NCBI GenBank assembly: GCA_029863275.1
Contig: JAOTVS010000006.1
Coordinates: 1 to 55,998 of the forward strand
DNA length: 55,998 nucleotides
Direction: 5' to 3'
From: Candidatus Nitrosopumilus sp.
Lineage (GTDB): Archaea > Thermoproteota > Nitrososphaeria > Nitrososphaerales > Nitrosopumilaceae
Shown here: positions 1-55,998 of the stretch, piece after piece
Numbering within the stretch: position 1 is the first letter of the stretch
How the letters are laid out: every line of letters begins with the position of its first letter
Translations under genes and position numbers: made by a program
Notes under the pieces: model-generated
Told to the model about the DNA's origin: nothing
Seen by the model: only the letters and a program-made list of their open reading frames with translations
The model's database searches: none

Positions 1-79
1 GAATTGAGTGTTCAACTAATGGCTCTGGGTTGTTATGATTAATTGCCCATACTGGTTTTTCATAGTCTATTTTCTCCAT
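1..79 (-). CDS. N-terminal fragment of an unidentified protein
   Basis: An open frame starts at an ATG on the minus strand at position 79 and runs off the left edge. It encodes about 26 residues beginning MEKIDYEKPVWAINHNN. No family is recognisable from this piece. The region between it and the next gene is AT-rich and could hold promoters for both directions. Confidence 0.45.
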   Translation of the reverse strand, partial: MEKIDYEKPVWAINHNNPEPLVEHSI

Positions 80-167
80 TTCGAATAAGACGGAAATTTA
101 CTCCTATAACAATTATTCTGTTGGTTATTTTAGTTGACTATATTATATTCACTATCAAGTATTAATC

Positions 168-917
168 ATGGAATCCAAAACCTATCAAGTAATTTCAGAG
201 TTTGATGAACAAAAAGACTATGGATTCTCAATAAGACCTAAACACAAAAAATACCTTTCCCTATTACAGAACAATCAAACTCTCACTCCTAAAGATTTTT
301 TCAGCAAACACCTTGATAAAATAGGAAAAAAGGAAACTCCACTCAAGCAAAAAAAGATATCTTTTACCAAGCCATGTCTATTAGAAAAAGATAGGTGTTA
401 TTTCAGACTATTCTCAATATCCTATTCAATTCAGAGATTTTTCTAACCTTGAAACTGTTCATTATTTTACAGAACTGCTACGCCAAGACAAAAAATACAA
501 AATGGGATGTTCATAATCTCAGCCCCACTTAAAAATCATATCTCTATGCTTTGTGGAATTTCAGCAACTGGTTGTATGGCAGAGTTTGAATCCCATGCTC
601 TAATTCAGACTGATCTTAATGAATACAAGAAGATAAAATCAAAAACTACTCTTGAAGGACTGAAGCATTTTTTTACTTTGTATACAAATTCTCATGGTTC
701 TGAATCCGATTTTATCAAAATGGCAAAGCGATATCTCTATGATAAAGAAAAGCATGGTCACAAAAAAGCCAATACTATACGCATAATCCGCTGTGCTATT
801 GAAGGATGTTTTGAGAAAAATGATAATCCGATAATTTTCAAGTTCGAAGAAAAGACTTTGAGTATGCAGCCAGATAGGACAAAAGAAAAAACACGAAAAA
901 TGATGGTAACATCATAA
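168..917 (+). pseudogene. Decayed hypothetical gene with two frameshifts
   Basis: Three consecutive open segments appear to be one former protein of roughly 250 residues. The first runs from the ATG at 168 to about 425. Coding then continues in a second frame (reading FRDFSNLETVHYFTELLRQD) to a TAA near 524, and resumes in the original frame from about 510 to 917. No single frame spans the whole, so at least two indels are needed. The protein is charged, without a signal peptide or membrane segment. The last part contains scattered Cys and His residues (GCMAEFESH, CAIEGCFEK). I do not recognise the family. Two separate small genes remain possible but less likely, because the middle segment closes the gap smoothly. 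Confidence 0.5.
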
Positions 918-1105
918 ATTCTATATGTTTTCCAATAGGCCTCGTTTTCTATTTCATTCGTTTTTTAAAAATTCTATTCCTGATTATTTCATTAAAATTT
1001 GGCATTTCTATTACCAAGATTTATGCCTAAATTTAATTTGCCAAAGATCCTTTGATGGCCTAAATCTGGAAAATCCTTTTCTAATTTGAGGAAATAAGCA
1101 AAGTA
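918..1105. other. Intergenic, AT-rich
   Basis: No convincing coding frame or RNA structure is visible here. It separates the decayed gene from a possible micro-protein relic and the ureohydrolase gene. Confidence 0.4.
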
Positions 1106-1204
1106 TTGGAGTCTAAAAAGAAGCAATTTTGTGGCTATTGCCCTGAAGACAGGTGCTTGTGAGACAAATTTGTAATCCTAAAAGATGATGATTGCACTTG
1201 TTAG
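1106..1204 (+). pseudogene. Possible Cys-rich micro-protein with an in-frame TGA
   Basis: From a TTG at 1106 the frame reads QFCGYCPEDRCL, then meets TGA at 1160-1162. It continues in the same frame to DDDCTC and a TAG at 1202-1204. Across the stop it would be a 32-residue protein with C-x2-C, a further Cys and a terminal C-x-C, like the other small zinc-binding proteins of this window. It may be a nonsense-mutated relic or chance. The spacing of Cys residues on both sides of the stop is the only support. Confidence 0.25.
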
Positions 1205-1252
1205 AAATATTCCTTATGCTAAAAGCACAAATTCTATAATTTGCTAACAGAG

Positions 1253-2104
1253 ATGATGGAAAAAATATGTTGGGCAAATACCGATAATTTTGAAAAGTCT
1301 AAATTTGTAGTCATTGGTATTCCTGATGAATCCCAATCCCATGCATTAAGAAAAGGAACAGAAGAAGCTCCATCTAAAATTAGACAAATCTCTAATCTCC
1401 GTGATTCTTTTGAACATGGTGGACGAATCTCTCTTGGTCGTCCTTTTCAAGGCTCAGAAAAAAAAATCTATGATATGGGAAACATTAACCGCGATCAGAT
1501 TGAAAATATCTATGATGAAATATCTGCATCTTCAAAAATCCCAATCTCGATTGGAGGTGATCATTCTATTACCAGACAAATAATTAATACAATAACAAAA
1601 AGATACGGGAAAATTTCTTTGGTCTATTTTGATGCTCATCCTGACTTTGTAAGTTCTACTACAAACTATTATGGCTCAGTAGTCAATGATATTCTTTCAA
1701 ATATTGAAATTTCCTCTAGTGTTCAAATAGGAATTAGAGCCCCTGAACAAGAGGAATTGGACAATATTAAAAAATTCGATCTAAAAGTGATTACGCCTTT
1801 TGACATAAGAGAACAAGGAATCAAACAAGTGGCAAACTCTGTTACACGCAGATTAGGTGATAAAGTGTACATTTCATTTGATATGGATTGCATTGATCCT
1901 GCATTTGCTCCTGGTGTTTCTGTTCCTGTACCTATGGGTTTGAACAGTACAGATGCCGTCTATTTGTTAAAAGAAATAGTAAAGAAAGGTATTGTAGGTA
2001 TGGATATGATGGAAGTTTGTCCTAGTTTTGATGTAAAAGATAGGACATCTCACTTGGCTTCTCGAATAATCTCTGAGGCTCTTTATTCATCAGGAGAAAC
2101 ATAA
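1253..2104 (+). CDS. Ureohydrolase (agmatinase/arginase family)
   Basis: A manganese-dependent C-N hydrolase releasing urea from agmatine, arginine or a related guanidino compound. Family metal-binding motifs are all present: GGDHS, DAHPD and DMDCIDPAFAPG, with the usual late MMEVCP; the length of about 283 residues is normal. The frame is open upstream to a TTG at 1241, but the tandem ATGs at 1253/1256 are better starts. The substrate loop after DAHPD (TTNYYGSVVND) is not clearly arginase-like or agmatinase-like, so substrate is open. The next gene begins 1 nt after its stop, giving an operon with P5C dehydrogenase. Arginase action would supply ornithine towards P5C. Agmatinase action would use the product of the arginine decarboxylase at 30.9 kb. 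Confidence 0.85.
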   Translation: MMEKICWANTDNFEKSKFVVIGIPDESQSHALRKGTEEAPSKIRQISNLRDSFEHGGRISLGRPFQGSEKKIYDMGNINRDQIENIYDEISASSKIPISIGGDHSITRQIINTITKRYGKISLVYFDAHPDFVSSTTNYYGSVVNDILSNIEISSSVQIGIRAPEQEELDNIKKFDLKVITPFDIREQGIKQVANSVTRRLGDKVYISFDMDCIDPAFAPGVSVPVPMGLNSTDAVYLLKEIVKKGIVGMDMMEVCPSFDVKDRTSHLASRIISEALYSSGET

Positions 2105-2105
2105 C

Positions 2106-3677
2106 TTGTCTGAATTCCAAAATGAATACACTTGGGGTAAGGCTGTTGCAAGTAATTCTACTGAAAAATTCCAAGAAAATTTTGACAAGGCAATTGACAA
2201 AGTAAGAGATGAACTTGGCAAAAAATATCCCATAATCATTAATGGACAAGAAATCTATTATGATGACTGCTTTACAGTAAGATCTCCTTCTGATACTGGA
2301 ATTATTGTGGCAGAATTTCCAAAAACATCTATTCATGACACCGAAAATGCCATATCTAGTGCAAAAAACTCATTTGAAAAGTGGAGTAACACCACATATC
2401 AAAAAAGAGTTGAAATCTTCAGGAATTGTGCTGATGTGTTTTCCAAACAAAAATTCTTTTTGTCAGCATTAATGACATTTGAGAATGGAAAAAATCGCCT
2501 TGAAGCCATGGGTGACATTGATGAGTCAATAGACTTTATGCGATTTTATGCACTACAACTAGAAAAAAACCAAGGGTTCTGCAAGCAAACCACTCATCCA
2601 AACCCTCATGAGAAAACTCAGACGATAATGAAGCCTTTTGGTGTATGGGGAATAATTGCACCATTTAACTTTCCTTCTGCAATTGCGATAGGGATGACTA
2701 CTGCTGCACTAATTACAGGAAATACCGTTGTTCTAAAACCTGCAAGTGATGCCCCATTGTCTTCATTTCAATTCGCAAAAATTATTTATTCTGAAATTCC
2801 CAATGGTGCGATTAATTTTGTTACAGGTTCTGGAGGAACAGTTGGAAAAACCATCATTGAAAGCAAAGATGTTGATGGTATGGCATTTACTGGATCTTAT
2901 GAGGTTGGCATGAAAGGATTTCGAGAATTTACAAAAGAGACTGCAAAACCTTTCATCTCTGAAATGGGAGGAAAAAATCCTGTCATAGTTACAAAAAATG
3001 CTGATTTGGACAAAGCCACTGATGGAGTAATGAATGCGGCATTTGGATTTGCTGGACAAAAATGCAGTGCATGCTCTAGAGTTTATATCCAAAATGAAAT
3101 TGCAGACAAATTCATTGAAAAATTAGTTGAAAAGACAAAAAAAATCAAAGTTGGTATGCCTTGGGAAAAGGATGTATTTCTTGGTCCAATAATCAATTCA
3201 AATTCGAAATCAAAATTTGAAAATGCTTCTGATCTGGCAAAAAAAGATGGGCATATTTTGACTGGAGGCTCTGTAATTAAAACAGATTTACTTGAAAATG
3301 GCTATTTTGTAGAACCGACAATAGTTGAAAAATTACCTGAGGAGCACAAATTGATGAAAGAAGAATTATTTTTACCATTCTTGTGTATACAAAGATATGA
3401 TAATTTTGATGATGCAGTAAAACTTGCAAATAAATCCGAATATGGATTGACTGCAGGAATTTTTTCAGAAGATAAAAAACAACTAGATGATTTTTTCTCA
3501 AAAATCCATTCAGGTGTTGTATATGCAAATCGTTCTGCTAGTGCTACTACTGCAGCTTTGGTATCTAGCCAACCTTTTGTTGGATGGAAACACTCAGGAA
3601 CAACTGGAAAAGGAGCAGGTGGAGAAAACTATCTGCAACAATTCATGCATACTCAAACTCAAACTCGTTGTGACTGA
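2106..3677 (+). CDS. Delta-1-pyrroline-5-carboxylate (glutamate semialdehyde) dehydrogenase
   Basis: An NAD(P)-dependent aldehyde dehydrogenase of 523 residues that oxidises P5C/glutamate semialdehyde to glutamate. Visible landmarks are the APFNFP segment near residue 188, the FTGSYEVG cofactor loop near 261-268, the catalytic Glu in EMGGKNP (about residue 286) and the catalytic Cys in GQKCSACSR (about residue 320). That last motif with its second Cys is typical of P5C dehydrogenases rather than general ALDHs. Translation must begin at TTG 2106, just after the ureohydrolase stop. Its 3' end overlaps the convergent proline dehydrogenase by 19 bp. The two convergent genes encode the two sequential steps from proline to glutamate. 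Confidence 0.9.
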   Translation: MSEFQNEYTWGKAVASNSTEKFQENFDKAIDKVRDELGKKYPIIINGQEIYYDDCFTVRSPSDTGIIVAEFPKTSIHDTENAISSAKNSFEKWSNTTYQKRVEIFRNCADVFSKQKFFLSALMTFENGKNRLEAMGDIDESIDFMRFYALQLEKNQGFCKQTTHPNPHEKTQTIMKPFGVWGIIAPFNFPSAIAIGMTTAALITGNTVVLKPASDAPLSSFQFAKIIYSEIPNGAINFVTGSGGTVGKTIIESKDVDGMAFTGSYEVGMKGFREFTKETAKPFISEMGGKNPVIVTKNADLDKATDGVMNAAFGFAGQKCSACSRVYIQNEIADKFIEKLVEKTKKIKVGMPWEKDVFLGPIINSNSKSKFENASDLAKKDGHILTGGSVIKTDLLENGYFVEPTIVEKLPEEHKLMKEELFLPFLCIQRYDNFDDAVKLANKSEYGLTAGIFSEDKKQLDDFFSKIHSGVVYANRSASATTAALVSSQPFVGWKHSGTTGKGAGGENYLQQFMHTQTQTRCD

Positions 3678-4546
3678 ATTAAAGAGCTTCCAAGTAGCAA
3701 AATATTTCTCTTTCTCTCCTTAATTCTTCTAATAGAATATGCCAACCAATTTGTTCCATATGGGATATAATCTGAAACAACAAATCCTTTTTTTATCAAT
3801 TCTGGTTTGATTTCCTCTCTTATTCCCTTAAGAAACTCAAATTCAAACTTTTTTGGATATTTTTTTGATAATGTCTTTGCTTTTTTTATGATGTTGTTGT
3901 CGTGAGATGCAATTGCAAATTCATTTCCTTTTTTGAATAAAATCGTCATCAATCTAATGTAATTTTTATCAACATCTTCTTTAGTCTTAAATGATATGCT
4001 TGGTTTTTCTCTATATGCCCCCTTTACAAGACGAATTTTTGCACCAATTCCTAATAGATGATTTAGGTCATCTTCTGTTCTTTTCAGATTTGCTTGCAAA
4101 GCAATTCCCAATCTCTCATATTTTGAAAAAAACGAACTATACAGCTCGATTGTTTCATCAGTGTGTTCTGATGATTCCATGTCCAGCCAAATAAACACAT
4201 GAGCGTGACGCATTTTTTGAATAATTTCTTCTAAACTTTTATGACATTGTTTTTGACTAATTGATAATCCTATTTGTGTGGGTTTCACAGAAATAGCACC
4301 TCGAATCTTCCATTTTCTAAAAGAATTTGCAATTTTTTGATAATCATCAATTGAATTACGAACCTGTTTTTTTGTAGTATGATATTCTCCTAATTTGTTG
4401 ATGATTACATGCCTTCCAGTTTGATATGCATTTTTAGCTGATGATAATGCGTCATCAATTGTATCGCCTGCAATCCATTTTTTTGCGATTTTAAACAAAA
4501 ATTTTTCTATTAATTGCACTTTATCTCCACTATTCTTTTTTGTCAC
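3659..4546 (-). CDS. Proline dehydrogenase (FAD-dependent)
   Basis: Oxidises proline to P5C with electrons passed to the respiratory chain. The 295-residue protein has the family motifs in order: SVKPTQIG, DMESSEHTDET, QANLKRTEDDL, RLVKGAYREKP, ASHD, FEFLKGIRE and a C-terminal YGTNWLAYSIRRIKER that binds the substrate carboxylate. This is a compact single-domain proline dehydrogenase, not a fused PutA. The gene converges on the P5C dehydrogenase gene with overlapping 3' ends, so the two are not co-transcribed. Antisense effects between the 3' ends are possible. Confidence 0.9.
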   Translation of the reverse strand: MTKKNSGDKVQLIEKFLFKIAKKWIAGDTIDDALSSAKNAYQTGRHVIINKLGEYHTTKKQVRNSIDDYQKIANSFRKWKIRGAISVKPTQIGLSISQKQCHKSLEEIIQKMRHAHVFIWLDMESSEHTDETIELYSSFFSKYERLGIALQANLKRTEDDLNHLLGIGAKIRLVKGAYREKPSISFKTKEDVDKNYIRLMTILFKKGNEFAIASHDNNIIKKAKTLSKKYPKKFEFEFLKGIREEIKPELIKKGFVVSDYIPYGTNWLAYSIRRIKERKRNILLLGSSLIQSQRV

Positions 4547-4627
4547 AACAATAAAAAATAATTTTTAATTTTATGACTAGCCAACTTAGTCAATAAAAAT
4601 TAGCGTGCAAACCATTAGAATAATTTT

Positions 4628-4677
4628 GATAGTTTTTACAAAATAATAACTGACAATCTAGCTTAGATCAATTATTC
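4628..4677. repeat. Direct repeat copy 1 (50 bp)
   Basis: Matches 5206-5255 at about 40 of 50 positions without gaps. The first 16 bases, gatagtttttacaaaa, are identical. The two copies flank the small gene at 4840-5124. Confidence 0.5.
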
Positions 4678-4839
4678 TGTGAGATATTTTGATTGGCTTT
4701 TTACAATAACTATTAAAAGAAAAATAGGAGGGAGGGCAATTTCAGGTAATTTGTTCAAGCAAAAAAATGTGAAAAAAACCTAGAAAGATGCTGAATTGGT
4801 TTTAAATTTTGAAATTCTATGTCCACATTAAAGGTTTAA

Positions 4840-5124
4840 TCACAAAGCTTCTTGGGGGGAGCCAATAAAGAAAATATATACAAAACTTGCACCGCCAAAA
4901 CCTTCGCCTTCCTTTCTCATTCCTTTATCGACAAAATATTCTACCACTTCGCTAGCCTCATCAGCACTATCTGCATCCCAATCTCGCCATTCATTTGGAT
5001 CTCCATGTTGCTCTTTGGCATCTGAAGCACTATCTGCTCTCCCTATTCTCCATTTTGAATTAACCCCATCAGAGATCGATTTTACAATTTCTTCAATTTC
5101 TGAAATAATTTCCGAGGCTTTCAT
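4840..5124 (-). CDS. Small hypothetical protein, weakly GIY-YIG-like pattern
   Basis: About 94 residues if started at the ATG at 5124; the frame is open to 5172 and another ATG lies at 5139. I prefer 5124 because a TATA-like TATTTTAA lies about 24 nt upstream, consistent with a leaderless start. The protein has an amphipathic N-terminal helix, then WRIGRADSASDAKEQHG, EWRDWDADSADEASEVVEYF and a C-terminal GGASFVYIFF. The spacing of W-x-IG, a later H-G, ADS and VYIF resembles small proteins related to GIY-YIG domains, but the match is from memory and weak. It is flanked by an imperfect 50-bp direct repeat. Confidence 0.6.
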   Translation of the reverse strand: MKASEIISEIEEIVKSISDGVNSKWRIGRADSASDAKEQHGDPNEWRDWDADSADEASEVVEYFVDKGMRKEGEGFGGASFVYIFFIGSPQEAL

Positions 5125-5205
5125 TAGTGTTAAATTCATTTGGCTCTTAAAATAGGTTAACCTTAATCCCAACTGTGGGTCTTAGTTTGATGTTCCATAC
5201 TTCAA

Positions 5206-5255
5206 GATAGTTTTTACAAAAAATTAGCTGATAACCTAGTCTATAACGATTATTC
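5206..5255. repeat. Direct repeat copy 2 (50 bp)
   Basis: Second copy of the 4628-4677 repeat, overlapping the last codons of the RAM-domain gene. It may reflect a local duplication or insertion of the gene between the copies, or a shared 3' regulatory element. Confidence 0.5.
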
Positions 5256-5483
5256 GGGGTTGATTACATTTAATGTCATTGTACTTACAACTCGTGACAA
5301 TTTCCGTATAGATGAAATTGCTTTTTCAAAATCATCTTGATTCTCTGTGTGAATTTCTGCAATTACATCATATGCTCCAAAAGTAAGGTGAGCATTAGTA
5401 ACATTAGACATTTGTTTTAACTCATCTACAATGTATTCTTCTGCCCCTAAATCGCAATTTAACAAAATGAATCCAATATGCAT
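5250..5483 (-). CDS. Stand-alone Lrp/AsnC ligand-binding (RAM) domain protein
   Basis: A 77-residue protein consisting only of the effector-binding domain of Lrp/AsnC regulators, without the helix-turn-helix. The pattern is a beta strand (IGFILLNC), helix (EEYIVDELKQM), NVTNAHLTFGAYDVIAEIHT and a final VVSTMTLNVI. In full regulators this alpha/beta domain binds amino acids and assembles oligomers. Solo versions are common in archaea, where they may sense amino acids or modify other Lrp proteins. It lies close to the amino-acid catabolism genes, which fits such a role, but the ligand is unknown. Confidence 0.85.
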   Translation of the reverse strand: MHIGFILLNCDLGAEEYIVDELKQMSNVTNAHLTFGAYDVIAEIHTENQDDFEKAISSIRKLSRVVSTMTLNVINPE

Positions 5484-5530
5484 TACTTTATCTTAATTTA
5501 ATTAGAATTTACGAGCCTTTAAGTTTTACA

Positions 5531-6847
5531 TTACCATTTACTGCGTCCGCCGTATCGGTTTTGACCTCCACGACTTTCGTATCTTTTTTTATCTCGTCCC
5601 TTGTCATCTGAACTACCACTTCTACTTGATCTTCCATATCCTCCAGAACGAGAGCCTCGAGAATAACTTGATCTGCCTGATCCCCCATACCTTCTAGATG
5701 GAATCTGTCTTTTTAGGGGATCTGGAATTTTTATCTCTATTCCCATTTCTTTGTTTAAATCTTTCAAATCCGTTTTGATTTGTCGTTTAATTAAATTCCA
5801 ATCGCCTACAGATGAATATGATACAAAAGTAATTGCTCGTCCTTTTAGTCCTGCTCTTGCTGTTCTGCCTATTCTGTGGAAATAAACCATATCTTGATTT
5901 GGCACATCATAATTAATTACAAGCTCAACCCGTGGAACATCTATTCCTCTTGATGCCACATCAGTTGCAACTAGAATATCTGCCTTACCTGATCTGAATT
6001 TGGCCATGGCTTGCTCTCTTCTATGTTGAGACATGTCGCCCTCAATAGCTACTGCGTCATATTTTTCCTGATGTAGATACTTTGCTACATCTCTTGTTCT
6101 ATATTTTGTTGAACAAAATACAATAATTTGACCTTTTACTGGTTTAATAAAATCGATCAAATAATTGAATTTGTCTCGGTCTTTAATTACTAGATATCCT
6201 TGATCTATTCCCTCCCCGCTTAGATCATCTGCATCCAACAAGAATTGTTTCGCATTTTTCAAGTATTCTTCTGCCAGTCTAAGAATTTCAGTAGGCATTG
6301 TTGCTGAATAAAGTGACATAGTTCTCTCCTCAGGTGTCAAATCAAGAATAAATTGAATATCATCTATAAAACCCATATCTAGCATAGTGTCTGCCTCATC
6401 TAAAACAACATGTTGAACATTTCTTAATTCAATTGAACCTCGTTTTAGATGATCAATTAGTCTTCCTGGAGTTGCAACAATAATTTCCACACCTCTATCA
6501 AGGGCATCTAATTGAATTCCCATGCCTTGTCCTCCATAAACTGTTGCAGTCTTTATCCCAGTATACTTTGCAAATTTTTTCATTTCACCGGCTATTTGCA
6601 TAGCAAGTTCCCTTGTTGGCGCAATTACCATTGCCTGAATTCCTTTTTTTGGAGTTATTTGCTGTAATATTGGAAGTGCAAAGGCTGCAGTTTTACCAGA
6701 ACCTGTATGTGCTTGTCCGATAACGTCACGATTTGATAACAAAACAGGAATACATGCTTCTTGTATTGGAAAAACTTCTTCAAAACCCATCTCATCTAGT
6801 GCCTTTATAATCTCATCTTTGAGTCCTAATTCTTTAAATTTTGTCAT
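5531..6847 (-). CDS. DEAD-box ATP-dependent RNA helicase
   Basis: About 438 residues. All core motifs are present in order: Q motif (GFEEVFPIQ), AHTGSGKT (Walker A), PTRELA, TPGR, DEAD, SAT, then in the second RecA domain VATDVASRGIDVP and HRIGRTARAG. A C-terminal tail rich in Gly, Arg, Ser and Tyr likely binds RNA non-specifically. The frame is open to a TTG at 6868, but the ATG at 6847 gives the natural start MTKFKELGL. The likely roles are RNA unwinding in ribosome assembly or cold adaptation, as for related archaeal and bacterial enzymes. It appears to be transcribed alone. Confidence 0.93.
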   Translation of the reverse strand: MTKFKELGLKDEIIKALDEMGFEEVFPIQEACIPVLLSNRDVIGQAHTGSGKTAAFALPILQQITPKKGIQAMVIAPTRELAMQIAGEMKKFAKYTGIKTATVYGGQGMGIQLDALDRGVEIIVATPGRLIDHLKRGSIELRNVQHVVLDEADTMLDMGFIDDIQFILDLTPEERTMSLYSATMPTEILRLAEEYLKNAKQFLLDADDLSGEGIDQGYLVIKDRDKFNYLIDFIKPVKGQIIVFCSTKYRTRDVAKYLHQEKYDAVAIEGDMSQHRREQAMAKFRSGKADILVATDVASRGIDVPRVELVINYDVPNQDMVYFHRIGRTARAGLKGRAITFVSYSSVGDWNLIKRQIKTDLKDLNKEMGIEIKIPDPLKRQIPSRRYGGSGRSSYSRGSRSGGYGRSSRSGSSDDKGRDKKRYESRGGQNRYGGRSKW

Positions 6848-6949
6848 TCTTTTTCTTCTCTTAAGCAATGACGAAAAAGGTCATTACCTCTCGTCATTAT
6901 TCCGATATTTGCAAAGTTCAATTTAGGTATAATAAACCCTTGTTATCAA

Positions 6950-7810
6950 TTAGGTCTCGAGTTGAGCATCAATTATTCTTTGGAATGCATCAAATGGTTG
7001 GGCTCCGCTAAGTTTTACAAAACCTATTTGATCATTTCCGATAAAAAAGCCTGGAGTTCCAGTAATATCATAAGCTCTACCATCACTTAGATCTCCTTGA
7101 ACTTCTTCTAGATATTTTCCCGTTTCAAGACAAGAGTCAAATTGCTGTTGTTCCAAACCTATGTCCGTTGCATACTGACTAAAGGTTGCAATTACAGCAT
7201 TACTGTCTAGTCTACTCCAACCACTTTGTTTTTCAAATAATGTATCGTGATACTCCCAGTATTTTCCTTGTTCGTTTGCACATTCAGCTGCAACAGCTGC
7301 TGGAAGTGCATTGGGATGGATGCTTTGAATGGGAAAATCTCGATAAACTAGATTTACCTTCCCTGTGTCAATATAATCTTCAAGAAGGAATGGGAGTGTT
7401 TGAACATGAAATCTCGCACAAAATGGACATTGAAAATCTGAAAACTCTACAATTGTAATTGGTGCATTTGGGTCTCCTCTAATTGGATCATCATCTATTG
7501 AAATTTTAACTGGTTGTGAAGGTTGTGATGGGAGTTGTTGTGTATTTACCATCTTTGATTCTAATTCTGAAAGTGCTTCAGCTAATTCTTCCTTTGTAAC
7601 TAAATTTTCATCTGGATTTGCAAAGTATGATCCTGAAAAATATCCTGCTATCCCTACTACTATCATTAGTATAATGATTAATTTCATTGGTTCAGATTTT
7701 TCATTTGATTTCTCCTTTTCAGATATTTTTGAAACGTCAGATTTCTCTTTACTTTCAATCTTATCCTCGGAGGAGGTTTTCTCTAACACATGGCTTTCAT
7801 CAGTATCCAT
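6950..7810 (-). CDS. Membrane-anchored DsbA-like thiol oxidoreductase
   Basis: A 286-residue protein with a charged cytoplasmic N-terminus of about 42 residues, one membrane segment (LIIILMIVVGIAGYFSGSYF), a short coiled stretch, and a thioredoxin-fold DsbA domain facing outside. The active site is CPFC (residues 128-131) in FSDFQCPFCARFH, and the cis-Pro loop is GTPGFFIG. It probably makes or isomerises disulfide bonds in exported proteins. Such proteins are numerous in ammonia-oxidising archaea. The long acidic/Ser-rich cytoplasmic tail is somewhat unusual. Confidence 0.88.
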   Translation of the reverse strand: MDTDESHVLEKTSSEDKIESKEKSDVSKISEKEKSNEKSEPMKLIIILMIVVGIAGYFSGSYFANPDENLVTKEELAEALSELESKMVNTQQLPSQPSQPVKISIDDDPIRGDPNAPITIVEFSDFQCPFCARFHVQTLPFLLEDYIDTGKVNLVYRDFPIQSIHPNALPAAVAAECANEQGKYWEYHDTLFEKQSGWSRLDSNAVIATFSQYATDIGLEQQQFDSCLETGKYLEEVQGDLSDGRAYDITGTPGFFIGNDQIGFVKLSGAQPFDAFQRIIDAQLET

Positions 7811-8078
7811 CTCTCTTTTGAAATTTTTTATGCATACTTATTTCTATTGGCAACCTACCCAATGATTTCCTGTGATACATGGCTAAAACCTCGAAAAACT
7901 ATCAAACAAGAATATACAAAAATTATCGGCAAAACATATTTTTTCATACTTTACTAAAGTTTTAAACTCAATTAAGCAAAATGGGACATCTAGTGTATTT
8001 TTGAATTACTTGCAAACCAAAGATATGCTTAATTTACCACTTTGTCCAAAATACAATACTTGATTTGAGCCTCTTGTA

Positions 8079-8204
8079 TTGCTTATCTTTTTAATTTCAT
8101 TCGGAGGTGGAACTGCATCGACTCTGTTTATAATTACTCTTGATGGAAATGTTGTAGTCACTGGAGATTTGGATGTTACAGGTTATACAACCGGCCAACC
8201 CTAA
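8079..8204 (+). pseudogene. Signal-peptide-like N-terminal fragment
   Basis: From a TTG at 8079 the frame encodes a hydrophobic leader (LLIFLISFGGGTASTLFIITL) followed by DGNVVVTGDLDVTGYTTG and a stop. The VVVTGDLDVTG segment parallels VLVIGDMDVSGAITG in the next gene. It therefore looks like a truncated copy of the same type of secreted-protein N-terminus. The short length and lack of any domain suggest a relic. Confidence 0.35.
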
Positions 8205-8243
8205 CTGATTTGGATTCCCGGATAATTATACTTGAGGGAGGAC

Positions 8244-8818
8244 TTGAAATTCTCTAAACTCTCAAGCATTTCAATTCTTATCGTACTTGCAGTAGGATTT
8301 AGTTCGGCATATGCTGTAATTACAATTACACTTGCAAGAAATGTATTAGTGATTGGTGACATGGATGTTAGTGGAGCAATTACAGGATCAACAATTTCAA
8401 ATTTGGATACCAGAGTAACAGACTTGGAGAATACCTTTCTTAATCCAACCCCCAATTGTACTGTAACTGCAGGATGCATTCCAGGATATGTAAATCAAAA
8501 CATTGTTGGTGATACTCTCAAAGTGCATAGAAAATCAATTAGTTAAGTCCTAGTTAATGCACCAGAAACAGGAGAGCCAGGATTTGAGGCAACACATGAC
8601 TTAATAGCAAATTCATGACCTCAGGTTCATTTACTATAGTTGATGAAGATGATTTGCAAACAGAAGGAACCTTTGAAAGGAAAATTGGGGTTGTTTTTTG
8701 TGATGGTGTTAATCTTAATGATGCAATTTTAACTGCTGGTTTGGCAGATTTGTTTGTTTCTTTTTGTACCTCAAATGAGTTTAAAAATACCCCTTGGACA
8801 CAAACTCATGGATGTTAA
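8244..8818 (+). pseudogene. Broken secreted staphylococcal-nuclease-like gene
   Basis: A TTG at 8244, preceded by a Shine-Dalgarno-like gagggagga, starts a clear signal peptide (KFSKLSSISILIVLAVGFSSAYA). After a spacer the frame reads GDTLKVHRKSIS, meets TAA, and continues in the same frame with VLVNAPETGEPGFEATHD. A second stop and a frame change follow before TIVDEDDLQTEG, VFCDGVNLNDAILTAGLA and a Cys-terminated tail ending WTQTHGC. GDT, VNAPE and the N-x-A-L-x-x-G-L-A pattern are landmarks of the staphylococcal nuclease fold. At least one nonsense mutation and one frameshift inactivate it. The Arg expected just before VNAPE is lost at the stop. Confidence 0.7.
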
Positions 8819-8930
8819 TTTAGAATTATTTTAAAGCAAAACCACAGCCTTTTTGATACTGAAAAATTCATAATTTACATGGGTTTTGTACGAAGCTAAT
8901 ACTGAAAATATTATATTTTTGATGTTGGAA

Positions 8931-10133
8931 TCAATCTAAAGTAAAATCTTCACTGAAATATTTTGTCTTCATTACTTGTTGGGTTTTGTATTCATTACTT
9001 GTTGGGGTTTGTATTCGTTCTCCTGTTAATGGGTTAAACAAAGGACTGTGGTTAGAATATCTGTATTGTACTTGGGTGTTTTCGAGAAATTTCTGAGCAA
9101 TTTGTTCTTGTTCTATCATAATTAATTTAACTTCATCAGAAATTCTATCGCTAATGGAAAATTGATAGGTGTAACTTTCAGGAATTTTAGAGGCCAAAGC
9201 AGTTGAATTAAATACATTTGTGGCTCTTTCTTTCTCTTTTTCGACAACATTGCTAAATCCAGAGTGGTATCTAGTTAATGGATCGCCCGAATCTTGGAAT
9301 CTCTTGAATGATTGGTTTATCTGTTTGAATGAACCAAATCTGTTCATCTCAAATATCCTATCATCGCTAGCAGTCCAATGATCACTATACTTTTCAGTCT
9401 GCTTAACCTCTATTAGTCCCTCGCCCTTTACTGGAGATGGAATCATCTTAATCGGCATTGGGTTTAGAGAATCACCCAATATTTCAAATCCTTCATTAAG
9501 ATATGTTATTTGATATCTGTTTTTGTAATCAATTGCCTTGATTGCCATCACATTATCTTTTAGAGGCTCAAGAAATTTCATGGTTATTTTCGTGGCCTTA
9601 CATTTTTCTTCAGTGTCAGAATTTTGGCACTTTATTTTTTCACTAGTTACAATGATACTATTCTTATCAATTACCTCAGAATTTTGAACAGTCAAAAATT
9701 TCTCAATTTCTCCTTTAGTGTCATACCATACCTCAATTCCTAGCTCTGCCAAGTGAGCTTCTCCAATGTTTGGAATTCCAAACAAAAATTCTTGAACTCT
9801 TAAGCCTGTTTCAGAAAAGGTGATAGCTTCAAATGTATTTACTTTTCCAATAATTACTGATTGTGCGGTAAATGGTGTATGAAAATTATCGCTTATGGAA
9901 AAAGTCTGATTGTTGAATTTGAATCCGTTCTCTACAATTCTTTCATGGTTTTCATGACTCAGACCAAAAGTTGGTCTTGTTAAATATTCATATCCCTTAA
10001 TATTATCGAAGTCTTCTGTCACACCATCTGTTGTATTTTCTAAAATTTGGTCTCCAAAAACTGGAGAAACTCCCCAAATTGCAATCACCATAATCATAAT
10101 TCTAATTATTAAAATGTTGAATTTACCCCCCAA
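8931..10133 (-). CDS. Secreted hypothetical protein, 400 residues
   Basis: An N-terminal signal sequence (FNILIIRIMIMVIAIWGVSPVFG) precedes a large, mostly beta-rich extracellular protein with no second membrane segment. A Cys pair near the middle (KCQNSDTEEKC) could form a disulfide. Near the 3' end, at about 8960-9010, a roughly 25-bp sequence is duplicated in tandem, adding a few residues around NEYKTQQVMKTK. I do not recognise the family. Its position just before the surface-glycan region fits an envelope role, but this is only context. Confidence 0.75.
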   Translation of the reverse strand: MGGKFNILIIRIMIMVIAIWGVSPVFGDQILENTTDGVTEDFDNIKGYEYLTRPTFGLSHENHERIVENGFKFNNQTFSISDNFHTPFTAQSVIIGKVNTFEAITFSETGLRVQEFLFGIPNIGEAHLAELGIEVWYDTKGEIEKFLTVQNSEVIDKNSIIVTSEKIKCQNSDTEEKCKATKITMKFLEPLKDNVMAIKAIDYKNRYQITYLNEGFEILGDSLNPMPIKMIPSPVKGEGLIEVKQTEKYSDHWTASDDRIFEMNRFGSFKQINQSFKRFQDSGDPLTRYHSGFSNVVEKEKERATNVFNSTALASKIPESYTYQFSISDRISDEVKLIMIEQEQIAQKFLENTQVQYRYSNHSPLFNPLTGERIQTPTSNEYKTQQVMKTKYFSEDFTLD

Positions 10134-10329
10134 TAAAAAACATAAGTCATAATTTGATTTTAATTCATGTATGTCATGAAAGTTAGGAACATCTATTACA
10201 AATTTGCCTTTAATGATATTTTCTATCTCAATACACTATGAGAAAAAATTTTTTACGGGAATTTAGACTGAAAATAAATTAATTCAATATATTTTCCTTT
10301 TTGAAAAGTAAATTAATCAAATTATTTTT

Positions 10330-10695
10330 TCATTTAAGTGATATTTTTTTCTGTATGGCACATATACCTTCCAAGTCTGAAGGCTTTTCTTCAACTGAAT
10401 GTATTCCAAATTCTAAAAACTCCTTGATATGTTTCTCATCAAATTTTAGTACGCTGACTACTACTACTTTTTTCAACTCTGAAGGTCTTAGAATTTTCAA
10501 ATCACGCAGAAAATCTAATCCGCTATATTTAGGCATGCACATATCAAGTAAAATTAAATCATAATCATTTTTAACCACAAGATCTAGGCCTTTTTTCCCA
10601 TCATCAATGCTTCTAACAGAATGATTATCTGCAGTAAACATATCTGAATATAACCCACATATTTCTGGTGAATCATCTATATGGAGTACCTTCAC
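10330..10695 (-). CDS. Single-domain response regulator (CheY-like)
   Basis: A 121-residue receiver domain without an output domain. The acidic pocket is HIDD, the phospho-acceptor is Asp51 in LLDMCMP, and the switch Ser81 and Lys104 (EEKPS) are present. It presumably receives phosphate from a histidine kinase elsewhere and acts by protein contact. It lies downstream of, and on the same strand as, the propeller-pentapeptide gene, but a gap of about 107 nt separates them, so co-transcription is uncertain. Confidence 0.9.
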   Translation of the reverse strand: MKVLHIDDSPEICGLYSDMFTADNHSVRSIDDGKKGLDLVVKNDYDLILLDMCMPKYSGLDFLRDLKILRPSELKKVVVVSVLKFDEKHIKEFLEFGIHSVEEKPSDLEGICAIQKKISLK

Positions 10696-10802
10696 AAAAG
10701 GTATCTTTTCATTAAAATGATAATAAGAGATGTTTGTTCATTTCAAACAAAGATATCCACATATCTAAAGGATGTAATGGAAATTAAAAAAATATTAAAT
10801 GA

Positions 10803-12782
10803 CTAACCACAATTAGGATTTCCTTCGCATTCATTCCAGATGACATTATTAATTTGTGCACCTGTCATATCTGTCTCTTTTAAGTTTGCTTTTTCGAAAT
10901 TGGTATTTTCCAAATTAGCATTAGTTAAATTCACTCTAAACAAATCAGACATGCCAAAATGAGTATTATGTAAATTCGTGTTGGCCAAATTAGCACCAGG
11001 TAGTTGAGCATTGAAAATATCGGCGCCCGTAAAATCCGATCCCTCAAAATTGGTACCAGTCAAATAAGAATATTTTATATCCGAATTGATAAAATACGCG
11101 TTTACTACATTTGAATATTTTAAGCTAGTGCTTTTCAGATCAGATTCATTTAATATCGCGCCTTCAAAATTACTTTGAGATAAATTAGATTTGATAAGAT
11201 TTGATTGTGTTAAATCAGCATACGAAAGATCAGCATTCGTTATAGTTGCTGTATCAAAGTTTGTGTTTTTTAAATTCGTTCTAGAAAAATTGGATCCTAC
11301 AAGATTTGCACCCGCAAAATTCGTAGATTGTAAATTCATACCACTAAAATCAACAAATGAAAAATCACAATATGACCAGTTTATTATTTGAGTAGGAGGA
11401 CGATTACAGTGATTGATGGACTCTGTTTCAATTATCTTTCCCCATTTCCTGTCAATTAACTTGATTGCAGTTTTTGGTTCCAGGCACCCCACACCGGTTT
11501 TAGAAACTTTTTCCAAGATTACATGACCTTTCCTACATAGCACTTCATGTGGCAAAACACCTGTGTTTAATTGCTTTAATGGTGATGGATCTTCGCGGAT
11601 TAAATGGGTTGGTAAAATTCTATATATTGCGCTGTTATCAAAAATTGTAGAGACGTAAAGAAAGCCATCTGGGCCAGATTCAATACCCACTATTCCTTTA
11701 AAACCGGTTCCGAATATTATTTCATCAAGGGGATCATTTGGATTGTAAGTTAAATCATTTAGCTCGGGCGAAATAAAATTAAATCCAGTTCTCTGCTCAT
11801 TTAAAGGAAATTTGTATATTGTGCCAGTATTAAATCCTGCAACAAATATGGTATTTTCATAACCCTCAAACCATTTTGAATTGATAAATGAAATGCCGGT
11901 TGGTGCAACTGGTTGTTCAAATACAAATTTTGGATCAGTATATGTGAATTCATCAAAACCTGGAAGGGCAGAAATTTCTTCAGATGAGGCAAACCCCATT
12001 ATTTTATTCCAACCACCGTTAAACTTGGGCTGAATGAGATTGATTTCATCATTTTCATAGGAACCATTTTCAGTTTCCCACAGGTTACCTGTAATAGGAT
12101 CGATTGCTAAGCCAAAACTATTTCTTATGCCCATTGCCAAATAATGATCTAACACATTTGCAGACGTGTAAGGACGAATAACAGATTCCTCAGCCTCTAC
12201 ACGAATTATCACACTTGAATCATCGGGAGTATTCCCACCATTATTTTGTAGTGTTCCATTATGAGTGATGGTGTCACCTATAATGGCATAAACAGAATCA
12301 TCCAATCCTGTAACCATTACTCCTGCAGAATGATCAAAGCCTGTTCCTGCGGGTAACTCATTTACTAATTTTGGATTAACTAGATTGTTGCCATCCCATT
12401 GATACTTGTAAATCCTATTTAGAAATGGCTCATCAGGATTATCTGTTGTCTGTGTGGCATACAAATAGACAAAATTATCTACTGATGTAATTCCTAATAG
12501 ACCTGTGTGACCAACGTTATGGACATTGAGTTGTAAAACAGGTTCTTCGTGTAAAACCCCATCTCTAAAAAGTTTCACCTGACCATCATTTTTTTGCAAA
12601 ATTAACAAATCGTTGCCAACAAAATTCATCTGAACTGGCCATGATAAACCACTTGCTATTTCTTCCACAGTATAGTAAGAATCTACTATAGCTGGTTCAG
12701 CTGCAATAGATGGAAATATAATAACAAGAAAAGCAGGCAACAGAAAATAATGTATGTTATGATAATTTTTTATGACAAGCAC
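10803..12782 (-). CDS. Secreted sugar-dehydrogenase-like beta-propeller fused to pentapeptide repeats
   Basis: GTG start, 659 residues. A signal peptide (about residues 1-28) is followed by a glucose/sorbosone dehydrogenase-type propeller (about 38-395). Typical segments are GLSWPVQMNFVG, LLGITSVDNFVYLYAT, FDHSAGVMV, GIRNSFGLAIDP, ETENGSYENDEINLI and GPDGFLYVST. A linker with two Cys (VLCRKGH and GVGCLEPKTA) leads to about 35 pentapeptide repeats (about 467-645; for example ANLVGSNFSRTNLKNTNF), which fold as a right-handed quadrilateral helix. The protein is probably extracellular and may oxidise a sugar or simply bind glycans. PQQ or calcium use is not shown. The fusion is unusual. The second propeller protein at 21373-24036 lacks the pentapeptide part. 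Confidence 0.85.
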   Translation of the reverse strand: MLVIKNYHNIHYFLLPAFLVIIFPSIAAEPAIVDSYYTVEEIASGLSWPVQMNFVGNDLLILQKNDGQVKLFRDGVLHEEPVLQLNVHNVGHTGLLGITSVDNFVYLYATQTTDNPDEPFLNRIYKYQWDGNNLVNPKLVNELPAGTGFDHSAGVMVTGLDDSVYAIIGDTITHNGTLQNNGGNTPDDSSVIIRVEAEESVIRPYTSANVLDHYLAMGIRNSFGLAIDPITGNLWETENGSYENDEINLIQPKFNGGWNKIMGFASSEEISALPGFDEFTYTDPKFVFEQPVAPTGISFINSKWFEGYENTIFVAGFNTGTIYKFPLNEQRTGFNFISPELNDLTYNPNDPLDEIIFGTGFKGIVGIESGPDGFLYVSTIFDNSAIYRILPTHLIREDPSPLKQLNTGVLPHEVLCRKGHVILEKVSKTGVGCLEPKTAIKLIDRKWGKIIETESINHCNRPPTQIINWSYCDFSFVDFSGMNLQSTNFAGANLVGSNFSRTNLKNTNFDTATITNADLSYADLTQSNLIKSNLSQSNFEGAILNESDLKSTSLKYSNVVNAYFINSDIKYSYLTGTNFEGSDFTGADIFNAQLPGANLANTNLHNTHFGMSDLFRVNLTNANLENTNFEKANLKETDMTGAQINNVIWNECEGNPNCG

Positions 12783-12916
12783 CTGATTCCAAGTTTTTTA
12801 ATTAATTTAATCATGAGTTTATTTACTACTAATTTTTTTATTCCTTATTTCTTTTTGTAAAAAGTAATCTATATTACACAACATTATATTTCATGGATTG
12901 ATTTTAAACATAAAAT

Positions 12917-14764
12917 ATGGTTAATTTTTTTATTTTGGGAATAATTACATTAATTGTTTTTTTCCCATTCATTTCTGATCATTATGTGTTTGCAATTAAA
13001 AATACAGACATTGATCAATCTATTTCTAATCTGGAATCAGAATATCCAGGTATGTCCAACATTCAGTTTTTTCAAACCGATGCAAGTCCTCCATACATAA
13101 AAATAACAAATCCTAATCATTGCTCATCAAATTTTATTAACGGAACTGTACTAGTTGAAGGAATCTCTAGTGATTCAGATAAGGTAAAAATGGTCGAGGC
13201 AGTTGTTCTACCTTTCCCCTTTGAAGGGGAAATTTATTTTGAACCCACAACACCTATTGAACCTGAAGATTGGTCAAAGTGGTCAATACCACTAACTATT
13301 CCTAACGACCAACCACATAGAATTCTAGTACATGCATATGATTACTCAGGAAATGAAGAATGGGATGAAACTTTAGTCAATACCAAAAGAGCCCAAATGG
13401 TTGCCCAAGCAGTTGAAAACCAATCTGAAATAAAGATTGCCTTTGTGGAACCAACATTTACGAATGCAGCATACAATCTCGATTCATTCTACTTTTTTTA
13501 TTCTAAATATTTTTTTACGCCTAATGAACAAAAAATAACCACTGATCTGGACCTGCTTACAGGTGATATTCCACTAGAATATGAGACTGGATATTTTCAG
13601 AACCTCTTCAATCAAGTAAAACAGACGCTCCCAAACTCATTTGTGACTATTATAGGAGATGAAGAGATTCATGACGGGTCGATATTTGGTAATGATGAAG
13701 CCAATCTGTATGATGTGTTAATTTTTTTACATAATGAGTATGTTACACAACAGTACTATGACAACATGAAAGAATTTCTAATTAATGGAGGTTCGGTAAT
13801 TCTCTTGAACGGAAATGTATTCTATGCTGAGATCTTGTTTGATAGTCAATTATGCACTATTACTTTGGTGAAGGGCCATGATTGGGAGTTTGATGGAAAT
13901 TCTGCAAAACCCAGTGTGTCTGAGAGGTACCTTGATGAGAATTCAGAATGGTTTGGAAGTAATTATATTGTTAATGCTCTGGAAGATGATGTAATTTTTG
14001 AAAATAATCCCTTCAATTATTCCCACTTTGAAGAAAACCATTTAACCAATCCTCAAGCAGAAATATTGCTTGATTATAAAGTCAAATTTGCCCAGCCTCT
14101 TTTAAAACCTCCTACAAACCCATTTGTTATAGGGGGTATTTTAAAAGAAGAACCTCAAGTCCAATACAGCCACGAAAACAAAACAATTGCAACTTATGAA
14201 TTACCTTCTGGAAATGGAAAGGTAATCCATATGGGGCTGTATTCTCAGAACCTTGATTCAAATCCCGCGTTTCTAAACTATTTTGAAAAAATAATTCTGC
14301 CAAGAGCACTGGATAAAACCCATCCTATAGAAAGTGACTATGATACACCAGATGTGTACTGGATGTTTCCAGGAGGGAAGATATCTGACATCAAGCTGAA
14401 TTCAGAATCAAGGACTTTAAGCATGAAAGCGAGTTTTATTCCAAATGATAATGAACATGGATTAAAAGAATCTAATTTAACCATCGTAATTCCTAAAAGA
14501 GCATTGGATGCTCACACAGAAAACCAAATGACTGATTTTATCGTATTGGTAAATGGAATTAATACACCCTATGAAGAGTCCTTTGATGATGTTGAAAGAG
14601 GCTTAAAGATTGGTATTACTGAAGATTCCTTCATTGAAATTATTGGCACTAGTGCAATTCCAGAATTTAATATATCAATAATTGTGTTGATTATATCCAT
14701 TTTTGCGGTTTTATTATTTTCGAGAAATAATTTGAAAAATCAACGATTTTTCCAGGTTAAATGA
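12917..14764 (+). CDS. Membrane-anchored surface protein with beta-sandwich and amidotransferase-like module
   Basis: A 615-residue protein with a signal peptide (about 1-25), a beta-sandwich (about 55-150), the segment AYNLDSFYFFYSKY (about 185), a Rossmann-like module and a C-terminal membrane anchor (IIVLIISIFAVLLF). The module contains DVLIFLHNEYVT, GGSVILLNGNVFYAE and VKGHDWEFDG (about 262-330). It resembles class-I glutamine-amidotransferase-like domains such as those of N,N-dimethylformamidase beta subunits, but I see no clear catalytic Cys-His pair. The same beta-sandwich plus module forms the C-terminal half of the 1470-residue protein at 25679. It converges with the glycan operon at 14796-18237. 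Confidence 0.75.
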   Translation: MVNFFILGIITLIVFFPFISDHYVFAIKNTDIDQSISNLESEYPGMSNIQFFQTDASPPYIKITNPNHCSSNFINGTVLVEGISSDSDKVKMVEAVVLPFPFEGEIYFEPTTPIEPEDWSKWSIPLTIPNDQPHRILVHAYDYSGNEEWDETLVNTKRAQMVAQAVENQSEIKIAFVEPTFTNAAYNLDSFYFFYSKYFFTPNEQKITTDLDLLTGDIPLEYETGYFQNLFNQVKQTLPNSFVTIIGDEEIHDGSIFGNDEANLYDVLIFLHNEYVTQQYYDNMKEFLINGGSVILLNGNVFYAEILFDSQLCTITLVKGHDWEFDGNSAKPSVSERYLDENSEWFGSNYIVNALEDDVIFENNPFNYSHFEENHLTNPQAEILLDYKVKFAQPLLKPPTNPFVIGGILKEEPQVQYSHENKTIATYELPSGNGKVIHMGLYSQNLDSNPAFLNYFEKIILPRALDKTHPIESDYDTPDVYWMFPGGKISDIKLNSESRTLSMKASFIPNDNEHGLKESNLTIVIPKRALDAHTENQMTDFIVLVNGINTPYEESFDDVERGLKIGITEDSFIEIIGTSAIPEFNISIIVLIISIFAVLLFSRNNLKNQRFFQVK

Positions 14765-14795
14765 ATTACTTTATAATATTATTTAGGAATTTAAT

Positions 14796-15644
14796 TTAGA
14801 TTGGGATTATTGTAATATTATCGAAACTAGTTCTTGCATCCTCATTGTATAGTCCTATTTGTCCTGTATCAAAGGAAGAATTATCATCAAAATCATGAAT
14901 AATTTTTCCATTTACTAAAATGGTGATATGATCCCCTTTCACTATAATGTCCCAGTGATCCCATTTCCCGATATAGGTAGTAGGAAATTCAGAGTCACAA
15001 ATAAACAATTGGTCGACAGGATTTACCCCTCCGTCATATTTTCCACATTCTGTACCATTTGGTTTAAGGGTAAAGTAATTAAAATGAGTATCATCAACGT
15101 ATCTCCATAAAACCCATGCCACTTCCCACGGGTTAGGATTTTCTGGCCTTAACTGTTTATCCGTCCTAACATCCAATGAGAGAATAAAATCTTTGTATTT
15201 TTCTTTGGTCAATAAAAGTGGCGCTCTTGTTTCATTTTCCACAAATTCTGGTTCCAATACAACAACATTGTTATTAATTTCGTGATTGTCTGATACCACA
15301 TCTATGATGCCTCCTCCTTTGTAGGCAATTACCCACTTTTCATTAGGAGATAGTGATCCTTCTGAATTTTCGTTCCATTCAGGCCAATTCGAAAAATCAT
15401 CAAACATTTTGGCAGGATCATGAGAATGATGATAAATTGATGTATCGGGGTCAAATCTTTCATTTTCCCCAATTCCTAGTAGAATTGGTTCATTTGATGT
15501 GGCATTTTCCTCTTTGAGTATTAGGGATTCAGACTCGTTTTCTTTTTCATTAGATGCTATTAATAACTGAAAGGTTGCGTTTATGAAAAATATTCCAACT
15601 AATATTAGAATTATGCCAATCGATATTTTTGAAATAATTTTCAT
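14796..15644 (-). CDS. Membrane-anchored lectin-like jelly-roll protein
   Basis: 282 residues: an N-terminal membrane anchor (SIGIILILVGIFFINATFQLL), an acidic spacer, and a concanavalin-A-like beta jelly roll. Segments such as EVAWVLWRYVDDTHFNYFTL, KWDHWDIIVKGDHITILVNG and TGQIGLYNEDARTSFDNI are typical of lectin/glucanase-like (DUF1080 or LamG type) domains. It probably binds or trims a surface glycan. It is the last gene of a three-gene operon, starting 3 nt after the epimerase stop with a purine-rich upstream site. A segment of about 245 bp is nearly identical to the relic at 19065-19309. Confidence 0.8.
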   Translation of the reverse strand: MKIISKISIGIILILVGIFFINATFQLLIASNEKENESESLILKEENATSNEPILLGIGENERFDPDTSIYHHSHDPAKMFDDFSNWPEWNENSEGSLSPNEKWVIAYKGGGIIDVVSDNHEINNNVVVLEPEFVENETRAPLLLTKEKYKDFILSLDVRTDKQLRPENPNPWEVAWVLWRYVDDTHFNYFTLKPNGTECGKYDGGVNPVDQLFICDSEFPTTYIGKWDHWDIIVKGDHITILVNGKIIHDFDDNSSFDTGQIGLYNEDARTSFDNITIIPI

Positions 15645-15647
15645 AGT

Positions 15648-16763
15648 TTATCTCTGATTAATAACTTCAAGTCTTATTATATTATTCAATTTGGTTTTTT
15701 TACAGTCTAAAAAAATTTTTTTAATAACATTTACCGTTTTTCTTGTTACAAACTCTCCATATGGTTGATTTTTAATTTTACCTCCAATCATCTCCTCGAC
15801 AACACTTACAAGACTTTGAGTATTTTGCAAAAGGGGATAGAGTCTATTTCCTCCGATTAGAACTGTTTCCCACCTTTCAGTCGTGTATCTGAGAGTAACG
15901 CAAGGTTTGTTTAAAATGATGGCCTCTTCTTGAATACCTCCACTATCTGTTAAAACTAACTTTACTTGTTTTAACAATGATAAAAATTCGATATATCCTA
16001 AGGGATCTATGATAGTTACATTTTTTGGAATCTTTATGTTATTAGTTTTAAGATTTTTCCTTGTTCTTGGATGAATTGGAAATATTATTTTATACATTGA
16101 AAGTTCACTTAATTTCTCCACAAGGATCTTCAATGATTTCTTATCATCCACATTTTCAGCTCTATGCAAAGTAAGCAAAATGGACTCTTTATCTAAATTA
16201 TGGTCTTCATGTAAATTAATTTTCGAAAATTTTTTACTAACATCTACTATTAAATTACCAGTAACGTAAACATGTTTCTTTATTCCTTCAAAACGGAGGA
16301 ATTCCCTCGAAAGCGAAGTAGGACATAGCAGATAGTCTGAAATGTGATCTACCTTTATCCTGTTTTGTTCTTCTGGCATTCTCAAATCAAAACTTCTTAG
16401 ACCCGCTTCTATGTGAACAACCTTTGTTTTAGTATCTCTTCCAGCAAGAGCTCCTGCAAGAGTAGAGTTGGTATCTCCATAAACCAAAATAATCAAAGGT
16501 TTAAGTTTTAAAATTAATTTAACCAATTTTTTTCTAATTACTTCTACATCTGAAGTGTTGCAAGCCAAATCGATATCAGCTTTTGAACCTAATCCGTCAA
16601 AAAAAATATCCTTCATATTTTTTGAAAAATGCTGTCCTGTGTATACATATACACTTTCACAAAAATTTATTTTTTTTTCCAATTCAGAAAGCTTAATCAC
16701 TTCAGGTCTAGTTCCTGCAATCATCATAATGTCGCACGAAGGAATTGATTTTATTTTAGTCAA
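15648..16763 (-). CDS. wecB: UDP-N-acetylglucosamine 2-epimerase (non-hydrolysing), copy A
   Basis: Interconverts UDP-GlcNAc and UDP-ManNAc, supplying ManNAc-type sugars for polymer synthesis. Family landmarks are GTRPEVIK, YTGQHF, YGDTNSTLAG, HIEAGLRSFD, MPEEQNR, HRAENVD and TDSGGIQEEA; the corresponding Asp, Glu, Glu and His are the known catalytic residues. The frame is open to 16868 inside the upstream gene. A TTG at 16763, just past that gene's stop and preceded by cggagga, is the best start and gives the usual 371 residues. It is in one operon with the GT2 gene and the lectin-like gene. A paralogue lies at 19888-20958. Confidence 0.92.
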   Translation of the reverse strand: MTKIKSIPSCDIMMIAGTRPEVIKLSELEKKINFCESVYVYTGQHFSKNMKDIFFDGLGSKADIDLACNTSDVEVIRKKLVKLILKLKPLIILVYGDTNSTLAGALAGRDTKTKVVHIEAGLRSFDLRMPEEQNRIKVDHISDYLLCPTSLSREFLRFEGIKKHVYVTGNLIVDVSKKFSKINLHEDHNLDKESILLTLHRAENVDDKKSLKILVEKLSELSMYKIIFPIHPRTRKNLKTNNIKIPKNVTIIDPLGYIEFLSLLKQVKLVLTDSGGIQEEAIILNKPCVTLRYTTERWETVLIGGNRLYPLLQNTQSLVSVVEEMIGGKIKNQPYGEFVTRKTVNVIKKIFLDCKKTKLNNIIRLEVINQR

Positions 16764-16764
16764 A

Positions 16765-18237
16765 TTAATTTTCCTCCGAAAAATGTTTGCGATTGGTTCG
16801 GATCTTTTGCTTGATGGGTTCATTGGAAAGTTTTCTTTTGATCTTTTCACCAGTGGCAACTTGTTCAATCAGTTCTTTACTAAATCCGTGGGTTGTTTTT
16901 GTCGAGTCCCATGATTTTACAAAAAATGATTTTATCAAGCAAACAAACCAATAATGAGCAAATCCAGATAATAAAAATATGTGAGATGCGTGTTTTATTT
17001 TTCTTATGCCCATCTGTCTTAGAATTATAACGAATTGTAATGAATAACTAGTCGTTGTTACTATAAACCATAACTGGATTGGAACAAAAGTGAATTTGTA
17101 CGGAAATTCTGCAAAAAGAACATAATGCATTATGGCAATTGAAGTGACCAGAATTGAAAAAAATCCGCTAATCATAAAAATTGGAGATAACCAATAGATA
17201 ATGCCCATAATGTCTGTTTTTTCAGGAATTTTTTGGCGAAGAAGATCAAAGTGACCTTTTACCCATCTAGATCTTTGTCTAAACATAAGCGCTAAATCAC
17301 CTGGCTTTTCGTCATATACTTCGGATAGTGAAGCAAAACCTATTCTGAAATGGTTTCTGTAAAATCTAAAGGAAAGTTCAAAATCTTCAATCAGGGCGTT
17401 TGAAAAACCTCCTATTTGTTTTAATGGATTCTTCTTTATGATGGAACCTGTACCCCCAAGAGGGGTCCTTTTATCTAGAATATGCCTTACTGCCATAAAT
17501 GGCGTTGAAAACATGTCACCTTCTAAAGAAAGCATTTTGGTTTGAATGTTGTAATCAGGATTACTAGAACAAATTTTTCCTTGAACTGCCGCATACCCTT
17601 CGTCAAACAAAGGAAGAGCATTTTTTAGAAAATCCCTATTTAAAATGCCATCAGCATCCAAAATCATGATGTATTCACCTTTTGATATTTCCACACCATG
17701 ATTTAGGGCAATTCCCTTGCCTGATTCTTTTGTTTTCAAGTCTATGGGTCTTACTCTTTTATCAGTTGATTGAGATTTTTGAAAAGTTTGATCTGTACAA
17801 TTGTGGCACAGAACAATCACTTCAAAGTTTTTGTACGATTGTGCTAAACATCCCAGTATTGTTTTTTGAATGACATTTTGCTCATTCTTTGCAGGAATGA
17901 GAATACTCACCAAAGGAAATGTTGAATATTTCTTTTTTTTAACAAGTTTTTCTTGCTGCCGTTCGATTCTTTTTCCGACAAAGAGATAGATAGTTTGAAT
18001 TGAAAACCAAAGAAACGTACTTGTCATTCCCAACATCACAGAAAACCATGTGAGATAAGATAAATCCAAATCAGATGTCATATCAAGTTCAACACCAAAA
18101 ACCCAAGGGGTGACTGTATAATACACCATGATAAACCATAAAGATGCCATCACAAAAAAGAATCCCAAAAGTAACTTGGTTTCAAATTGCTGTCTTTTAC
18201 TTGACGGAATAATGGGAGTGTTCTTTAATTTTCTCAT
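16765..18237 (-). CDS. Processive-type membrane glycosyltransferase (GT2), copy A
   Basis: 490 residues with two N-terminal membrane segments, a cytoplasmic GT2 domain and C-terminal membrane segments, as in hyaluronan, cellulose and poly-GlcNAc synthases. The nucleotide-sugar motifs are PAKNE, DAD (194-196), the acceptor/base ED (284-285, IEDFELSFR) and QRSRW (321-325), the Q-x-x-RW signature of polymerising enzymes. It likely builds and exports a surface polysaccharide. The epimerase encoded directly downstream suggests a ManNAc-containing product, though that is inference. The last four codons overlap the ribosome-binding region of the epimerase gene. Confidence 0.9.
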   Translation of the reverse strand: MRKLKNTPIIPSSKRQQFETKLLLGFFFVMASLWFIMVYYTVTPWVFGVELDMTSDLDLSYLTWFSVMLGMTSTFLWFSIQTIYLFVGKRIERQQEKLVKKKKYSTFPLVSILIPAKNEQNVIQKTILGCLAQSYKNFEVIVLCHNCTDQTFQKSQSTDKRVRPIDLKTKESGKGIALNHGVEISKGEYIMILDADGILNRDFLKNALPLFDEGYAAVQGKICSSNPDYNIQTKMLSLEGDMFSTPFMAVRHILDKRTPLGGTGSIIKKNPLKQIGGFSNALIEDFELSFRFYRNHFRIGFASLSEVYDEKPGDLALMFRQRSRWVKGHFDLLRQKIPEKTDIMGIIYWLSPIFMISGFFSILVTSIAIMHYVLFAEFPYKFTFVPIQLWFIVTTTSYSLQFVIILRQMGIRKIKHASHIFLLSGFAHYWFVCLIKSFFVKSWDSTKTTHGFSKELIEQVATGEKIKRKLSNEPIKQKIRTNRKHFSEEN

Positions 18238-18770
18238 TTCGGTAAATCCTAAAAATTATTTTGTTCCCAATCTTCTTGGTAAAGCCCCATTGAGTTATTA
18301 GAGGTAAAATTTTTTTCTCCTAGGAAAAAATTTATTCCGTAAATTAGATATCTGTGAAAAAATAACTGTATATCCAAACATAACCTTGGTTGTTCTGCAA
18401 ACTGGCTAGAAATTCTAGCACAAAAAATTCTCCTAGTCACCAAAATTCATTAAATAAATTTATTGTTAAATTCATGTGTGTAATGATTACTTCTAACAGT
18501 TACAACAATTCTTGTACCGGTATAACATCTTATATATCAAATCAATTAATGATAAATTTAATTCATTATTTATCAATAAATACTTTAGATTTTAAAAATT
18601 TTTTGAAAATAATTGGAAAAAATAATGCCTCGCTAATTTTATTTACAATATGAAATTTAATAATAAATTATTTAGAAAACTTTTTTGATGGAAAATATTA
18701 TGGTTTGTGCTTTGTTGTACAAACAAGTCGTTATAATTTAGAATTATAAAAAAAGTTCATGGGGAGTGTT
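18238..18770. other. Long AT-rich intergenic region
   Basis: Between the GT2 operon (reading leftwards) and a zinc micro-protein (reading rightwards). Only low-quality frames are present on either strand and none looks coding. It probably holds the promoter of the GT2 operon near 18240-18330. Confidence 0.45.
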
Positions 18771-18863
18771 ATGATAGAAGTTTGTAGGTTTTGTAAAAAA
18801 GAACAACCTTGTTTAAATCTATTTTGTATTAATTGTCAAAACCGTGATTGGGAATCAAAATAA
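18771..18863 (+). CDS. 30-residue zinc-finger-like micro-protein
   Basis: ATG preceded by ggggag. The protein reads MIEVCRFCKKEQPC and then CINCQNRDW, so there are two C-x2-C pairs plus one extra Cys, suitable for one zinc ion. It stands alone between the two glycan modules. Similar tiny CxxC proteins recur at 39624, 48953, 50016, 53380, 54165 and 54712. Confidence 0.55.
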   Translation: MIEVCRFCKKEQPCLNLFCINCQNRDWESK

Positions 18864-19045
18864 TCTCAAAATCCATCAAGGAGAATAAAACTTGTTGATT
18901 AGGTCCTAAAATAAAATTAAAAATAAATTCCACAATTCAGATTGGCATGTGATACTAATTGAATGGTTTTTGGTAATAATTTTAGTTCCAAAATAATTTC
19001 AAAACTCAATTGGGATATTAAAGTTTTAGTTCAATACACCTACAG

Positions 19046-19468
19046 TTAATCGATGCAAACTGTCACAAATTCTGGTTCCAATACAACAACATTATTATTA
19101 ATTTCGGGATTGTCTGATACCACATCTATGATGCCTCCTCCGATGTAGGCAATTACCCACTTTTCATTAGGAGATAGTGATCCTTCTGAATTTTTGTTCC
19201 ATTCAGGCCAATTCGAAAAATCATCAAACATTTTGGCAGGATCATGAGAATGATGATGAATTGATGTACCGGGGTCAAATCTTTCATTTTCCCCAATTCC
19301 TAATAGAGATGTGGGGTTTGTCATATTTCTAATACTATTAGATATTACAATTTCACTTTCAATATTTTTCTAATCAAATGATTCTTGAAGTTGAAAATAT
19401 GTAAAAATGAAAAGCGCTAGAAATACTGCTATAACCACTATTATCAGCATTTTGGAATAAATTTTCAT
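19046..19468 (-). pseudogene. Truncated lectin-like gene (relic of a paralogue of 14796-15644)
   Basis: The frame starts at an ATG at 19468 with a good membrane anchor (MLIIVVIAVFLALFIFTYFQ), meets an in-frame TAG at 19370-19372, then resumes with SLLGIGENERFDP and continues to EPEFV before diverging and stopping at 19046. Compared with the intact gene, the whole jelly roll is missing. The stretch 19065-19309 differs from 15241-15485 at only about 8 of 245 positions, while the membrane anchors are quite different. This suggests recent gene conversion onto an older paralogue, which was then truncated. Confidence 0.8.
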
Positions 19469-19617
19469 TTTTATCAATATTTAGGAATTTTGAGCTCAAT
19501 TTTAAAATTAATTTCTATTAATTAGATATGTCGAGTTTTTATTGTAACAACTGTTGAAACCAACCAGATTTGAAATTATATTTAAAGAAATTTCTAAATT
19601 CTTTCAAATAATTTTCT

Positions 19618-19767
19618 TTATGGTTTCACAATTTTCAAAAAATTCATCAAATTTTTCTTCATTTTATGGACCAATCCACCTCTACCTACATTATTTGGTT
19701 TTTTTCCGAATTTTTTAGATTTTAGAAAATTTGAAAAAATATCTAAAACTTCTAAAATATCGTCCAT
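19618..19767 (-). CDS. Possible 49-residue basic protein
   Basis: An ATG at 19767 opens a 49-residue frame with an acidic start (MDDILEVLDIF) and a very basic remainder (KSKKFGKKPNN, HKMKKNLMNFLKIVKP). There is no known domain. It sits alone in an otherwise empty AT-rich interval of about 400 bp, so it may be chance. Confidence 0.3.
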   Translation of the reverse strand: MDDILEVLDIFSNFLKSKKFGKKPNNVGRGGLVHKMKKNLMNFLKIVKP

Positions 19768-19887
19768 GGTAAGAACTTTCGAGAATTGGCTTTCAATTTT
19801 GTTTTTTTAGCGATAAGGTTTTTCGACTAAATTAAATTTCTAAATCATTTAATTCTAAAACCAGAAAATATTTTTTGGAAAAATGTA

Positions 19888-20958
19888 TTAATGATTATTA
19901 ATTATTTTTAAAATTTTTTGAGATGTATACCCATTGCCAAATGGGGAATTACCTTTTGGCAGATTTGGATTCCTTGAAATTTTTTGTAGGGCTCTTACGA
20001 TGGATTTGGAATCAAAACCCACCATATCTGCAAATCTCATGGAAATAGATTCTGGACGATCTGTAGTTTTACGTACAACGATTACTTTTTTTCTGATTTT
20101 AGGAGCCGTGGCTTCTTCTTGAATTCCACCTGAATCAGTAATGATAAATGAACACTTTTTCATTAAAAAAATTAGATCCAAATACCCCAAGGGGCCAAAT
20201 GTTTTTATTTTTGGATTTTTAAGAAGTCTATTTTCTAATCCAAATTCTTTGAGTCTTTTCCTAGTTCTAGGATGAATCGGAAAAATAATATCTAATTTTG
20301 ATTCGATTAAGGCTTTTACAATATTTGTTAAAATTGTTTTGTTATCTACATTTTCCATTCTATGAAATGTCGCAAGAACAAAATTTTCTGGATAATTATC
20401 TAAATTTAATCGGTTTTCTGCAAGTTTTTCAAATATTCTAATAGAATCGATGGAAGTATTTCCAGTTACAAAGATCTTTCCATGGACATTATCTTTGACT
20501 AAATTTTTTTTTGTCAAATCGGTGGGTGTAAATAACAATTCAGCTAAGTGATCTGTTGCTAAACGGTTATGTTCTTCAGGCATCCGCCAATCAAAACTTC
20601 TAATACCAGATTCTACATGCCCTACCGGTATTTCAGATTTAATGCTAGCGATAGTTGAGGCTAAGGTAGTGTTAGTATCACCATGGACCAGAACAATTTC
20701 AGGTTTAGACTTGATAAGAATTTTTGATAATTTTTGAATAATTTCGCCCATTTGATGGGCAGGTGGATTCTTTGATAGTTTAATTTTAACATCGGGTCTT
20801 GGTAAATGTAATTCGTCAAAGAATTTTATACCTAGATCATAATCATAGTGCTGACCTGAAAAAATTACTGTTGTATTTTTCTTTTTAGCTAATTGGATAA
20901 TTGGTGCCATTTTTATTATTTCAGGCCTTGTCCCAATAACGATAGCAATATCTTTCAT
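19888..20958 (-). CDS. wecB: UDP-N-acetylglucosamine 2-epimerase (non-hydrolysing), copy B
   Basis: 356 residues starting at MKDIAIVIGTRPEIIK. The family residues are conserved in SGQHYDYD, HGDTNTTLAS, HVESGIRSFDWRMPEEHNR, HRMENVD, FPIHPRTRK and TDSGGIQEEA. Function is as for copy A at 15648, but it is clearly diverged, so the two modules are not recent copies throughout. It is transcribed away from the GT2 copy B gene and appears to stand alone. Together the two epimerases suggest two separately regulated ManNAc-type polymers or one duplicated pathway. Confidence 0.92.
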   Translation of the reverse strand: MKDIAIVIGTRPEIIKMAPIIQLAKKKNTTVIFSGQHYDYDLGIKFFDELHLPRPDVKIKLSKNPPAHQMGEIIQKLSKILIKSKPEIVLVHGDTNTTLASTIASIKSEIPVGHVESGIRSFDWRMPEEHNRLATDHLAELLFTPTDLTKKNLVKDNVHGKIFVTGNTSIDSIRIFEKLAENRLNLDNYPENFVLATFHRMENVDNKTILTNIVKALIESKLDIIFPIHPRTRKRLKEFGLENRLLKNPKIKTFGPLGYLDLIFLMKKCSFIITDSGGIQEEATAPKIRKKVIVVRKTTDRPESISMRFADMVGFDSKSIVRALQKISRNPNLPKGNSPFGNGYTSQKILKIINNH

Positions 20959-21094
20959 TTCCCAACAAGTATGTAAAACGTATTTAGGTCTTTTCTTTAA
21001 TTTTTCTGAATTGTGGAAAATTACAAATTTTAAACCAAATTGCTAATTTTTGTTTACATTTCGTTATTTGTAAAATGATGAAAACAAAAAACAA

Positions 21095-21388
21095 TTGAAA
21101 ATAATTCAAAAATTTCATTTCAAAGAAAAATTTTTTTCTTTAGGAATAGCTTGTATTATTTTCCCCAACCAAAATATTTGTTGTAAGTATTGTAAAAACT
21201 TTATGGGAATTATTAAAGAAATAAATTCGAAGGAAACTTTCAAGGCAATTTGTACCTCTTGTCTAGAATTAACATGTAATTGTGGTCATTTTTGCTTACA
21301 ACATAATTCTCTGTCAGGATCCTGTTTTCATTATGAGCCTGTAAAAGCTAGATTATGTAATTGTAAACAATTTCAAGAGAATAATTGA
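21095..21388 (+). CDS. Cys-rich small protein, probable zinc binder
   Basis: TTG start; up to 97 residues. Cys-rich segments are ICCKYCKN, CTSCLELTCNCGHFC and, near the end, GSCFHYEP and LCNCKQF. With more than ten Cys and two or more His it could bind two zinc ions or an iron-sulfur centre. The N-terminal 25 residues are basic and hydrophobic and the true start might be further in. The 3' end overlaps the convergent propeller gene by 16 bp. The family is not recognised. Confidence 0.5.
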   Translation: MKIIQKFHFKEKFFSLGIACIIFPNQNICCKYCKNFMGIIKEINSKETFKAICTSCLELTCNCGHFCLQHNSLSGSCFHYEPVKARLCNCKQFQENN

Positions 21389-24036
21389 AACCAAGATAAA
21401 AATATCTCCAAAATATTTTTTGATTCAATTATTTTTATTTCACTTTCTAGAATTGTTTCATTGTCATTAAAATCTACTACCGAGACTTCTATCATATTTT
21501 TTGGAGGAGTAAGGTGGACAAGTCCTTTATAGACATTACCCTCTTGTTTGACAAGATTGATTATTTTTATCTGACCTTGATGTGCAAATTTCAATTGTTT
21601 AGATTTTAGGGGTGAATCATTTAATATTTCAACCAAAATTAAATTTTTACCTTCTTTTGATTCTTGAGTTAGAAGAGTTATTTTTGGTTCTGTTTTGTTC
21701 CCAATTATCTGGTGCTTTTCTCCAATTTGATCAGAAATCATTTCCAAATTTTGAAGGGACAAGGGTGATTGAGTTAATGGTTCCTTTGTTGAATTTTTTG
21801 AAAATTCCAATCCGAGGTTCATATAGGTCCCTTTAATGATTAGTTTTTTGGGGATGTTAGACTCATCAAAATTCACAATAATATTATTGAATTCATCAAT
21901 TGTATCATTCTTATCAAACCGTAAACTAAAATTCATCGGTTTATTTTTCTCATTTAGTACCAGAGAAATTCCATCAAGTAGTATTTTTGGTATTTTCAAT
22001 TTAATAAATCCCTCTTCAGAATGATTTATGTTTTCCAATCTTTCAAATTCAATTATTATTTCTTTTTTCTTTGTTTCCAGTTTTAGGTTACTTGCGGACA
22101 TTTTAGGATCCATTTGAAGGGATATTGGAAAACCCACTCTTGTTGAATTATTAAAATCAATTGATTTAATTTTCTTTATACTGTACCCACCAAAAAAAAT
22201 TTCACCATCTAGACTTTGTGTAATCCCAATTACTCTACTAAATGGATCTTCTCTAATATCGAGCAATTCCTCTTTTACAATTTTTCCGGTTTTTTCATCC
22301 AAAGTCAAGATGTAAATGCCATTATGGTATGATGCAAACAGAAACTTTCCCTCTAATTGGGGAAACTTTTTGCCATCGTAGTAAATCATTTGAGTTGGTT
22401 CGATAGAATTTTTGTAAGATCTTAATGGCTGGATAGAATCAAATGTATCTGAAAATTGACCAGAAATATTTGATTTTTGATAATTTGGGAAACCATAATT
22501 TCCACCTTTTTTAATTTTATTTATTTCATCAAGAGAAATATCCCCATTTTCTGTAACAAAACCTAATCCTTTTGAATCAAATGCGATACCTTTTAAATTT
22601 TCGTGACCTAATGTAAAAATAGGAGAATTATTGAAAGGGTTGTCTTGAGGAATACTTCCGTCTTTATTTATTCTTAAAATTTTCCCAAGATAGATATTTG
22701 GATCCTGTGCAAAAAGTGATTCTTCTCCATCTCCCACTGCTACATATAACTTTCCGTCATGAGGTCCTATGGTTATTGCACCTCCAGGATGAAATCCGTT
22801 CGTAGCTGGAATATTGTCAAAAATAATTTTCATATCTTCCCCAACGTTATTTTTATCCGTAAATCGAACTACTCTATTGAAAATTTCTCCATTATCGTTG
22901 TCTGCTCTTGTATAATATAGATAAACAAATTTATTATTTTTAAAATCATCATCGAATGTAATTCCTAACAAACCTTGTTCCCAATCATGATGCACATCAG
23001 AAATTCTTGTAAAGGGTTTTTCTAAAATAAGTCCATTTTTTTGAATTTTGACAAATCCTGTATTTTTTTCCAAAATAAATAATCGCCCATCAGGGGCAAA
23101 AGCTAAACTTCCAAGCATGGTAACCATTGTACCATCATTACCTTTTCCTGAGGAGTCTTTTAGATTGTTTTCAAACCTCCATTCTCCTAAAATTTCTTTA
23201 ACCATTTGTTGGTCTTTGGGTTTTGTGATCACACTTTGATTGTTAAAAATTTTTTCCACCTCACCATCTGATAATGCATAGTTGAAAAAAAGAACCTCAT
23301 CTAAAGTTCCAGACCAAGTTAATTGGTCTGGGTTTATAGAAGATGACCCAATTCTTAAAGAATTTCCTGGATTAGAATCATAATTTCCAGGATAAACAAT
23401 GGTACTTGCAATTTTTCCATCAAGATAAACCTCTACAGTTCGTCCATCAAACGTTCCCACAACATGAGAAAAGGAATGTGAGTTTAACTCAACTTTAGGC
23501 GGAATTATTATTTCTCCTTCTCTATTAGTTACCCCAAAATTTAGGAATTGTTTTCCATCACTTTCAGTGGTGGAACTAACAAACCATCCCGAATTCAAAG
23601 ATTTAGAAAGATGAGAAATAATATGTGATAAACCCTCAATATTGTTTTGATTTTTTATCCAAAAAGAAATGGAAAATTGGGATGGATTTATTGAATATTT
23701 ATTCTCAATTTCAACAGATTCCAGTTTATTGGCTAAAAAATTTAAACCCTGTCCTACTTTCCCATCAACAAATTTTATCTTCGAGTTTGATAGTTTTTCA
23801 ACAAGATCATAATCAAATGAAACTTTAACCATCTCCAATTCATCCCTAGTAGGGTCGCATGTAAAACCATAAAATGAGTCCGAGCACACAAAAAATTGAT
23901 TCTTATAATTCACAGCATCGTTATTTATTTCGTGATTACCATAAACTAACGACGGAATTAACTGAAACAATAAAATAAATATAAAAATTGACAACAGTGG
24001 CGTAACAAAGTTATTTCGTGAATCAGCTGATGACAA
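21373..24036 (-). CDS. Secreted LamG plus sugar-dehydrogenase-like beta-propeller protein
   Basis: 887 residues. A signal peptide (LLSIFIFILLFQLIPSLVYG) is followed by a LamG/concanavalin-like domain (about 65-272: FSISFWIKNQ, SHVVGTFDGRTVEVYLDGK, GTLDEVLFFNYALSDGEV). Next comes a glucose/sorbosone dehydrogenase-type propeller (about 300-655: SLAFAPDGRLFILEK, GLLGITFDDDF, FHPGGAITIGPHDGKLYVAVGDG, NLKGIAFDSKG) and a beta-rich C-terminal region. It probably binds or oxidises a surface glycan. It pairs with the propeller-pentapeptide protein at 10803 as the second copy of this family in the region. Confidence 0.82.
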   Translation of the reverse strand: MSSADSRNNFVTPLLSIFIFILLFQLIPSLVYGNHEINNDAVNYKNQFFVCSDSFYGFTCDPTRDELEMVKVSFDYDLVEKLSNSKIKFVDGKVGQGLNFLANKLESVEIENKYSINPSQFSISFWIKNQNNIEGLSHIISHLSKSLNSGWFVSSTTESDGKQFLNFGVTNREGEIIIPPKVELNSHSFSHVVGTFDGRTVEVYLDGKIASTIVYPGNYDSNPGNSLRIGSSSINPDQLTWSGTLDEVLFFNYALSDGEVEKIFNNQSVITKPKDQQMVKEILGEWRFENNLKDSSGKGNDGTMVTMLGSLAFAPDGRLFILEKNTGFVKIQKNGLILEKPFTRISDVHHDWEQGLLGITFDDDFKNNKFVYLYYTRADNDNGEIFNRVVRFTDKNNVGEDMKIIFDNIPATNGFHPGGAITIGPHDGKLYVAVGDGEESLFAQDPNIYLGKILRINKDGSIPQDNPFNNSPIFTLGHENLKGIAFDSKGLGFVTENGDISLDEINKIKKGGNYGFPNYQKSNISGQFSDTFDSIQPLRSYKNSIEPTQMIYYDGKKFPQLEGKFLFASYHNGIYILTLDEKTGKIVKEELLDIREDPFSRVIGITQSLDGEIFFGGYSIKKIKSIDFNNSTRVGFPISLQMDPKMSASNLKLETKKKEIIIEFERLENINHSEEGFIKLKIPKILLDGISLVLNEKNKPMNFSLRFDKNDTIDEFNNIIVNFDESNIPKKLIIKGTYMNLGLEFSKNSTKEPLTQSPLSLQNLEMISDQIGEKHQIIGNKTEPKITLLTQESKEGKNLILVEILNDSPLKSKQLKFAHQGQIKIINLVKQEGNVYKGLVHLTPPKNMIEVSVVDFNDNETILESEIKIIESKNILEIFLSWFQLFS

Positions 24037-24297
24037 ATATTATCCAGTATTTTTTTAAAACCAGAGTTATTAAACCTAAAATAAATCTATTTATTTTTTT
24101 GAATTTTTACATATTCAAAACTAAAATTTATATTTAAAATTGTAACAAAAAAAAAAATACATAAAGATACCCTATTATATAAAATTGTTAAAAATTCATC
24201 TTGGGCGATAGAGGTGAAGGTATAATCTTTAGGGATTCCTATAAAATATTTTCCAATTTCAATACTTACTCCAATCTTATCAAAGGAGGATTTTAGA

Positions 24298-25677
24298 GTG
24301 ATTGAACAAAAATGGAGCTTATTTTTTTTGGGCATACTAATCATTTGGGCCGTTATTCTATATTTTACTTTGAGTGCCACGGTTGGTTCAATGGAGATTT
24401 TAGTAGATGAAGATTATGATATAACTGCAATTTCTATTGTTTTTCTTGGAATAATTTTATTTTATTATTCATTCCAAATTTTTATTTTTATTACATACCT
24501 GTTTACGTTTGACAAGATAGTATCAAACCAAGAAAAAGCAATCGCTAAATCAAAATTAAAGAAAAAAACATCCAATGAAGTTGATAGTTTACAAAATGAC
24601 GTATGCAGTATAATTATTCCTGTTCACAATGAAGAAAATATTATTAAAAGAACTGTTTTGAATAGTCTTAGACAAACATATTCAAATATAGAAATTCTTG
24701 TAGTGTCCCACAATTGTTCAGATAACACTGCGAATAATTTTCCATTGTCTGACCCACGTGTAAAAAGTCTGGTTCTTACCACACCTGATGCAGGAAAAGG
24801 ATTGGCTTTGAACCATGGTGTTAAACATGCTAGAGGGAAATATATCCTAATTATTGATGGAGATGCAATTTTAGAAAATAGTTTTATTGAAAAAAGTTTA
24901 CCTTTATTTGAAAACCAACCCAATGTAGCGGCCATCCAAGGTAGGTATTTTTCAAGTAATAGAAATTACAATATTATTACAAAACTACTCTCCCTCGAAT
25001 CGGATCTTTGGTCTGTTCCTTTTATGACAATTAGAACCTTTTTTGGAAAAAAATGTCCTCTTGGAGGAACTGGACTTATTATCAAAAGGGATGTTCTAAT
25101 TAAAGTAGGTTTTTTTGAGAATCATTTAGTTGATGATTATGAATTAAGTTTTAGACTGATAAAAAATAATTTTAAAATTCTTTTTGCTCCATTATCCATT
25201 TGCTATGATGAAAAACCTCCGTCTGTCCGGGTAATGATAAATCAGCGTTCTCGTTGGTTTAAAGGATTTGTAAATTTGTTAACACATAACATTACAAATT
25301 CAAAAGATATTTTGGGTGTTATTCATTGGCTAATGCCCGTCTCAATTTTTGCAGGTCTTGGATTATTCATAATATTTACAATTTCTGCTATTCATAATTT
25401 AGTTTTTCAATACTATCCATTTACTTTTACATATATCCCAGTTTTACCCTGGGCAATTTTGATGGTTTTAGTTATTTCATTACAGTGTATAACCTTAACA
25501 AAACAATATGGTCCGACAGGATTACGGTTCTCAATGTGGATTCCTGTTTATATGTTATTTTCAAACTATTGGTTGGTAGTGTCAATAAAATCATTTTTTG
25601 TAACAACATGGAAAACAAACAAAACTATGCATGGTTACATTGGCCAAAAGGATTTAAATTTAATCATAGAGAATTAA
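24298..25677 (+). CDS. Processive-type membrane glycosyltransferase (GT2), copy B
   Basis: 459 residues, GTG start preceded by a strong aaggagga. The architecture is as in copy A: two N-terminal membrane segments, GT2 domain and C-terminal membrane segments. Motifs are PVHNEEN, DGD at 187-189 in place of DAD, VDDYELSFR and NQRSRW. Long matching runs such as NHGV, PLGGTG and CYDEKP show common descent with 16765-18237. The giant beta-helix gene begins 1 nt after its stop, so the two are co-transcribed and the beta-helix protein may act on the polymer made here. Confidence 0.9.
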   Translation: MIEQKWSLFFLGILIIWAVILYFTLSATVGSMEILVDEDYDITAISIVFLGIILFYYSFQIFIFITYLFTFDKIVSNQEKAIAKSKLKKKTSNEVDSLQNDVCSIIIPVHNEENIIKRTVLNSLRQTYSNIEILVVSHNCSDNTANNFPLSDPRVKSLVLTTPDAGKGLALNHGVKHARGKYILIIDGDAILENSFIEKSLPLFENQPNVAAIQGRYFSSNRNYNIITKLLSLESDLWSVPFMTIRTFFGKKCPLGGTGLIIKRDVLIKVGFFENHLVDDYELSFRLIKNNFKILFAPLSICYDEKPPSVRVMINQRSRWFKGFVNLLTHNITNSKDILGVIHWLMPVSIFAGLGLFIIFTISAIHNLVFQYYPFTFTYIPVLPWAILMVLVISLQCITLTKQYGPTGLRFSMWIPVYMLFSNYWLVVSIKSFFVTTWKTNKTMHGYIGQKDLNLIIEN

Positions 25678-25678
25678 A

Positions 25679-28600
25679 ATGAATTTAAATCAAAGAATTT
25701 TCAAAAATTTATTCTTTTACATCTTTCTAATATCTATCACAATGATATCGATACCTGAAATGAATAAGTCGTTTGGAGAGGTGGTAGAACCTTATTGTAT
25801 TGATTTAAACCGTCACCAAAAATTAATTACCATTCATTGTGGTAATGTTCATTTGTCAGACATTGACAACATTCTTAGCGCACGAAGTGTATTAACACAA
25901 GAGACTGTAGGAAATTGGCAACTTCGAGCAGATATTTTGGTAAAAGAAAAAGGTAACTTGATAATCGATTCGTCAGATACAAAAACTCTAAAAATTGAAA
26001 CCCTATATGGAATAACATCATATGGAAATTTAGTAATAGATTCAGTAAAAATTGTATCTTGGGATTTCAAAATGAGAGAATATCCAACAACTAATGGAAT
26101 CCAACCTAGATCCTACATAACTCATGGGTATGAGGGTATAGTCGGAGGCATGAACATTACAAATTCTGAACTTGCCTTTCTTGGATTTGATGAATACTCC
26201 AAGCAAGGAATTTCTTACTTTGCAGGAGATGGAAGTATATTTAGTAATAATCATGTACACGACTCGTGGCAAGGAATTACTACGGCAAATGTAGGGTTTG
26301 TAACAATTGAAAATAATTTTATTCATGACATTGAAATGTTTGGATTAAACCATAGCTTTGGGTCTCATGATTTAACAATTAGAAATAATACTATATCTTA
26401 CATTAGGGAAGGAATTGGAATCGTTTGCTCGGGTGACTGTGAAAATATCCTAATTGAAGAAAACAGAGTTTTTAATTCCAAGGAGGCTGGAATAATGCTT
26501 TACCAAAATGCAAATAATTCAATAATAAAAGATAATTTTATTTTTAATCAAACAATCGGGATATCCATTGCAGATTCGAGTAATAATCATATCAATAATA
26601 ATATGATACACGATGTAGTAGATGGAATACAGGTAAAAGTTCTCAATCCCGAAATATATACTTCTCAAGAAAACAGGATTTTTGGAAATAAATTTTCAAA
26701 AATTGAGGGTTTACCTATTTTTATTGACACCCATAGTATTCGTAATAATATCTTTCAAAATTCATTTGATAAAAAGGATTCCCCTGGAGTATTCTTTAGT
26801 CCACTAACAGGACCTGGTAATTTGGTCTCAGACAGTATTTTTGTTGATTCTGAAAAAATTTTGCAGGTGGGAAGTTCAGAAATATCTGAACTTGGTGCGT
26901 TACGAATAGGCCTAATAGACAATTCTTTTACTCGTACGGCGAATCAAAAAGGAGGCATTGAATCGTTTCTTTTTAAAAATATAGACCAGCCTCAAACTTT
27001 TGTTACATCAGATCTTCATATGTTACAATCACCAATAATTAAAAAAAACAGTCCTCAGGTTTTGTCTTTTCAAAGCTATTTAGAGCAAATATCTCCAAAT
27101 TCTGAAATTTCTTTTTTACGTGATGAAGATATCCATAAAAATTTAATTTTTAATACTAACCAAGATCGTCTTTTTGACGTTCTAATTTTGTTTAGTCAAG
27201 AATTTGTATCTCAAGATGAATATGATAATTTAAAGAGATTTGTTGAAATGGGTGGAAAAATTATTTTCCTAGATGGGGGAATATTTGTTGCAGAAATTGT
27301 TTATGATGAGGCAAGGAATTCTATACAGTTCAAGAAAGGAAAAAATTGGGAATTTGACGGAAATTTGGCACAAAAAAGTGGTTGGGAGAGATATCAAACC
27401 CAAAATCAGGAATGGATTGGAAGTAATAGTCTATCTATTGAGAATGAAAATAGAATTCAGTTTTTAAATAATCCATTTGGGAATAATTTTTCACAATTGA
27501 GTTTTATTTCAAATTCAAACGCAGAGATGTGGCACGATTTTGGTGCAATTGCATCGTACAAGTTACCTGATGAAAAAACAGCGATCGCAAAGGTTGGGAT
27601 TTATCAATTAGATTTTGGACAAGGAAAAATATTGATGTTGGGAATATCTTCATCATCTTTAATTGAAGACAAGAAATTTCAAGATTTCTTTAAGAATTAT
27701 ATATTTCCAAAATTTCTAGGAGAGCAATATTTTATTGACCAATTTGAACAATATGATGATCTTAAAATAAATTGGATTTTGAATTCAGGGAAAATTTCTG
27801 ACACTATTGTAGACCTGAAATTAAACGCAATCACCTTGAATTTAGAAAGAAGTGATAAGGTAAATGATAATTTAAAGTTGGTTTTACCGCAAACCCTTTT
27901 ACACATTAAAGATACTGGCCAAACTAAACTACAGGTATTTGTAGACCATATTCCAGTAGATGCAAACCCAATTCTTACAGACACCAGTTCTGGATTTGAA
28001 ATTCCCCTTCGACCCATTTCATCATCAGTTAAAATTATCGGTGACGAGTTAGGTTTTTTCGATGACAAAGGACCTGAAATTACTATCAACAATATTGATT
28101 TTATATTCAATGAGGACTATCAAGAAGTTTCGGTAGACGTAACAGTAGAAGATTATGAGAGTGGGGTAAACAATTCTGATTTATTTTTGGAAAAAATTCC
28201 AACTGGAGAAATATTTGATTTCGCTAATCCCGAAGATGAGATCTCAAATTTCCCATCTTTGAAAATGGATATTCCTTATGATGCAGGAACTACTTTTAAA
28301 ATAATTGCTACTGCCACGGACTATTTGAATAACAGATCCTGGATAGAAAGTGAAATTTTTGAAAGTTATGGCTACGAGGATTCAAAAAATCTTGAAAATT
28401 CCACATTGATTGAGGGACAAACAAAAGATGATGCAGGGAAATGGGGTGAACCAAGGAATTCGTCGAAATTATCCATACATTATCCATCCATATGTAAGCC
28501 CTTGAATCAGATTGGGGATATTATTGTCAAGGGATCTTCGTTTGATGAAAAGGGAATTGCAAAAATAGAGGCCTTAATACACAAATTACCCCATGATGGT

Positions 28601-30091
28601 TCTTTTGATTTCCAACCAGTAACTCCAATAAGTCCAGGAAACTGGTCGCAATGGTCAATCAACTTTACAATACCGGATGAAAAACAATATAGAATTCTTG
28701 TAGAATCTACAAATTTGTATAATAAAAAAATGTGGGCTGAAGTCATTTTAGATGATATTTTCACGAAAAAAACACTAAACTCCCACAAAGAAACTAGTGG
28801 TAAAAAATTACATGCTTTTTTATATCCAACTTTTACTTCAGGTGCATATAATTTAGATTCGTTTTACTTTTTCTATTCCAAATATTCTGGGGCAACTTCT
28901 TCGGAAGAAATTACCACTGATTTAGATCTATTAACTGGAAAGGTACCTTCTGTACCGGATGTAGGGTATTTCCAGCCACTCTTGGAGCTAGTTCAAGAAT
29001 ACGACCCTGGTTCTGATGTATCAATAATTACCGACAATTATGTCCATAACGGATTAATTTTTAATGAGAATGGAGATAACTTGTATGAATCGTTATTTGT
29101 CCTACATGATGAATATGTCACTCAAGAATCCTATGAAAATCTCAAAAAATTTGTTCAAAATGGGGGTGTAATTGTATTTCTAGATGGAAATATTTTTTAT
29201 GGTGAAGTTGAACTTGATGAAGAAAATTGTACAGTTACTTTGGTGAAAGGTCACGATTGGGAATTTGATGGACAAGTTGCCAAAAAGAGTGTGAGTGAAC
29301 GATATTTTGATGAGAATCAAACTTGGATGGGAAGTAATTTTATAATTAATCAATTGGATTCTGAAGTTATTTTTGGAAATAATCCCTTCGATTATCGCCA
29401 TTTTGAAGAAAATCATCTTACCAACCCAAAGGCCCTAATCTTAATTGATTATTTAGCAGAATTCCTTTATGAAAAAACAAATCCAGATGAATCAATTGAA
29501 GATATAGAATTAAAATTAGATGAGAGTAATAACAAGAATTCCAATTTTGTAGATTCCCCAAGGGTGGCTACATATGAACTCGATTATGGAAAAGGTAAGG
29601 TAATAATGATGGGAATTTATGCTGAAAGATTATCAGAGAATACAGAATTTCAAAAGTTTTTTCAAAAAATAGTTCTACCTCGTGCTATCGGAAACAAGTA
29701 TCCTATTTTATTGGAAAGTGAAAAATTTGATATATTTTGGGAAATGAGGAATGGAAAGGTGACACATATCGAATTAAATAATAAAGAAAAAAATCTAACA
29801 CTAGAGCTAAACACAATTGATTCTGATAAGTCTGGTTCACATCCAAATACTTTGATAGTTTTAATTCCTAAACAACTATTAGATTCACCCACTCCTACCA
29901 ACCAAGGAAATTATGATGTATTTTTAGATGGAAAACCAGTCGAATATAACCAGGTAAGTGATGATTTTGAAAGAAGTATTGAAATTCAACTTCCGCCAAA
30001 TTCAGGAAGGGTAGAAATTTTTGGAAAAAATATCCTAAGTGAGCAAAAGTCTTTCTTGGAATTTACATCTGAACTAATTAATAGAAATTAA
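25679..30091 (+). CDS. Giant secreted beta-helix protein with two amidotransferase-like modules
   Basis: 1470 residues. After a signal peptide (about 10-35) comes a right-handed parallel beta-helix (about 150-370; repeats such as NNFIHDIEMFGLNHSFG and NNTISYIREGIGIV) of the pectate-lyase/NosD type that often binds or cleaves polysaccharides. A first amidotransferase-like module follows (about 500-620: FDVLILFSQEF, GGKIIFLDGGIF, KGKNWEFDG). Then come beta-sandwich domains and a second module (about 1054-1260: AYNLDSFYFFYSKY, LFVLHDEYVTQ, GGVIVFLDGNIFYGE, KGHDWEFDG). The second module is much closer to 12917-14764 than to the first. No C-terminal anchor is evident. It is coupled to GT2 copy B. 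Confidence 0.8.
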   Translation: MNLNQRIFKNLFFYIFLISITMISIPEMNKSFGEVVEPYCIDLNRHQKLITIHCGNVHLSDIDNILSARSVLTQETVGNWQLRADILVKEKGNLIIDSSDTKTLKIETLYGITSYGNLVIDSVKIVSWDFKMREYPTTNGIQPRSYITHGYEGIVGGMNITNSELAFLGFDEYSKQGISYFAGDGSIFSNNHVHDSWQGITTANVGFVTIENNFIHDIEMFGLNHSFGSHDLTIRNNTISYIREGIGIVCSGDCENILIEENRVFNSKEAGIMLYQNANNSIIKDNFIFNQTIGISIADSSNNHINNNMIHDVVDGIQVKVLNPEIYTSQENRIFGNKFSKIEGLPIFIDTHSIRNNIFQNSFDKKDSPGVFFSPLTGPGNLVSDSIFVDSEKILQVGSSEISELGALRIGLIDNSFTRTANQKGGIESFLFKNIDQPQTFVTSDLHMLQSPIIKKNSPQVLSFQSYLEQISPNSEISFLRDEDIHKNLIFNTNQDRLFDVLILFSQEFVSQDEYDNLKRFVEMGGKIIFLDGGIFVAEIVYDEARNSIQFKKGKNWEFDGNLAQKSGWERYQTQNQEWIGSNSLSIENENRIQFLNNPFGNNFSQLSFISNSNAEMWHDFGAIASYKLPDEKTAIAKVGIYQLDFGQGKILMLGISSSSLIEDKKFQDFFKNYIFPKFLGEQYFIDQFEQYDDLKINWILNSGKISDTIVDLKLNAITLNLERSDKVNDNLKLVLPQTLLHIKDTGQTKLQVFVDHIPVDANPILTDTSSGFEIPLRPISSSVKIIGDELGFFDDKGPEITINNIDFIFNEDYQEVSVDVTVEDYESGVNNSDLFLEKIPTGEIFDFANPEDEISNFPSLKMDIPYDAGTTFKIIATATDYLNNRSWIESEIFESYGYEDSKNLENSTLIEGQTKDDAGKWGEPRNSSKLSIHYPSICKPLNQIGDIIVKGSSFDEKGIAKIEALIHKLPHDGSFDFQPVTPISPGNWSQWSINFTIPDEKQYRILVESTNLYNKKMWAEVILDDIFTKKTLNSHKETSGKKLHAFLYPTFTSGAYNLDSFYFFYSKYSGATSSEEITTDLDLLTGKVPSVPDVGYFQPLLELVQEYDPGSDVSIITDNYVHNGLIFNENGDNLYESLFVLHDEYVTQESYENLKKFVQNGGVIVFLDGNIFYGEVELDEENCTVTLVKGHDWEFDGQVAKKSVSERYFDENQTWMGSNFIINQLDSEVIFGNNPFDYRHFEENHLTNPKALILIDYLAEFLYEKTNPDESIEDIELKLDESNNKNSNFVDSPRVATYELDYGKGKVIMMGIYAERLSENTEFQKFFQKIVLPRAIGNKYPILLESEKFDIFWEMRNGKVTHIELNNKEKNLTLELNTIDSDKSGSHPNTLIVLIPKQLLDSPTPTNQGNYDVFLDGKPVEYNQVSDDFERSIEIQLPPNSGRVEIFGKNILSEQKSFLEFTSELINRN

Positions 30092-30288
30092 CAAATTAAC
30101 TTCTTTAAAATGAAAATTTTCCTTGGAAGAGTCTAATAAGTTTCGATATGTTTTATCTAGAATTTTAGTTTCAAAATATTTTAAAAATAAAAAGAAATGA
30201 GAGTTTAATCTCTTTTTTACTCTCTTGAACATGCCTGACTTTCATGATATAGTGTGGGTAGGTGGAGGGTTTTAAACACAAGAAGTGA

Positions 30289-30363
30289 AGCCAATGATGG
30301 GATCTGAACCCACGACCTTTCGATTACAAGTCGAATGCTCTAGCCAGACTGAGCTACATTGGC
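30289..30363 (-). tRNA. tRNA-Thr (UGU)
   Basis: On the minus strand the sequence folds as a complete cloverleaf: acceptor stem GCCAATG/CATTGGC, D arm with GCTC/GAGC, anticodon stem TTCGA/TCGAA around loop CTTGTAA (anticodon TGT), and a T arm GTGGG-TTCAGAT-CCCAT. The discriminator base is T, usual for archaeal threonine tRNAs. CCA is not encoded and there is no intron. Confidence 0.93.
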
Positions 30364-30503
30364 ACAAAATAAAATAAAAAATTTGAAGGTTTAAAATGTT
30401 ACCTGAACCCAAATTATGACATTATTTATTTTATTATCTTAAAATTTTGTGTTTTTATCTGACAGTCAATTTATAATGTTGCCTTTTGCTGAAAAATTTG
30501 TAA

Positions 30504-30740
30504 ATGAAATACATCAATCCCTTGCGATTAAAGGTACTAATGATGATGTTCTTTGGAACTGGTATTCTTGGTATTGTGATAGGATTGACTATTGCACCTA
30601 CCATGTCCTCAAATTCTTCATTACTAATTACCTTTATGGGTGTAATCAATTTGTGCTTAGGGGGTTTTTTTGGATGGATTTTTCTCACTCAACAGCCAGG
30701 AAAACAAGATCCGAGAAAAAGAAAACCTAAAAAAAAATAG
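30504..30740 (+). CDS. Small two-helix membrane protein
   Basis: 78 residues with two hydrophobic segments (MMMFFGTGILGIVIGLTIA and LLITFMGVINLCLGGFFGWI) joined by a short Ser/Asn loop, and a strongly basic C-terminal tail (PRKRKPKKK) that should face the cytoplasm. No family recognised. It appears monocistronic between tRNA-Thr and the arginine decarboxylase. Confidence 0.65.
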   Translation: MKYINPLRLKVLMMMFFGTGILGIVIGLTIAPTMSSNSSLLITFMGVINLCLGGFFGWIFLTQQPGKQDPRKRKPKKK

Positions 30741-30909
30741 ATTGCTAAAAACTTGAAATCAAGTTAAATGTTTACTCGGATTCAAAGACGTCATCTATTT
30801 TTATAATAATATGTTATGTGATAATAGTATTTAATGGAAAATACTGTATTATTAAAGTTCTAGGCAGTTGATTTAAGGTATAAATAATAACTTACAACAC
30901 AAAAAAGAA

Positions 30910-31461
30910 TTGCTTGATCTAGTTGCCAAAAAATTATTTCTCACCAAAGGAAAGGGGGTTCATGAAGATCGACTTACTAGCTTTGAATTTGCTCTAAGAG
31001 ATGCAGGTATTGCCGGAACTAATCTTGTTTTAATATCAAGTATTTTCCCACCCCATGCAAAATTGGTATCAAGAACTGAGGGCCTGAAGCAAATAAAACC
31101 TGGACAGATTCTATTTACTATTTATTCTAAAAATCAAACAAACGAGCCACATAGAATGTGCTCTGCCTCCGTAGGTATTGCCAGACCCAAGGATCCTAAT
31201 AGATATGGTTATCTTTCTGAATACGAATCTTTTGGACAAAACCAAAATCAGGCCGGTGATTACGCTGAAGATATTGCTGCTCAAATGTTAGCCTCATCTC
31301 TTGGCATTCCCTTCGAAATTGACAAAAGCTGGGATGAAAAAAGACAGCAATGGACAATATCTGGTCAGATTTACAAAACACAAAACATTACACAAAGTAC
31401 CAAGGGTGATAAAGATGGCAAGTGGACCACTGTATTTGCAGCTGCAGTACTATTGCTTTAA
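30910..31461 (+). CDS. Pyruvoyl-dependent arginine decarboxylase
   Basis: 183 residues, TTG start. Converts arginine to agmatine, the first step of archaeal polyamine synthesis. The self-cleavage site is in VLISSIFPPHA; cleavage between the two Ser residues (43 and 44) would create the pyruvoyl group on the larger chain. Other family features are GTNLVL upstream and the later GQILFTIYS and EPHRMCSASVGIA. The length matches archaeal members. The ureohydrolase at 1253 could use its product if it is an agmatinase. The gene abuts the convergent gene at 31462. Confidence 0.9.
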   Translation: MLDLVAKKLFLTKGKGVHEDRLTSFEFALRDAGIAGTNLVLISSIFPPHAKLVSRTEGLKQIKPGQILFTIYSKNQTNEPHRMCSASVGIARPKDPNRYGYLSEYESFGQNQNQAGDYAEDIAAQMLASSLGIPFEIDKSWDEKRQQWTISGQIYKTQNITQSTKGDKDGKWTTVFAAAVLLL

Positions 31462-32613
31462 TTATTTTTTATAGCCCTTAAGAAAAAATACGGCTGCTCC
31501 AATACCGCCAATTATTATTATTGCTAAAATTATCATGGATTCATCAAACTTGAACTCGTCAATTGATTTGGTCTTATCCCTCTCCAATGAAAAAATTAAA
31601 TCACTAGCATAGATGGATTTATCTTGGCCAAAGATATATTTCCCTTGAATTCTTTCTCCTTCCTCCGGATCAAAAACCCATCCTTTTTTGATAATTTCAA
31701 TGGGAATTTTTTCTCCATCAACAATTTGTGTGGGTATTGTACTTCCTCTTACATTTGAGATGCTAGCAGATTCTTCTGATAGTATTACAATTTGAAATAT
31801 TGAATTCAGTGGATAAAATCCCGATGAAAAATACTCCGATCGTTTTAGTTCATCTGTTCCCAAAAATTCTAGAGGTCTTAAATCAGTCAGGTTTGATGCA
31901 GCTTGGGGATAGTCAATCGATAATTTTAGCTGGAGTAGAGAATTATTCTGAAATGGTATGATAGAAAATGTTACCTTTGCCTTGTCTTCTAGCGATAAAT
32001 TCTTTGCAGTATCATAAAATCCTCCAGAATCTCTTATTATCTTTGGAATTAAAATTGCTGAAATTTTTTCATACATGGAACTAGTGTCCTCCATGGGCAT
32101 AGTGTAGACTGCAGATACTGTTCCCCTTCCTGAAACGACTCCTGAAGTTTCCAAACTTTTATTGATTTCATCATCACTATGAACAAAAATTGAGTGAAAT
32201 TCAGCATTGGTATCAAAGGCTTCATTTATTTCGTCTATGAACAGTTCTGCTACAGCTTTTGTTGATTCTTGAATTTCTATAATTCCTTTATCTGAAGGAT
32301 CTCGTTTTACATTAATCATAATACATGATTCATCTAGGACTCCGAGAATACATTGTTGTTGATTTGTTATTACTATTGCAATTACTCTTCCATTTTCTCT
32401 GATGTTTTTTTCAAGATCTGGTGGAATTTGTATTTCTTGGATGCTTGTACTCTGGAGGGTTATTGAGGCTGTTACATTTTGTGATCTACTTTTATCTACG
32501 ATTACTTGAGCTGTTTCTTGAAAAGTTGCTAGGCCTACCTCTTGAGCGTATACGTAATTTGCTGTAAATGCAAAAATTCCAACTAATGCTAGTAAAAGGA
32601 TAATTTTTTGCAT
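31462..32613 (-). CDS. Membrane-anchored extracellular protein
   Basis: About 383 residues from the ATG at 32613, which has caggagagg just upstream; the longer frame to 32670 is less likely. It has a signal peptide (IILLLALVGIFAFTANYVYA), a large extracellular part with Cys residues in QQQCILGVLDESC, and a C-terminal membrane anchor (IILAIIIIGGIGAAVFFL) with a short basic tail. It resembles no enzyme I can name. The architecture suggests a surface receptor-like or structural protein. Confidence 0.75.
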   Translation of the reverse strand: MQKIILLLALVGIFAFTANYVYAQEVGLATFQETAQVIVDKSRSQNVTASITLQSTSIQEIQIPPDLEKNIRENGRVIAIVITNQQQCILGVLDESCIMINVKRDPSDKGIIEIQESTKAVAELFIDEINEAFDTNAEFHSIFVHSDDEINKSLETSGVVSGRGTVSAVYTMPMEDTSSMYEKISAILIPKIIRDSGGFYDTAKNLSLEDKAKVTFSIIPFQNNSLLQLKLSIDYPQAASNLTDLRPLEFLGTDELKRSEYFSSGFYPLNSIFQIVILSEESASISNVRGSTIPTQIVDGEKIPIEIIKKGWVFDPEEGERIQGKYIFGQDKSIYASDLIFSLERDKTKSIDEFKFDESMIILAIIIIGGIGAAVFFLKGYKK

Positions 32614-32764
32614 AGGGTGCCTCTCCTGTAGAATATTTATTAAATTTACTCCTAGTTTATCTTCGGACAATTTGCTTAAATTTGGAACAAAAATTTTTTG
32701 GTAGTTTTGCCATCTTTTACTATCTTTTAACTAATATTGTATTTTTTTTATTCATTGTACTAGC

Positions 32765-33340
32765 ATGGCATTAATAGAATCACTTGAGGATGTATTTCAA
32801 GATCCAATCTTTTCCGTCATAGGAATATTGATTGCCTTTGGAATTGGGTTAGTACAAGGAATAATTTTAGGGAGGGCCCTTTTACTTAGATTTCCCAGAA
32901 TTCAAAATAATGTTAAAAAGATTTCAATCTCTTTGTTTGTATTATTTCTAGCAAATGCAATTTTAAGCGTACCTCGCTTTGCATCTCCGGAGAAAATCGA
33001 CCTTTCATCTATCTCTCTAGCTACTAGTAATGGTGAAATTGCATCTTTAATTTTTTTAATATTTGGAATAAATACAGGCTTTTTAGCTGTACTTGCAATT
33101 TCTGTAACTCTGATGAGTCTGGTTTTGTTAAAGCTAACTAATCTTCATGGAATTGCAAAAGGATTTGTTTTCTTTTTTAGCCTGTTTATCTTGTTTTTGA
33201 CTGGATTGAGCCGATTTACTGATCTTACTCCAAGTTCATTTGAGGTCCTTTTGTATTTTCTTTATCAGCTAGGCCTTACCATTGGAATTTTAACAGGCAC
33301 TGTTCGAAAATTAAAACCTAAACCTGTTGATTTGAAATAA
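32765..33340 (+). CDS. Integral membrane protein with about five helices
   Basis: 191 residues. Hydrophobic segments include VIGILIAFGIGLVQGIILG, ISLFVLFLANAIL, IASLIFLIFGINTGFLAVLA, VFFFSLFILFLTGL and VLLYFLYQLGLTIGILTG. The C-terminus is basic and Pro-rich. No conserved catalytic or transport motif is visible. It is divergent from the gene at 31462 and convergent with the peptidase at 33462. Confidence 0.7.
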   Translation: MALIESLEDVFQDPIFSVIGILIAFGIGLVQGIILGRALLLRFPRIQNNVKKISISLFVLFLANAILSVPRFASPEKIDLSSISLATSNGEIASLIFLIFGINTGFLAVLAISVTLMSLVLLKLTNLHGIAKGFVFFFSLFILFLTGLSRFTDLTPSSFEVLLYFLYQLGLTIGILTGTVRKLKPKPVDLK

Positions 33341-33414
33341 TCCCTTTTCAAACGTTTAAATCTATTGAACTTGCTTTTTTCATTGACATCGAATTCAAAC
33401 CGTTCGGGGAACAA

Positions 33415-33443
33415 GCTGGCAGCCCATGCGTTGGGCTGCCAGC
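33415..33443. repeat. Perfect GC-rich inverted repeat (12-bp stem)
   Basis: gctggcagccca, a 5-base loop (tgcgt), then tgggctgccagc. The stem is perfect and about 75% GC in a very AT-rich genome. It lies between two convergent genes, where it could stop transcription from both sides or stabilise 3' ends. Archaeal termination normally needs only T-tracts, so such a hairpin is notable. Confidence 0.8.
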
Positions 33444-33461
33444 CCCATTAATTTTAAAATT

Positions 33462-35234
33462 TTAGTTTATTGATTCTAATTCTTTTACTTGAGTTTTAAT
33501 GTAATCAAATCCTTCTTGCCAAAATTTTGGGGATCTGATATCTAATCCATGCTCCTTTAGCAAAATTTCTGGCTTTTGTGAACCACCAGCTTCCAGTATG
33601 CTAAGGTATGATGGAACAAATTCCTTTCCCTCTTTCTTGAATCTTTGAAACAATGAAAGTGCCAACAAATTTCCAAAAGAATATGCATAGCAGTAAAATG
33701 GAGTGTGATAGAAATGTGGAATATAACTCCACTCAATTGCAAAATCTTCTGAAATATTAACTGCATTTCCAAACTGTTCTTTTAAATTTTTCAAATATCC
33801 TTTTGAGATTTCATCAATAGTTGTGCCCTGACCAATTTGTGTGTGGGCATCTTGTTCAAAAATTGTAAAAAATGACTGTCTCATTATTGTAGCATAGAGG
33901 TCATCAATTTTTTCTGATAACATTACCTTCTTTTCATCATTAGTGATTTCATTTGAAATATTGTCATACAATAACAGTTCTGAAAAAGTGGATGCAGTCT
34001 CAGCTAGAGGTAACGGTGCATCTTGCACGAGAATTGATCTATCCTGTGCAGACTGGCTATGAACAGCATGACCTAACTCATGTGCTAATGTAAATACATC
34101 TCGTGATTTTCCTGTAAAATTAACTAAAACATATGGGGTAAGTTTTGGAGTAAGAGTACTGCAAAAAGCACCATCTCGTTTTCCTGCTCTGATGGAGGAG
34201 TCTATGTGTTTTTGATCAAATATTTTTTTGGCATAGTTTTCTAATTCTGGGCTAAACTTTCCTAATGAATCAAAAACGAGTTTTACTGATTTTTCATACG
34301 AGTAATTTTTCTCCTTAATTTTTGAAGATGAGGGTGCATAAAGATCATATCTTCGAAGTTTTTTCATGTTTAGCATTTTAGCTTTTTGGATAAAGAATTT
34401 TTGAAACACAGGTGCATTTTTTCTGCAAACTTGCAATAATGATTCTATTGTTTTATCGTCTACATTGTTTCCAACATTTCTCATTGATATTGGACTTTTG
34501 TATTTTCTAATATCCACTCCTTCTTGTTTCCAATTAAGAACAATATTTTGATAAATTTCTCCTACGACTCCTTTATTTTCATAATATTTTGTGAGAAGGG
34601 TCTTGTATGCCTCTTCTCTAATTTTTGGATTGGTATTTCTAACATAATTGGTTAGTTCTTCGCGGGTAAGCTTTTTTGTTTTATTTCCAATTTTCATTGT
34701 ATACTCAAAAGCATTTGTAATCTTGTCATACAATTTAACAAGAGCAGTAACTCCTGTAACATCAAGGGTGTTGATTATTCTTTCCTCGGGTTCAGATAAT
34801 GAATATTTTGCAACTAACCTTTTGTGTTTTAGATATTCTGAAAGCTCTCCTGAATTTTTTATTAATCTATTTGCATTTTTATCATCTAATTGTGTTTTCC
34901 ACCATAAATCAAAGAACAACACTTGATTAGAAATTTCTGAACCTAACTTTGTAATCATTGTCAATAATGACGTTGCTTCATCTGACTGTGTATTAGCAGA
35001 ATAAGATAATGACGCATATCCGCCAATTAGACTCATCTTCTCAGAAATTTTTTCGACATCTTGCAAAATACTCAAGAACTTTTTTGAAGACATTTTTGGA
35101 TCAAGTTTTGATTTTATTCTCTCAAATTTTTTAGACAATAGTTGAATTTCTTTAATTTGCTTTTGAAATTCAGGACTTTTAGGACTTTTAGCAATTTCTG
35201 ATAAATCCCATTCGCCAAGTTGATACGCTGCCAT
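33462..35234 (-). CDS. M3-family oligoendopeptidase F-like metallopeptidase
   Basis: 590 residues, a cytoplasmic zinc oligopeptidase. The catalytic HELGHAVHS motif is at about residue 385, followed by a Glu-containing helix (PLAETASTFSELLLYD) that supplies the third zinc ligand. The C-terminal SYIPHFYHTPFYCYAYSFG is typical of PepF enzymes and shapes the substrate channel. Length and helical N-terminal domain are normal. It probably degrades short peptides arising from the proteasome or from uptake. It appears monocistronic. Confidence 0.92.
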   Translation of the reverse strand: MAAYQLGEWDLSEIAKSPKSPEFQKQIKEIQLLSKKFERIKSKLDPKMSSKKFLSILQDVEKISEKMSLIGGYASLSYSANTQSDEATSLLTMITKLGSEISNQVLFFDLWWKTQLDDKNANRLIKNSGELSEYLKHKRLVAKYSLSEPEERIINTLDVTGVTALVKLYDKITNAFEYTMKIGNKTKKLTREELTNYVRNTNPKIREEAYKTLLTKYYENKGVVGEIYQNIVLNWKQEGVDIRKYKSPISMRNVGNNVDDKTIESLLQVCRKNAPVFQKFFIQKAKMLNMKKLRRYDLYAPSSSKIKEKNYSYEKSVKLVFDSLGKFSPELENYAKKIFDQKHIDSSIRAGKRDGAFCSTLTPKLTPYVLVNFTGKSRDVFTLAHELGHAVHSQSAQDRSILVQDAPLPLAETASTFSELLLYDNISNEITNDEKKVMLSEKIDDLYATIMRQSFFTIFEQDAHTQIGQGTTIDEISKGYLKNLKEQFGNAVNISEDFAIEWSYIPHFYHTPFYCYAYSFGNLLALSLFQRFKKEGKEFVPSYLSILEAGGSQKPEILLKEHGLDIRSPKFWQEGFDYIKTQVKELESIN

Positions 35235-35501
35235 CTGTTCTCGGTAATTTCTAACTATTAAAAAATCAATATGCTCTAGTCAGAGATTTGTAAAAACAGA
35301 AATCAGATGATTCATTCAAAACTTGTAATGACCAAAATTTAACAAGTAAATCCTAGTTTTTGTATAAAACCATCATATTTGTAAAAAAATTTCTGCCTGC
35401 CTAATTTTTAATTTCAAAAATTTTTGATATTTGGGAACAAATCACTATTAATTATTGATAAAAGGTAATATTATATCTCTGTATGTAGAGTTTGGGGTTA
35501 A

Positions 35502-35903
35502 ATGACAAACCAAAATTTAGAAAAAATATTTTGTGATACTCTCGTGAAAGATGTCATGACAAAAGCGTTGGTATCCGTGGATCCCACAACAACTCTATAC
35601 CAAGTCTCAAAATTGATGCAACAAGGAGGCATGGGTTCAATCTTTGTAAAAAAAGATGGCATTCCCTCAGGGATTATTACTGATAGAGATTTTGCAATTA
35701 AGATTGCCGCTCGCGAAGTTCCTTTGGATACACCTGTTGAGAAAATTGCCTCATTTCCTTTAATGACAATAAACTCAGATGAATCAATTCTCAAAGCTGC
35801 AAAATTAATGTCTGAGAAAAAAATACGCAAGCTTGCAGTAATTGAATCTGAAAAGGTGGTAGGAATTATCACTTCAACTGACTTGGTTAATCAACTGGTT
35901 TGA
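35502..35903 (+). CDS. CBS-domain pair (Bateman module) protein
   Basis: 133 residues made of two CBS domains (about 15-70 and 78-133): VKDVMTKALVSVDPTTTLYQ with GIPSGIITDRDFA, then SFPLMTINSDESI with KVVGIITSTDLV. Such modules bind adenine nucleotides and regulate partner proteins. No output domain is attached. A four-CBS protein is encoded at 37980. Confidence 0.9.
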   Translation: MTNQNLEKIFCDTLVKDVMTKALVSVDPTTTLYQVSKLMQQGGMGSIFVKKDGIPSGIITDRDFAIKIAAREVPLDTPVEKIASFPLMTINSDESILKAAKLMSEKKIRKLAVIESEKVVGIITSTDLVNQLV

Positions 35904-35917
35904 GATAAACTCATAAT

Positions 35918-36169
35918 CTAAAAATACTGTTCATGGATGTAACACCATTTCCATGATTTATCAGGAATGGCTTGCATGATAGGGTGTCCTGTTTCTTTGA
36001 AATGCTTTGTAGCATGCTGGCCTACAGAAGAATCGCAACAACCTACATGACCACAAGTTAGACACATTCGAACTGCCACTGTTGGAATTTGTTCTTTTTT
36101 ACATTCTTCACACTCTGGAGGTTTTGAAATAATTTTCTTTTCTTGAGAAAAATGCTCACATGGTTCCAT
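35918..36169 (-). CDS. UBP-type zinc finger protein
   Basis: 83 residues with the ZnF-UBP pattern: CEHF, PPECEECKK, MCLTCGHVGCCDSSVGQHATKHFKETGHP and a final WCYIHEQYF. The Cys/His set fits two or three zinc sites. In eukaryotes the domain binds the free C-terminus of ubiquitin; small archaeal versions have an unknown partner, possibly a ubiquitin-like modifier. It is followed on the same strand by the region in front of pyrophosphatase but is separated from it by about 30 bp, so co-transcription is possible. Confidence 0.85.
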   Translation of the reverse strand: MEPCEHFSQEKKIISKPPECEECKKEQIPTVAVRMCLTCGHVGCCDSSVGQHATKHFKETGHPIMQAIPDKSWKWCYIHEQYF

Positions 36170-36198
36170 ATCTGATTATGAATTACTTGAAATACACT

Positions 36199-36738
36199 CT
36201 AGTATTTCTTTAGGGTATCTCTGTATCTTTTAATGGATTCAATTATTACTTGTTTTGCTTGTTTTGAGGATTCCCATCCAATAATTTCTACCTTTTTCCC
36301 TTCCAAATCTTTGTACACTTGAAAAAAATGTGCTATTTCAGAACGAGTATGATCTTCAATTTTGTCAATGTCTGTTGTATGGAGATATCTTGGATCATTT
36401 GTTGCAACACAAATAATTTTATCGTCGGACTCTCCATCGTCTTTCATTCTCAAAAGCCCTATTGGTCTTGCCTCAATTAGAATTCCAGGATATGTAGCAT
36501 TTGTTACTAGGACAAGTGCATCAAGTGGGTCACCGTCTTCGGATAAAGTCTGCGGAATAATTCCATAGTCGCCTGGATAATGAAATGGGGAGAATAATAC
36601 TCTGTCTAGCTTCATCATGTTGTGTTTTTTATCATATTCGTACTTGTTCATAGATCCCTTTGGGATTTCTACTACTACATTAACAATTTCAGGAATATCA
36701 ATTCCAGCTTCAATATCGTGCCAAAAATTTTTACTCAT
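36199..36738 (-). CDS. ppa: Soluble inorganic pyrophosphatase (family I)
   Basis: 179 residues. Hydrolyses pyrophosphate, pulling biosynthetic reactions forward. The magnesium-binding core is clear: EIPKGSMNKYEYDKK, PGDYGIIPQTLSEDGDPLDA with the conserved Asp residues, then DDKIICV and a C-terminal KDLEGKKVEIIGW. Length is typical of archaeal and bacterial hexameric enzymes. The zinc-finger gene lies immediately downstream on the same strand. Confidence 0.93.
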   Translation of the reverse strand: MSKNFWHDIEAGIDIPEIVNVVVEIPKGSMNKYEYDKKHNMMKLDRVLFSPFHYPGDYGIIPQTLSEDGDPLDALVLVTNATYPGILIEARPIGLLRMKDDGESDDKIICVATNDPRYLHTTDIDKIEDHTRSEIAHFFQVYKDLEGKKVEIIGWESSKQAKQVIIESIKRYRDTLKKY

Positions 36739-36840
36739 TTTCTTACTTGTAACAGTAGACTCTCATTATATTAACAGTAACTCCTTTTGAAATTTTTTAA
36801 AATTAGTAAATAGATTTATTCCATTTTTCAATGACTTAGT

Positions 36841-37408
36841 ATGGCAAAAACTGTAGTTATTCTTGACTCTGTAAGATCTGAGCGACAAGGAATCAAGGTT
36901 GCAAACTGGATTGTAAAAGAAATAGAAAAATGAAATCATCGTGTATCTCTAGTTGATCTTCTCAAATTACAACTCCACCTTTTAGATAAAATGTACAAAA
37001 AAATGAATACTCCTTCCGAAAATTTAAAAAAACTTTACAATACAATAAAAGAAGCGGATGGGTATATCACGGTAACTCCAGAGTGTAATCACAGTATTTC
37101 TTCTGCAATGAAGAATACTTTGGATTATTTTTAGAAGAATATTTTTTTAACCCCCATGTATTGTTTCATACACTATTGGATCCTTTGGAGGAATACTTGC
37201 AGGAAATCATCTCAGACAAGTTCTTGCAGAGATTGGGACTCCTGCAATTCCATAACAAATACCTGTATCCAAAATACAAGAAGGTTTTACCGACGACGGG
37301 GAGCTAGCGGATAGAAATTATGAGCGAAGATTTGAAAGGTTTTTTGATGAATTTGAATGGTAAGTCACTGCGTTATATGAACAAAGAAAGAAAGGTACTC
37401 CTTACTAG
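36841..37408 (+). pseudogene. Inactivated NADPH-dependent FMN reductase-like gene
   Basis: The ATG frame begins MAKTVVILDSVRSERQGIKV, then is broken by TGA (after KEIEK). It continues as NHRVSLVDLLKLQL and GYITVTPECNHSISSAMKN to a TAG after LDYF. After a frame change it reads SFGGILAGNHLRQVLAEIGT, then further TAA stops after TPAIP and after DEFEW, and ends with ALYEQRKKGTPY. The pieces line up over about 185 residues with NADPH-dependent FMN reductase/flavodoxin-like proteins (TPEYNH-type loop, GS-GG-LAG). Four in-frame stops and one frameshift show it is dead. Confidence 0.88.
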
Positions 37409-37821
37409 ATAGTCTCAGAGTTATTTGGTATTACTCTGAATATGCTTACTGTATAATCCCCTTGGAATATGTTGATCACCTCCCCTGTGTTTGAATCCAC
37501 ATTTCTAATGCGGAATTTATATTCAAAGGAGCCATCTCCTTTAACATCTACTTGTGCAAAATGAATGGCATCTTCACCTTTGTATATTTGAATAATTACA
37601 GGATGTCTCTCGACAAACTCTGAGGCCTGTCCTCTTACTGAGCCCCAAGGAAAGGTGTTATCTTCAGGAATGTTCATTGGAACAATAGTTTTTTTGATAC
37701 TAATCTCATTATTTATTGGAGTTATCGTGGTGCTGTTTTCAGCCGTTGCAATAGCTGGTTCAAGCCCAATAATTACTACAAAGGCCAACAATGAGGCAAT
37801 ACCAAAATATCTTAATTCCAT
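37405..37821 (-). CDS. Small secreted protein
   Basis: 138 residues. It has a signal peptide (YFGIASLLAFVVIIGLEPAIATA) and an extracellular beta-rich domain (ASEFVERHPVIIQIYKGEDA, HFAQVDVKGDGSFEYKFRIR, IFQGDYTVSIFRV). The latter resembles carboxypeptidase-regulatory or Ig-like beta-sandwich proteins seen in other archaeal secreted proteins. Its 3' end touches the convergent FMN-reductase pseudogene by 4 bp. Confidence 0.7.
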   Translation of the reverse strand: MELRYFGIASLLAFVVIIGLEPAIATAENSTTITPINNEISIKKTIVPMNIPEDNTFPWGSVRGQASEFVERHPVIIQIYKGEDAIHFAQVDVKGDGSFEYKFRIRNVDSNTGEVINIFQGDYTVSIFRVIPNNSETI

Positions 37822-37979
37822 TTCTTATCTTGTTTTACAAACGAGTTTAAAAAACTTATTACCAATTTTTCCATATGTTATAAAAAAGAAATATCCTCCT
37901 CCTATATTTCAATTAATCATTAAAATCCATCAACAGAAATCATCACTTGAGTTTTAAGGTCAACACTCGTAGTTACAAT

Positions 37980-38843
37980 ATGCGTACGGTAAGGAATATC
38001 ATGAAAAAGCCTATTGTAATTGAACAATCCTCCACAGTTTCTCATGCAATGAACCAATTTCTGAAGCACAAGATTAGTCGTCTGCTAACAACAAATGATG
38101 AAGGAAAAATAATTGGGATAATTACAGAAAAAGACATTGGACTATTCCTTCTTTCCAATGACACTGAAAAAAATCTTGATGATATTTCCATTTTGGAGAT
38201 TTCACACCCTCTAATTGAGGTAAGTGAGTCTACACCCGTAGAAGATGCAGCACACATAATGTATTCAAAAAATATTGGATCTATTGGAGTTTCTTCCTTT
38301 GACACTACGGGGATAGTGACTAAAACTGATCTTGCCCGATATTATATCCAACATTATGTTGGACACAAAAGAGTCGGAGATGCGATGACGGTTTCATATT
38401 CATCAATGTATCAGGACGAAAAATTATACAAAATTTTGGATAAAATGATTCAAGATAAAGTATCGCGACTAATCATCAAAGATAGAAAAGATAATGCAGT
38501 TGGGGTAATTACATTTGGTGATGTATTTAGAATATCCTTAACTATGGGTCAAGAAAATGACGTTGTGGATAATTCCGACCCTGCGATAACTGTAATCTTT
38601 CCTAGAAAAGGATTTTTGAGTGAAACTGGGTTTGGAGGCACTACTAGTGCAAAAGATGTAATGAGCAATTGCATTACCTCAGTTGATTACAATGATGACT
38701 TGGTTACTGCATGCACAGAAATGATTGATAATAACATAAATGGTTGTGGTGTTTTGATTAATGGCAAATTATCAGGAATTGTGAGCAAAACTGATATTGC
38801 TGTAATATTATCTGGTTTGCGAAATCAGGTAAATTCTTTTTAA
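37980..38843 (+). CDS. Protein with four CBS domains
   Basis: About 287 residues from the ATG at 37980; the frame is open to a TTG at 37947. It holds two Bateman modules: VRNIMKKPIVIEQS with GIITEKDIGLF, ISHPLIEVSESTP with GIVTKTDLARYY, then VGDAMTVSYSSM with GVITFGDVFRIS, and ISVTSV-like SNCITSVDYNDD with GIVSKTDIAVIL. It is probably a nucleotide-sensing regulator without its own output domain. Its partner is unknown. Confidence 0.88.
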   Translation: MRTVRNIMKKPIVIEQSSTVSHAMNQFLKHKISRLLTTNDEGKIIGIITEKDIGLFLLSNDTEKNLDDISILEISHPLIEVSESTPVEDAAHIMYSKNIGSIGVSSFDTTGIVTKTDLARYYIQHYVGHKRVGDAMTVSYSSMYQDEKLYKILDKMIQDKVSRLIIKDRKDNAVGVITFGDVFRISLTMGQENDVVDNSDPAITVIFPRKGFLSETGFGGTTSAKDVMSNCITSVDYNDDLVTACTEMIDNNINGCGVLINGKLSGIVSKTDIAVILSGLRNQVNSF

Positions 38844-38934
38844 AAACAATACGAGAAAAAACTTGTAGTTTTATTGAAATACAAAAAATGACTTGATAAT
38901 TTTATTTTTTTGTTATTTTTAGAAAAATAATCTA

Positions 38935-39291
38935 TTACCTAACCATTACAGTTAGAATTTCACTGAGTTGGATGGGTTTTTCCAAACAGGCTATGATTCC
39001 ATCTTTTTTCAGCAAATTATCTATTTCACTTTCAGTAAAATTATTGGCAGAAAATATGATTATGTTTTGCTCTCTTAGGATATTCTCAATTTCCAATTCT
39101 TGTATAATGTCAAGACCACTTATCCCAGGCATCTGAATGTCAAGAAAAACAATATCATATTGGTCATTTTTTATCTTAGCCAATCCATCCAGAGGATCAT
39201 TGGTTACTATAATTTCATAGCCTTTGGCCTTTAGAAATTTTGAAAGGAGCTCTGTAATGTCTGGATTATCATCCACTAAAAGCACCTTCAT
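38935..39291 (-). CDS. Single-domain response regulator (CheY-like)
   Basis: 118 residues: acidic pocket VDDNPD, phospho-acceptor Asp51 in VFLDIQMPG, a Ser in IIFSANN and Lys in CLEKPIQ. There is no output domain. No histidine kinase gene is nearby. It is distinct from the receiver protein at 10330. Confidence 0.9.
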   Translation of the reverse strand: MKVLLVDDNPDITELLSKFLKAKGYEIIVTNDPLDGLAKIKNDQYDIVFLDIQMPGISGLDIIQELEIENILREQNIIIFSANNFTESEIDNLLKKDGIIACLEKPIQLSEILTVMVR

Positions 39292-39623
39292 GATTGATAC
39301 ACCGAATCTTTAACGTTAGCCCAAACAATATTCAAATTATGTATCATTTTTTTGATCTTCGAAAAATTTATTTTAAAACTTACTATGTCTTTGCAAGGAC
39401 AATTGTATCTGGTTTATCCTTCTTTATTTTTAAATAACACTATATGTAAAAATTTGGCGCACTCTGCTCAAAATTTTTCGGATCTTTTTCCATTCATAAA
39501 AATAACCCTCCCATTATTTTCAAGAATAAATAAACGATTTCGTCTAAATTAAAATTTTTTACTCTTGTATGAAATTTCTATTACATACTAATTTCTAATA
39601 ATCTTTTTATTTTAGAAAACTAT
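39292..39623. other. Intergenic region without recognisable gene
   Basis: AT-rich, with only low-complexity frames. It presumably carries the promoters of the response regulator (leftwards) and the zinc micro-protein at 39624 (rightwards). Confidence 0.4.
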
Positions 39624-39728
39624 ATGCCAAAATGTAGAAATTGCCAGGAAGATTTTATTCCAGAACAATCAAGCTTTTGCTCTAAAACCTGTGTTGATAG
39701 TCATTCCAAAAGGCTATTTTTACACTAA
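39624..39728 (+). CDS. 34-residue zinc-finger-like micro-protein
   Basis: Reads MPKCRNCQEDFIPEQ then SFCSKTCVDSHSKRL: C-x2-C and C-x3-C separated by about 15 residues with a following His. This resembles a small treble-clef or MYND-like zinc knuckle. Too short for confident naming. Confidence 0.55.
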   Translation: MPKCRNCQEDFIPEQSSFCSKTCVDSHSKRLFLH

Positions 39729-39809
39729 AATATTGGATATGGTATTTGAATTCTAACTTTCCCAATTAATCTTCACTATCCTTAAGTCAATAAAGCATTC
39801 AAAAATACC

Positions 39810-40004
39810 ATGCATTGTTTTGTTTGTGGAAAAAGGAAGGAAGATTATCAAGTGTGGACAAATAAAATCATTATTGGGGCGACATATGATTCAGAATTTC
39901 AAGATAATGACCTTATCAGAAATCTATCTGAAAAATCTGTAATTTGTCATAATTGTCTTAAAATAATTGAAAAAGAAGTGGATAAAAAAAGGAAGAAATT
40001 GTGA
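39810..40004 (+). CDS. Small zinc-binding protein (two CxxC knuckles)
   Basis: 64 residues: MHCFVCGKRK at the start and VICHNCLKIIEKE towards the end, giving two C-x2-C pairs about 45 residues apart, with a basic C-terminal tail (KKRKKL). Such proteins usually bind nucleic acid or act as small subunits; function unknown. Confidence 0.6.
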   Translation: MHCFVCGKRKEDYQVWTNKIIIGATYDSEFQDNDLIRNLSEKSVICHNCLKIIEKEVDKKRKKL

Positions 40005-40068
40005 CTCATACACTCTACTATCCCAGTTAATGCAATTTCCTTTTATTTTGCCTAACACATGCCTTTGC

Positions 40069-40266
40069 ATGGAAAGCAAATCCGGAAAATCTGAAAAAAT
40101 AATAGATAATTGGCCATTTGGTGTTGCTATTGCGCTTGCAACTGCATTTGGTGTAACAATATTTGTGAAAAATGCATATTATGGTGGAATTTTTTTCCTT
40201 ATTTTGTTTTTTGTACTTCTTTCTATCAAAAAAGGGTGGTTTAAAGATAAGATATTTCATGACTAA
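40069..40266 (+). CDS. Small membrane protein with two helices
   Basis: About 65 residues from the ATG at 40069; the upstream extension of the frame looks non-coding and overlaps the zinc protein. Two hydrophobic stretches (FGVAIALATAFGVTIFV and GGIFFLILFFVLLSI) are followed by a basic tail. No family recognised. Confidence 0.55.
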   Translation: MESKSGKSEKIIDNWPFGVAIALATAFGVTIFVKNAYYGGIFFLILFFVLLSIKKGWFKDKIFHD

Positions 40267-40458
40267 TTTTCTTGATTTCCCAAAAAACGAGATTTTTTGA
40301 TATTTTGTCATTTTCTTTATTCAAGTAATTTTAATGATAGAATGAAATATTTTGAGTGTTGATTTTCTGAGGTTATTATTCACCGATTTAGGTTTTCTAG
40401 ACGGGCTAATTCCAAAATGAAGTAAATTCTATTTAAATTAAAAAAAGAAAAGGATGAT

Positions 40459-41364
40459 CTATCCAATGTTTAGTGGAATAGATGCACTTCCAAAGGGTTC
40501 GGATATTCTAAAGACATATTCCTTTGATGGGTCATATTCAAATTTCGTCCCACCATACCCAATGTTTGGTCCAAACAGCATGTTAAATACTTCAGATGTT
40601 CCGGATTTGACAATAATTTGTCCGTTTGTAAAGTCCATTCCAGAATACTTGTATGCCTTATCACCATTCCATACATCATAGTTACAAATAGATGGACCGG
40701 TGCATATCATTGCAACATCCTCAGAGGACTCATTTACTGCTAAAATTTTTACAGCAAGAATTGCTTGTCCAGTGGGACTAATTTCAAATGAATTGCCTTC
40801 AGTTCCAAGACCTGTCCAATAGTAAATCAATGGTCCTACTTGGAATGATTGTCCGTTTGATTTTATCCAATTGGCCTCAATTTCATCTTTGACGGCTCTT
40901 TCACAATTGAGTCTTTCATATGCTTTTACAATTTCAGAGCATTTTTCAAGTTCATCCTCAAGAGATGATACTTGTGAATTATCAGAAGAAATTTCTGTTG
41001 GAGGACTCATTTCAACTGGTTCAGCTGTTGGTACTGAAATAACTCCTGTTTTAATTAGATGTTGAATCCCGTTTACAAATTCTCCATCAGAAATTGTCCC
41101 ATCTGCCCACCATCCAGCATTATTTTTCACCCATTCAGGAACTCCCTGAGATTTCTCTGCTGATACTACTGTTGGGGGAATTACAATAATTCCATCTTTG
41201 ATAAGAAATTGAATTCCTTGTACAAAGTCTGATTCAGATATTGTCCCATCTGCCCACCATCCAGCATTATTTTTCACCCAAGCAGGCACCTCTTGAGCAT
41301 TTGCAAAAGAAGTAACTGAACCAATGAGTAAAATTGCTGTAATTGCAGTTATTGTGGTTTTCAT
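40459..41364 (-). CDS. Secreted protein with two WVKNNAGWWADG repeats
   Basis: 301 residues. A signal peptide (about 1-23) is followed by two near-identical repeats of about 48 residues, each with WVKNNAGWWADGTIS, an F-V-x-GIQ-x-LIK helix and I-x-VP. This repeat is widespread in secreted proteins of ammonia-oxidising archaea. The C-terminal domain has Cys residues in MICTGPSICNYD, EKCSEI and LNCERA and resembles beta-sandwich proteins of the same group. The start codon lies 22 nt from a TATA box carrying two CACTAG-type motifs, so it may belong to the regulon described in the findings. The ligand is unknown. Confidence 0.82.
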   Translation of the reverse strand: MKTTITAITAILLIGSVTSFANAQEVPAWVKNNAGWWADGTISESDFVQGIQFLIKDGIIVIPPTVVSAEKSQGVPEWVKNNAGWWADGTISDGEFVNGIQHLIKTGVISVPTAEPVEMSPPTEISSDNSQVSSLEDELEKCSEIVKAYERLNCERAVKDEIEANWIKSNGQSFQVGPLIYYWTGLGTEGNSFEISPTGQAILAVKILAVNESSEDVAMICTGPSICNYDVWNGDKAYKYSGMDFTNGQIIVKSGTSEVFNMLFGPNIGYGGTKFEYDPSKEYVFRISEPFGSASIPLNIG

Positions 41365-41385
41365 TAATGTTAATTTTCATATCTA

Positions 41386-41422
41386 CTATATATTCTGGTG
41401 CTAATAAATAATCTAGTGCCAA
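41386..41422 (-). promoter_or_regulatory. CACTAG motif pair and TATA box of the secreted repeat-protein gene
   Basis: On the minus strand: TTGGCACTAG (41413-41422), 8 bases, TTAGCACCAG (41395-41404), then AATATATAG (41386-41394) and the ATG at 41364. Motif spacing is 18 bp here rather than 19. Confidence 0.65.
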
Positions 41423-41447
41423 ATTATGGCAATAATTCGGAAAATTT

Positions 41448-41457
41448 CTAGTGGTAA
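41448..41457 (-). promoter_or_regulatory. Additional single CACTAG motif
   Basis: TTACCACTAG on the minus strand, 35 bp beyond the distal motif of the previous pair. It lies between the divergent genes at 41364 and 41509 and might act on either. Confidence 0.4.
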
Positions 41458-41508
41458 GAAAAATTTTTTCCATTTTGCTTTTTATTCTATTAAATTGGAA
41501 TTACAAAA

Positions 41509-42045
41509 GTGAATGAAAAGCAAGACTATCTGAATACAAACAAGAAATCATTAACTGAGAAAGATGTGACAAATTATGTAATTGAGAGATTCAAAGATGT
41601 AAAGAAATCTCAAAAGATAAAAAATCTGGTAGAGTTTCATGCAATGAACAAGTATATGCTAATGTCACATGACCAAGAAGAACTAAAAAAAATGGGACAA
41701 TCTGTTGCAAAATACAAAACGATTGCATTTTTAGAAATTTTGGAATTTTACGAGTCTCATTTAAAAAAAACACTAAAAAATCCGCCCACAATTAAAAAGC
41801 ATTCAAACGTACTTTTGCATATTTTTGGTCATTTTTCCAAATATTTTGAATCCCATGAAAAAACATTATTTCTTGATTTATTAGAAAATTACAGAAAAGA
41901 AAAAATAAGTTTAGAAACAATTCTTGGACATGTAAATTCAATAACCTTTAGGTTTAACAATACATATCTAGCCTCTCAAACTTATTTTTTGCTTTATTCA
42001 AATCAAGGCTCTGACTTTTTTACCATTAATGCAAAAAATATTTGA
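41509..42045 (+). CDS. DUF1722 (YbgA-like) protein
   Basis: 178 residues, GTG start. It contains the DUF1722 signature FHAMNKYMLMSHDQEELKKMGQSVA and a helical remainder with HIFGHFSKYF. In many bacteria this domain is encoded next to photolyase (ybgA-phr of Escherichia coli) or fused to DUF523, and the same neighbour follows here after about 95 bp. The biochemical role is not established; a link with photodamage or thiouridine chemistry has been suggested by context only. No CACTAG pair is visible in its own promoter. Confidence 0.88.
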   Translation: MNEKQDYLNTNKKSLTEKDVTNYVIERFKDVKKSQKIKNLVEFHAMNKYMLMSHDQEELKKMGQSVAKYKTIAFLEILEFYESHLKKTLKNPPTIKKHSNVLLHIFGHFSKYFESHEKTLFLDLLENYRKEKISLETILGHVNSITFRFNNTYLASQTYFLLYSNQGSDFFTINAKNI

Positions 42046-42139
42046 AGACTTTTTGGCTAGAACATGTTCAGATAAAAAGAGGCTATTTCATTATCTTGAT
42101 TAAAGATTATTTTATTACATTAAAAATTAGGAAACAAAG

Positions 42140-43489
42140 ATGAATAAATATAAAAAATCACTTTTCATTTTTAGACGAGATTTACGTTTAGAGGACAACA
42201 CCGGATTAATCCTTGCCCTTCAAAAATCTGAAAAAGTAATACCTTGTTTTATTTATGATACTACTCTTGCAAAAAAGTTTTCTAAATCCTCTTTTCGATG
42301 GAATTTTTTGAATCAATCTTTAATTGATTTGGATTTAGAACTAAGAAAAAATAAAACCGCCCTTCAAGTTTTTCAAGGAATACCTAGTGGAATTGTCCAG
42401 AAAATTATCTTCAATGAAGAGGTTGATGCCATATTTGTAAATGCTGATTTTTCAAACTACTCAAAAAAAAGAGATAAAGAAATCTCAGAAATCTGCAAAA
42501 AAAACAATGTGGATTTTAACTCTCATCTTGATTTTGTACTACATAACCCAAATGAGATAAAAACAAATGATGGAAAGCCCTATACTATATATTCTCATTT
42601 TTTTAAAAAGGCAAGACAATCCCCAGTTCGAAAAATTATAAAAAATTCTAAAAACAATTACAAAATGAATACAGTTTCAGACAAAATTATCCAAAAAGTT
42701 GAGATAGAAAATTATTTAATCCCAGGAGGAAGAAAAAATGGTTTAAAAATACTTTATAATTTAGAGAAATTTAAAAATTATGACAAGGATAGGAACTATC
42801 CTGGATCAGATAGTACAACAAAACTATCTGCGCACAACAAATTTGGAACTATTTCTATAAGAGAGGTTTTTCATGCTATACAAGATCAATTGGGATTTGA
42901 TCACACACTAATGAGAGAAATTTACTGGAGGGAATTTTTTAATTACATCCTTTTCCATTTTCCTGAGTCAAACAGAAGATCTTTTAAAACACGCTTTAGG
43001 AAAATACCTTGGTCAAGATCTCAAATTAAATTTAATGCATGGTGTAATGGAAAAACAGGATTCCCAATAGTTGATGCGGGAATGAAAGAGCTAAACAATA
43101 CTGGATTCCTTCATAATAGAGTAAGAATGATTGTGGCCTCCTTTTTAACAAAAGATCTTCATATACATTGGAAATGGGGCGAGAGATTTTTTTCAAAAAA
43201 ATTGATTGATTATGATCCTGCAGTAAATGCTGGAAACTGGCAGTGGACTGCATCCACTGGATGTGATGCAGTACCATATTTTCGAATTTTTAACCCGTGG
43301 CTACAACAAGAAAAATTTGATGCCAATTGTATTTATATAAAAAAATGGATTCCAGAGTTAGCTGGAATTTCTCCAAAAATAATTCATAACCTGTGGAAAA
43401 GTTTTCCAAAGGATTTGAAATACACTAAACCAATATTAAATCATAAAGTAGAATCTCAAAAAGCAAAGGAAATCTTCAAACTTCAATAA
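42140..43489 (+). CDS. phr: Deoxyribodipyrimidine photolyase (class I CPD type)
   Basis: 449 residues. A light-driven, FAD-dependent enzyme that splits UV-induced pyrimidine dimers. The N-terminal antenna-binding domain begins FRRDLRLEDN. The C-terminal FAD domain has YWREFFNY (about 262-269), GKTGFPIVDAGMKEL, LHNRVRMIVASFLTKDL, WKWGERFF, NAGNWQWTASTGCDA and PYFRIFNPW. The Asn after AG and the Trp residues of the electron-transfer chain are in place. It follows DUF1722 on the same strand and ends 3 bp from the convergent SDR gene. Its presence fits life in sunlit water. Confidence 0.94.
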   Translation: MNKYKKSLFIFRRDLRLEDNTGLILALQKSEKVIPCFIYDTTLAKKFSKSSFRWNFLNQSLIDLDLELRKNKTALQVFQGIPSGIVQKIIFNEEVDAIFVNADFSNYSKKRDKEISEICKKNNVDFNSHLDFVLHNPNEIKTNDGKPYTIYSHFFKKARQSPVRKIIKNSKNNYKMNTVSDKIIQKVEIENYLIPGGRKNGLKILYNLEKFKNYDKDRNYPGSDSTTKLSAHNKFGTISIREVFHAIQDQLGFDHTLMREIYWREFFNYILFHFPESNRRSFKTRFRKIPWSRSQIKFNAWCNGKTGFPIVDAGMKELNNTGFLHNRVRMIVASFLTKDLHIHWKWGERFFSKKLIDYDPAVNAGNWQWTASTGCDAVPYFRIFNPWLQQEKFDANCIYIKKWIPELAGISPKIIHNLWKSFPKDLKYTKPILNHKVESQKAKEIFKLQ

Positions 43490-43492
43490 TTG

Positions 43493-44872
43493 CTATACTG
43501 GTTTACCCCTAAATTGATAGTCAATCACTTTGTGGAATAGGTTGTGAGATGAAATTACTGTAAGTGCTGCAAAAAATATGCCAACAAAGTTTCTAATTGT
43601 CATTAACTCGTTTGGTTGGGAAGCAATTATAGAAGTCTGGAAAATAACATAAAAATTATCAAACAACCAAAACCCTAGGGTAAGCCATGATAATACTCCT
43701 GCAATAAGATATCCTAAGCGAGTTTTGTTACGAATAAAAATAATTGATGCAACAATTGCACTATACCAGAAAAATGAACCTACCAACCATAGCGGTTCGA
43801 AAACTTCTGGCCGGTCATCTAGCCAATAATAAGTAATTCCCGTTATTGCTAATGCAACTAAGCTTATCTGAATTAGTTTTTGATTAATTTTAAATCCTGT
43901 TCTCTCCTCCTTAAGCTCTAATTTTGGAGGATTTTCCTTCATTTCTTTTGTTGCAATATCGATAGATTCTCTAACTGTTTTTAGCTTTAATGGGATAATT
44001 TTGGACAAGGAATCATCTGAAACAATTGTATCATGAACTAGACTGTCAATTAATGGGCGTGCAAGAGAAGCTTTCACTGGAGTAATCAAATCCACCCAAT
44101 ATGAGGAGAGGGTTGTGGTCAAGAAGGGAATTTGGATTACAAACAAGTTTTTGTTTAGATAGGCAGAATATGATCTCATTAACTCTTCATAGGTCATTTG
44201 TTCAGGACCTCCTATTTCAAAGATTTTTCCCGCAGTCTCTTTTTTCTCCAAACACCCAATAAGATAATCTATTACGTCATCTACTGCGATGGGTTGGGCC
44301 AAAGATTTGACCCATGAAGGACAAACCATAATTCTTAATCTTTCAACTAGGTATCGAAGCATTGCATAAGATCCTCCCTCAGCACCAATTATTATTGATG
44401 CACGTAACTCAGTTACAGGTATGTCTCCTGAAGCAAGAATTTGACCTACTTCCTTTCTACTTTGCATATGTGGAGATAATTCTAAACTATCATCAACCAA
44501 TCCGCCCAGATAGATAATTCTTTTAACTCCTGCCTTAGTTGCAGCATTTAAAAAATTTTCAGCCTGAACTCTTTCACGAGCTGAAAATTGTTTCCATTCT
44601 TCTTTACTTCCCTCCATAGAATGTAGCAAATAAAATGCTATCTCTATCCCATCCATTGCTTTTTCTAATTGGTCTGGTTGAAAAACATCAGCTTGAACAT
44701 ATCTTATATTTTCTGAATTTTGAATCTTCCGTCTACTCATTGCAGTTACTTTGTACCCTTTTTTACAAAGAGATGAAATCAATCTAGATCCTATAAAACC
44801 CGTACATCCTGTAACTAAAATAGAAAAAGGTGCAATCCTTAACTTAGAATCTTCTGACAAGATTTGATTCAT
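43493..44872 (-). CDS. SDR-type NAD(P)-binding protein with C-terminal membrane domain
   Basis: 459 residues. The N-terminal half is an atypical SDR: VTGCTGFIGSRL (glycine-rich dinucleotide site), AMSRRK, ADVFQPDQLEKAMDG, LLHSM, RIIYLGGL, ELRASIIIGAEGGSYAM and EIGGPEQMTYEEL. The C-terminal 130 residues form about four membrane helices (ISLVALAITGITYYWL, PLWLVGSFFWYSAIVASIIF). Similar SDR-DUF2867-type proteins accompany photolyase in bacterial light- or singlet-oxygen-induced clusters. It begins 2 bp after the stop of the small membrane protein upstream, so they form an operon under a CACTAG promoter. The substrate is unknown; a lipid or quinone is plausible. Confidence 0.85.
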   Translation of the reverse strand: MNQILSEDSKLRIAPFSILVTGCTGFIGSRLISSLCKKGYKVTAMSRRKIQNSENIRYVQADVFQPDQLEKAMDGIEIAFYLLHSMEGSKEEWKQFSARERVQAENFLNAATKAGVKRIIYLGGLVDDSLELSPHMQSRKEVGQILASGDIPVTELRASIIIGAEGGSYAMLRYLVERLRIMVCPSWVKSLAQPIAVDDVIDYLIGCLEKKETAGKIFEIGGPEQMTYEELMRSYSAYLNKNLFVIQIPFLTTTLSSYWVDLITPVKASLARPLIDSLVHDTIVSDDSLSKIIPLKLKTVRESIDIATKEMKENPPKLELKEERTGFKINQKLIQISLVALAITGITYYWLDDRPEVFEPLWLVGSFFWYSAIVASIIFIRNKTRLGYLIAGVLSWLTLGFWLFDNFYVIFQTSIIASQPNELMTIRNFVGIFFAALTVISSHNLFHKVIDYQFRGKPV

Positions 44873-44873
44873 C

Positions 44874-45074
44874 TTACCTCAGTGCAGCAAGTTCTTGCTG
44901 ATTTGATTGCCTTACTTTGATGCCGATTCCTATGGTCACTGCACCAACCACTAACCACAAATACCCACCAGCAGTATAAGCGCTACTCAAAGTGTAATCA
45001 ATTGAACCTGCAATCAAGAAACCAATTCCCAATCCTACTAACATGGCACCTACAATTAAAATAAGCTTATCCAT
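44874..45074 (-). CDS. Small two-helix membrane protein
   Basis: 66 residues from the ATG at 45074, which is preceded by aaaggag; the frame is open to 45113. Two membrane helices (LILIVGAMLVGLGIGFLIAG and YLWLVVGAVTIGIGIKV) have a charged C-terminus. It is co-transcribed with the SDR-membrane protein and may be its partner. Confidence 0.7.
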   Translation of the reverse strand: MDKLILIVGAMLVGLGIGFLIAGSIDYTLSSAYTAGGYLWLVVGAVTIGIGIKVRQSNQQELAALR

Positions 45075-45153
45075 TTTGGTTACTCCTTTTTGATTGGCAG
45101 TCCCCCTGGACAACTCTTACCTTTGACTTTGTATCATGTGGTAATGTAGACAT
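45067..45153 (-). CDS. Possible leaderless 28-residue peptide
   Basis: An ATG at 45153 lies 21 nt from the TATA box of the CACTAG promoter, the same distance as for the other genes of the set. The frame (MSTLPHDTKSKVRVVQGD and a polar end) overlaps the start of the 66-residue membrane protein by 8 bp. It may be a real peptide that couples translation to the next gene, or a chance frame in a leader. Confidence 0.4.
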   Translation of the reverse strand: MSTLPHDTKSKVRVVQGDCQSKRSNQNG

Positions 45154-45173
45154 GAATATTTTTTGCTACCTAA

Positions 45174-45211
45174 TTATATAAACTAGTGATAAATAAAAAT
45201 CCTGGTGCCAA
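45174..45211 (-). promoter_or_regulatory. CACTAG motif pair and TATA box of the SDR operon
   Basis: On the minus strand: TTGGCACCAG (45202-45211), 9 bases, TTATCACTAG (45183-45192), directly followed by TTTATATAA (45174-45182). Spacing is 19 bp. Faces away from the matching pair at 45255. Confidence 0.8.
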
Positions 45212-45254
45212 TTTTGTTTAAATTTAGATAAAAATTTCTCTAAAATCTACTAAT

Positions 45255-45291
45255 TTAACACTAGAAATAAAAGTTAGCATTAGTTAAATAT
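45255..45291 (+). promoter_or_regulatory. CACTAG motif pair and TATA box of the CarH-like gene
   Basis: TTAACACTAG (45255-45264), 9 bases, TTAGCATTAG (45274-45283), then TTAAATAT (45284-45291). The ATG at 45312 is 21 nt beyond, so the mRNA is probably leaderless. The position suggests autoregulation if the encoded protein binds this motif. Confidence 0.8.
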
Positions 45292-45311
45292 GTGGCTAAA
45301 TATCATATTTC

Positions 45312-46154
45312 ATGGTATACCTTCGGGCAAAAAAAGTAAAATCGGACCAGTATCTTTATCTTGTAAAGAGCATCTGGGATTCTAAAAAAAGAACCTCTAA
45401 ACAAGAAATAATAAAATATCTTGGTAAAGCAAATGAGGTTGATAAAAATGACATACCTCCAGAATACAGGAATGATTCCAAGATTTTATCCGTATTGGCC
45501 AAATACCATCCAGAAGATATTAAAAAAAGAGAAGAAGCCTCAGAAAAATCAAAGCAGCAACTATTTAAAAATTTTACACAGGGGAACATAGAAAATTCCT
45601 TAAAAATTTACGAACACTATGTAAAAATTTTTGATTCATCAGTTTTTTTCGAAAAAATTCTCAGGCCAGTAATGTACAAAATTGGAGATGATTGGGCCAA
45701 TGGTAAAATTAGTATTGCAACAGAACATGTTGCAAGTAATGTTGCACAAACACTAGTAAAAATTATCATGGACAAGGTAACGGGAAATGCAAATAAAAAA
45801 AAGATTTTGATTTGTGTCCCCCAAGGCGAAGAACACCATTTAGGATGTGATGTGATTGAAACTTTTCTCTCTGTTAAGGGATTCAAAGTTTTCAACATGC
45901 GGACTTCTCTTCCCACGGAATCTTTACTGAATTTTATTGAATACAACAAACCGGATGTGATGTTATTATCAATTACGCTTGAGGATAACCTCTCTGCAGG
46001 CCAAAGACTAGTACGAAAAATTAGAGAGCAATATGACATTCCAATATTAGTTGGTGGGTATGCAATGTATTCCTCAAAAATTCCAAAATTTGATGCAAAG
46101 GTCATACGAGAGTCAACTCTAAATGAATTGCCTAAACTCATAAGATCTGGTTGA
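45312..46154 (+). CDS. CarH-like cobalamin-binding regulator with a non-MerR N-terminus
   Basis: 280 residues. The C-terminal 110 residues form a B12-binding Rossmann domain with E-x-H-x-x-G (E173, H175, G178 in GEEHHLG); H175 would be the lower cobalt ligand. Before it is a four-helix cap with W128 and E138-H139, the W-x9-EH motif that shields adenosylcobalamin in the CarH/LitR photoreceptors. The residue after the Trp is Ala, whereas Thermus CarH has the His that ligates cobalt after light exposure. The N-terminal 50 residues (YLRAKKVK, YLYLVKSIWDSKKRTSKQE, IIKYLGKA) are basic and replace the usual MerR domain. They resemble the N-terminal part of some transposases and could bind DNA. Flanked by two CACTAG promoters. 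Confidence 0.82.
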   Translation: MVYLRAKKVKSDQYLYLVKSIWDSKKRTSKQEIIKYLGKANEVDKNDIPPEYRNDSKILSVLAKYHPEDIKKREEASEKSKQQLFKNFTQGNIENSLKIYEHYVKIFDSSVFFEKILRPVMYKIGDDWANGKISIATEHVASNVAQTLVKIIMDKVTGNANKKKILICVPQGEEHHLGCDVIETFLSVKGFKVFNMRTSLPTESLLNFIEYNKPDVMLLSITLEDNLSAGQRLVRKIREQYDIPILVGGYAMYSSKIPKFDAKVIRESTLNELPKLIRSG

Positions 46155-46158
46155 TTTT

Positions 46159-47490
46159 TTACTTTTTCAAATACTCTATAATTTTAGGCAAACAAAGAAT
46201 AGAGCTATGTGCTGCAGAATCTGTGCCTATTCCATAACTAATAGTTGAATCACCTACGAAAAACAGACCTTTAACACCTGAAACCTCGTGAGGCATTTTT
46301 GATTTCCACACTAGACCTGGCTCTTTTACGACAGATTCTACTAGTTTCCACGCCATGGGTCTTTCCCATAATAAAGATGATAGGAATTTAGGATAAATTT
46401 CATTTATTTCCTTTTTCATTTTTTCCACGATAATCCTGATTTTTTTGGGATTATCAGTCACTAAAGGATCCACAGGAGTTCCTGCAATTATCAAGTGTTC
46501 ACCAGGAGGGGAAACTGTAGGGGTAATATTGGAAATAAAGAATATTCCCTTGGTTGTATAGTGAATGCCAACTGGGAAAATAACCTGTCTAGTATCGATT
46601 TTTGAGTTTAGTGCAAAATGTACTTCTACAACTGCAGTAGTTTTATTTAATCTGTTTACCTCGGTTACAAAATTTTTATCAAAAACATCGTGTTCAAATA
46701 ATTCATTGATTGCATGATATGCAGGGTAGGATACCACTACGCAATCTGTAGGGAAAAATTCGCCACCAGTAGTTATAATTCCTGTAACTTTGGAATTCTC
46801 AACATTAATTCGTTTTACAGGTGAATCGAAAAAAATTTTTCCATTATTTTTAGTAATGTATTTGGCCAAAACTTTTGAAACTGAATCATATCCTCCCTCA
46901 TCAGGATACGCAAATTCACTTGTTCCCCCTTTGAATGGATTTGCCCTGATCATGGTTCTGGCAAATTCTCCTAGGGAAATATGGTTTGCCGTATCTGCAA
47001 AAGCTAAAATACAAATTGCTTCAAAAAAGGCATTTGTTTTTTCATCTAAATTTTTGGTAATTTTAGTTAGGGGCATATTGTCCCATTCTTCAGTTTTTTT
47101 AATTGATGTAAATGCTATAGGGAGTAGAATTTTTAAGAGTTGAAATCTACTTTTCAGAGGGATTAAAGAAAGGCGCAATAAGTCTACTATTCCTTTGGGG
47201 TATTTGTGAAAACCCGAATCCGAATGAAATGCGATATCGTCCACTTTAGCAAGTTTCAACCAAGTTTCTATTTTTAATGATTTTAGAATTGTAAATATTG
47301 AAGATTTTTTGTAAAATGGCATTATATGAAAACCGTTATCAAGAATGTGATCTTTGAATTTCATTGAGGCTGTTCTGCCTCCTAGTTTGGATGATTTTTC
47401 AATTATTTTTACTTCAAAACCCTCGTTTGCAAGCAATGCACCTGTTGTCAATCCTCCAACACCGGCACCAATAACATACACTGTCTTCAC
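46159..47490 (-). CDS. FAD-dependent oxidoreductase of the phytoene desaturase/amine oxidase type
   Basis: 443 residues, GTG start. The N-terminal FAD site is VYVIGAGVGGLTTGALLANE followed by EKSSKLGGRTAS; the C-terminal FAD segment is GVKGLFFVGDSTISYGIGTDSAAH. Between them is a substrate domain with many hydrophobic residues. Relatives desaturate carotenoids or oxidise lipids, retinol or amines. No carotenoid synthase is visible here, so the substrate is open; a membrane lipid or quinone is possible. It converges with the CarH-like gene and has its own CACTAG promoter with the GTG 21 nt from TATA. In bacteria such oxidases are common in light-induced photolyase clusters. Confidence 0.87.
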   Translation of the reverse strand: MKTVYVIGAGVGGLTTGALLANEGFEVKIIEKSSKLGGRTASMKFKDHILDNGFHIMPFYKKSSIFTILKSLKIETWLKLAKVDDIAFHSDSGFHKYPKGIVDLLRLSLIPLKSRFQLLKILLPIAFTSIKKTEEWDNMPLTKITKNLDEKTNAFFEAICILAFADTANHISLGEFARTMIRANPFKGGTSEFAYPDEGGYDSVSKVLAKYITKNNGKIFFDSPVKRINVENSKVTGIITTGGEFFPTDCVVVSYPAYHAINELFEHDVFDKNFVTEVNRLNKTTAVVEVHFALNSKIDTRQVIFPVGIHYTTKGIFFISNITPTVSPPGEHLIIAGTPVDPLVTDNPKKIRIIVEKMKKEINEIYPKFLSSLLWERPMAWKLVESVVKEPGLVWKSKMPHEVSGVKGLFFVGDSTISYGIGTDSAAHSSILCLPKIIEYLKK

Positions 47491-47510
47491 ACTAAAAATT
47501 TTTTAACATG

Positions 47511-47548
47511 TTATTTATGCTCGTGCCAAAATTTATTGATAGTGCTAA
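47511..47548 (-). promoter_or_regulatory. CACTAG motif pair and TATA box of the FAD oxidoreductase gene
   Basis: On the minus strand: TTAGCACTAT (47539-47548), 9 bases, TTGGCACGAG (47520-47529), then CATAAATAA (47511-47519). Spacing 19 bp; the GTG start is at 47490. Confidence 0.75.
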
Positions 47549-47551
47549 CTT

Positions 47552-48001
47552 CTAATTGAAATTTGAAATAGAATAATATTTTTCAGCTGATGAAATAAAT
47601 TCGTTCATTACCTTGCGCATTTTTTTCTCAACATAATCTTCTAAAAACCAAAATATTTTCATGAATCCAGTAAATACCAATTTAACCTCAATAGTAACGA
47701 CACTTCCATTTTTAGTTGAAAGATAAGTTTCAATAAACTGAGTTCCCTTTGTTGGGCCATTTAGAATATAGACCTCATGAATATTGGGTTTTATAATTAC
47801 ATGTTTGGTTTTTACTTTTATTGGTAAATGTAAAAATTTTAATTTTTCAATAACATATTTTTCGGTATCTTTTTCCTCTATTATTTTTAAAGATTTGAAA
47901 TAGTTAGGCAATATTTTGTGAAAATTTTTAATATCTGTACTAATGTGAAAAATTTCTTTTTGCGAAAGCGATGAATACTTTTTTAACGTAAAGGACTTCA
48001 T
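47552..48001 (-). CDS. SRPBCC-fold (polyketide cyclase/lipid transport-like) protein
   Basis: 149 residues with the helix-grip pattern: an N-terminal strand, LSQKEIFHISTDIKNFHKILPNYF, several strands (VIEKLKFLHLPIKVKTKHV, YILNGPTKGTQFIETYL, VVTIEVKLVFTG) and a long C-terminal helix (VEKKMRKVMNEFISSAEKY). The fold makes a deep hydrophobic pocket for lipids or polyketides. Such proteins often accompany photolyase and flavin oxidases in bacterial light-stress clusters. Its start is 2 bp after the stop of the upstream gene, so the two form an operon. Confidence 0.8.
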   Translation of the reverse strand: MKSFTLKKYSSLSQKEIFHISTDIKNFHKILPNYFKSLKIIEEKDTEKYVIEKLKFLHLPIKVKTKHVIIKPNIHEVYILNGPTKGTQFIETYLSTKNGSVVTIEVKLVFTGFMKIFWFLEDYVEKKMRKVMNEFISSAEKYYSISNFN

Positions 48002-48003
48002 TG

Positions 48004-48360
48004 CTATAGGATAATTTCATTGGCTTGAGGGATGTTAGTTTTAATAATTTTACAATCATTATAATTTTGCATAATTTGTTTTCCCACCAAGGCCATGGAT
48101 ATCTTTACTTCTTCTGTCTTTTCAGGATCAGTGCTAGGATACAAACGAATAGTGGTCTTTGATTTCCGGGTTGAGATTTCAATTAGATATTGTTGATGAA
48201 TTTTTGAAATAGCTACTGCTGGCAAGAGAGCAGTCAAATTATCCTTGTCAACAAAAATTGTAGATACTCTAACCAAAAATGGTTCTTTTTGAAAAATTGG
48301 TACAAATTTTTTTGAAAAATTCATCAAATCAATTTTCTTGTCAAATACTATGTGGGGCAT
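48004..48360 (-). CDS. Hypothetical protein, 118 residues
   Basis: Starts at the ATG at 48360 (MPHIVFDKKIDLMNFSKKF); the frame is open to 48423 but that part overlaps a promoter motif. Mixed alpha/beta, soluble, with no Cys cluster apart from DCKII. I do not recognise the family. It is co-transcribed with the SRPBCC gene under a promoter with one CACTAG motif. Confidence 0.65.
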   Translation of the reverse strand: MPHIVFDKKIDLMNFSKKFVPIFQKEPFLVRVSTIFVDKDNLTALLPAVAISKIHQQYLIEISTRKSKTTIRLYPSTDPEKTEEVKISMALVGKQIMQNYNDCKIIKTNIPQANEIIL

Positions 48361-48413
48361 TATTACTATCTTACTTTTGATGTTCTTGTATTTATTTGAA
48401 AAAGAAAAATAAC

Positions 48414-48423
48414 CTAGTGCCAA
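48414..48423 (-). promoter_or_regulatory. Single CACTAG motif before the 118-residue gene
   Basis: TTGGCACTAG on the minus strand, followed by GTTATTTTTC as a possible weak TATA box. No partner at 19 bp. Confidence 0.55.
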
Positions 48424-48457
48424 AATTATTATTTTTCTGGCAATTACTGAGTATGAA

Positions 48458-48494
48458 TTACCACTAGTTTATATTTTTCTATCACTAAAATATT
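48458..48494 (+). promoter_or_regulatory. CACTAG motif with degenerate partner and TATA box
   Basis: TTACCACTAG (48458-48467) and a weaker CTATCACTAA (48479-48488), 21 bp apart, followed by an AAATATT-like box; the ATG is at 48514. Diverges from the 48414 site. Confidence 0.55.
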
Positions 48495-48513
48495 AAAAGT
48501 TGGAAGTTAAATT

Positions 48514-48657
48514 ATGAATCACCAGATTGTTCCTAATTGTAAAATCAATATCAATTATGTCCTTTTGTCAAAAAATTGCTTTTCAGATAAATTACTTGAT
48601 ATAGAAAAATCACTTAAAATTGATAAAGATATTATTATGAGGTTGATATTGCCTTGA
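48514..48657 (+). CDS. Small hypothetical protein, 47 residues
   Basis: ATG at 48514 about 20 nt from a TATA-like box. The sequence (MNHQIVPNCKININYVLLSK, then DKLLDIEKSLKIDKDIIM) has no known domain. Its TGA overlaps the TTG start of the next gene, which supports both as an operon. Confidence 0.5.
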   Translation: MNHQIVPNCKININYVLLSKNCFSDKLLDIEKSLKIDKDIIMRLILP

Positions 48658-48884
48658 GTATTTTAAAGCCCTACAAACCAAGTATACTAACCGCATTTGG
48701 GGTTATTTTTATAATTTCAGCAGTAATTATTCCAATTCAAAATTTAATTGTATGGGGTTCAGATTTTGTTTTAGATTTCTTTACATCAAATGAAATTACG
48801 GCAGAAAAGATTTCTTTGGTGGTTCTGGCAGTGGGTGTAACCCTAATTTTGGTAGGTTATAAAAAACAAGTGTATTTGGAATAA
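48654..48884 (+). CDS. Small membrane protein with two helices
   Basis: 76 residues, TTG start overlapping the previous stop. Helices are ILTAFGVIFIISAVIIPIQN and KISLVVLAVGVTLILVGY, linked by an acidic loop (FTSNEITAE). Function unknown; the context is the candidate cobalamin/light regulon. Confidence 0.6.
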   Translation: MSILKPYKPSILTAFGVIFIISAVIIPIQNLIVWGSDFVLDFFTSNEITAEKISLVVLAVGVTLILVGYKKQVYLE

Positions 48885-48895
48885 TGTAATTTGTC

Positions 48896-48932
48896 TTACC
48901 ACTAGTTTGAAACTGGATCTTTTTTTAAATAA
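48896..48932 (+). promoter_or_regulatory. CACTAG motif and TATA box of the zinc-ribbon/TFB operon
   Basis: TTACCACTAG at 48896-48905 sits at the distal position; the proximal copy is not recognisable. TTTAAATAA (48924-48932) lies 21 nt before the ATG at 48953. Confidence 0.55.
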
Positions 48933-48952
48933 TTTAAAAACGAATTTTAAGC

Positions 48953-49117
48953 ATGCAAACAAAAATAACAGAAAGAAAAAATAATGAATCACATTTAGTT
49001 TATAAAAATTCTGAAATTAGAATTTGTGTTATTTGTGGCTACAATAAAATAGACTCCTATGAATTTGGTGTATCTTGTGAAGAATGTGGAGCCTTGTTTG
49101 GGAGGTCAAAATGCTAG
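48953..49117 (+). CDS. Zinc-ribbon micro-protein overlapping the TFB gene
   Basis: 54 residues ending with ICVICGYNKIDSYEF and SCEECGALFGRSKC: a proper zinc ribbon with C-x2-C pairs about 15 residues apart. The last codons overlap the TFB start (ATGCTAG) in another frame, so translation is probably coupled. The following TFB has an incomplete zinc ribbon, so this protein might supply or complement that function; this is inference. Confidence 0.65.
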   Translation: MQTKITERKNNESHLVYKNSEIRICVICGYNKIDSYEFGVSCEECGALFGRSKC

Positions 49118-50016
49118 CTGAACTTGTTCATCAAAAGGACTGTAGAAATTATAAAATTATTACAGATATGACTACTGGAGAAACTGCTTGTAGTACCTGT
49201 GGATCAGTTTCAATTGAAAAATCTGTGTATATGGGAACTGAAAATACTGGAGTTACAAAAGAAAATTATCTCAAAAATGCTAGAGTTGGAAGAAAAATTT
49301 CATTAAAGATGGCGGATATGGGTCTATCAACTATTATTGAGTTAAAAAATACAGATTCTACTGGAAAAATACTTTCCAATGAAAACCGCAGAATGTTTTA
49401 TCGCCTACGAATGTGGGATCGCAATAGTCGTCATGCAAATACTACCCAATCATTTCAAAAAGCTTTCATTATCCTCGATGGAATTCGCACCAAACTAGGT
49501 TTACCTGATTCAGTAGTTGAGCATTCTGCATATTTGTTCAGGAAAATTGCATTGAAAAAACTACTTGGAGGAAGATCAACTTTGGGAATTATTTCAGCCA
49601 CAGTATACATTGCATGTAGAGAAACAAATACTCCTAGGACCTTGCAAGATGTTGCAAATGCTGCAAACCTTAAAAGAAAAAATTTACAGAAAATCTACCG
49701 ATTCCTTGCAAATGAGCTTCAACTCCATCCTGTTTCATATAACCCTAGAGAATTTGTGACAAGAATTTCTAAAGGTGTGATGGCATCTGAAAAAACCGAA
49801 AGACTTGCCTTTAAGATTATCTCTTTAGCTGAAAAAAATGGAGTATCTGCAAGCAAAAATCCTATGTCTATTGCTGCTGCAGCCGTCTATATAGCTGTTC
49901 AAAAAAATAATGAAAAAATTTCACAGACAAAAATTGCAAATGCATCTGGAATTACTTCAGTCACAATCAGGGATAGAACAAAAGAAATCAAAAAAGAATT
50001 AGGAGGTGAAATTTAA
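49111..50016 (+). CDS. tfb: Transcription initiation factor B (TFB) paralogue with degenerate zinc ribbon
   Basis: 301 residues from the ATG at 49111; the longer frame to 49084 overlaps the upstream gene. TFB bridges TATA-binding protein, the BRE element and RNA polymerase. Two cyclin-like repeats are clear (about 100-195, SVVEHSAYLFRKIA and GIISATVYIACRETNTPRTLQDVA; about 205-300, ERLAFKIISLAE and IAAAAVYIAVQKNNEKISQTKIA). The N-terminal ribbon has only one normal pair (ACSTCG); the first pair is reduced to HQKDCRNY. The B-reader region (GRKISLKMADMG) is altered from the usual form. It is therefore likely a specialised rather than the general TFB. Flanked by overlapping zinc-ribbon genes. 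Confidence 0.92.
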   Translation: MLAELVHQKDCRNYKIITDMTTGETACSTCGSVSIEKSVYMGTENTGVTKENYLKNARVGRKISLKMADMGLSTIIELKNTDSTGKILSNENRRMFYRLRMWDRNSRHANTTQSFQKAFIILDGIRTKLGLPDSVVEHSAYLFRKIALKKLLGGRSTLGIISATVYIACRETNTPRTLQDVANAANLKRKNLQKIYRFLANELQLHPVSYNPREFVTRISKGVMASEKTERLAFKIISLAEKNGVSASKNPMSIAAAAVYIAVQKNNEKISQTKIANASGITSVTIRDRTKEIKKELGGEI

Positions 50017-50198
50017 TGGGTAGAACATGTAGGAATATTTGTCAAATGCACAAAGCTGAACCCGCACCAAATAAAATAAGGTATCAAATAGGACAGAAAC
50101 GCTGTACATTTTGTGGAGTCTTTTTATCAATCACAGATTCAAGATGTATTTGTTGCAAGGCAGTTTTGAGAACAACTGCTAGAAGTAAAAAGAATTAA
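50016..50198 (+). CDS. Zinc-binding micro-protein downstream of TFB
   Basis: 60 residues; the ATG overlaps the last base of the TFB stop. Cys pattern: TCRNICQMH near the start, KRCTFCGVF and SRCICCKAV, enough for one or two zinc ions, with a very basic end (TTARSKKN) suggesting nucleic-acid contact. Co-translated with TFB. Confidence 0.7.
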   Translation: MGRTCRNICQMHKAEPAPNKIRYQIGQKRCTFCGVFLSITDSRCICCKAVLRTTARSKKN

Positions 50199-50229
50199 AT
50201 TTTTTATTTTTTTTAATTAAAATTTGCAT

Positions 50230-50940
50230 TTAATTACTTGAGATTTTCTGTTTTACTTTTTTTCTAACTATGAAAAGAATGGGAATTATAGGAATTGTTA
50301 TTAAAATTATCACTACGATTACAATTGAAATATAGTCATTTACAAATAATTTAGTTTCAATCCATGCGGTGGGCAAAGTTGTAAAAATATCTCCACCTGA
50401 AAAATCCTCTATTGTTCCAATGGCTAAACTGTATTTACCACTTTGATTTTTTTCATCCAAAACGACGATAAAATATTCTCCATCCGTAGGTATGTTCATT
50501 CTAACTTCTTGTCTTTCCCAATAGGTCACCTGACCAAATGGCTCATAAAACTCCCTTGAGGGAAATTCTCCTTTATAGGGAATTTTCTGTACTCCTAATG
50601 AAGTCTCAAAAGGAATAGAGTCATTTTGAAATATTCCATCTCCAACTAAAACTAGGGTTGGGGAATAGGTTTCTAGATCCTCCATTTTAGGAATTACAAT
50701 ACTAGCATAAAGGGACTCGCCATGTTTTGCTTCAAAAGAGTAAAATTTTGCCTCATTGGCAGCTAGATTTTCATAAATCGCCCAGGAAATCTTATGATCT
50801 GGAATTTGCAGGGCAGTTTCAAAACTTCTATGTGTATCATCATGTGTGATTAGCTTGTGTGCATATGCAGGACTAGTTGCTGCAAAACTTATGATAAAAA
50901 AAATGACTAGAATGTTTAAGGATTTTAGAAAGTTTTTCAT
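50230..50940 (-). CDS. Membrane-anchored extracellular protein
   Basis: 236 residues. A signal peptide (ILVIFFIISFAATSPAYA) begins an extracellular beta-sandwich (SWAIYENLAANEAKFYSFEA, GEYFIVVLDEKNQSGKYSLAIGT) resembling the pre-peptidase C-terminal type. A C-terminal membrane helix (ISIVIVVIILITIPIIPILFIV) and basic tail follow. It is the third gene of the operon read from 51504. Confidence 0.72.
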   Translation of the reverse strand: MKNFLKSLNILVIFFIISFAATSPAYAHKLITHDDTHRSFETALQIPDHKISWAIYENLAANEAKFYSFEAKHGESLYASIVIPKMEDLETYSPTLVLVGDGIFQNDSIPFETSLGVQKIPYKGEFPSREFYEPFGQVTYWERQEVRMNIPTDGEYFIVVLDEKNQSGKYSLAIGTIEDFSGGDIFTTLPTAWIETKLFVNDYISIVIVVIILITIPIIPILFIVRKKVKQKISSN

Positions 50941-50942
50941 TA

Positions 50943-51308
50943 TTAAATAAACTCACTTAATTTTTTTAATTTTTTTAAATCTGAAATTTCAATGTCGTTA
51001 CTTAAGGTAATAATTTTTACAAGTTTAGGATTTGCCTTTTTTCCTAATTTTAGTACTGTCTCTCCTTGTAATCTAACTTCAAGGGTTTTATTTTGTTTTT
51101 TTAGGTTCTTTGCAAGATCTTTTGCTTCAGATAATTGTTTAATTAACCATGGTTTTTTTGAAATTTTAATTGGAATGTCTATTACATCAATAATTTTTAA
51201 CTCATCAGTAGCGGTGAAATTTATTGATGGTGTGTCATCACAAGATATTTTGAGGTTTCCACTTTGAAGATAAGATAAAAAATTGGCGGGGAGATTAAGA
51301 GTTTTCAT
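50943..51308 (-). CDS. Small soluble hypothetical protein
   Basis: 121 residues with a central Lys-rich helix (EAKDLAKNLKKQNKTLEVRL) and GETVLKLGKKANPKLVKI, followed by EISDLKKLKKL. Similar short proteins occur in archaea without assigned function. It lies 2 bp before the membrane protein gene and about 10 bp after the 61-residue gene, within one operon. Confidence 0.6.
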   Translation of the reverse strand: MKTLNLPANFLSYLQSGNLKISCDDTPSINFTATDELKIIDVIDIPIKISKKPWLIKQLSEAKDLAKNLKKQNKTLEVRLQGETVLKLGKKANPKLVKIITLSNDIEISDLKKLKKLSEFI

Positions 51309-51318
51309 TTATCTCATC

Positions 51319-51504
51319 TCATTTTGCAGTAATTGTCAGTTTTCCAGTTAGAGAAACTGTTCCTGTGGGTACTGTCTTACCTGCCCTTTCGACCTTACCT
51401 TTCATCTCTAGATTCTCAAAATCATAAGTGATTGTGGCATGCTTTTCGGTAAGTTTGTCAAAAATTTCAGCAAGTAAATTTGCCCATTCTTGTTCTTCAG
51501 CCAT
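51319..51504 (-). CDS. Small hypothetical protein, first gene of a CACTAG operon
   Basis: 61 residues (MAEEQEWANLLAEIFDKL, then KHATITYDFENLEMKGKVER and a strand ending KLTITAK): one helix followed by beta strands. No family recognised. The ATG is 21 nt from the TATA box of a motif pair. Confidence 0.6.
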   Translation of the reverse strand: MAEEQEWANLLAEIFDKLTEKHATITYDFENLEMKGKVERAGKTVPTGTVSLTGKLTITAK

Positions 51505-51524
51505 ACGTCATTCTTTACTTTATA

Positions 51525-51562
51525 GTATTTAATCTAGTAGTAAAAATAACTACTAGTGGTAA
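51525..51562 (-). promoter_or_regulatory. CACTAG motif pair and TATA box of the 51504-50230 operon
   Basis: On the minus strand: TTACCACTAG (51553-51562), 9 bases, TTACTACTAG (51534-51543), then ATTAAATAC (51525-51533). Spacing 19 bp; start codon at 51504. Confidence 0.8.
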
Positions 51563-51627
51563 AATGTGGTCTAAAATTTATTATGAAAATAATCATGTAA
51601 TCATCCCTGAAGTATCGATGATGAAAT

Positions 51628-52173
51628 TTACTGAATAGTAAATTTGGTCCCTAGTAAATTTCCCATTATTTTTAATGCATATCTGCATACATTTGAGTTT
51701 AAAGTGAAAAACCCTCTAAAATTACCCTCTCCAATCTCCTCGGCAATTAAGCCAAAAGGACCATATGGCCCTCTTGTAATAACTGTCCACACATTTACCA
51801 AATCTGTATTTTTACAATCATGCAACTGTATTTTTGATGAAGTTTTTAATTCAGCTTTTCCGAAATCTGCAATTACCCAAATTTTTGGTATTTTTTCAAT
51901 CATCTTTTGGTATCTGCTTTCTACAAATTTGTATCTGGCAATTTCTTCAAAACTTGCAAGGATGGGTTCACTATTCTGAACAGCATATTTTTCAATTAAT
52001 TTACTAAGATTATACAGTGGCTTTCTTTCTGCAAGAAAGTTATGATACCCAGCTTCTACAAATTTGTCAAGATTCCACATAGGAAGCTTGGTATTATCTA
52101 AATTATGCCATTCTGCAAGTTGAGGAAATTCGTCCCAAACCTGTCCTACAAAACCACTATAGGGACTATTCAT
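51628..52173 (-). CDS. Possible DICT-like sensory domain protein
   Basis: 181 residues, soluble. The C-terminal half (KIWVIADFGKAELKTSSKIQ, then VNVWTVITRGPYGPFGLIAE and NFRGFFTLNSNVCRYALKIM) resembles the DICT domain found beside light-sensing and two-component proteins in cyanobacteria and haloarchaea. The match is by eye and tentative. No output domain is attached. A TATA box (CTTATATCT) lies 21 nt from the ATG, without CACTAG motifs. Confidence 0.55.
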   Translation of the reverse strand: MNSPYSGFVGQVWDEFPQLAEWHNLDNTKLPMWNLDKFVEAGYHNFLAERKPLYNLSKLIEKYAVQNSEPILASFEEIARYKFVESRYQKMIEKIPKIWVIADFGKAELKTSSKIQLHDCKNTDLVNVWTVITRGPYGPFGLIAEEIGEGNFRGFFTLNSNVCRYALKIMGNLLGTKFTIQ

Positions 52174-52271
52174 GAAATTATGGCACCAAAATAAGATATA
52201 AGTTGATCCTTCAATTACTTTTTGAAGGTTTTAGCAAATTCTTTTTATTCTCCTAACCAATAAGGCTAGCA

Positions 52272-52676
52272 ATGACTCGCTATGAAAAAATGTTGAATAT
52301 GTTGATGGATTTTGATAATACCATAAGGCTTGCAATAATTAGCAATCCTGATGGAGAAATACTGTGGAACAGTAAAAGAACTGATACCAAGATAAAAATC
52401 CCATTATCTGAAACCAAAAAGACACTTCAGCGTGAGGGGGCAGATTGGATAGATAGGTGTAAACTCGAGGATAGAGGAAATTTGGGAAGGGCAATGTATC
52501 ACATTACATCCTTTGAAAAAATTAAGCGAATCACTATCCCTATTGATGCTTTTCATATCTTGTTTGTGGCTGTTGATAACGCACCACTAAAAAATAGCAA
52601 GAAAAAAAGTTATGGTCGATTAGTAGAGATGGGAAAAATTATGTCCATAGTAGATTTTGCAAATACGTTTGAATAA
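52272..52676 (+). CDS. Roadblock/profilin-like small protein, copy 1
   Basis: 134 residues. YEKMLNMLMDFDNTIRLAII, GEILWNSKR, the helix LSETKKTLQREGADWIDR, ITSFEKIKRITIPID, ILFVAVDN and the end GKIMSIVDF give an alternating helix/strand pattern like roadblock/LC7 or related sensor folds. It is about 45% identical to the next gene by eye. Known only as a conserved protein of ammonia-oxidising archaea, as far as I recall. Function unknown. Confidence 0.7.
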   Translation: MTRYEKMLNMLMDFDNTIRLAIISNPDGEILWNSKRTDTKIKIPLSETKKTLQREGADWIDRCKLEDRGNLGRAMYHITSFEKIKRITIPIDAFHILFVAVDNAPLKNSKKKSYGRLVEMGKIMSIVDFANTFE

Positions 52677-52850
52677 ATTCTTTAATTTCGTTACCATCAA
52701 AAAAATAATTTTTGAAAATTTTCTAATAAATAATATGTAAATTTTAGTAAGAATTTACTGCGTTTAGAATTTACCCAATAAATTAATTTTTAATATCCTA
52801 AATCAGAAGCGATCTGGAATATTTATTAACAGAATTAAACAAAATAATGT

Positions 52851-53246
52851 GTGGAAAAGTACGAAAAACTACTTAACATGTTGATGGATTTTGATGACAC
52901 CATACGATTTGCAGCAGTTGCAAACGATGCAGGTGAAATACTTTGGCATAGCCAACGAAAAGGTGTAAAGAATATTGTTACCTTTGAAGACACAAAAAAA
53001 ACTCTTCTCCGCGCAATAAATGCCTGGAAGGAGAATTTTAGAATCCAAAACCTGGTCGGATCTGGGCTCTATAGCATTTCCTCCTATGAGAAAATTAAAC
53101 GCATTACAGTCCCATTAGATGATGGAAATATTCTATTTCTAAGCATGGACAATGATCCCAAGGTTAAAGGTAAAACTAAAAGCTATGGTCAAATTGCAGA
53201 AATGGGTAAGATTCTATCTATTGTTGATTTTATAAAATCCAATTAA
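52851..53246 (+). CDS. Roadblock/profilin-like small protein, copy 2
   Basis: 131 residues, GTG start. Shares with copy 1 the segments YEKLLNMLMDFDDTIRFA, GEILWHSQRKG, KKTL, SYEKIKRITVPLD, ILFLSMDN, KSYGQIAEMGKI and SIVDF. A tandem duplication with separate promoters (about 175 bp between). Differences lie mainly in the middle loop. Confidence 0.7.
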   Translation: MEKYEKLLNMLMDFDDTIRFAAVANDAGEILWHSQRKGVKNIVTFEDTKKTLLRAINAWKENFRIQNLVGSGLYSISSYEKIKRITVPLDDGNILFLSMDNDPKVKGKTKSYGQIAEMGKILSIVDFIKSN

Positions 53247-53322
53247 TTTCCATTATTTTCTATTATGTTTTTTGTATTATCAGCTATACTAATTCTATTT
53301 TTACCATAAAACAATGAGATGC

Positions 53323-53341
53323 TTAGCACTAGCAAATAATG
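53323..53341 (+). promoter_or_regulatory. Single CACTAG motif and TATA-like box
   Basis: TTAGCACTAG (53323-53332) then CAAATAATG. A weak TTACCATAAA lies 22 bp upstream. An ATG at 53361 is at leaderless distance but opens only a 19-codon frame; the zinc protein starts at 53380. Confidence 0.5.
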
Positions 53342-53379
53342 CAACAAGATAATAAATTCAATGGGGGTAAGATCAATTC

Positions 53380-53514
53380 ATGCATCAATGCTGCTCTGCA
53401 AAACCAAAATATGTGATTGAATATGATACTGGTTCCCAATTCCAAGTATGTGAAAAATGTTTCAAAGATCCATATTGGTCAACTATGATTATTTCAAAAC
53501 AAACTATTGGATAA
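53380..53514 (+). CDS. 44-residue zinc-binding micro-protein
   Basis: MHQCCSAKPKYVIEYDTGS followed by VCEKCFKDPYW: a CC pair and a C-x2-C pair about 20 residues apart. A gggggtaag stretch upstream could serve as ribosome-binding site. Confidence 0.55.
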   Translation: MHQCCSAKPKYVIEYDTGSQFQVCEKCFKDPYWSTMIISKQTIG

Positions 53515-53608
53515 TTCTATAACTGATTTTTTTATTTGATTAGAAATAAAAATACAAACAAAAGATTGTAAGTCTTATCTCAACAACATACGAAAAAGTA
53601 AGTGATTA

Positions 53609-53959
53609 TCATATTCTTTTGTATATGTTGTGAAATTCATGATAGACTGTATTGGCAGTAGTTTGTATATGGGCAATTTCAGTTACGGTTTTACCTCCTT
53701 GCGCAATTTCTCGCATAATAGTCATGCACTTTTGAGTTTTATTAGGATCAGGTTTTTCTTTTCCAGTCCAGATCTCAAAACATTCTTCAAAATCCAAACA
53801 GAACTTTAAAATGATTATTTCCCATTCTTCAGAGGTAGTGGGAATTCTTAGAGCATCTGCTAATTCTCTAAATTCATTCTTCCTTTGTCTTAAAACTAAT
53901 TCCAAAGTTTGTTTTGCCTTTTCTGGATCATACCCTTCGATTAGTCCAATTCGATTCAA
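53609..53959 (-). CDS. Hypothetical helical protein
   Basis: 116 residues; TTG start at 53959 supported by aggag 7 nt upstream. Mostly helical (PEKAKQTLELVLRQRKNEF, EEWEIIILKFCLDFEECFEI) with a C-terminal segment KTVTEIAHIQTTANTVYHEF that might be a short helix-turn-helix. Family unknown. It has a CACTAG pair. Confidence 0.6.
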   Translation of the reverse strand: MNRIGLIEGYDPEKAKQTLELVLRQRKNEFRELADALRIPTTSEEWEIIILKFCLDFEECFEIWTGKEKPDPNKTQKCMTIMREIAQGGKTVTEIAHIQTTANTVYHEFHNIYKRI

Positions 53960-53997
53960 TAGTGTACTCCTGGCATTAATTCTATAATTTATAATTG

Positions 53998-54035
53998 ATA
54001 TTTAAACTGGTAATAATACTCAAAACTGCTGCTAA
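53998..54035 (-). promoter_or_regulatory. Diverged CACTAG motif pair and TATA box of the 116-residue gene
   Basis: On the minus strand: TTAGCAGCAG (54026-54035), 9 bases, TTATTACCAG (54007-54016), then TTTAAATATC (53997-54006). Spacing is again 19 bp, but each copy matches the consensus at about 7-8 of 10 positions. Confidence 0.55.
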
Positions 54036-54107
54036 AAAATTATTAGAAATGATGTTTTACTCCTAAACTGTTAAGGAATTGGAAAAATGAATTAATGAAA
54101 TGCTATT

Positions 54108-54144
54108 TTACCACTAGAAATTGTTATTAACACTAGTTAAATAC
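54108..54144 (+). promoter_or_regulatory. CACTAG motif pair and TATA box of a zinc micro-protein gene
   Basis: TTACCACTAG (54108-54117), 9 bases, TTAACACTAG (54127-54136), TTAAATAC (54137-54144). The ATG at 54165 is 21 nt beyond. This is the clearest copy of the arrangement. Confidence 0.85.
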
Positions 54145-54164
54145 TAAAAACACAAATTAATTTC

Positions 54165-54269
54165 ATGAGTTTAAGTACCTTAACTAGATGCAAAAATTGT
54201 AAAAAGGAATATGACAATTGGTCTTGTGATTACTGTTATACCATATCATTGCTAAACAGGATGAGGTGA
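54165..54269 (+). CDS. 34-residue zinc-finger-like micro-protein
   Basis: LTRCKNCKKEYDNWSCDYCY gives two C-x2-C pairs 9 residues apart, then a short hydrophobic end. Preceded by the best CACTAG promoter of the window and followed in the same frame by an FMN-binding protein frame, so both are probably on one mRNA. Confidence 0.65.
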   Translation: MSLSTLTRCKNCKKEYDNWSCDYCYTISLLNRMR

Positions 54270-54288
54270 TAAATAACGCAGAAGTTAA

Positions 54289-54710
54289 ATGAAAAAAAAA
54301 TTGATGATTCTTTTTTAACTGCAAAAATCCCAATAAGGATTGCTTGTATAAAACCAAGCGGAATCCCTACTGTACTTTCGCTTTGGTATGTCAATATAGA
54401 TGACAAAATTTATTGTGCGACTCAAAAAACTGCAAGGATTATTACCTATTTGAAAAACAATCCCGCATGTAGTTTTGAGATAGCAGGTGATTATCCTCCC
54501 TACAAAGGAATAAGGGGTGACGGAACTGCTGTCATTCTGGATGAAAAGGGCGAGAGTGTTCTTTTAGCACTAATAGACAAATATCTTGGAAAAAAAGAAT
54601 CTAATCTTTCTAATTTCTTGAAAAAAAACTCAAAAACAGAGGTGGCAATACAAATTAACCCAAAAAAAATTCATAATTATGATTATTCTAAACGCATGAA
54701 GGGAATATAA
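54289..54710 (+). pseudogene. PPOX-type FMN-binding protein, apparent frameshift at an A9 tract
   Basis: A frame of about 140 residues reads DDSFLTAKIPIRIACIKPSG, LSLWYVNIDDKIYCATQKTA, KNNPACSFEIAGDYPPYKGI and KYLGKKESNLSNFLKK, as in pyridoxamine-phosphate-oxidase-like flavin proteins. It has no normal start codon. An ATG at 54289 is followed by nine A residues and then the frame, but one base out; ten or seven A residues would join them. Either the tract was miscounted, or transcriptional slippage restores the frame, or the gene is newly inactivated. The only in-frame start is a TTG at 54450, which would remove a third of the domain. Confidence 0.65.
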
Positions 54711-54711
54711 T

Positions 54712-54849
54712 TTGGCAAAAGACGAGGGGTGCCCTACCTGTGGTTCAAAGGATTTTGGGAATTTAGAGGTCAAACAAAATCCTGAAAAAACACCTACATG
54801 GAAAAAACAGTGCTACAATTGTAAAAAAGTATGGTATTCTAATTTTTAA
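54712..54849 (+). CDS. 45-residue zinc-ribbon micro-protein
   Basis: TTG start right after the previous stop. EGCPTCGSKDF and QCYNCKKVWY form a zinc ribbon with C-x2-C pairs about 25 residues apart. Probably co-transcribed with the FMN-binding gene. Confidence 0.6.
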   Translation: MAKDEGCPTCGSKDFGNLEVKQNPEKTPTWKKQCYNCKKVWYSNF

Positions 54850-54911
54850 AATATTTATCGTTCCAACGATATGTAAGTTGATAGGTATACTGTTTTTTCA
54901 CCTGGAATTAT

Positions 54912-54948
54912 TTGGCACTAGGCAAAAAATTATCTCATCGTTATATGA
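54912..54948 (+). promoter_or_regulatory. CACTAG motif before the 104-residue gene
   Basis: TTGGCACTAG (54912-54921), with a weaker TTTTCACCTG about 17 bp upstream; a TTATATGA box is at 54941-54948 and the ATG at 54977. The distances differ from the other sites. Confidence 0.45.
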
Positions 54949-54976
54949 TCTAAAGTGTAAATTAGAGTGAAAAGAA

Positions 54977-55291
54977 ATGCAACAAACAAAAATCAAAAAA
55001 ACACCTGCACTAAAGTTCATAGCAATTATGGCTGTGGCAACTTCAGTAATACTGATTTTTACAATAACTCCTTGGAATGTTATTCCAACTCAAATCACTG
55101 AAGATGTAATTGTCATTGCCGTAACTGAATATGGCTGTGTTGGTGAATCTAGTTTTGGAACTTCCGTTGTTGTCTCTGACTGTAATGCTAATGTTGGGGA
55201 TGAAATTTCTGCAACATTTAATGTTCCAGCTATGAAACAAAATGGATTCTATGATAGAATTGAGGACAAACTAAAATTAGTAAACCCTTAA
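54977..55291 (+). CDS. Small membrane-anchored extracellular protein
   Basis: 104 residues with an N-terminal anchor (FIAIMAVATSVILIFTITPW) and an extracellular beta-rich part containing two Cys (EYGCVGESSFG and SDCNANVG) that could form a disulfide. No family recognised. Confidence 0.65.
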   Translation: MQQTKIKKTPALKFIAIMAVATSVILIFTITPWNVIPTQITEDVIVIAVTEYGCVGESSFGTSVVVSDCNANVGDEISATFNVPAMKQNGFYDRIEDKLKLVNP

Positions 55292-55391
55292 TTCCTATTT
55301 TTTTATTTATAATTTTTGAAAATATACAAAAGAATTTGATACTATGAATAGTTTGCAATCTATATAATAATAGAGCAGGCAAGAAAAAGTA

Positions 55392-55429
55392 TTGGCACTA
55401 GAAATAAAATTTAACACTATGTTATATAT
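55392..55429 (+). promoter_or_regulatory. CACTAG motif pair and TATA box of a 36-residue membrane peptide gene
   Basis: TTGGCACTAG (55392-55401), 9 bases, TTAACACTAT (55411-55420), TTATATAT (55422-55429). The ATG at 55450 is 21 nt beyond, which selects it over the ATG at 55445. Confidence 0.8.
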
Positions 55430-55449
55430 CATAAAACCAAACCAATGAT

Positions 55450-55560
55450 ATGAAAGCAGAAACAGAACCAATGAGCGGAAAAAAACTATTTGCAATTGTT
55501 GCAGCCATTATGGTAGGTGCAGTAATTACTGGTCTTGTACTCTTTACAAATTTCTTGTAA
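55450..55560 (+). CDS. 36-residue single-helix membrane peptide
   Basis: MKAETEPMSGKKLF followed by one helix (AIVAAIMVGAVITGLVLF) and a short end. It resembles small stress-induced membrane peptides in size only. The promoter arrangement is its main support as a real gene. Confidence 0.65.
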   Translation: MKAETEPMSGKKLFAIVAAIMVGAVITGLVLFTNFL

Positions 55561-55726
55561 GGACACAATTATTTTTTCTTATTTTTAAAATAACCAAATT
55601 TGTGTAATAGTAATTGTACTATTCCGACTTTTCTTGTATTTTAGCAAAAACAAAAAAATTATTTTCAAAAAAATTCAGGTCTTGGCCTGAGAGGTATGAG
55701 CTTTGCAGATAACTCCCAGAATAAAG

Positions 55727-55998
55727 ATGTACGGGAAGAAAGCACCACAAGAAAGGATATCAGAAGAGATCAGAAACTTACTTTCAGGAAACGCAACACG
55801 GCCATACCTGCTTACTATTGCTGAGATTGGAAAAGTTCTAGAAGTCTGCAGAAAAACTGTTTATAACTATATCAATCGGATATCAAAAGAAGACAGTATC
55901 TCCCGACTCCAATCGGGACACTTCTTTTTACCAAAAAGTCCAGAATCAGAGTTTCGGGCATTCAACAAACATTACAAAATTACTAGTGACCAACTAGT
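55727..55998 (+). CDS. N-terminal part of a helix-turn-helix protein, possibly an integrase
   Basis: An ATG at 55727 opens a frame that runs off the right edge (about 90 residues). LLTIAEIGKVLEVCRKTVYN is a good helix-turn-helix, preceded by a basic stretch. FFLPKSPESEFRAFNKHYKI follows. The local base composition is less AT-rich than its surroundings. The N-terminal HTH followed by such a linker is seen in archaeal tyrosine recombinases, but the catalytic part is outside the window. Confidence 0.55.
   Translation, partial: MYGKKAPQERISEEIRNLLSGNATRPYLLTIAEIGKVLEVCRKTVYNYINRISKEDSISRLQSGHFFLPKSPESEFRAFNKHYKITSDQL

Follow-up and report, generated by a model that had tools for sequence, protein, structure and literature searches.

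The window, a stretch of 55,998 nucleotides of a Candidatus Nitrosopumilus genome, encodes several surface-glycan protein families twice within a short distance. Did this arrangement arise by local duplication of one unit, and what would such a set of genes do? The preliminary description saw, between positions 10803 and 30091, five families each present twice, forming a duplicated and partly decayed unit. The region is, on balance, better read as an island for a surface polysaccharide, patchy in its distribution and lying at a tRNA-Thr/DsbA hot spot, that holds two separately evolved synthase sets. All nine open reading frames claimed are open at their coordinates. The features are as follows.

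6950-7810: DsbA gene, left flank of the island
7811..30288, no strand: variable island of about 22.5 kb, from the DsbA gene to tRNA-Thr
10803..12782, minus strand: P1, exported GSDH propeller, with GSDH (114 bits), WING-49 and pentapeptide repeats
12917..14764, plus strand: P2, surface protein of set A, with Ig-like, GATase-like (DMFA2_C) and beta-sandwich parts
14796..15644, minus strand: P3, 3-keto-disaccharide hydrolase (3KDH) family, set A, membrane-anchored ConA-type jelly roll
15648..16868, minus strand: P4, WecB-type epimerase of set A, of the partner-type clade that accompanies the synthase
16765..18237, minus strand: P5, membrane GT2 synthase, A type, with DxD, ED and QxxRW all found
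19064..19468, minus strand: relic of a second P3-type gene, with a 5' part that has diverged and holds one TAG, followed by a 244-nt core and an abrupt end
19888..20958, minus strand: P6, epimerase of the WecB type from a separate clade, closest to a protein of genome G017 (52%)
21373..24036, minus strand: P7, exported protein of set B, with Laminin_G_3 (LamG), a GSDH propeller and a C-terminal domain
24298..25677, plus strand: P8, membrane GT2 synthase, B type, with DxD, DD and QxxRW all found
25679..30091, plus strand: P9, exported protein of set B, with a beta-helix (AlgG/NosD-like) and two GATase-like halves
30289-30363, minus strand: tRNA-Thr(TGT) (ARAGORN), right edge of the island, 3' end toward the island

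The variable region is wider than the one first delimited, running from about 7811 to 30288. The island is missing from the closest relatives of this ammonia-oxidising archaeon. tRNA-Thr(TGT) is present in all seven congener loci compared at this site; the DsbA gene and the tRNA lie only about 183 bp apart in congener G006 and about 204 bp apart in G009, and four other congeners carry 0.9-5.2 kb of different cargo between them. The relatives thus show the empty site that marks a tRNA-integrated island. Integration mediated by the tRNA with attachment repeats was rejected, since no integrase was recognised among the island ORFs and no repeat of the tRNA 3' end occurs in the island (best 20-nt match, 14/20). 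The island holds set A (P2-P3-P4-P5), set B (P7-P8-P9) and further genes, among them one at 8931 whose family is also found elsewhere in the genus.

The synthases P5 and P8 have the hallmarks of processive membrane GT2 enzymes, which are DxD, ED/DD and QxxRW motifs together with membrane segments, the latter judged by crude hydropathy. Against the profile of the poly-beta-1,6-GlcNAc synthase (PgaC/IcaA, TIGR03937) they score 108 and 120 bits, under the cut-off of 422. P4 and P6 exceed the curated cut-off of 210 bits for WecB (TIGR00236) with 274 and 329 bits, and both carry WecB motifs; the true start of P4 probably lies within the ORF. By the same crude hydropathy, P1, P2, P3, P7 and P9 have export or anchor segments, P2 having a hydrophobic segment at each end, and P4 and P6 have neither export nor membrane segments. 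A PEFG-CTERM-like tail on P2 scores 19 bits, under the cut-off of 25.

P3 belongs to the 3-keto-disaccharide hydrolase family (PF06439; 62.4 bits against a gathering score of 26.8) and has a jelly-roll fold. It matched no solved sequence, and its family profile found only weak matches, to putative glycosyl hydrolases and a levanase CBM. P2 and P9 had been called amidotransferase-like. The fold supports this label, but no conserved counterpart of the nucleophile cysteine of class-I glutamine amidotransferases was found: no column of the 12 aligned rows has at least four Cys, and membership in that class was rejected. Both proteins exceed the Pfam threshold for DMFA2_C (36 bits for P2 and 53 for P9, against 27), with a fold match to 6lve; the active site of N,N-dimethylformamidase is Tyr/Glu. 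A search with the GATase-like profile gave one match, weak and unrelated. P9 (1470 aa), described earlier simply as an amidotransferase-like surface protein, is GATase-like but proves to carry a beta-helix and two such halves, one with the DMFA2_C match and a second that is DMFA-like. The signature of the mannuronan C5-epimerase AlgG is a DPHD motif. In P9 the aligned residues are NHSF, and the score against AlgG (NF038177) is 52.9 bits where the cut-off is 700; an alginate-type epimerase was therefore rejected.

PQQ sugar dehydrogenases (GSDH) have a catalytic His and an Arg in contact with PQQ. P1 keeps both. In P7, with a GSDH score of 215 bits, the His is kept and the Arg is replaced by Glu, whereas Arg is present in 15 of 15 other P7-type rows and in the sugar dehydrogenases, so that sugar oxidation by the local P7 is doubtful.

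Are the two sets copies of one another? Four families, GT2, WecB, GSDH and GATase-like, do occur twice, and the fifth is represented a second time by a broken gene. That gene had rightly been called a relic, but it is a mosaic: its 5' part is far more diverged, with an in-frame TAG, and precedes a core of 244 nt that differs from P3 at 8 positions (97% identity). Judged by sequence, the four paralogue pairs are old, with amino-acid identities of 27% (GSDH), 40% (epimerase), 40% (GT2) and 42% (GATase-like). Sisterhood of P5 and P8 was rejected in the GT2 tree (AU p 1.5e-5), in which P5 falls beside two MAGs of Nitrosopumilaceae and P8 clusters with Nitrososphaeraceae. It was rejected likewise for P4 and P6 (AU p 1.8e-4), P6 pairing with a WecB of another genus. 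P1 and P7 are separated by a 100/100 branch, and their sisterhood was rejected (AU p 9e-61) in a GSDH tree that left out the P1-type copies of congeners. Such propellers occur in six of nine congeners (E<=3.2e-48), at sites other than the island; P1 is therefore not specific to the set, and its candidacy as a set-specific partner is weakened.

Local duplication of one five-family unit, followed by decay of one copy, would account for five families found twice within 20 kb, for the recent 244-nt copy and for the placement of P2 and the C-terminal half of P9 in one clade (96/92). P2 is, however, sister to the copy of another genus (100/98), and on this branching the clade of the GATase-like pair predates the split from that genus. 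For the other three pairs (GT2, epimerase, GSDH) the duplicated unit is refuted, as each copy has independent closer kin in other genomes, where the A and B sets also have unlike partners. Such a duplication is thus very improbable; on these trees, sets A and B are not copies of each other, and the only recent copying to be discerned is the 244-nt stretch of the relic. Set A has an orthologous, syntenic counterpart in other Nitrosopumilaceae. Its order P2-P3-P4-P5 matches that in a Nitrosopumilus MAG, P2 has an ortholog at G376:C94 (56%), and in G376 and G029 a P3 homologue stands at the same place in the same order. The kin of set B are in Nitrososphaeraceae.

The expectation that these families recur together elsewhere in archaea was borne out on the 22 contigs beyond the window that carry a synthase, from 21 genomes (17 B-type and 5 A-type), several of which are short MAG pieces on which absences carry little weight. 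The P4-type epimerase is on 17 of the 22, a count that includes broken copies in G109 and G157 and leaves out that of G223, on a separate contig. LamG-GSDH is on 14 (14/17 B-type, 0/5 A-type), a GATase-like protein on 10 (2 partial) and the 3KDH family on 7. B-type contigs also carry a PIG-L deacetylase (11/17; 1 broken, 1 cut) and a small protein like the C terminus of P7 (13/17); elsewhere this domain is a separate gene of about 170 aa adjoining the synthase. Two loci show fusions, of GATase-like with LamG-GSDH (L053) and of GATase-like, beta-helix and LamG-GSDH (L054).

The 400 genomes of the order were taken as one set across searches, as their handles recur. The 3KDH family is found in 12 of 22 synthase-positive genomes and in 1 of 378 others (p 3e-16), and LamG-GSDH (E<=1e-100) in 17/22 and 3/378 (p 8e-23). 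Among the 61 Nitrososphaeraceae in the matches listed, the corresponding figures are 9/19 versus 1/42 and 16/19 versus 3/42; the GATase-like protein (12/19 with synthase, 21/42 without, p 0.25) does not serve as a synthase marker within this family. Of 250 genomes from the phylum, two contained the synthase (E<=1e-45), and both belong to the order. A strict-pattern scan of genome contigs, which could miss distant kin, gave 17 loci, all in lineages labelled as ammonia oxidisers.

Judged from the genes, these sets probably serve to make a surface polysaccharide by a synthase-dependent route and to remodel it with exported proteins dedicated to that task. The WecB-type epimerases would convert UDP-GlcNAc to UDP-ManNAc, and it is from them only that we would infer the ManNAc-type polymer proposed earlier. 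The two GT2 synthases would polymerise and extrude the glycan from nucleotide sugars, and the exported or membrane-anchored proteins would act outside the cell, binding the chain as it emerges and remodelling it: LamG-GSDH and GSDH propellers by binding and possibly oxidation, alongside the ConA-type 3KDH-like protein, the beta-helix and the GATase-like surface proteins. The product may form a coat or matrix by which the cells adhere.

As in PNAG (pgaABCD/ica) and alginate loci, a membrane GT2 with a processive motif adjoins a nucleotide-sugar enzyme, and in relatives of the island sets a PIG-L deacetylase adjoins the synthase; exported modifying proteins, including the AlgG-like beta-helix fold of P9, are also typical of synthase-dependent exopolysaccharide loci. 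In contrast to PNAG, the synthases fall under the PgaC cut-off. Their partners also differ from those of PNAG and alginate loci, being GSDH propellers that are exported together with GATase-like and 3KDH-like proteins, and the nine proteins scanned include no recognisable PgaA/B/D or AlgK/E part. That the set is unlike a standard capsule locus is thus upheld. The propellers resemble PQQ aldose dehydrogenases (sGDH 1c9u, Pyrobaculum 3a9g) in fold and in the retained His; P7 differs in its fusion to LamG, its change of the GHRN Arg to Glu and its linkage to a synthase. P3 matches PF06439/DUF1080 in score and jelly roll, and differs as a membrane-anchored archaeal protein adjoining a synthase, with putative catalysis.

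Other functions are less probable. The propellers, the 3KDH-like protein and the beta-helix might gain electrons by oxidising and cutting glycans from the environment (mixotrophy), the genes for glycan synthesis being no more than neighbours. GSDH proteins of ammonia-oxidising archaea have been read so in two reports (PMC6657660, PMC13006922), and in a third a bacterial DUF1080 protein is a 3-ketotrehalose hydrolase, others being proposed as 3-keto-glycoside hydrolases (PMC9007349). This is unlikely, as the LamG-GSDH type tracks and adjoins the synthase, GSDH matches at large (E<=1e-30) occur in 269 of 400 genomes, most of them without a synthase match, the PQQ-site Arg is missing from P7 and the scan of the island genes brought up no recognisable sugar importer. 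Less likely still is decoration of glycoproteins (S-layer or N-glycan) with no free polymer. Several surface proteins are encoded in the window, and a WecB homologue is listed for archaeal ammonia-oxidiser N-glycosylation (PMC12153357); against this stand the processive QxxRW and membrane segments of the GT2s and the lack of any recognised oligosaccharyltransferase or flippase in the nine proteins scanned. A chance gathering of unrelated surface genes at a hot spot fits the differing cargo of four congeners, the families of P1 and the gene at 8931, and the separate clade of P6, yet seems very improbable given the co-occurrence and fusion data and the P3-P4-P5 order kept beside a surface-protein tail in another genus.

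Within the polysaccharide reading, a bolder proposal, for which we would claim little confidence, is that archaeal ammonia oxidisers make a synthase-dependent amino-sugar polymer which is oxidised in place by dedicated surface quinoprotein-like propellers, and that the ConA-type and GATase-like proteins then work on the sugars so oxidised. Archaea would thereby have a route of polymer oxidation, and some of the GSDH expansion now taken for mixotrophy would be coat chemistry; window P7 may have lost this step. The set also brings into question the view that all GSDH proteins of these archaea serve sugar catabolism.

No published description of the cluster was found. The coat of the Nitrosocosmicus type, without S-layer, is visible by cryo-tomography and of unknown composition, and the available text names no locus of this kind for it (PMC11559005). 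The A and B sets recur in soil ammonia oxidisers and are therefore candidates for a cell coat. Five genomes of genus g29 (Nitrosocosmicus) carry the B set; at the threshold used, the synthase is in only 5 of the 15 listed and missing from 10, so this is not a universal coat locus. It does give these five genomes and other soil lineages a defined, testable one, and the set is also present in a few marine-type relatives.

The surface-glycan set is real and recurrent, and as far as our searches show it is undescribed; its mechanism we infer throughout. When 400 genomes of the order were searched with P8, the B-type membrane GT2 synthase, there were 22 matches at E<=1e-45. Inspection then covered every synthase contig lying outside the window, 22 in all and drawn from 21 genomes. 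The expected co-location of the families in other archaea was borne out by recurring partners on these contigs: an epimerase of the P4 type on 17, GATase-like proteins on 10 (2 partial), 3-keto-disaccharide hydrolase (3KDH) jelly rolls on 7, P1-type GSDH propellers on 4 and a beta-helix protein on 3. LamG-GSDH was found on 14/22 (B-type 14/17, A-type 0/5). A small protein resembling the C-terminus of P7, the set B propeller, was present on 13 of the 17 B-type contigs, and PIG-L on 11. Contig G376:C72, from a Nitrosopumilaceae MAG, opens on the tail of a PEFG-type surface protein, after which come 3KDH, epimerase and GT2, as ordered in the window. GATase-like and P7-type GSDH genes occur together on seven synthase-less contigs, and are fused in one ORF at loci L053 and L054.

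In the neighborhood of the synthase or of its partner genes, Pfam assigned PIG-L, LpxD-like, GH26, galactose-oxidase-like and Vgb-like families. The GH26-family hydrolase adjoins the synthase in Nitrosocosmicus-type genomes (L023 12244-13452; L032 15465-16640), possibly a hint at polymer identity. A galactose/glyoxal-oxidase-like (Kelch) protein (L054 14471-16756), near glycan genes in several Nitrososphaeraceae, is possibly a second kind of sugar oxidase.

Synthase-positive genomes carried 3KDH in 12/22 cases versus 1/378 others, LamG-GSDH (E<=1e-100) in 17/22 versus 3/378, and GATase-like genes in 14/22 versus 26/378. Within the 61 Nitrososphaeraceae appearing among the matches listed, the association persisted for 3KDH (9/19 vs 1/42) and LamG-GSDH (16/19 vs 3/42); none was found there for GATase-like genes (12/19 vs 21/42, p 0.25). 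Since GSDH matches (E<=1e-30) occur in 269/400 genomes, only the LamG type is informative among GSDH.

Our literature search, with subscription journals mostly outside its reach, found no description of the cluster, and the accessible parts of five papers do not name one of this kind (PMC12448741, PMC11561398, PMC10117904, PMC12153357, PMC13245735). In the accessible part of another, Nitrosocosmicus lacks an S-layer and possibly has a glycocalyx, amino-sugar genes are reported, and a nosD gene is interpreted as nitrous-oxide related (PMC11559005). GSDH has been interpreted, in the parts available, as sugar oxidation for energy (PMC6657660, PMC13006922).

Both synthases, P5 (A type) and P8, retain DxD, ED/DD and QxxRW, and both epimerases, P4 and P6, score above the WecB cut-off. 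The propellers P1 and P7, the GATase-like P2 and P9 and the jelly roll P3 have an N-terminal hydrophobic segment; P2 has an additional C-terminal one. The P2 model (pLDDT 74) comprises Ig-like, GATase-like and beta-sandwich domains, named from its secondary structure. Its fold matches were dimethylformamidase, an acylase and GH42/GH164 enzymes, with low TM because the alignment is only partial. P3 is modeled as a ConA-type jelly roll, with matches including CBM66, laminarinases and a 3-keto-2-hydroxy-glucal hydratase. P7 retains the His and has Glu in place of the GHRN Arg, which is retained in 15/15 other P7-type rows; the local propeller may thus bind without oxidizing. A UDP-sugar dehydrogenase domain elsewhere in the genome (C60) makes a uronic acid possible but unsupported.

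The preliminary description had read the locus as one five-family unit, duplicated and partly decayed. Its nine genes lie at the positions given there, and family-profile searches confirmed their families. The paralogues are 27% (GSDH), 40% (epimerase), 40% (GT2) and 42% (GATase-like) identical, so the pairs are old. Duplication of one unit fails, since for three pairs sisterhood is rejected and each copy has closer kin elsewhere. P8 falls inside a 17-row clade with Nitrososphaeraceae (support 99/100), and P5 clusters with the GT2s of two Nitrosopumilaceae MAGs, G376 and G029 (92/91 and 83/100), being 68% identical to that of G376; a forced P5+P8 grouping was rejected (p 1.5e-5). A 100/100 branch separates P4, which lies with synthase-linked copies, from P6, nearest G017 (99/86), and their sisterhood was rejected (p 1.8e-4). 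Another 100/100 branch lies between P7 and P1, itself on a long branch; P1+P7 was likewise rejected (p 9e-61). The GATase-like pair does share a clade, but P2 and the G376 copy are sisters (100/98), and the C-half of P9 joins them as the next branch (96/92); this is an older duplication within this archaeal family. P3 groups with G376 and G029 (100/100). Judged from these trees, the island appears to bring together two lineages, and not a duplicated unit.

The decayed second jelly-roll copy proposed earlier is a real relic; recent copying is confined to a 244-nt stretch with 8 differences from P3, the sole recent event among the paralogue pairs. The 5' part of the relic is much more diverged, with an in-frame TAG, and on the 3' side similarity to P3 stops abruptly. 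These features fit a second gene of old origin that has been truncated and, in part, overwritten by gene conversion. Tandem pairs of the family are present in G074, G109 and G157. G+C is lowest in the window (27%) at 18200-20000, around the relic, where there is no long ORF; it is about 29-31% in set B (P7-P9) vs about 32-34% in set A (P2-P5).

The window contig (C41) belongs to a 1.76-Mb, 99%-complete assembly. Seven of nine congeners are covered at the island site; in all seven the right flank consists of tRNA-Thr(TGT) and the gene at 30910, and in six the left flank is DsbA, the remaining contig stopping before reaching it. The tRNA-DsbA gap is ~183 bp in G006, 204 bp in G009, 0.95-5.2 kb, filled by other genes, in G003, G005, G001 and G008, and 22.5 kb in the window. 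This variation marks the site as a hot spot and the 22.5-kb island as accessory. The island showed no integrase and no repeat of the tRNA 3' end. None of the nine congeners matched P8 (E<=1e-45), P2 (E<=1e-20), P3 (E<=1e-15) or P6 (E<=1e-30); the exception was P1-type propellers, present in 6/9 at other places (E<=3.2e-48).

Also inside the island, at 8931-10133 (-), is an exported protein of ~400 aa, unassigned in function, whose family is multi-copy in the genus (copies in 5/6 congeners searched, among them G005 with 10 matches and G006 with 5; G007 has none). Exported pilin/flagellin-like proteins of ~215-240 aa, related to one another, recur, by eye, at the tRNA-Thr/DsbA hot spot of G008, G001 and G003:

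L043 10318-11028, pilin/flagellin-like protein
L044 13339-14058, pilin/flagellin-like protein
L049 16218-16865, pilin/flagellin-like protein

Other repeats in the window are two neighboring ~130-aa paralogues at 52272-53246, with DNA 71% identical over 100 nt, and a 113-nt repeat (81%) at 41038-41297, within the gene 40459-41364, that doubles a 'VPEWVKNNAGWWADG'-type motif.

Follow-up and report, generated by a model that had tools for sequence, protein, structure and literature searches.

The window, which is the whole 55,998-nucleotide stretch of Candidatus Nitrosopumilus DNA that was analyzed, contains a gene for a CarH-like regulator (car) at 45312-46154 on the forward strand. The reading frame is a real gene, called as an ORF and matched in Pfam, NCBIfam, the PDB and Foldseek, and it encodes 280 aa from an ATG start. 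Residues 85-152 (45564-45767) form a B12-binding_2 four-helix bundle (Pfam, E 2.7e-9) and residues 164-251 (45801-46064) form a B12-binding Rossmann domain (Pfam, E 1.4e-9) with the E/DxHxxG motif. Both matches exceed the curated cut-offs. The sequence-only reading had pointed to the W-x9-EH and E-x-H-x-x-G cobalamin motifs, and both were recovered as exact matches, W128-ANGKISIAT-E138-H139 and E173-E-H175-H-L-G. By motif reading, the adenosyl-stacking W128 and the following A129 are encoded at 45693-45698, E138-H139 at 45723-45728, and E173-x-H175, the predicted lower axial cobalt ligand, at 45828-45836 (all forward strand). The main-lineage copies retain W-x9-EH throughout the order, even at about 31% identity, and only a group of second-copy paralogues has lost it, so the match is not due to chance. 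No MerR domain was detected by Pfam or NCBIfam. A biliverdin-binding globin domain is also absent, as only about 30 aa follow the Rossmann domain.

The best NCBIfam model is CarH (NF052513), with a score of 63.5 bits that lies below the equivalog cut-off of 400 bits; corrinoid methyltransferase proteins score 44 bits and MetH scores 33 bits. The CarH model is matched only from its position 79 on, which is outside of the MerR part, and identity to CarH in the sensor is 23%. The best PDB sequence matches are the photocobilin 8j2w (top single-sequence match, 3e-11), 8jbs, which by its structure title is a Chloracidobacterium MerR-protein sensor, and CarH. Nearly all of the 48 best Foldseek matches are CarH, photocobilin or other W-EH light-sensor domains. 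The structure model has a pLDDT of 87.5, which is good locally, and a pTM of 0.46, which is poor globally and leaves the domain arrangement unfixed; its TM-score to CarH is about 0.35-0.5. The TM-score fails to separate CarH from methyltransferase carriers, as 7xcn scores like CarH, and therefore the distinction rests on the motif and the gene neighborhood. In a tree of sensor domains MetH splits off cleanly and Thermus CarH is too divergent to be placed, so descent from CarH is not claimed.

The corrinoid carrier of a methyltransferase has the same folds, and the protein could be such a carrier with an accidental N-terminal extension. MttC and MetH appear lower in the PDB and Foldseek match lists, and a distant relative (L186) scores slightly higher with a methyltransferase corrinoid model than with CarH. 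However, W-x9-EH is absent from the two MetH-type proteins examined, the basic N-terminal domain is conserved with the protein throughout, no methyltransferase gene adjoins car, and a conserved operator, predicted to be autoregulatory, stands at the car promoter. A carrier function is thus extremely unlikely.

The residue that follows the Trp differs from that of CarH. Thermus thermophilus CarH, read from plasmid pTT27, has W131-H132, E141-H142 and E175-x-H177, and the earlier observation that Ala replaces the His is correct for A129. The aligned relatives have A, S, T, K, V, E or M at this position and never His. In the PDB search the H132A variant of CarH (8c35) scores above wild-type CarH, which fits an Ala at residue 129. 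Because the MerR domain and His132 were both tested for and are absent, the archaeal protein is not filed as CarH.

The N-terminal domain (residues 1-64, 45312-45503, forward strand) is basic, homologous to the N-terminus of IS1634-type transposases, and putatively DNA-binding. Structure prediction gives beta strands at residues 2-9, 12-23 and 28-39 followed by a helix, with a pLDDT of about 90. The domain is strongly conserved, with 17 relatives 47-84% identical to that of the window, and it occurs once in the window's genome. A profile search of 300 genomes of the phylum found the same architecture in three families of the order and only a few weak matches outside of it. The best of these (E 6e-8, in one genome, locus L188) is the N-terminus of a broken DDE-transposase-like gene of another phylum member, and the ORF downstream reads by eye as the C-terminus of a DDE transposase. 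The matched N-terminal fragments of L188 and L189 have no family match in Pfam or NCBIfam. The sole plasmid match is to the first residues of an annotated Rhodococcus IS1634-family transposase and is weak (E 0.6). These two matches agree with the description of a basic, transposase-like N-terminus in place of MerR. The car protein itself has no DDE catalytic domain and has only the N-terminal domain in common with these transposases. The claim that the domain is new holds in part: it is already found in IS1634-type transposases, but none of the open-access papers searched describes it on a B12 sensor. Searches of the PDB and Pfam with the domain gave no matches, and a fold search gave nothing significant (best E 0.45, with PC4 second at 0.78). 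No solved structures supporting DNA binding by this fold were found, and the putative DNA-binding role is therefore assigned without fold backing.

Many of the genes around car recur in relatives. An SDR/NmrA-type oxidoreductase is encoded at 43493-44872 on the reverse strand and a photolyase, of the CPD/8-HDF type by best family match, at 42140-43489 on the forward strand (Pfam, NCBIfam). The photolyase is adjoined by a DUF1722 (YbgA-like) protein (41509-42045, forward strand, by family match). On the other side of car are a FAD-dependent oxidoreductase of the amine oxidase or HpnE-CrtI-like type (46159-47490, reverse strand; Pfam, NCBIfam) and two cluster-conserved proteins of 149 and 139 aa with no known family (47552-48423, reverse strand). 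A 301-aa predicted secreted protein (40459-41364, reverse strand) is a conserved regulon member by neighborhood and operator comparison, and an archaeal transcription factor B gene (TFB; 49084-50016, forward strand; NCBIfam) is part of the conserved cluster. The photolyase, SDR and FAD oxidoreductase stand beside car in many Nitrosopumilaceae, and in one locus (L052) car and the photolyase gene downstream of it share a strand, with 2 bp between them. The window also encodes a 181-aa protein (51628-52173, reverse strand) with a weak likeness to the DICT sensory domain (E 0.04), relatives of which adjoin car or a car paralogue in several genomes.

The same three neighbors are present in the Thermus carH region. 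The SDR of the window is 33% identical over 301 aa to the Thermus SDR (E 4e-59) and the photolyases are 28% identical. The LitR region of Pseudomonas likewise has phrB, a short-chain dehydrogenase and a FAD oxidoreductase (PMC9758184). A photolyase was found in 41 of 200 genomes, and 39 of these 41 have car (Fisher p = 6e-14, with shared ancestry not corrected for). One of the two genomes without car (G095) has the SDR, photolyase, DUF1722 and 301-aa genes, with a contig end at the expected site of car, and G041 is the one true exception. In 8-HDF photolyases the antenna is a deazaflavin of the F420 type. In a genome of another family of the order (L187), two genes near car (5325-5981 and 5975-6916) resemble CofC and CofD of the F420 pathway when inspected by eye.

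A conserved tandem operator, TTAGCACTAG-N9-TTAGCAYTAG, abuts the TATA box of car's own promoter. In the window it reads TTAACACTAG-N9-TTAGCATTAG (45255-45283, forward strand) and abuts the TATA sequence TTAAATA, with the start codon 29 bp on. Relatives have the tandem TTAGCACTAG-N9-TTAGCATTAG directly before the TATA box upstream of start codons. Most loci have the operator at the car promoter, among them those of relatives whose protein is 30-36% identical. Nearly all relatives space the boxes 19 bp apart; in the other two families of the order the distance is 18-20 bp. A weight matrix trained on relatives only, with the window left out, found seven pairs in the window at a score of at least 19, where shuffled sequence gives an expectation of 0.03. 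All seven abut a TATA-like sequence and have a start codon 29-31 bp past them. In addition to car, tandem operators precede the divergent SDR transcript (45183-45211, reverse strand; start codon the ATG at 45153), the FAD oxidoreductase gene (47520-47548, reverse strand) and the gene for the 301-aa secreted protein (41395-41422, reverse strand, 18-bp spacing). The region 45174-45291, which had been singled out in the sequence-only reading, thus has two conserved operators inside it. The other three pairs are at 51534-51562 (reverse strand), 54108-54136 and 55392-55420 (both forward strand). They lie 29-30 bp before ORFs of 61 aa (51319-51504, with more genes downstream), 34 aa (54165-54269) and 36 aa (55450-55560), which are likely unannotated small proteins of a light regulon. 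No tandem operator stands directly before the photolyase in the window; a single reverse box (41448-41457, reverse strand) is found at about -61 of the DUF1722 start instead. Of the 21 loci scanned, 18 keep a lone reversed box between -59 and -64; in the other three, the start-codon call is long or the box is missing. Three other loci have photolyase-proximal boxes.

The exact operator pattern occurs as four pairs in the 1.76-Mb genome, all within the window. A total of 118 pairs were found across 41 loci, and most of them precede car, the 301-aa gene, the SDR unit or the FAD oxidoreductase. With the reversed pattern as control, the 200 genomes have a mean of 2.35 operators per genome with car (control 0.64) and 0.376 per genome without car (control 0.358). 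The excess over chance is therefore confined to car-bearing genomes and the operator tracks car. This co-conservation suggests that the car protein binds the TTAGCACTAG boxes. In a distant relative (L185), a further gene next to car has the operator in front of it, namely a pyridine-nucleotide-disulphide (NDH-2-like) oxidoreductase (8790-10214).

Since the boxes abut the TATA box, lie in the BRE region and share the cluster with a TFB gene, they may instead be the sites of some other local factor, such as the neighboring TFB in the role of an alternative promoter factor, with the B12 protein acting by protein contact. However, genomes without car show no operator excess, operators stand at the car promoter even where no TFB gene was detected in the vicinity, and neither -57 nor -61, where single boxes stand (reversed at -61), is a BRE position. 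It is very improbable that the boxes are read by a different factor.

The domain pair was also sought in other archaea. The architecture is present in about 91 of 200 sampled Nitrosopumilaceae genomes, including Nitrosopumilus (N. salaria and many MAGs), Nitrosarchaeum, Nitrosotenuis chungbukensis and Nitrosopelagicus, and in two further families of the order, whose members keep W-x9-EH at 31-36% identity. Several genomes have a second paralogue that is 37-41% identical. Paralogues without W-x9-EH were found at L070 (7549-8415), L071 (7402-8265), L072 (5092-6045) and L073 (7890-8756); the first three keep GEQH and the last does not. The promoters of these paralogues are also without the TTAGCACTAG operator, and some have by eye a CTCACC..GGTGAG-like palindrome instead. 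Two of them adjoin a half-size gene with the helix bundle only. The window's genome also encodes a 297-aa protein on another contig (G000:C80, about 13192-14085; L003 1252-2145, forward strand), a second regulator derived from B12 domains. It has a B12-binding_2 bundle, an N-terminus that looks HTH-like, and a Rossmann part that is degenerate and lacks ExH.

The loss of W-x9-EH in these paralogues is of the kind expected if the fold were kept while another cue, such as redox or a partner protein, acts on the regulator. Myxococcus CarA provides a precedent, as it keeps the B12 motifs yet needs no B12 (PMC8156234). The main lineage, however, keeps both motifs across the order, and the paralogues show what loss looks like. 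A regulator that is independent of B12 is therefore improbable in the case of the car protein.

Taken together, the protein is probably an AdoCbl-dependent, light-responsive transcription regulator of ammonia-oxidizing archaea that acts on a local photoprotection regulon, including its own gene. The earlier proposal of a CarH-like cobalamin photoreceptor with another DNA-binding domain is the best-supported reading, given the top NCBIfam match to CarH, the W-EH sensors among the Foldseek matches, the neighborhood and the operator. By analogy, the protein is best read as acting like CarH, and it presumably binds cobalamin and responds to light. AdoCbl is available in the host, since the window's genome encodes both adenosyltransferase families and an AdoCbl mutase. 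The helix bundle and Rossmann domain would hold AdoCbl, with Trp128 and Glu138 above and His175 below, and would set the oligomeric state, while the transposase-like N-terminal domain would read the TTAGCACTAG boxes. In the dark, the AdoCbl-bound oligomer may sit on two boxes 19 bp apart, which is two helical turns and the same face, directly upstream of TATA. The predicted targets are car, the SDR, the FAD oxidoreductase, the secreted protein and the small proteins, with DUF1722-photolyase reached through the single reverse box. Light would cleave the Co-C bond, and without its adenosyl group the oligomer may loosen by way of the Trp/Glu-His helix, in the manner of photocobilins. The resulting change in promoter occupancy would switch the photoprotection genes. 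By analogy the protein would be a repressor in the dark, and repression fits the proximal box, which covers the BRE region. An activator role is possible, since the boxes are upstream of TATA.

The Ala at the His132 position counts against the light-sensor reading, and so do the lack of a tandem operator at the photolyase itself and the car-bearing genomes that have no photolyase. After light, Thermus CarH forms a bis-His state with His132 and then disassembles, and the H132A variant, in which most light-driven tetramer dissociation is blocked, stays largely tetrameric (PMC10442372); the same paper mentions an earlier report of H132A CarH disassembling in light. The Ala, together with the lack of a photolyase in 52 of 91 car-bearing genomes, could mean that the protein senses the cobalamin level, with AdoCbl or cobalamin binding alone setting DNA binding, a metabolic regulon and no physiological response to light. 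However, photolyase is almost confined to car-bearing genomes, the photolyase, SDR and FAD-oxidoreductase neighbors are common to Thermus carH, and no gene for B12 synthesis, uptake or a B12 enzyme was seen among the predicted operator targets. AdoCbl held in such a site is also expected to be photolyzed, as is established chemistry. Photocobilins, which are proven light sensors, dissociate without a bis-His state through movement of the Glu-His helix (PMC10979010). Because they work in this way, a sensor of the cobalamin level is less favored than a light sensor and seems unlikely, and a photocobilin-type route is proposed, as no His is available for the bis-His state.

The light-responsive regulator proposed here has parts in common with several known systems. 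CarH and the class I LitR proteins of Thermus thermophilus, Bacillus megaterium and Myxococcus share the B12 helix bundle and Rossmann domain, W-x9-EH, ExH, the photolyase, SDR and FAD oxidoreductase neighbors, and a direct-repeat operator overlapping the promoter, which in the archaeal protein is predicted and has another consensus. They differ in having the MerR domain and His132. The CarH operator consists of 11-bp repeats, nAnnTnnACAn (PMC8156234), whereas the archaeal one has TTAGCACTAG boxes at 19-bp spacing on TATA promoters. The photocobilins SasPcob and AbDPcob share a sensor with W..EH and E/DxH that lacks the His132 bis-His route, but have a biliverdin-binding globin domain where the archaeal protein has a putative DNA-binding-type N-terminal domain. 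Transposases of the IS1634 type (IS4 superfamily) share the N-terminal beta domain with its YLYLVKSxWDxxxxxxxQxxIKYLG-like motif; the archaeal protein differs from them in lacking the DDE domain, in being single-copy and in its fusion to a B12 sensor. CtMerR and the other B12 photoreceptors of the SignatureFinder survey share the W-EH sensor with varied output domains, which differ from that of the archaeal protein (PMC11796333). The main text of that survey makes no mention of archaea, and none of the open-access papers searched reports CarH or another B12-based light sensor from archaea.

It is reasonably likely that this is the first archaeal B12-based photoreceptor, in which a domesticated transposase DNA-binding domain is joined to a CarH-type sensor without the His switch. 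It would control a photoprotection regulon of the most abundant ammonia oxidizers through operators of a new code, alongside sensor-less paralogues with a different promoter element. As a second DNA-binding solution coupled to a CarH sensor, it would be of use for green-light optogenetics, and it would be a natural case of how B12 photoreceptors work without His132. Light inhibition of ammonia-oxidizing archaea influences the distribution of nitrification in the ocean, and to our knowledge no photoreceptor or light regulon has been established in these organisms. The car locus supplies a specific candidate for such a sensor, together with a defined operator and a small set of predicted target genes.
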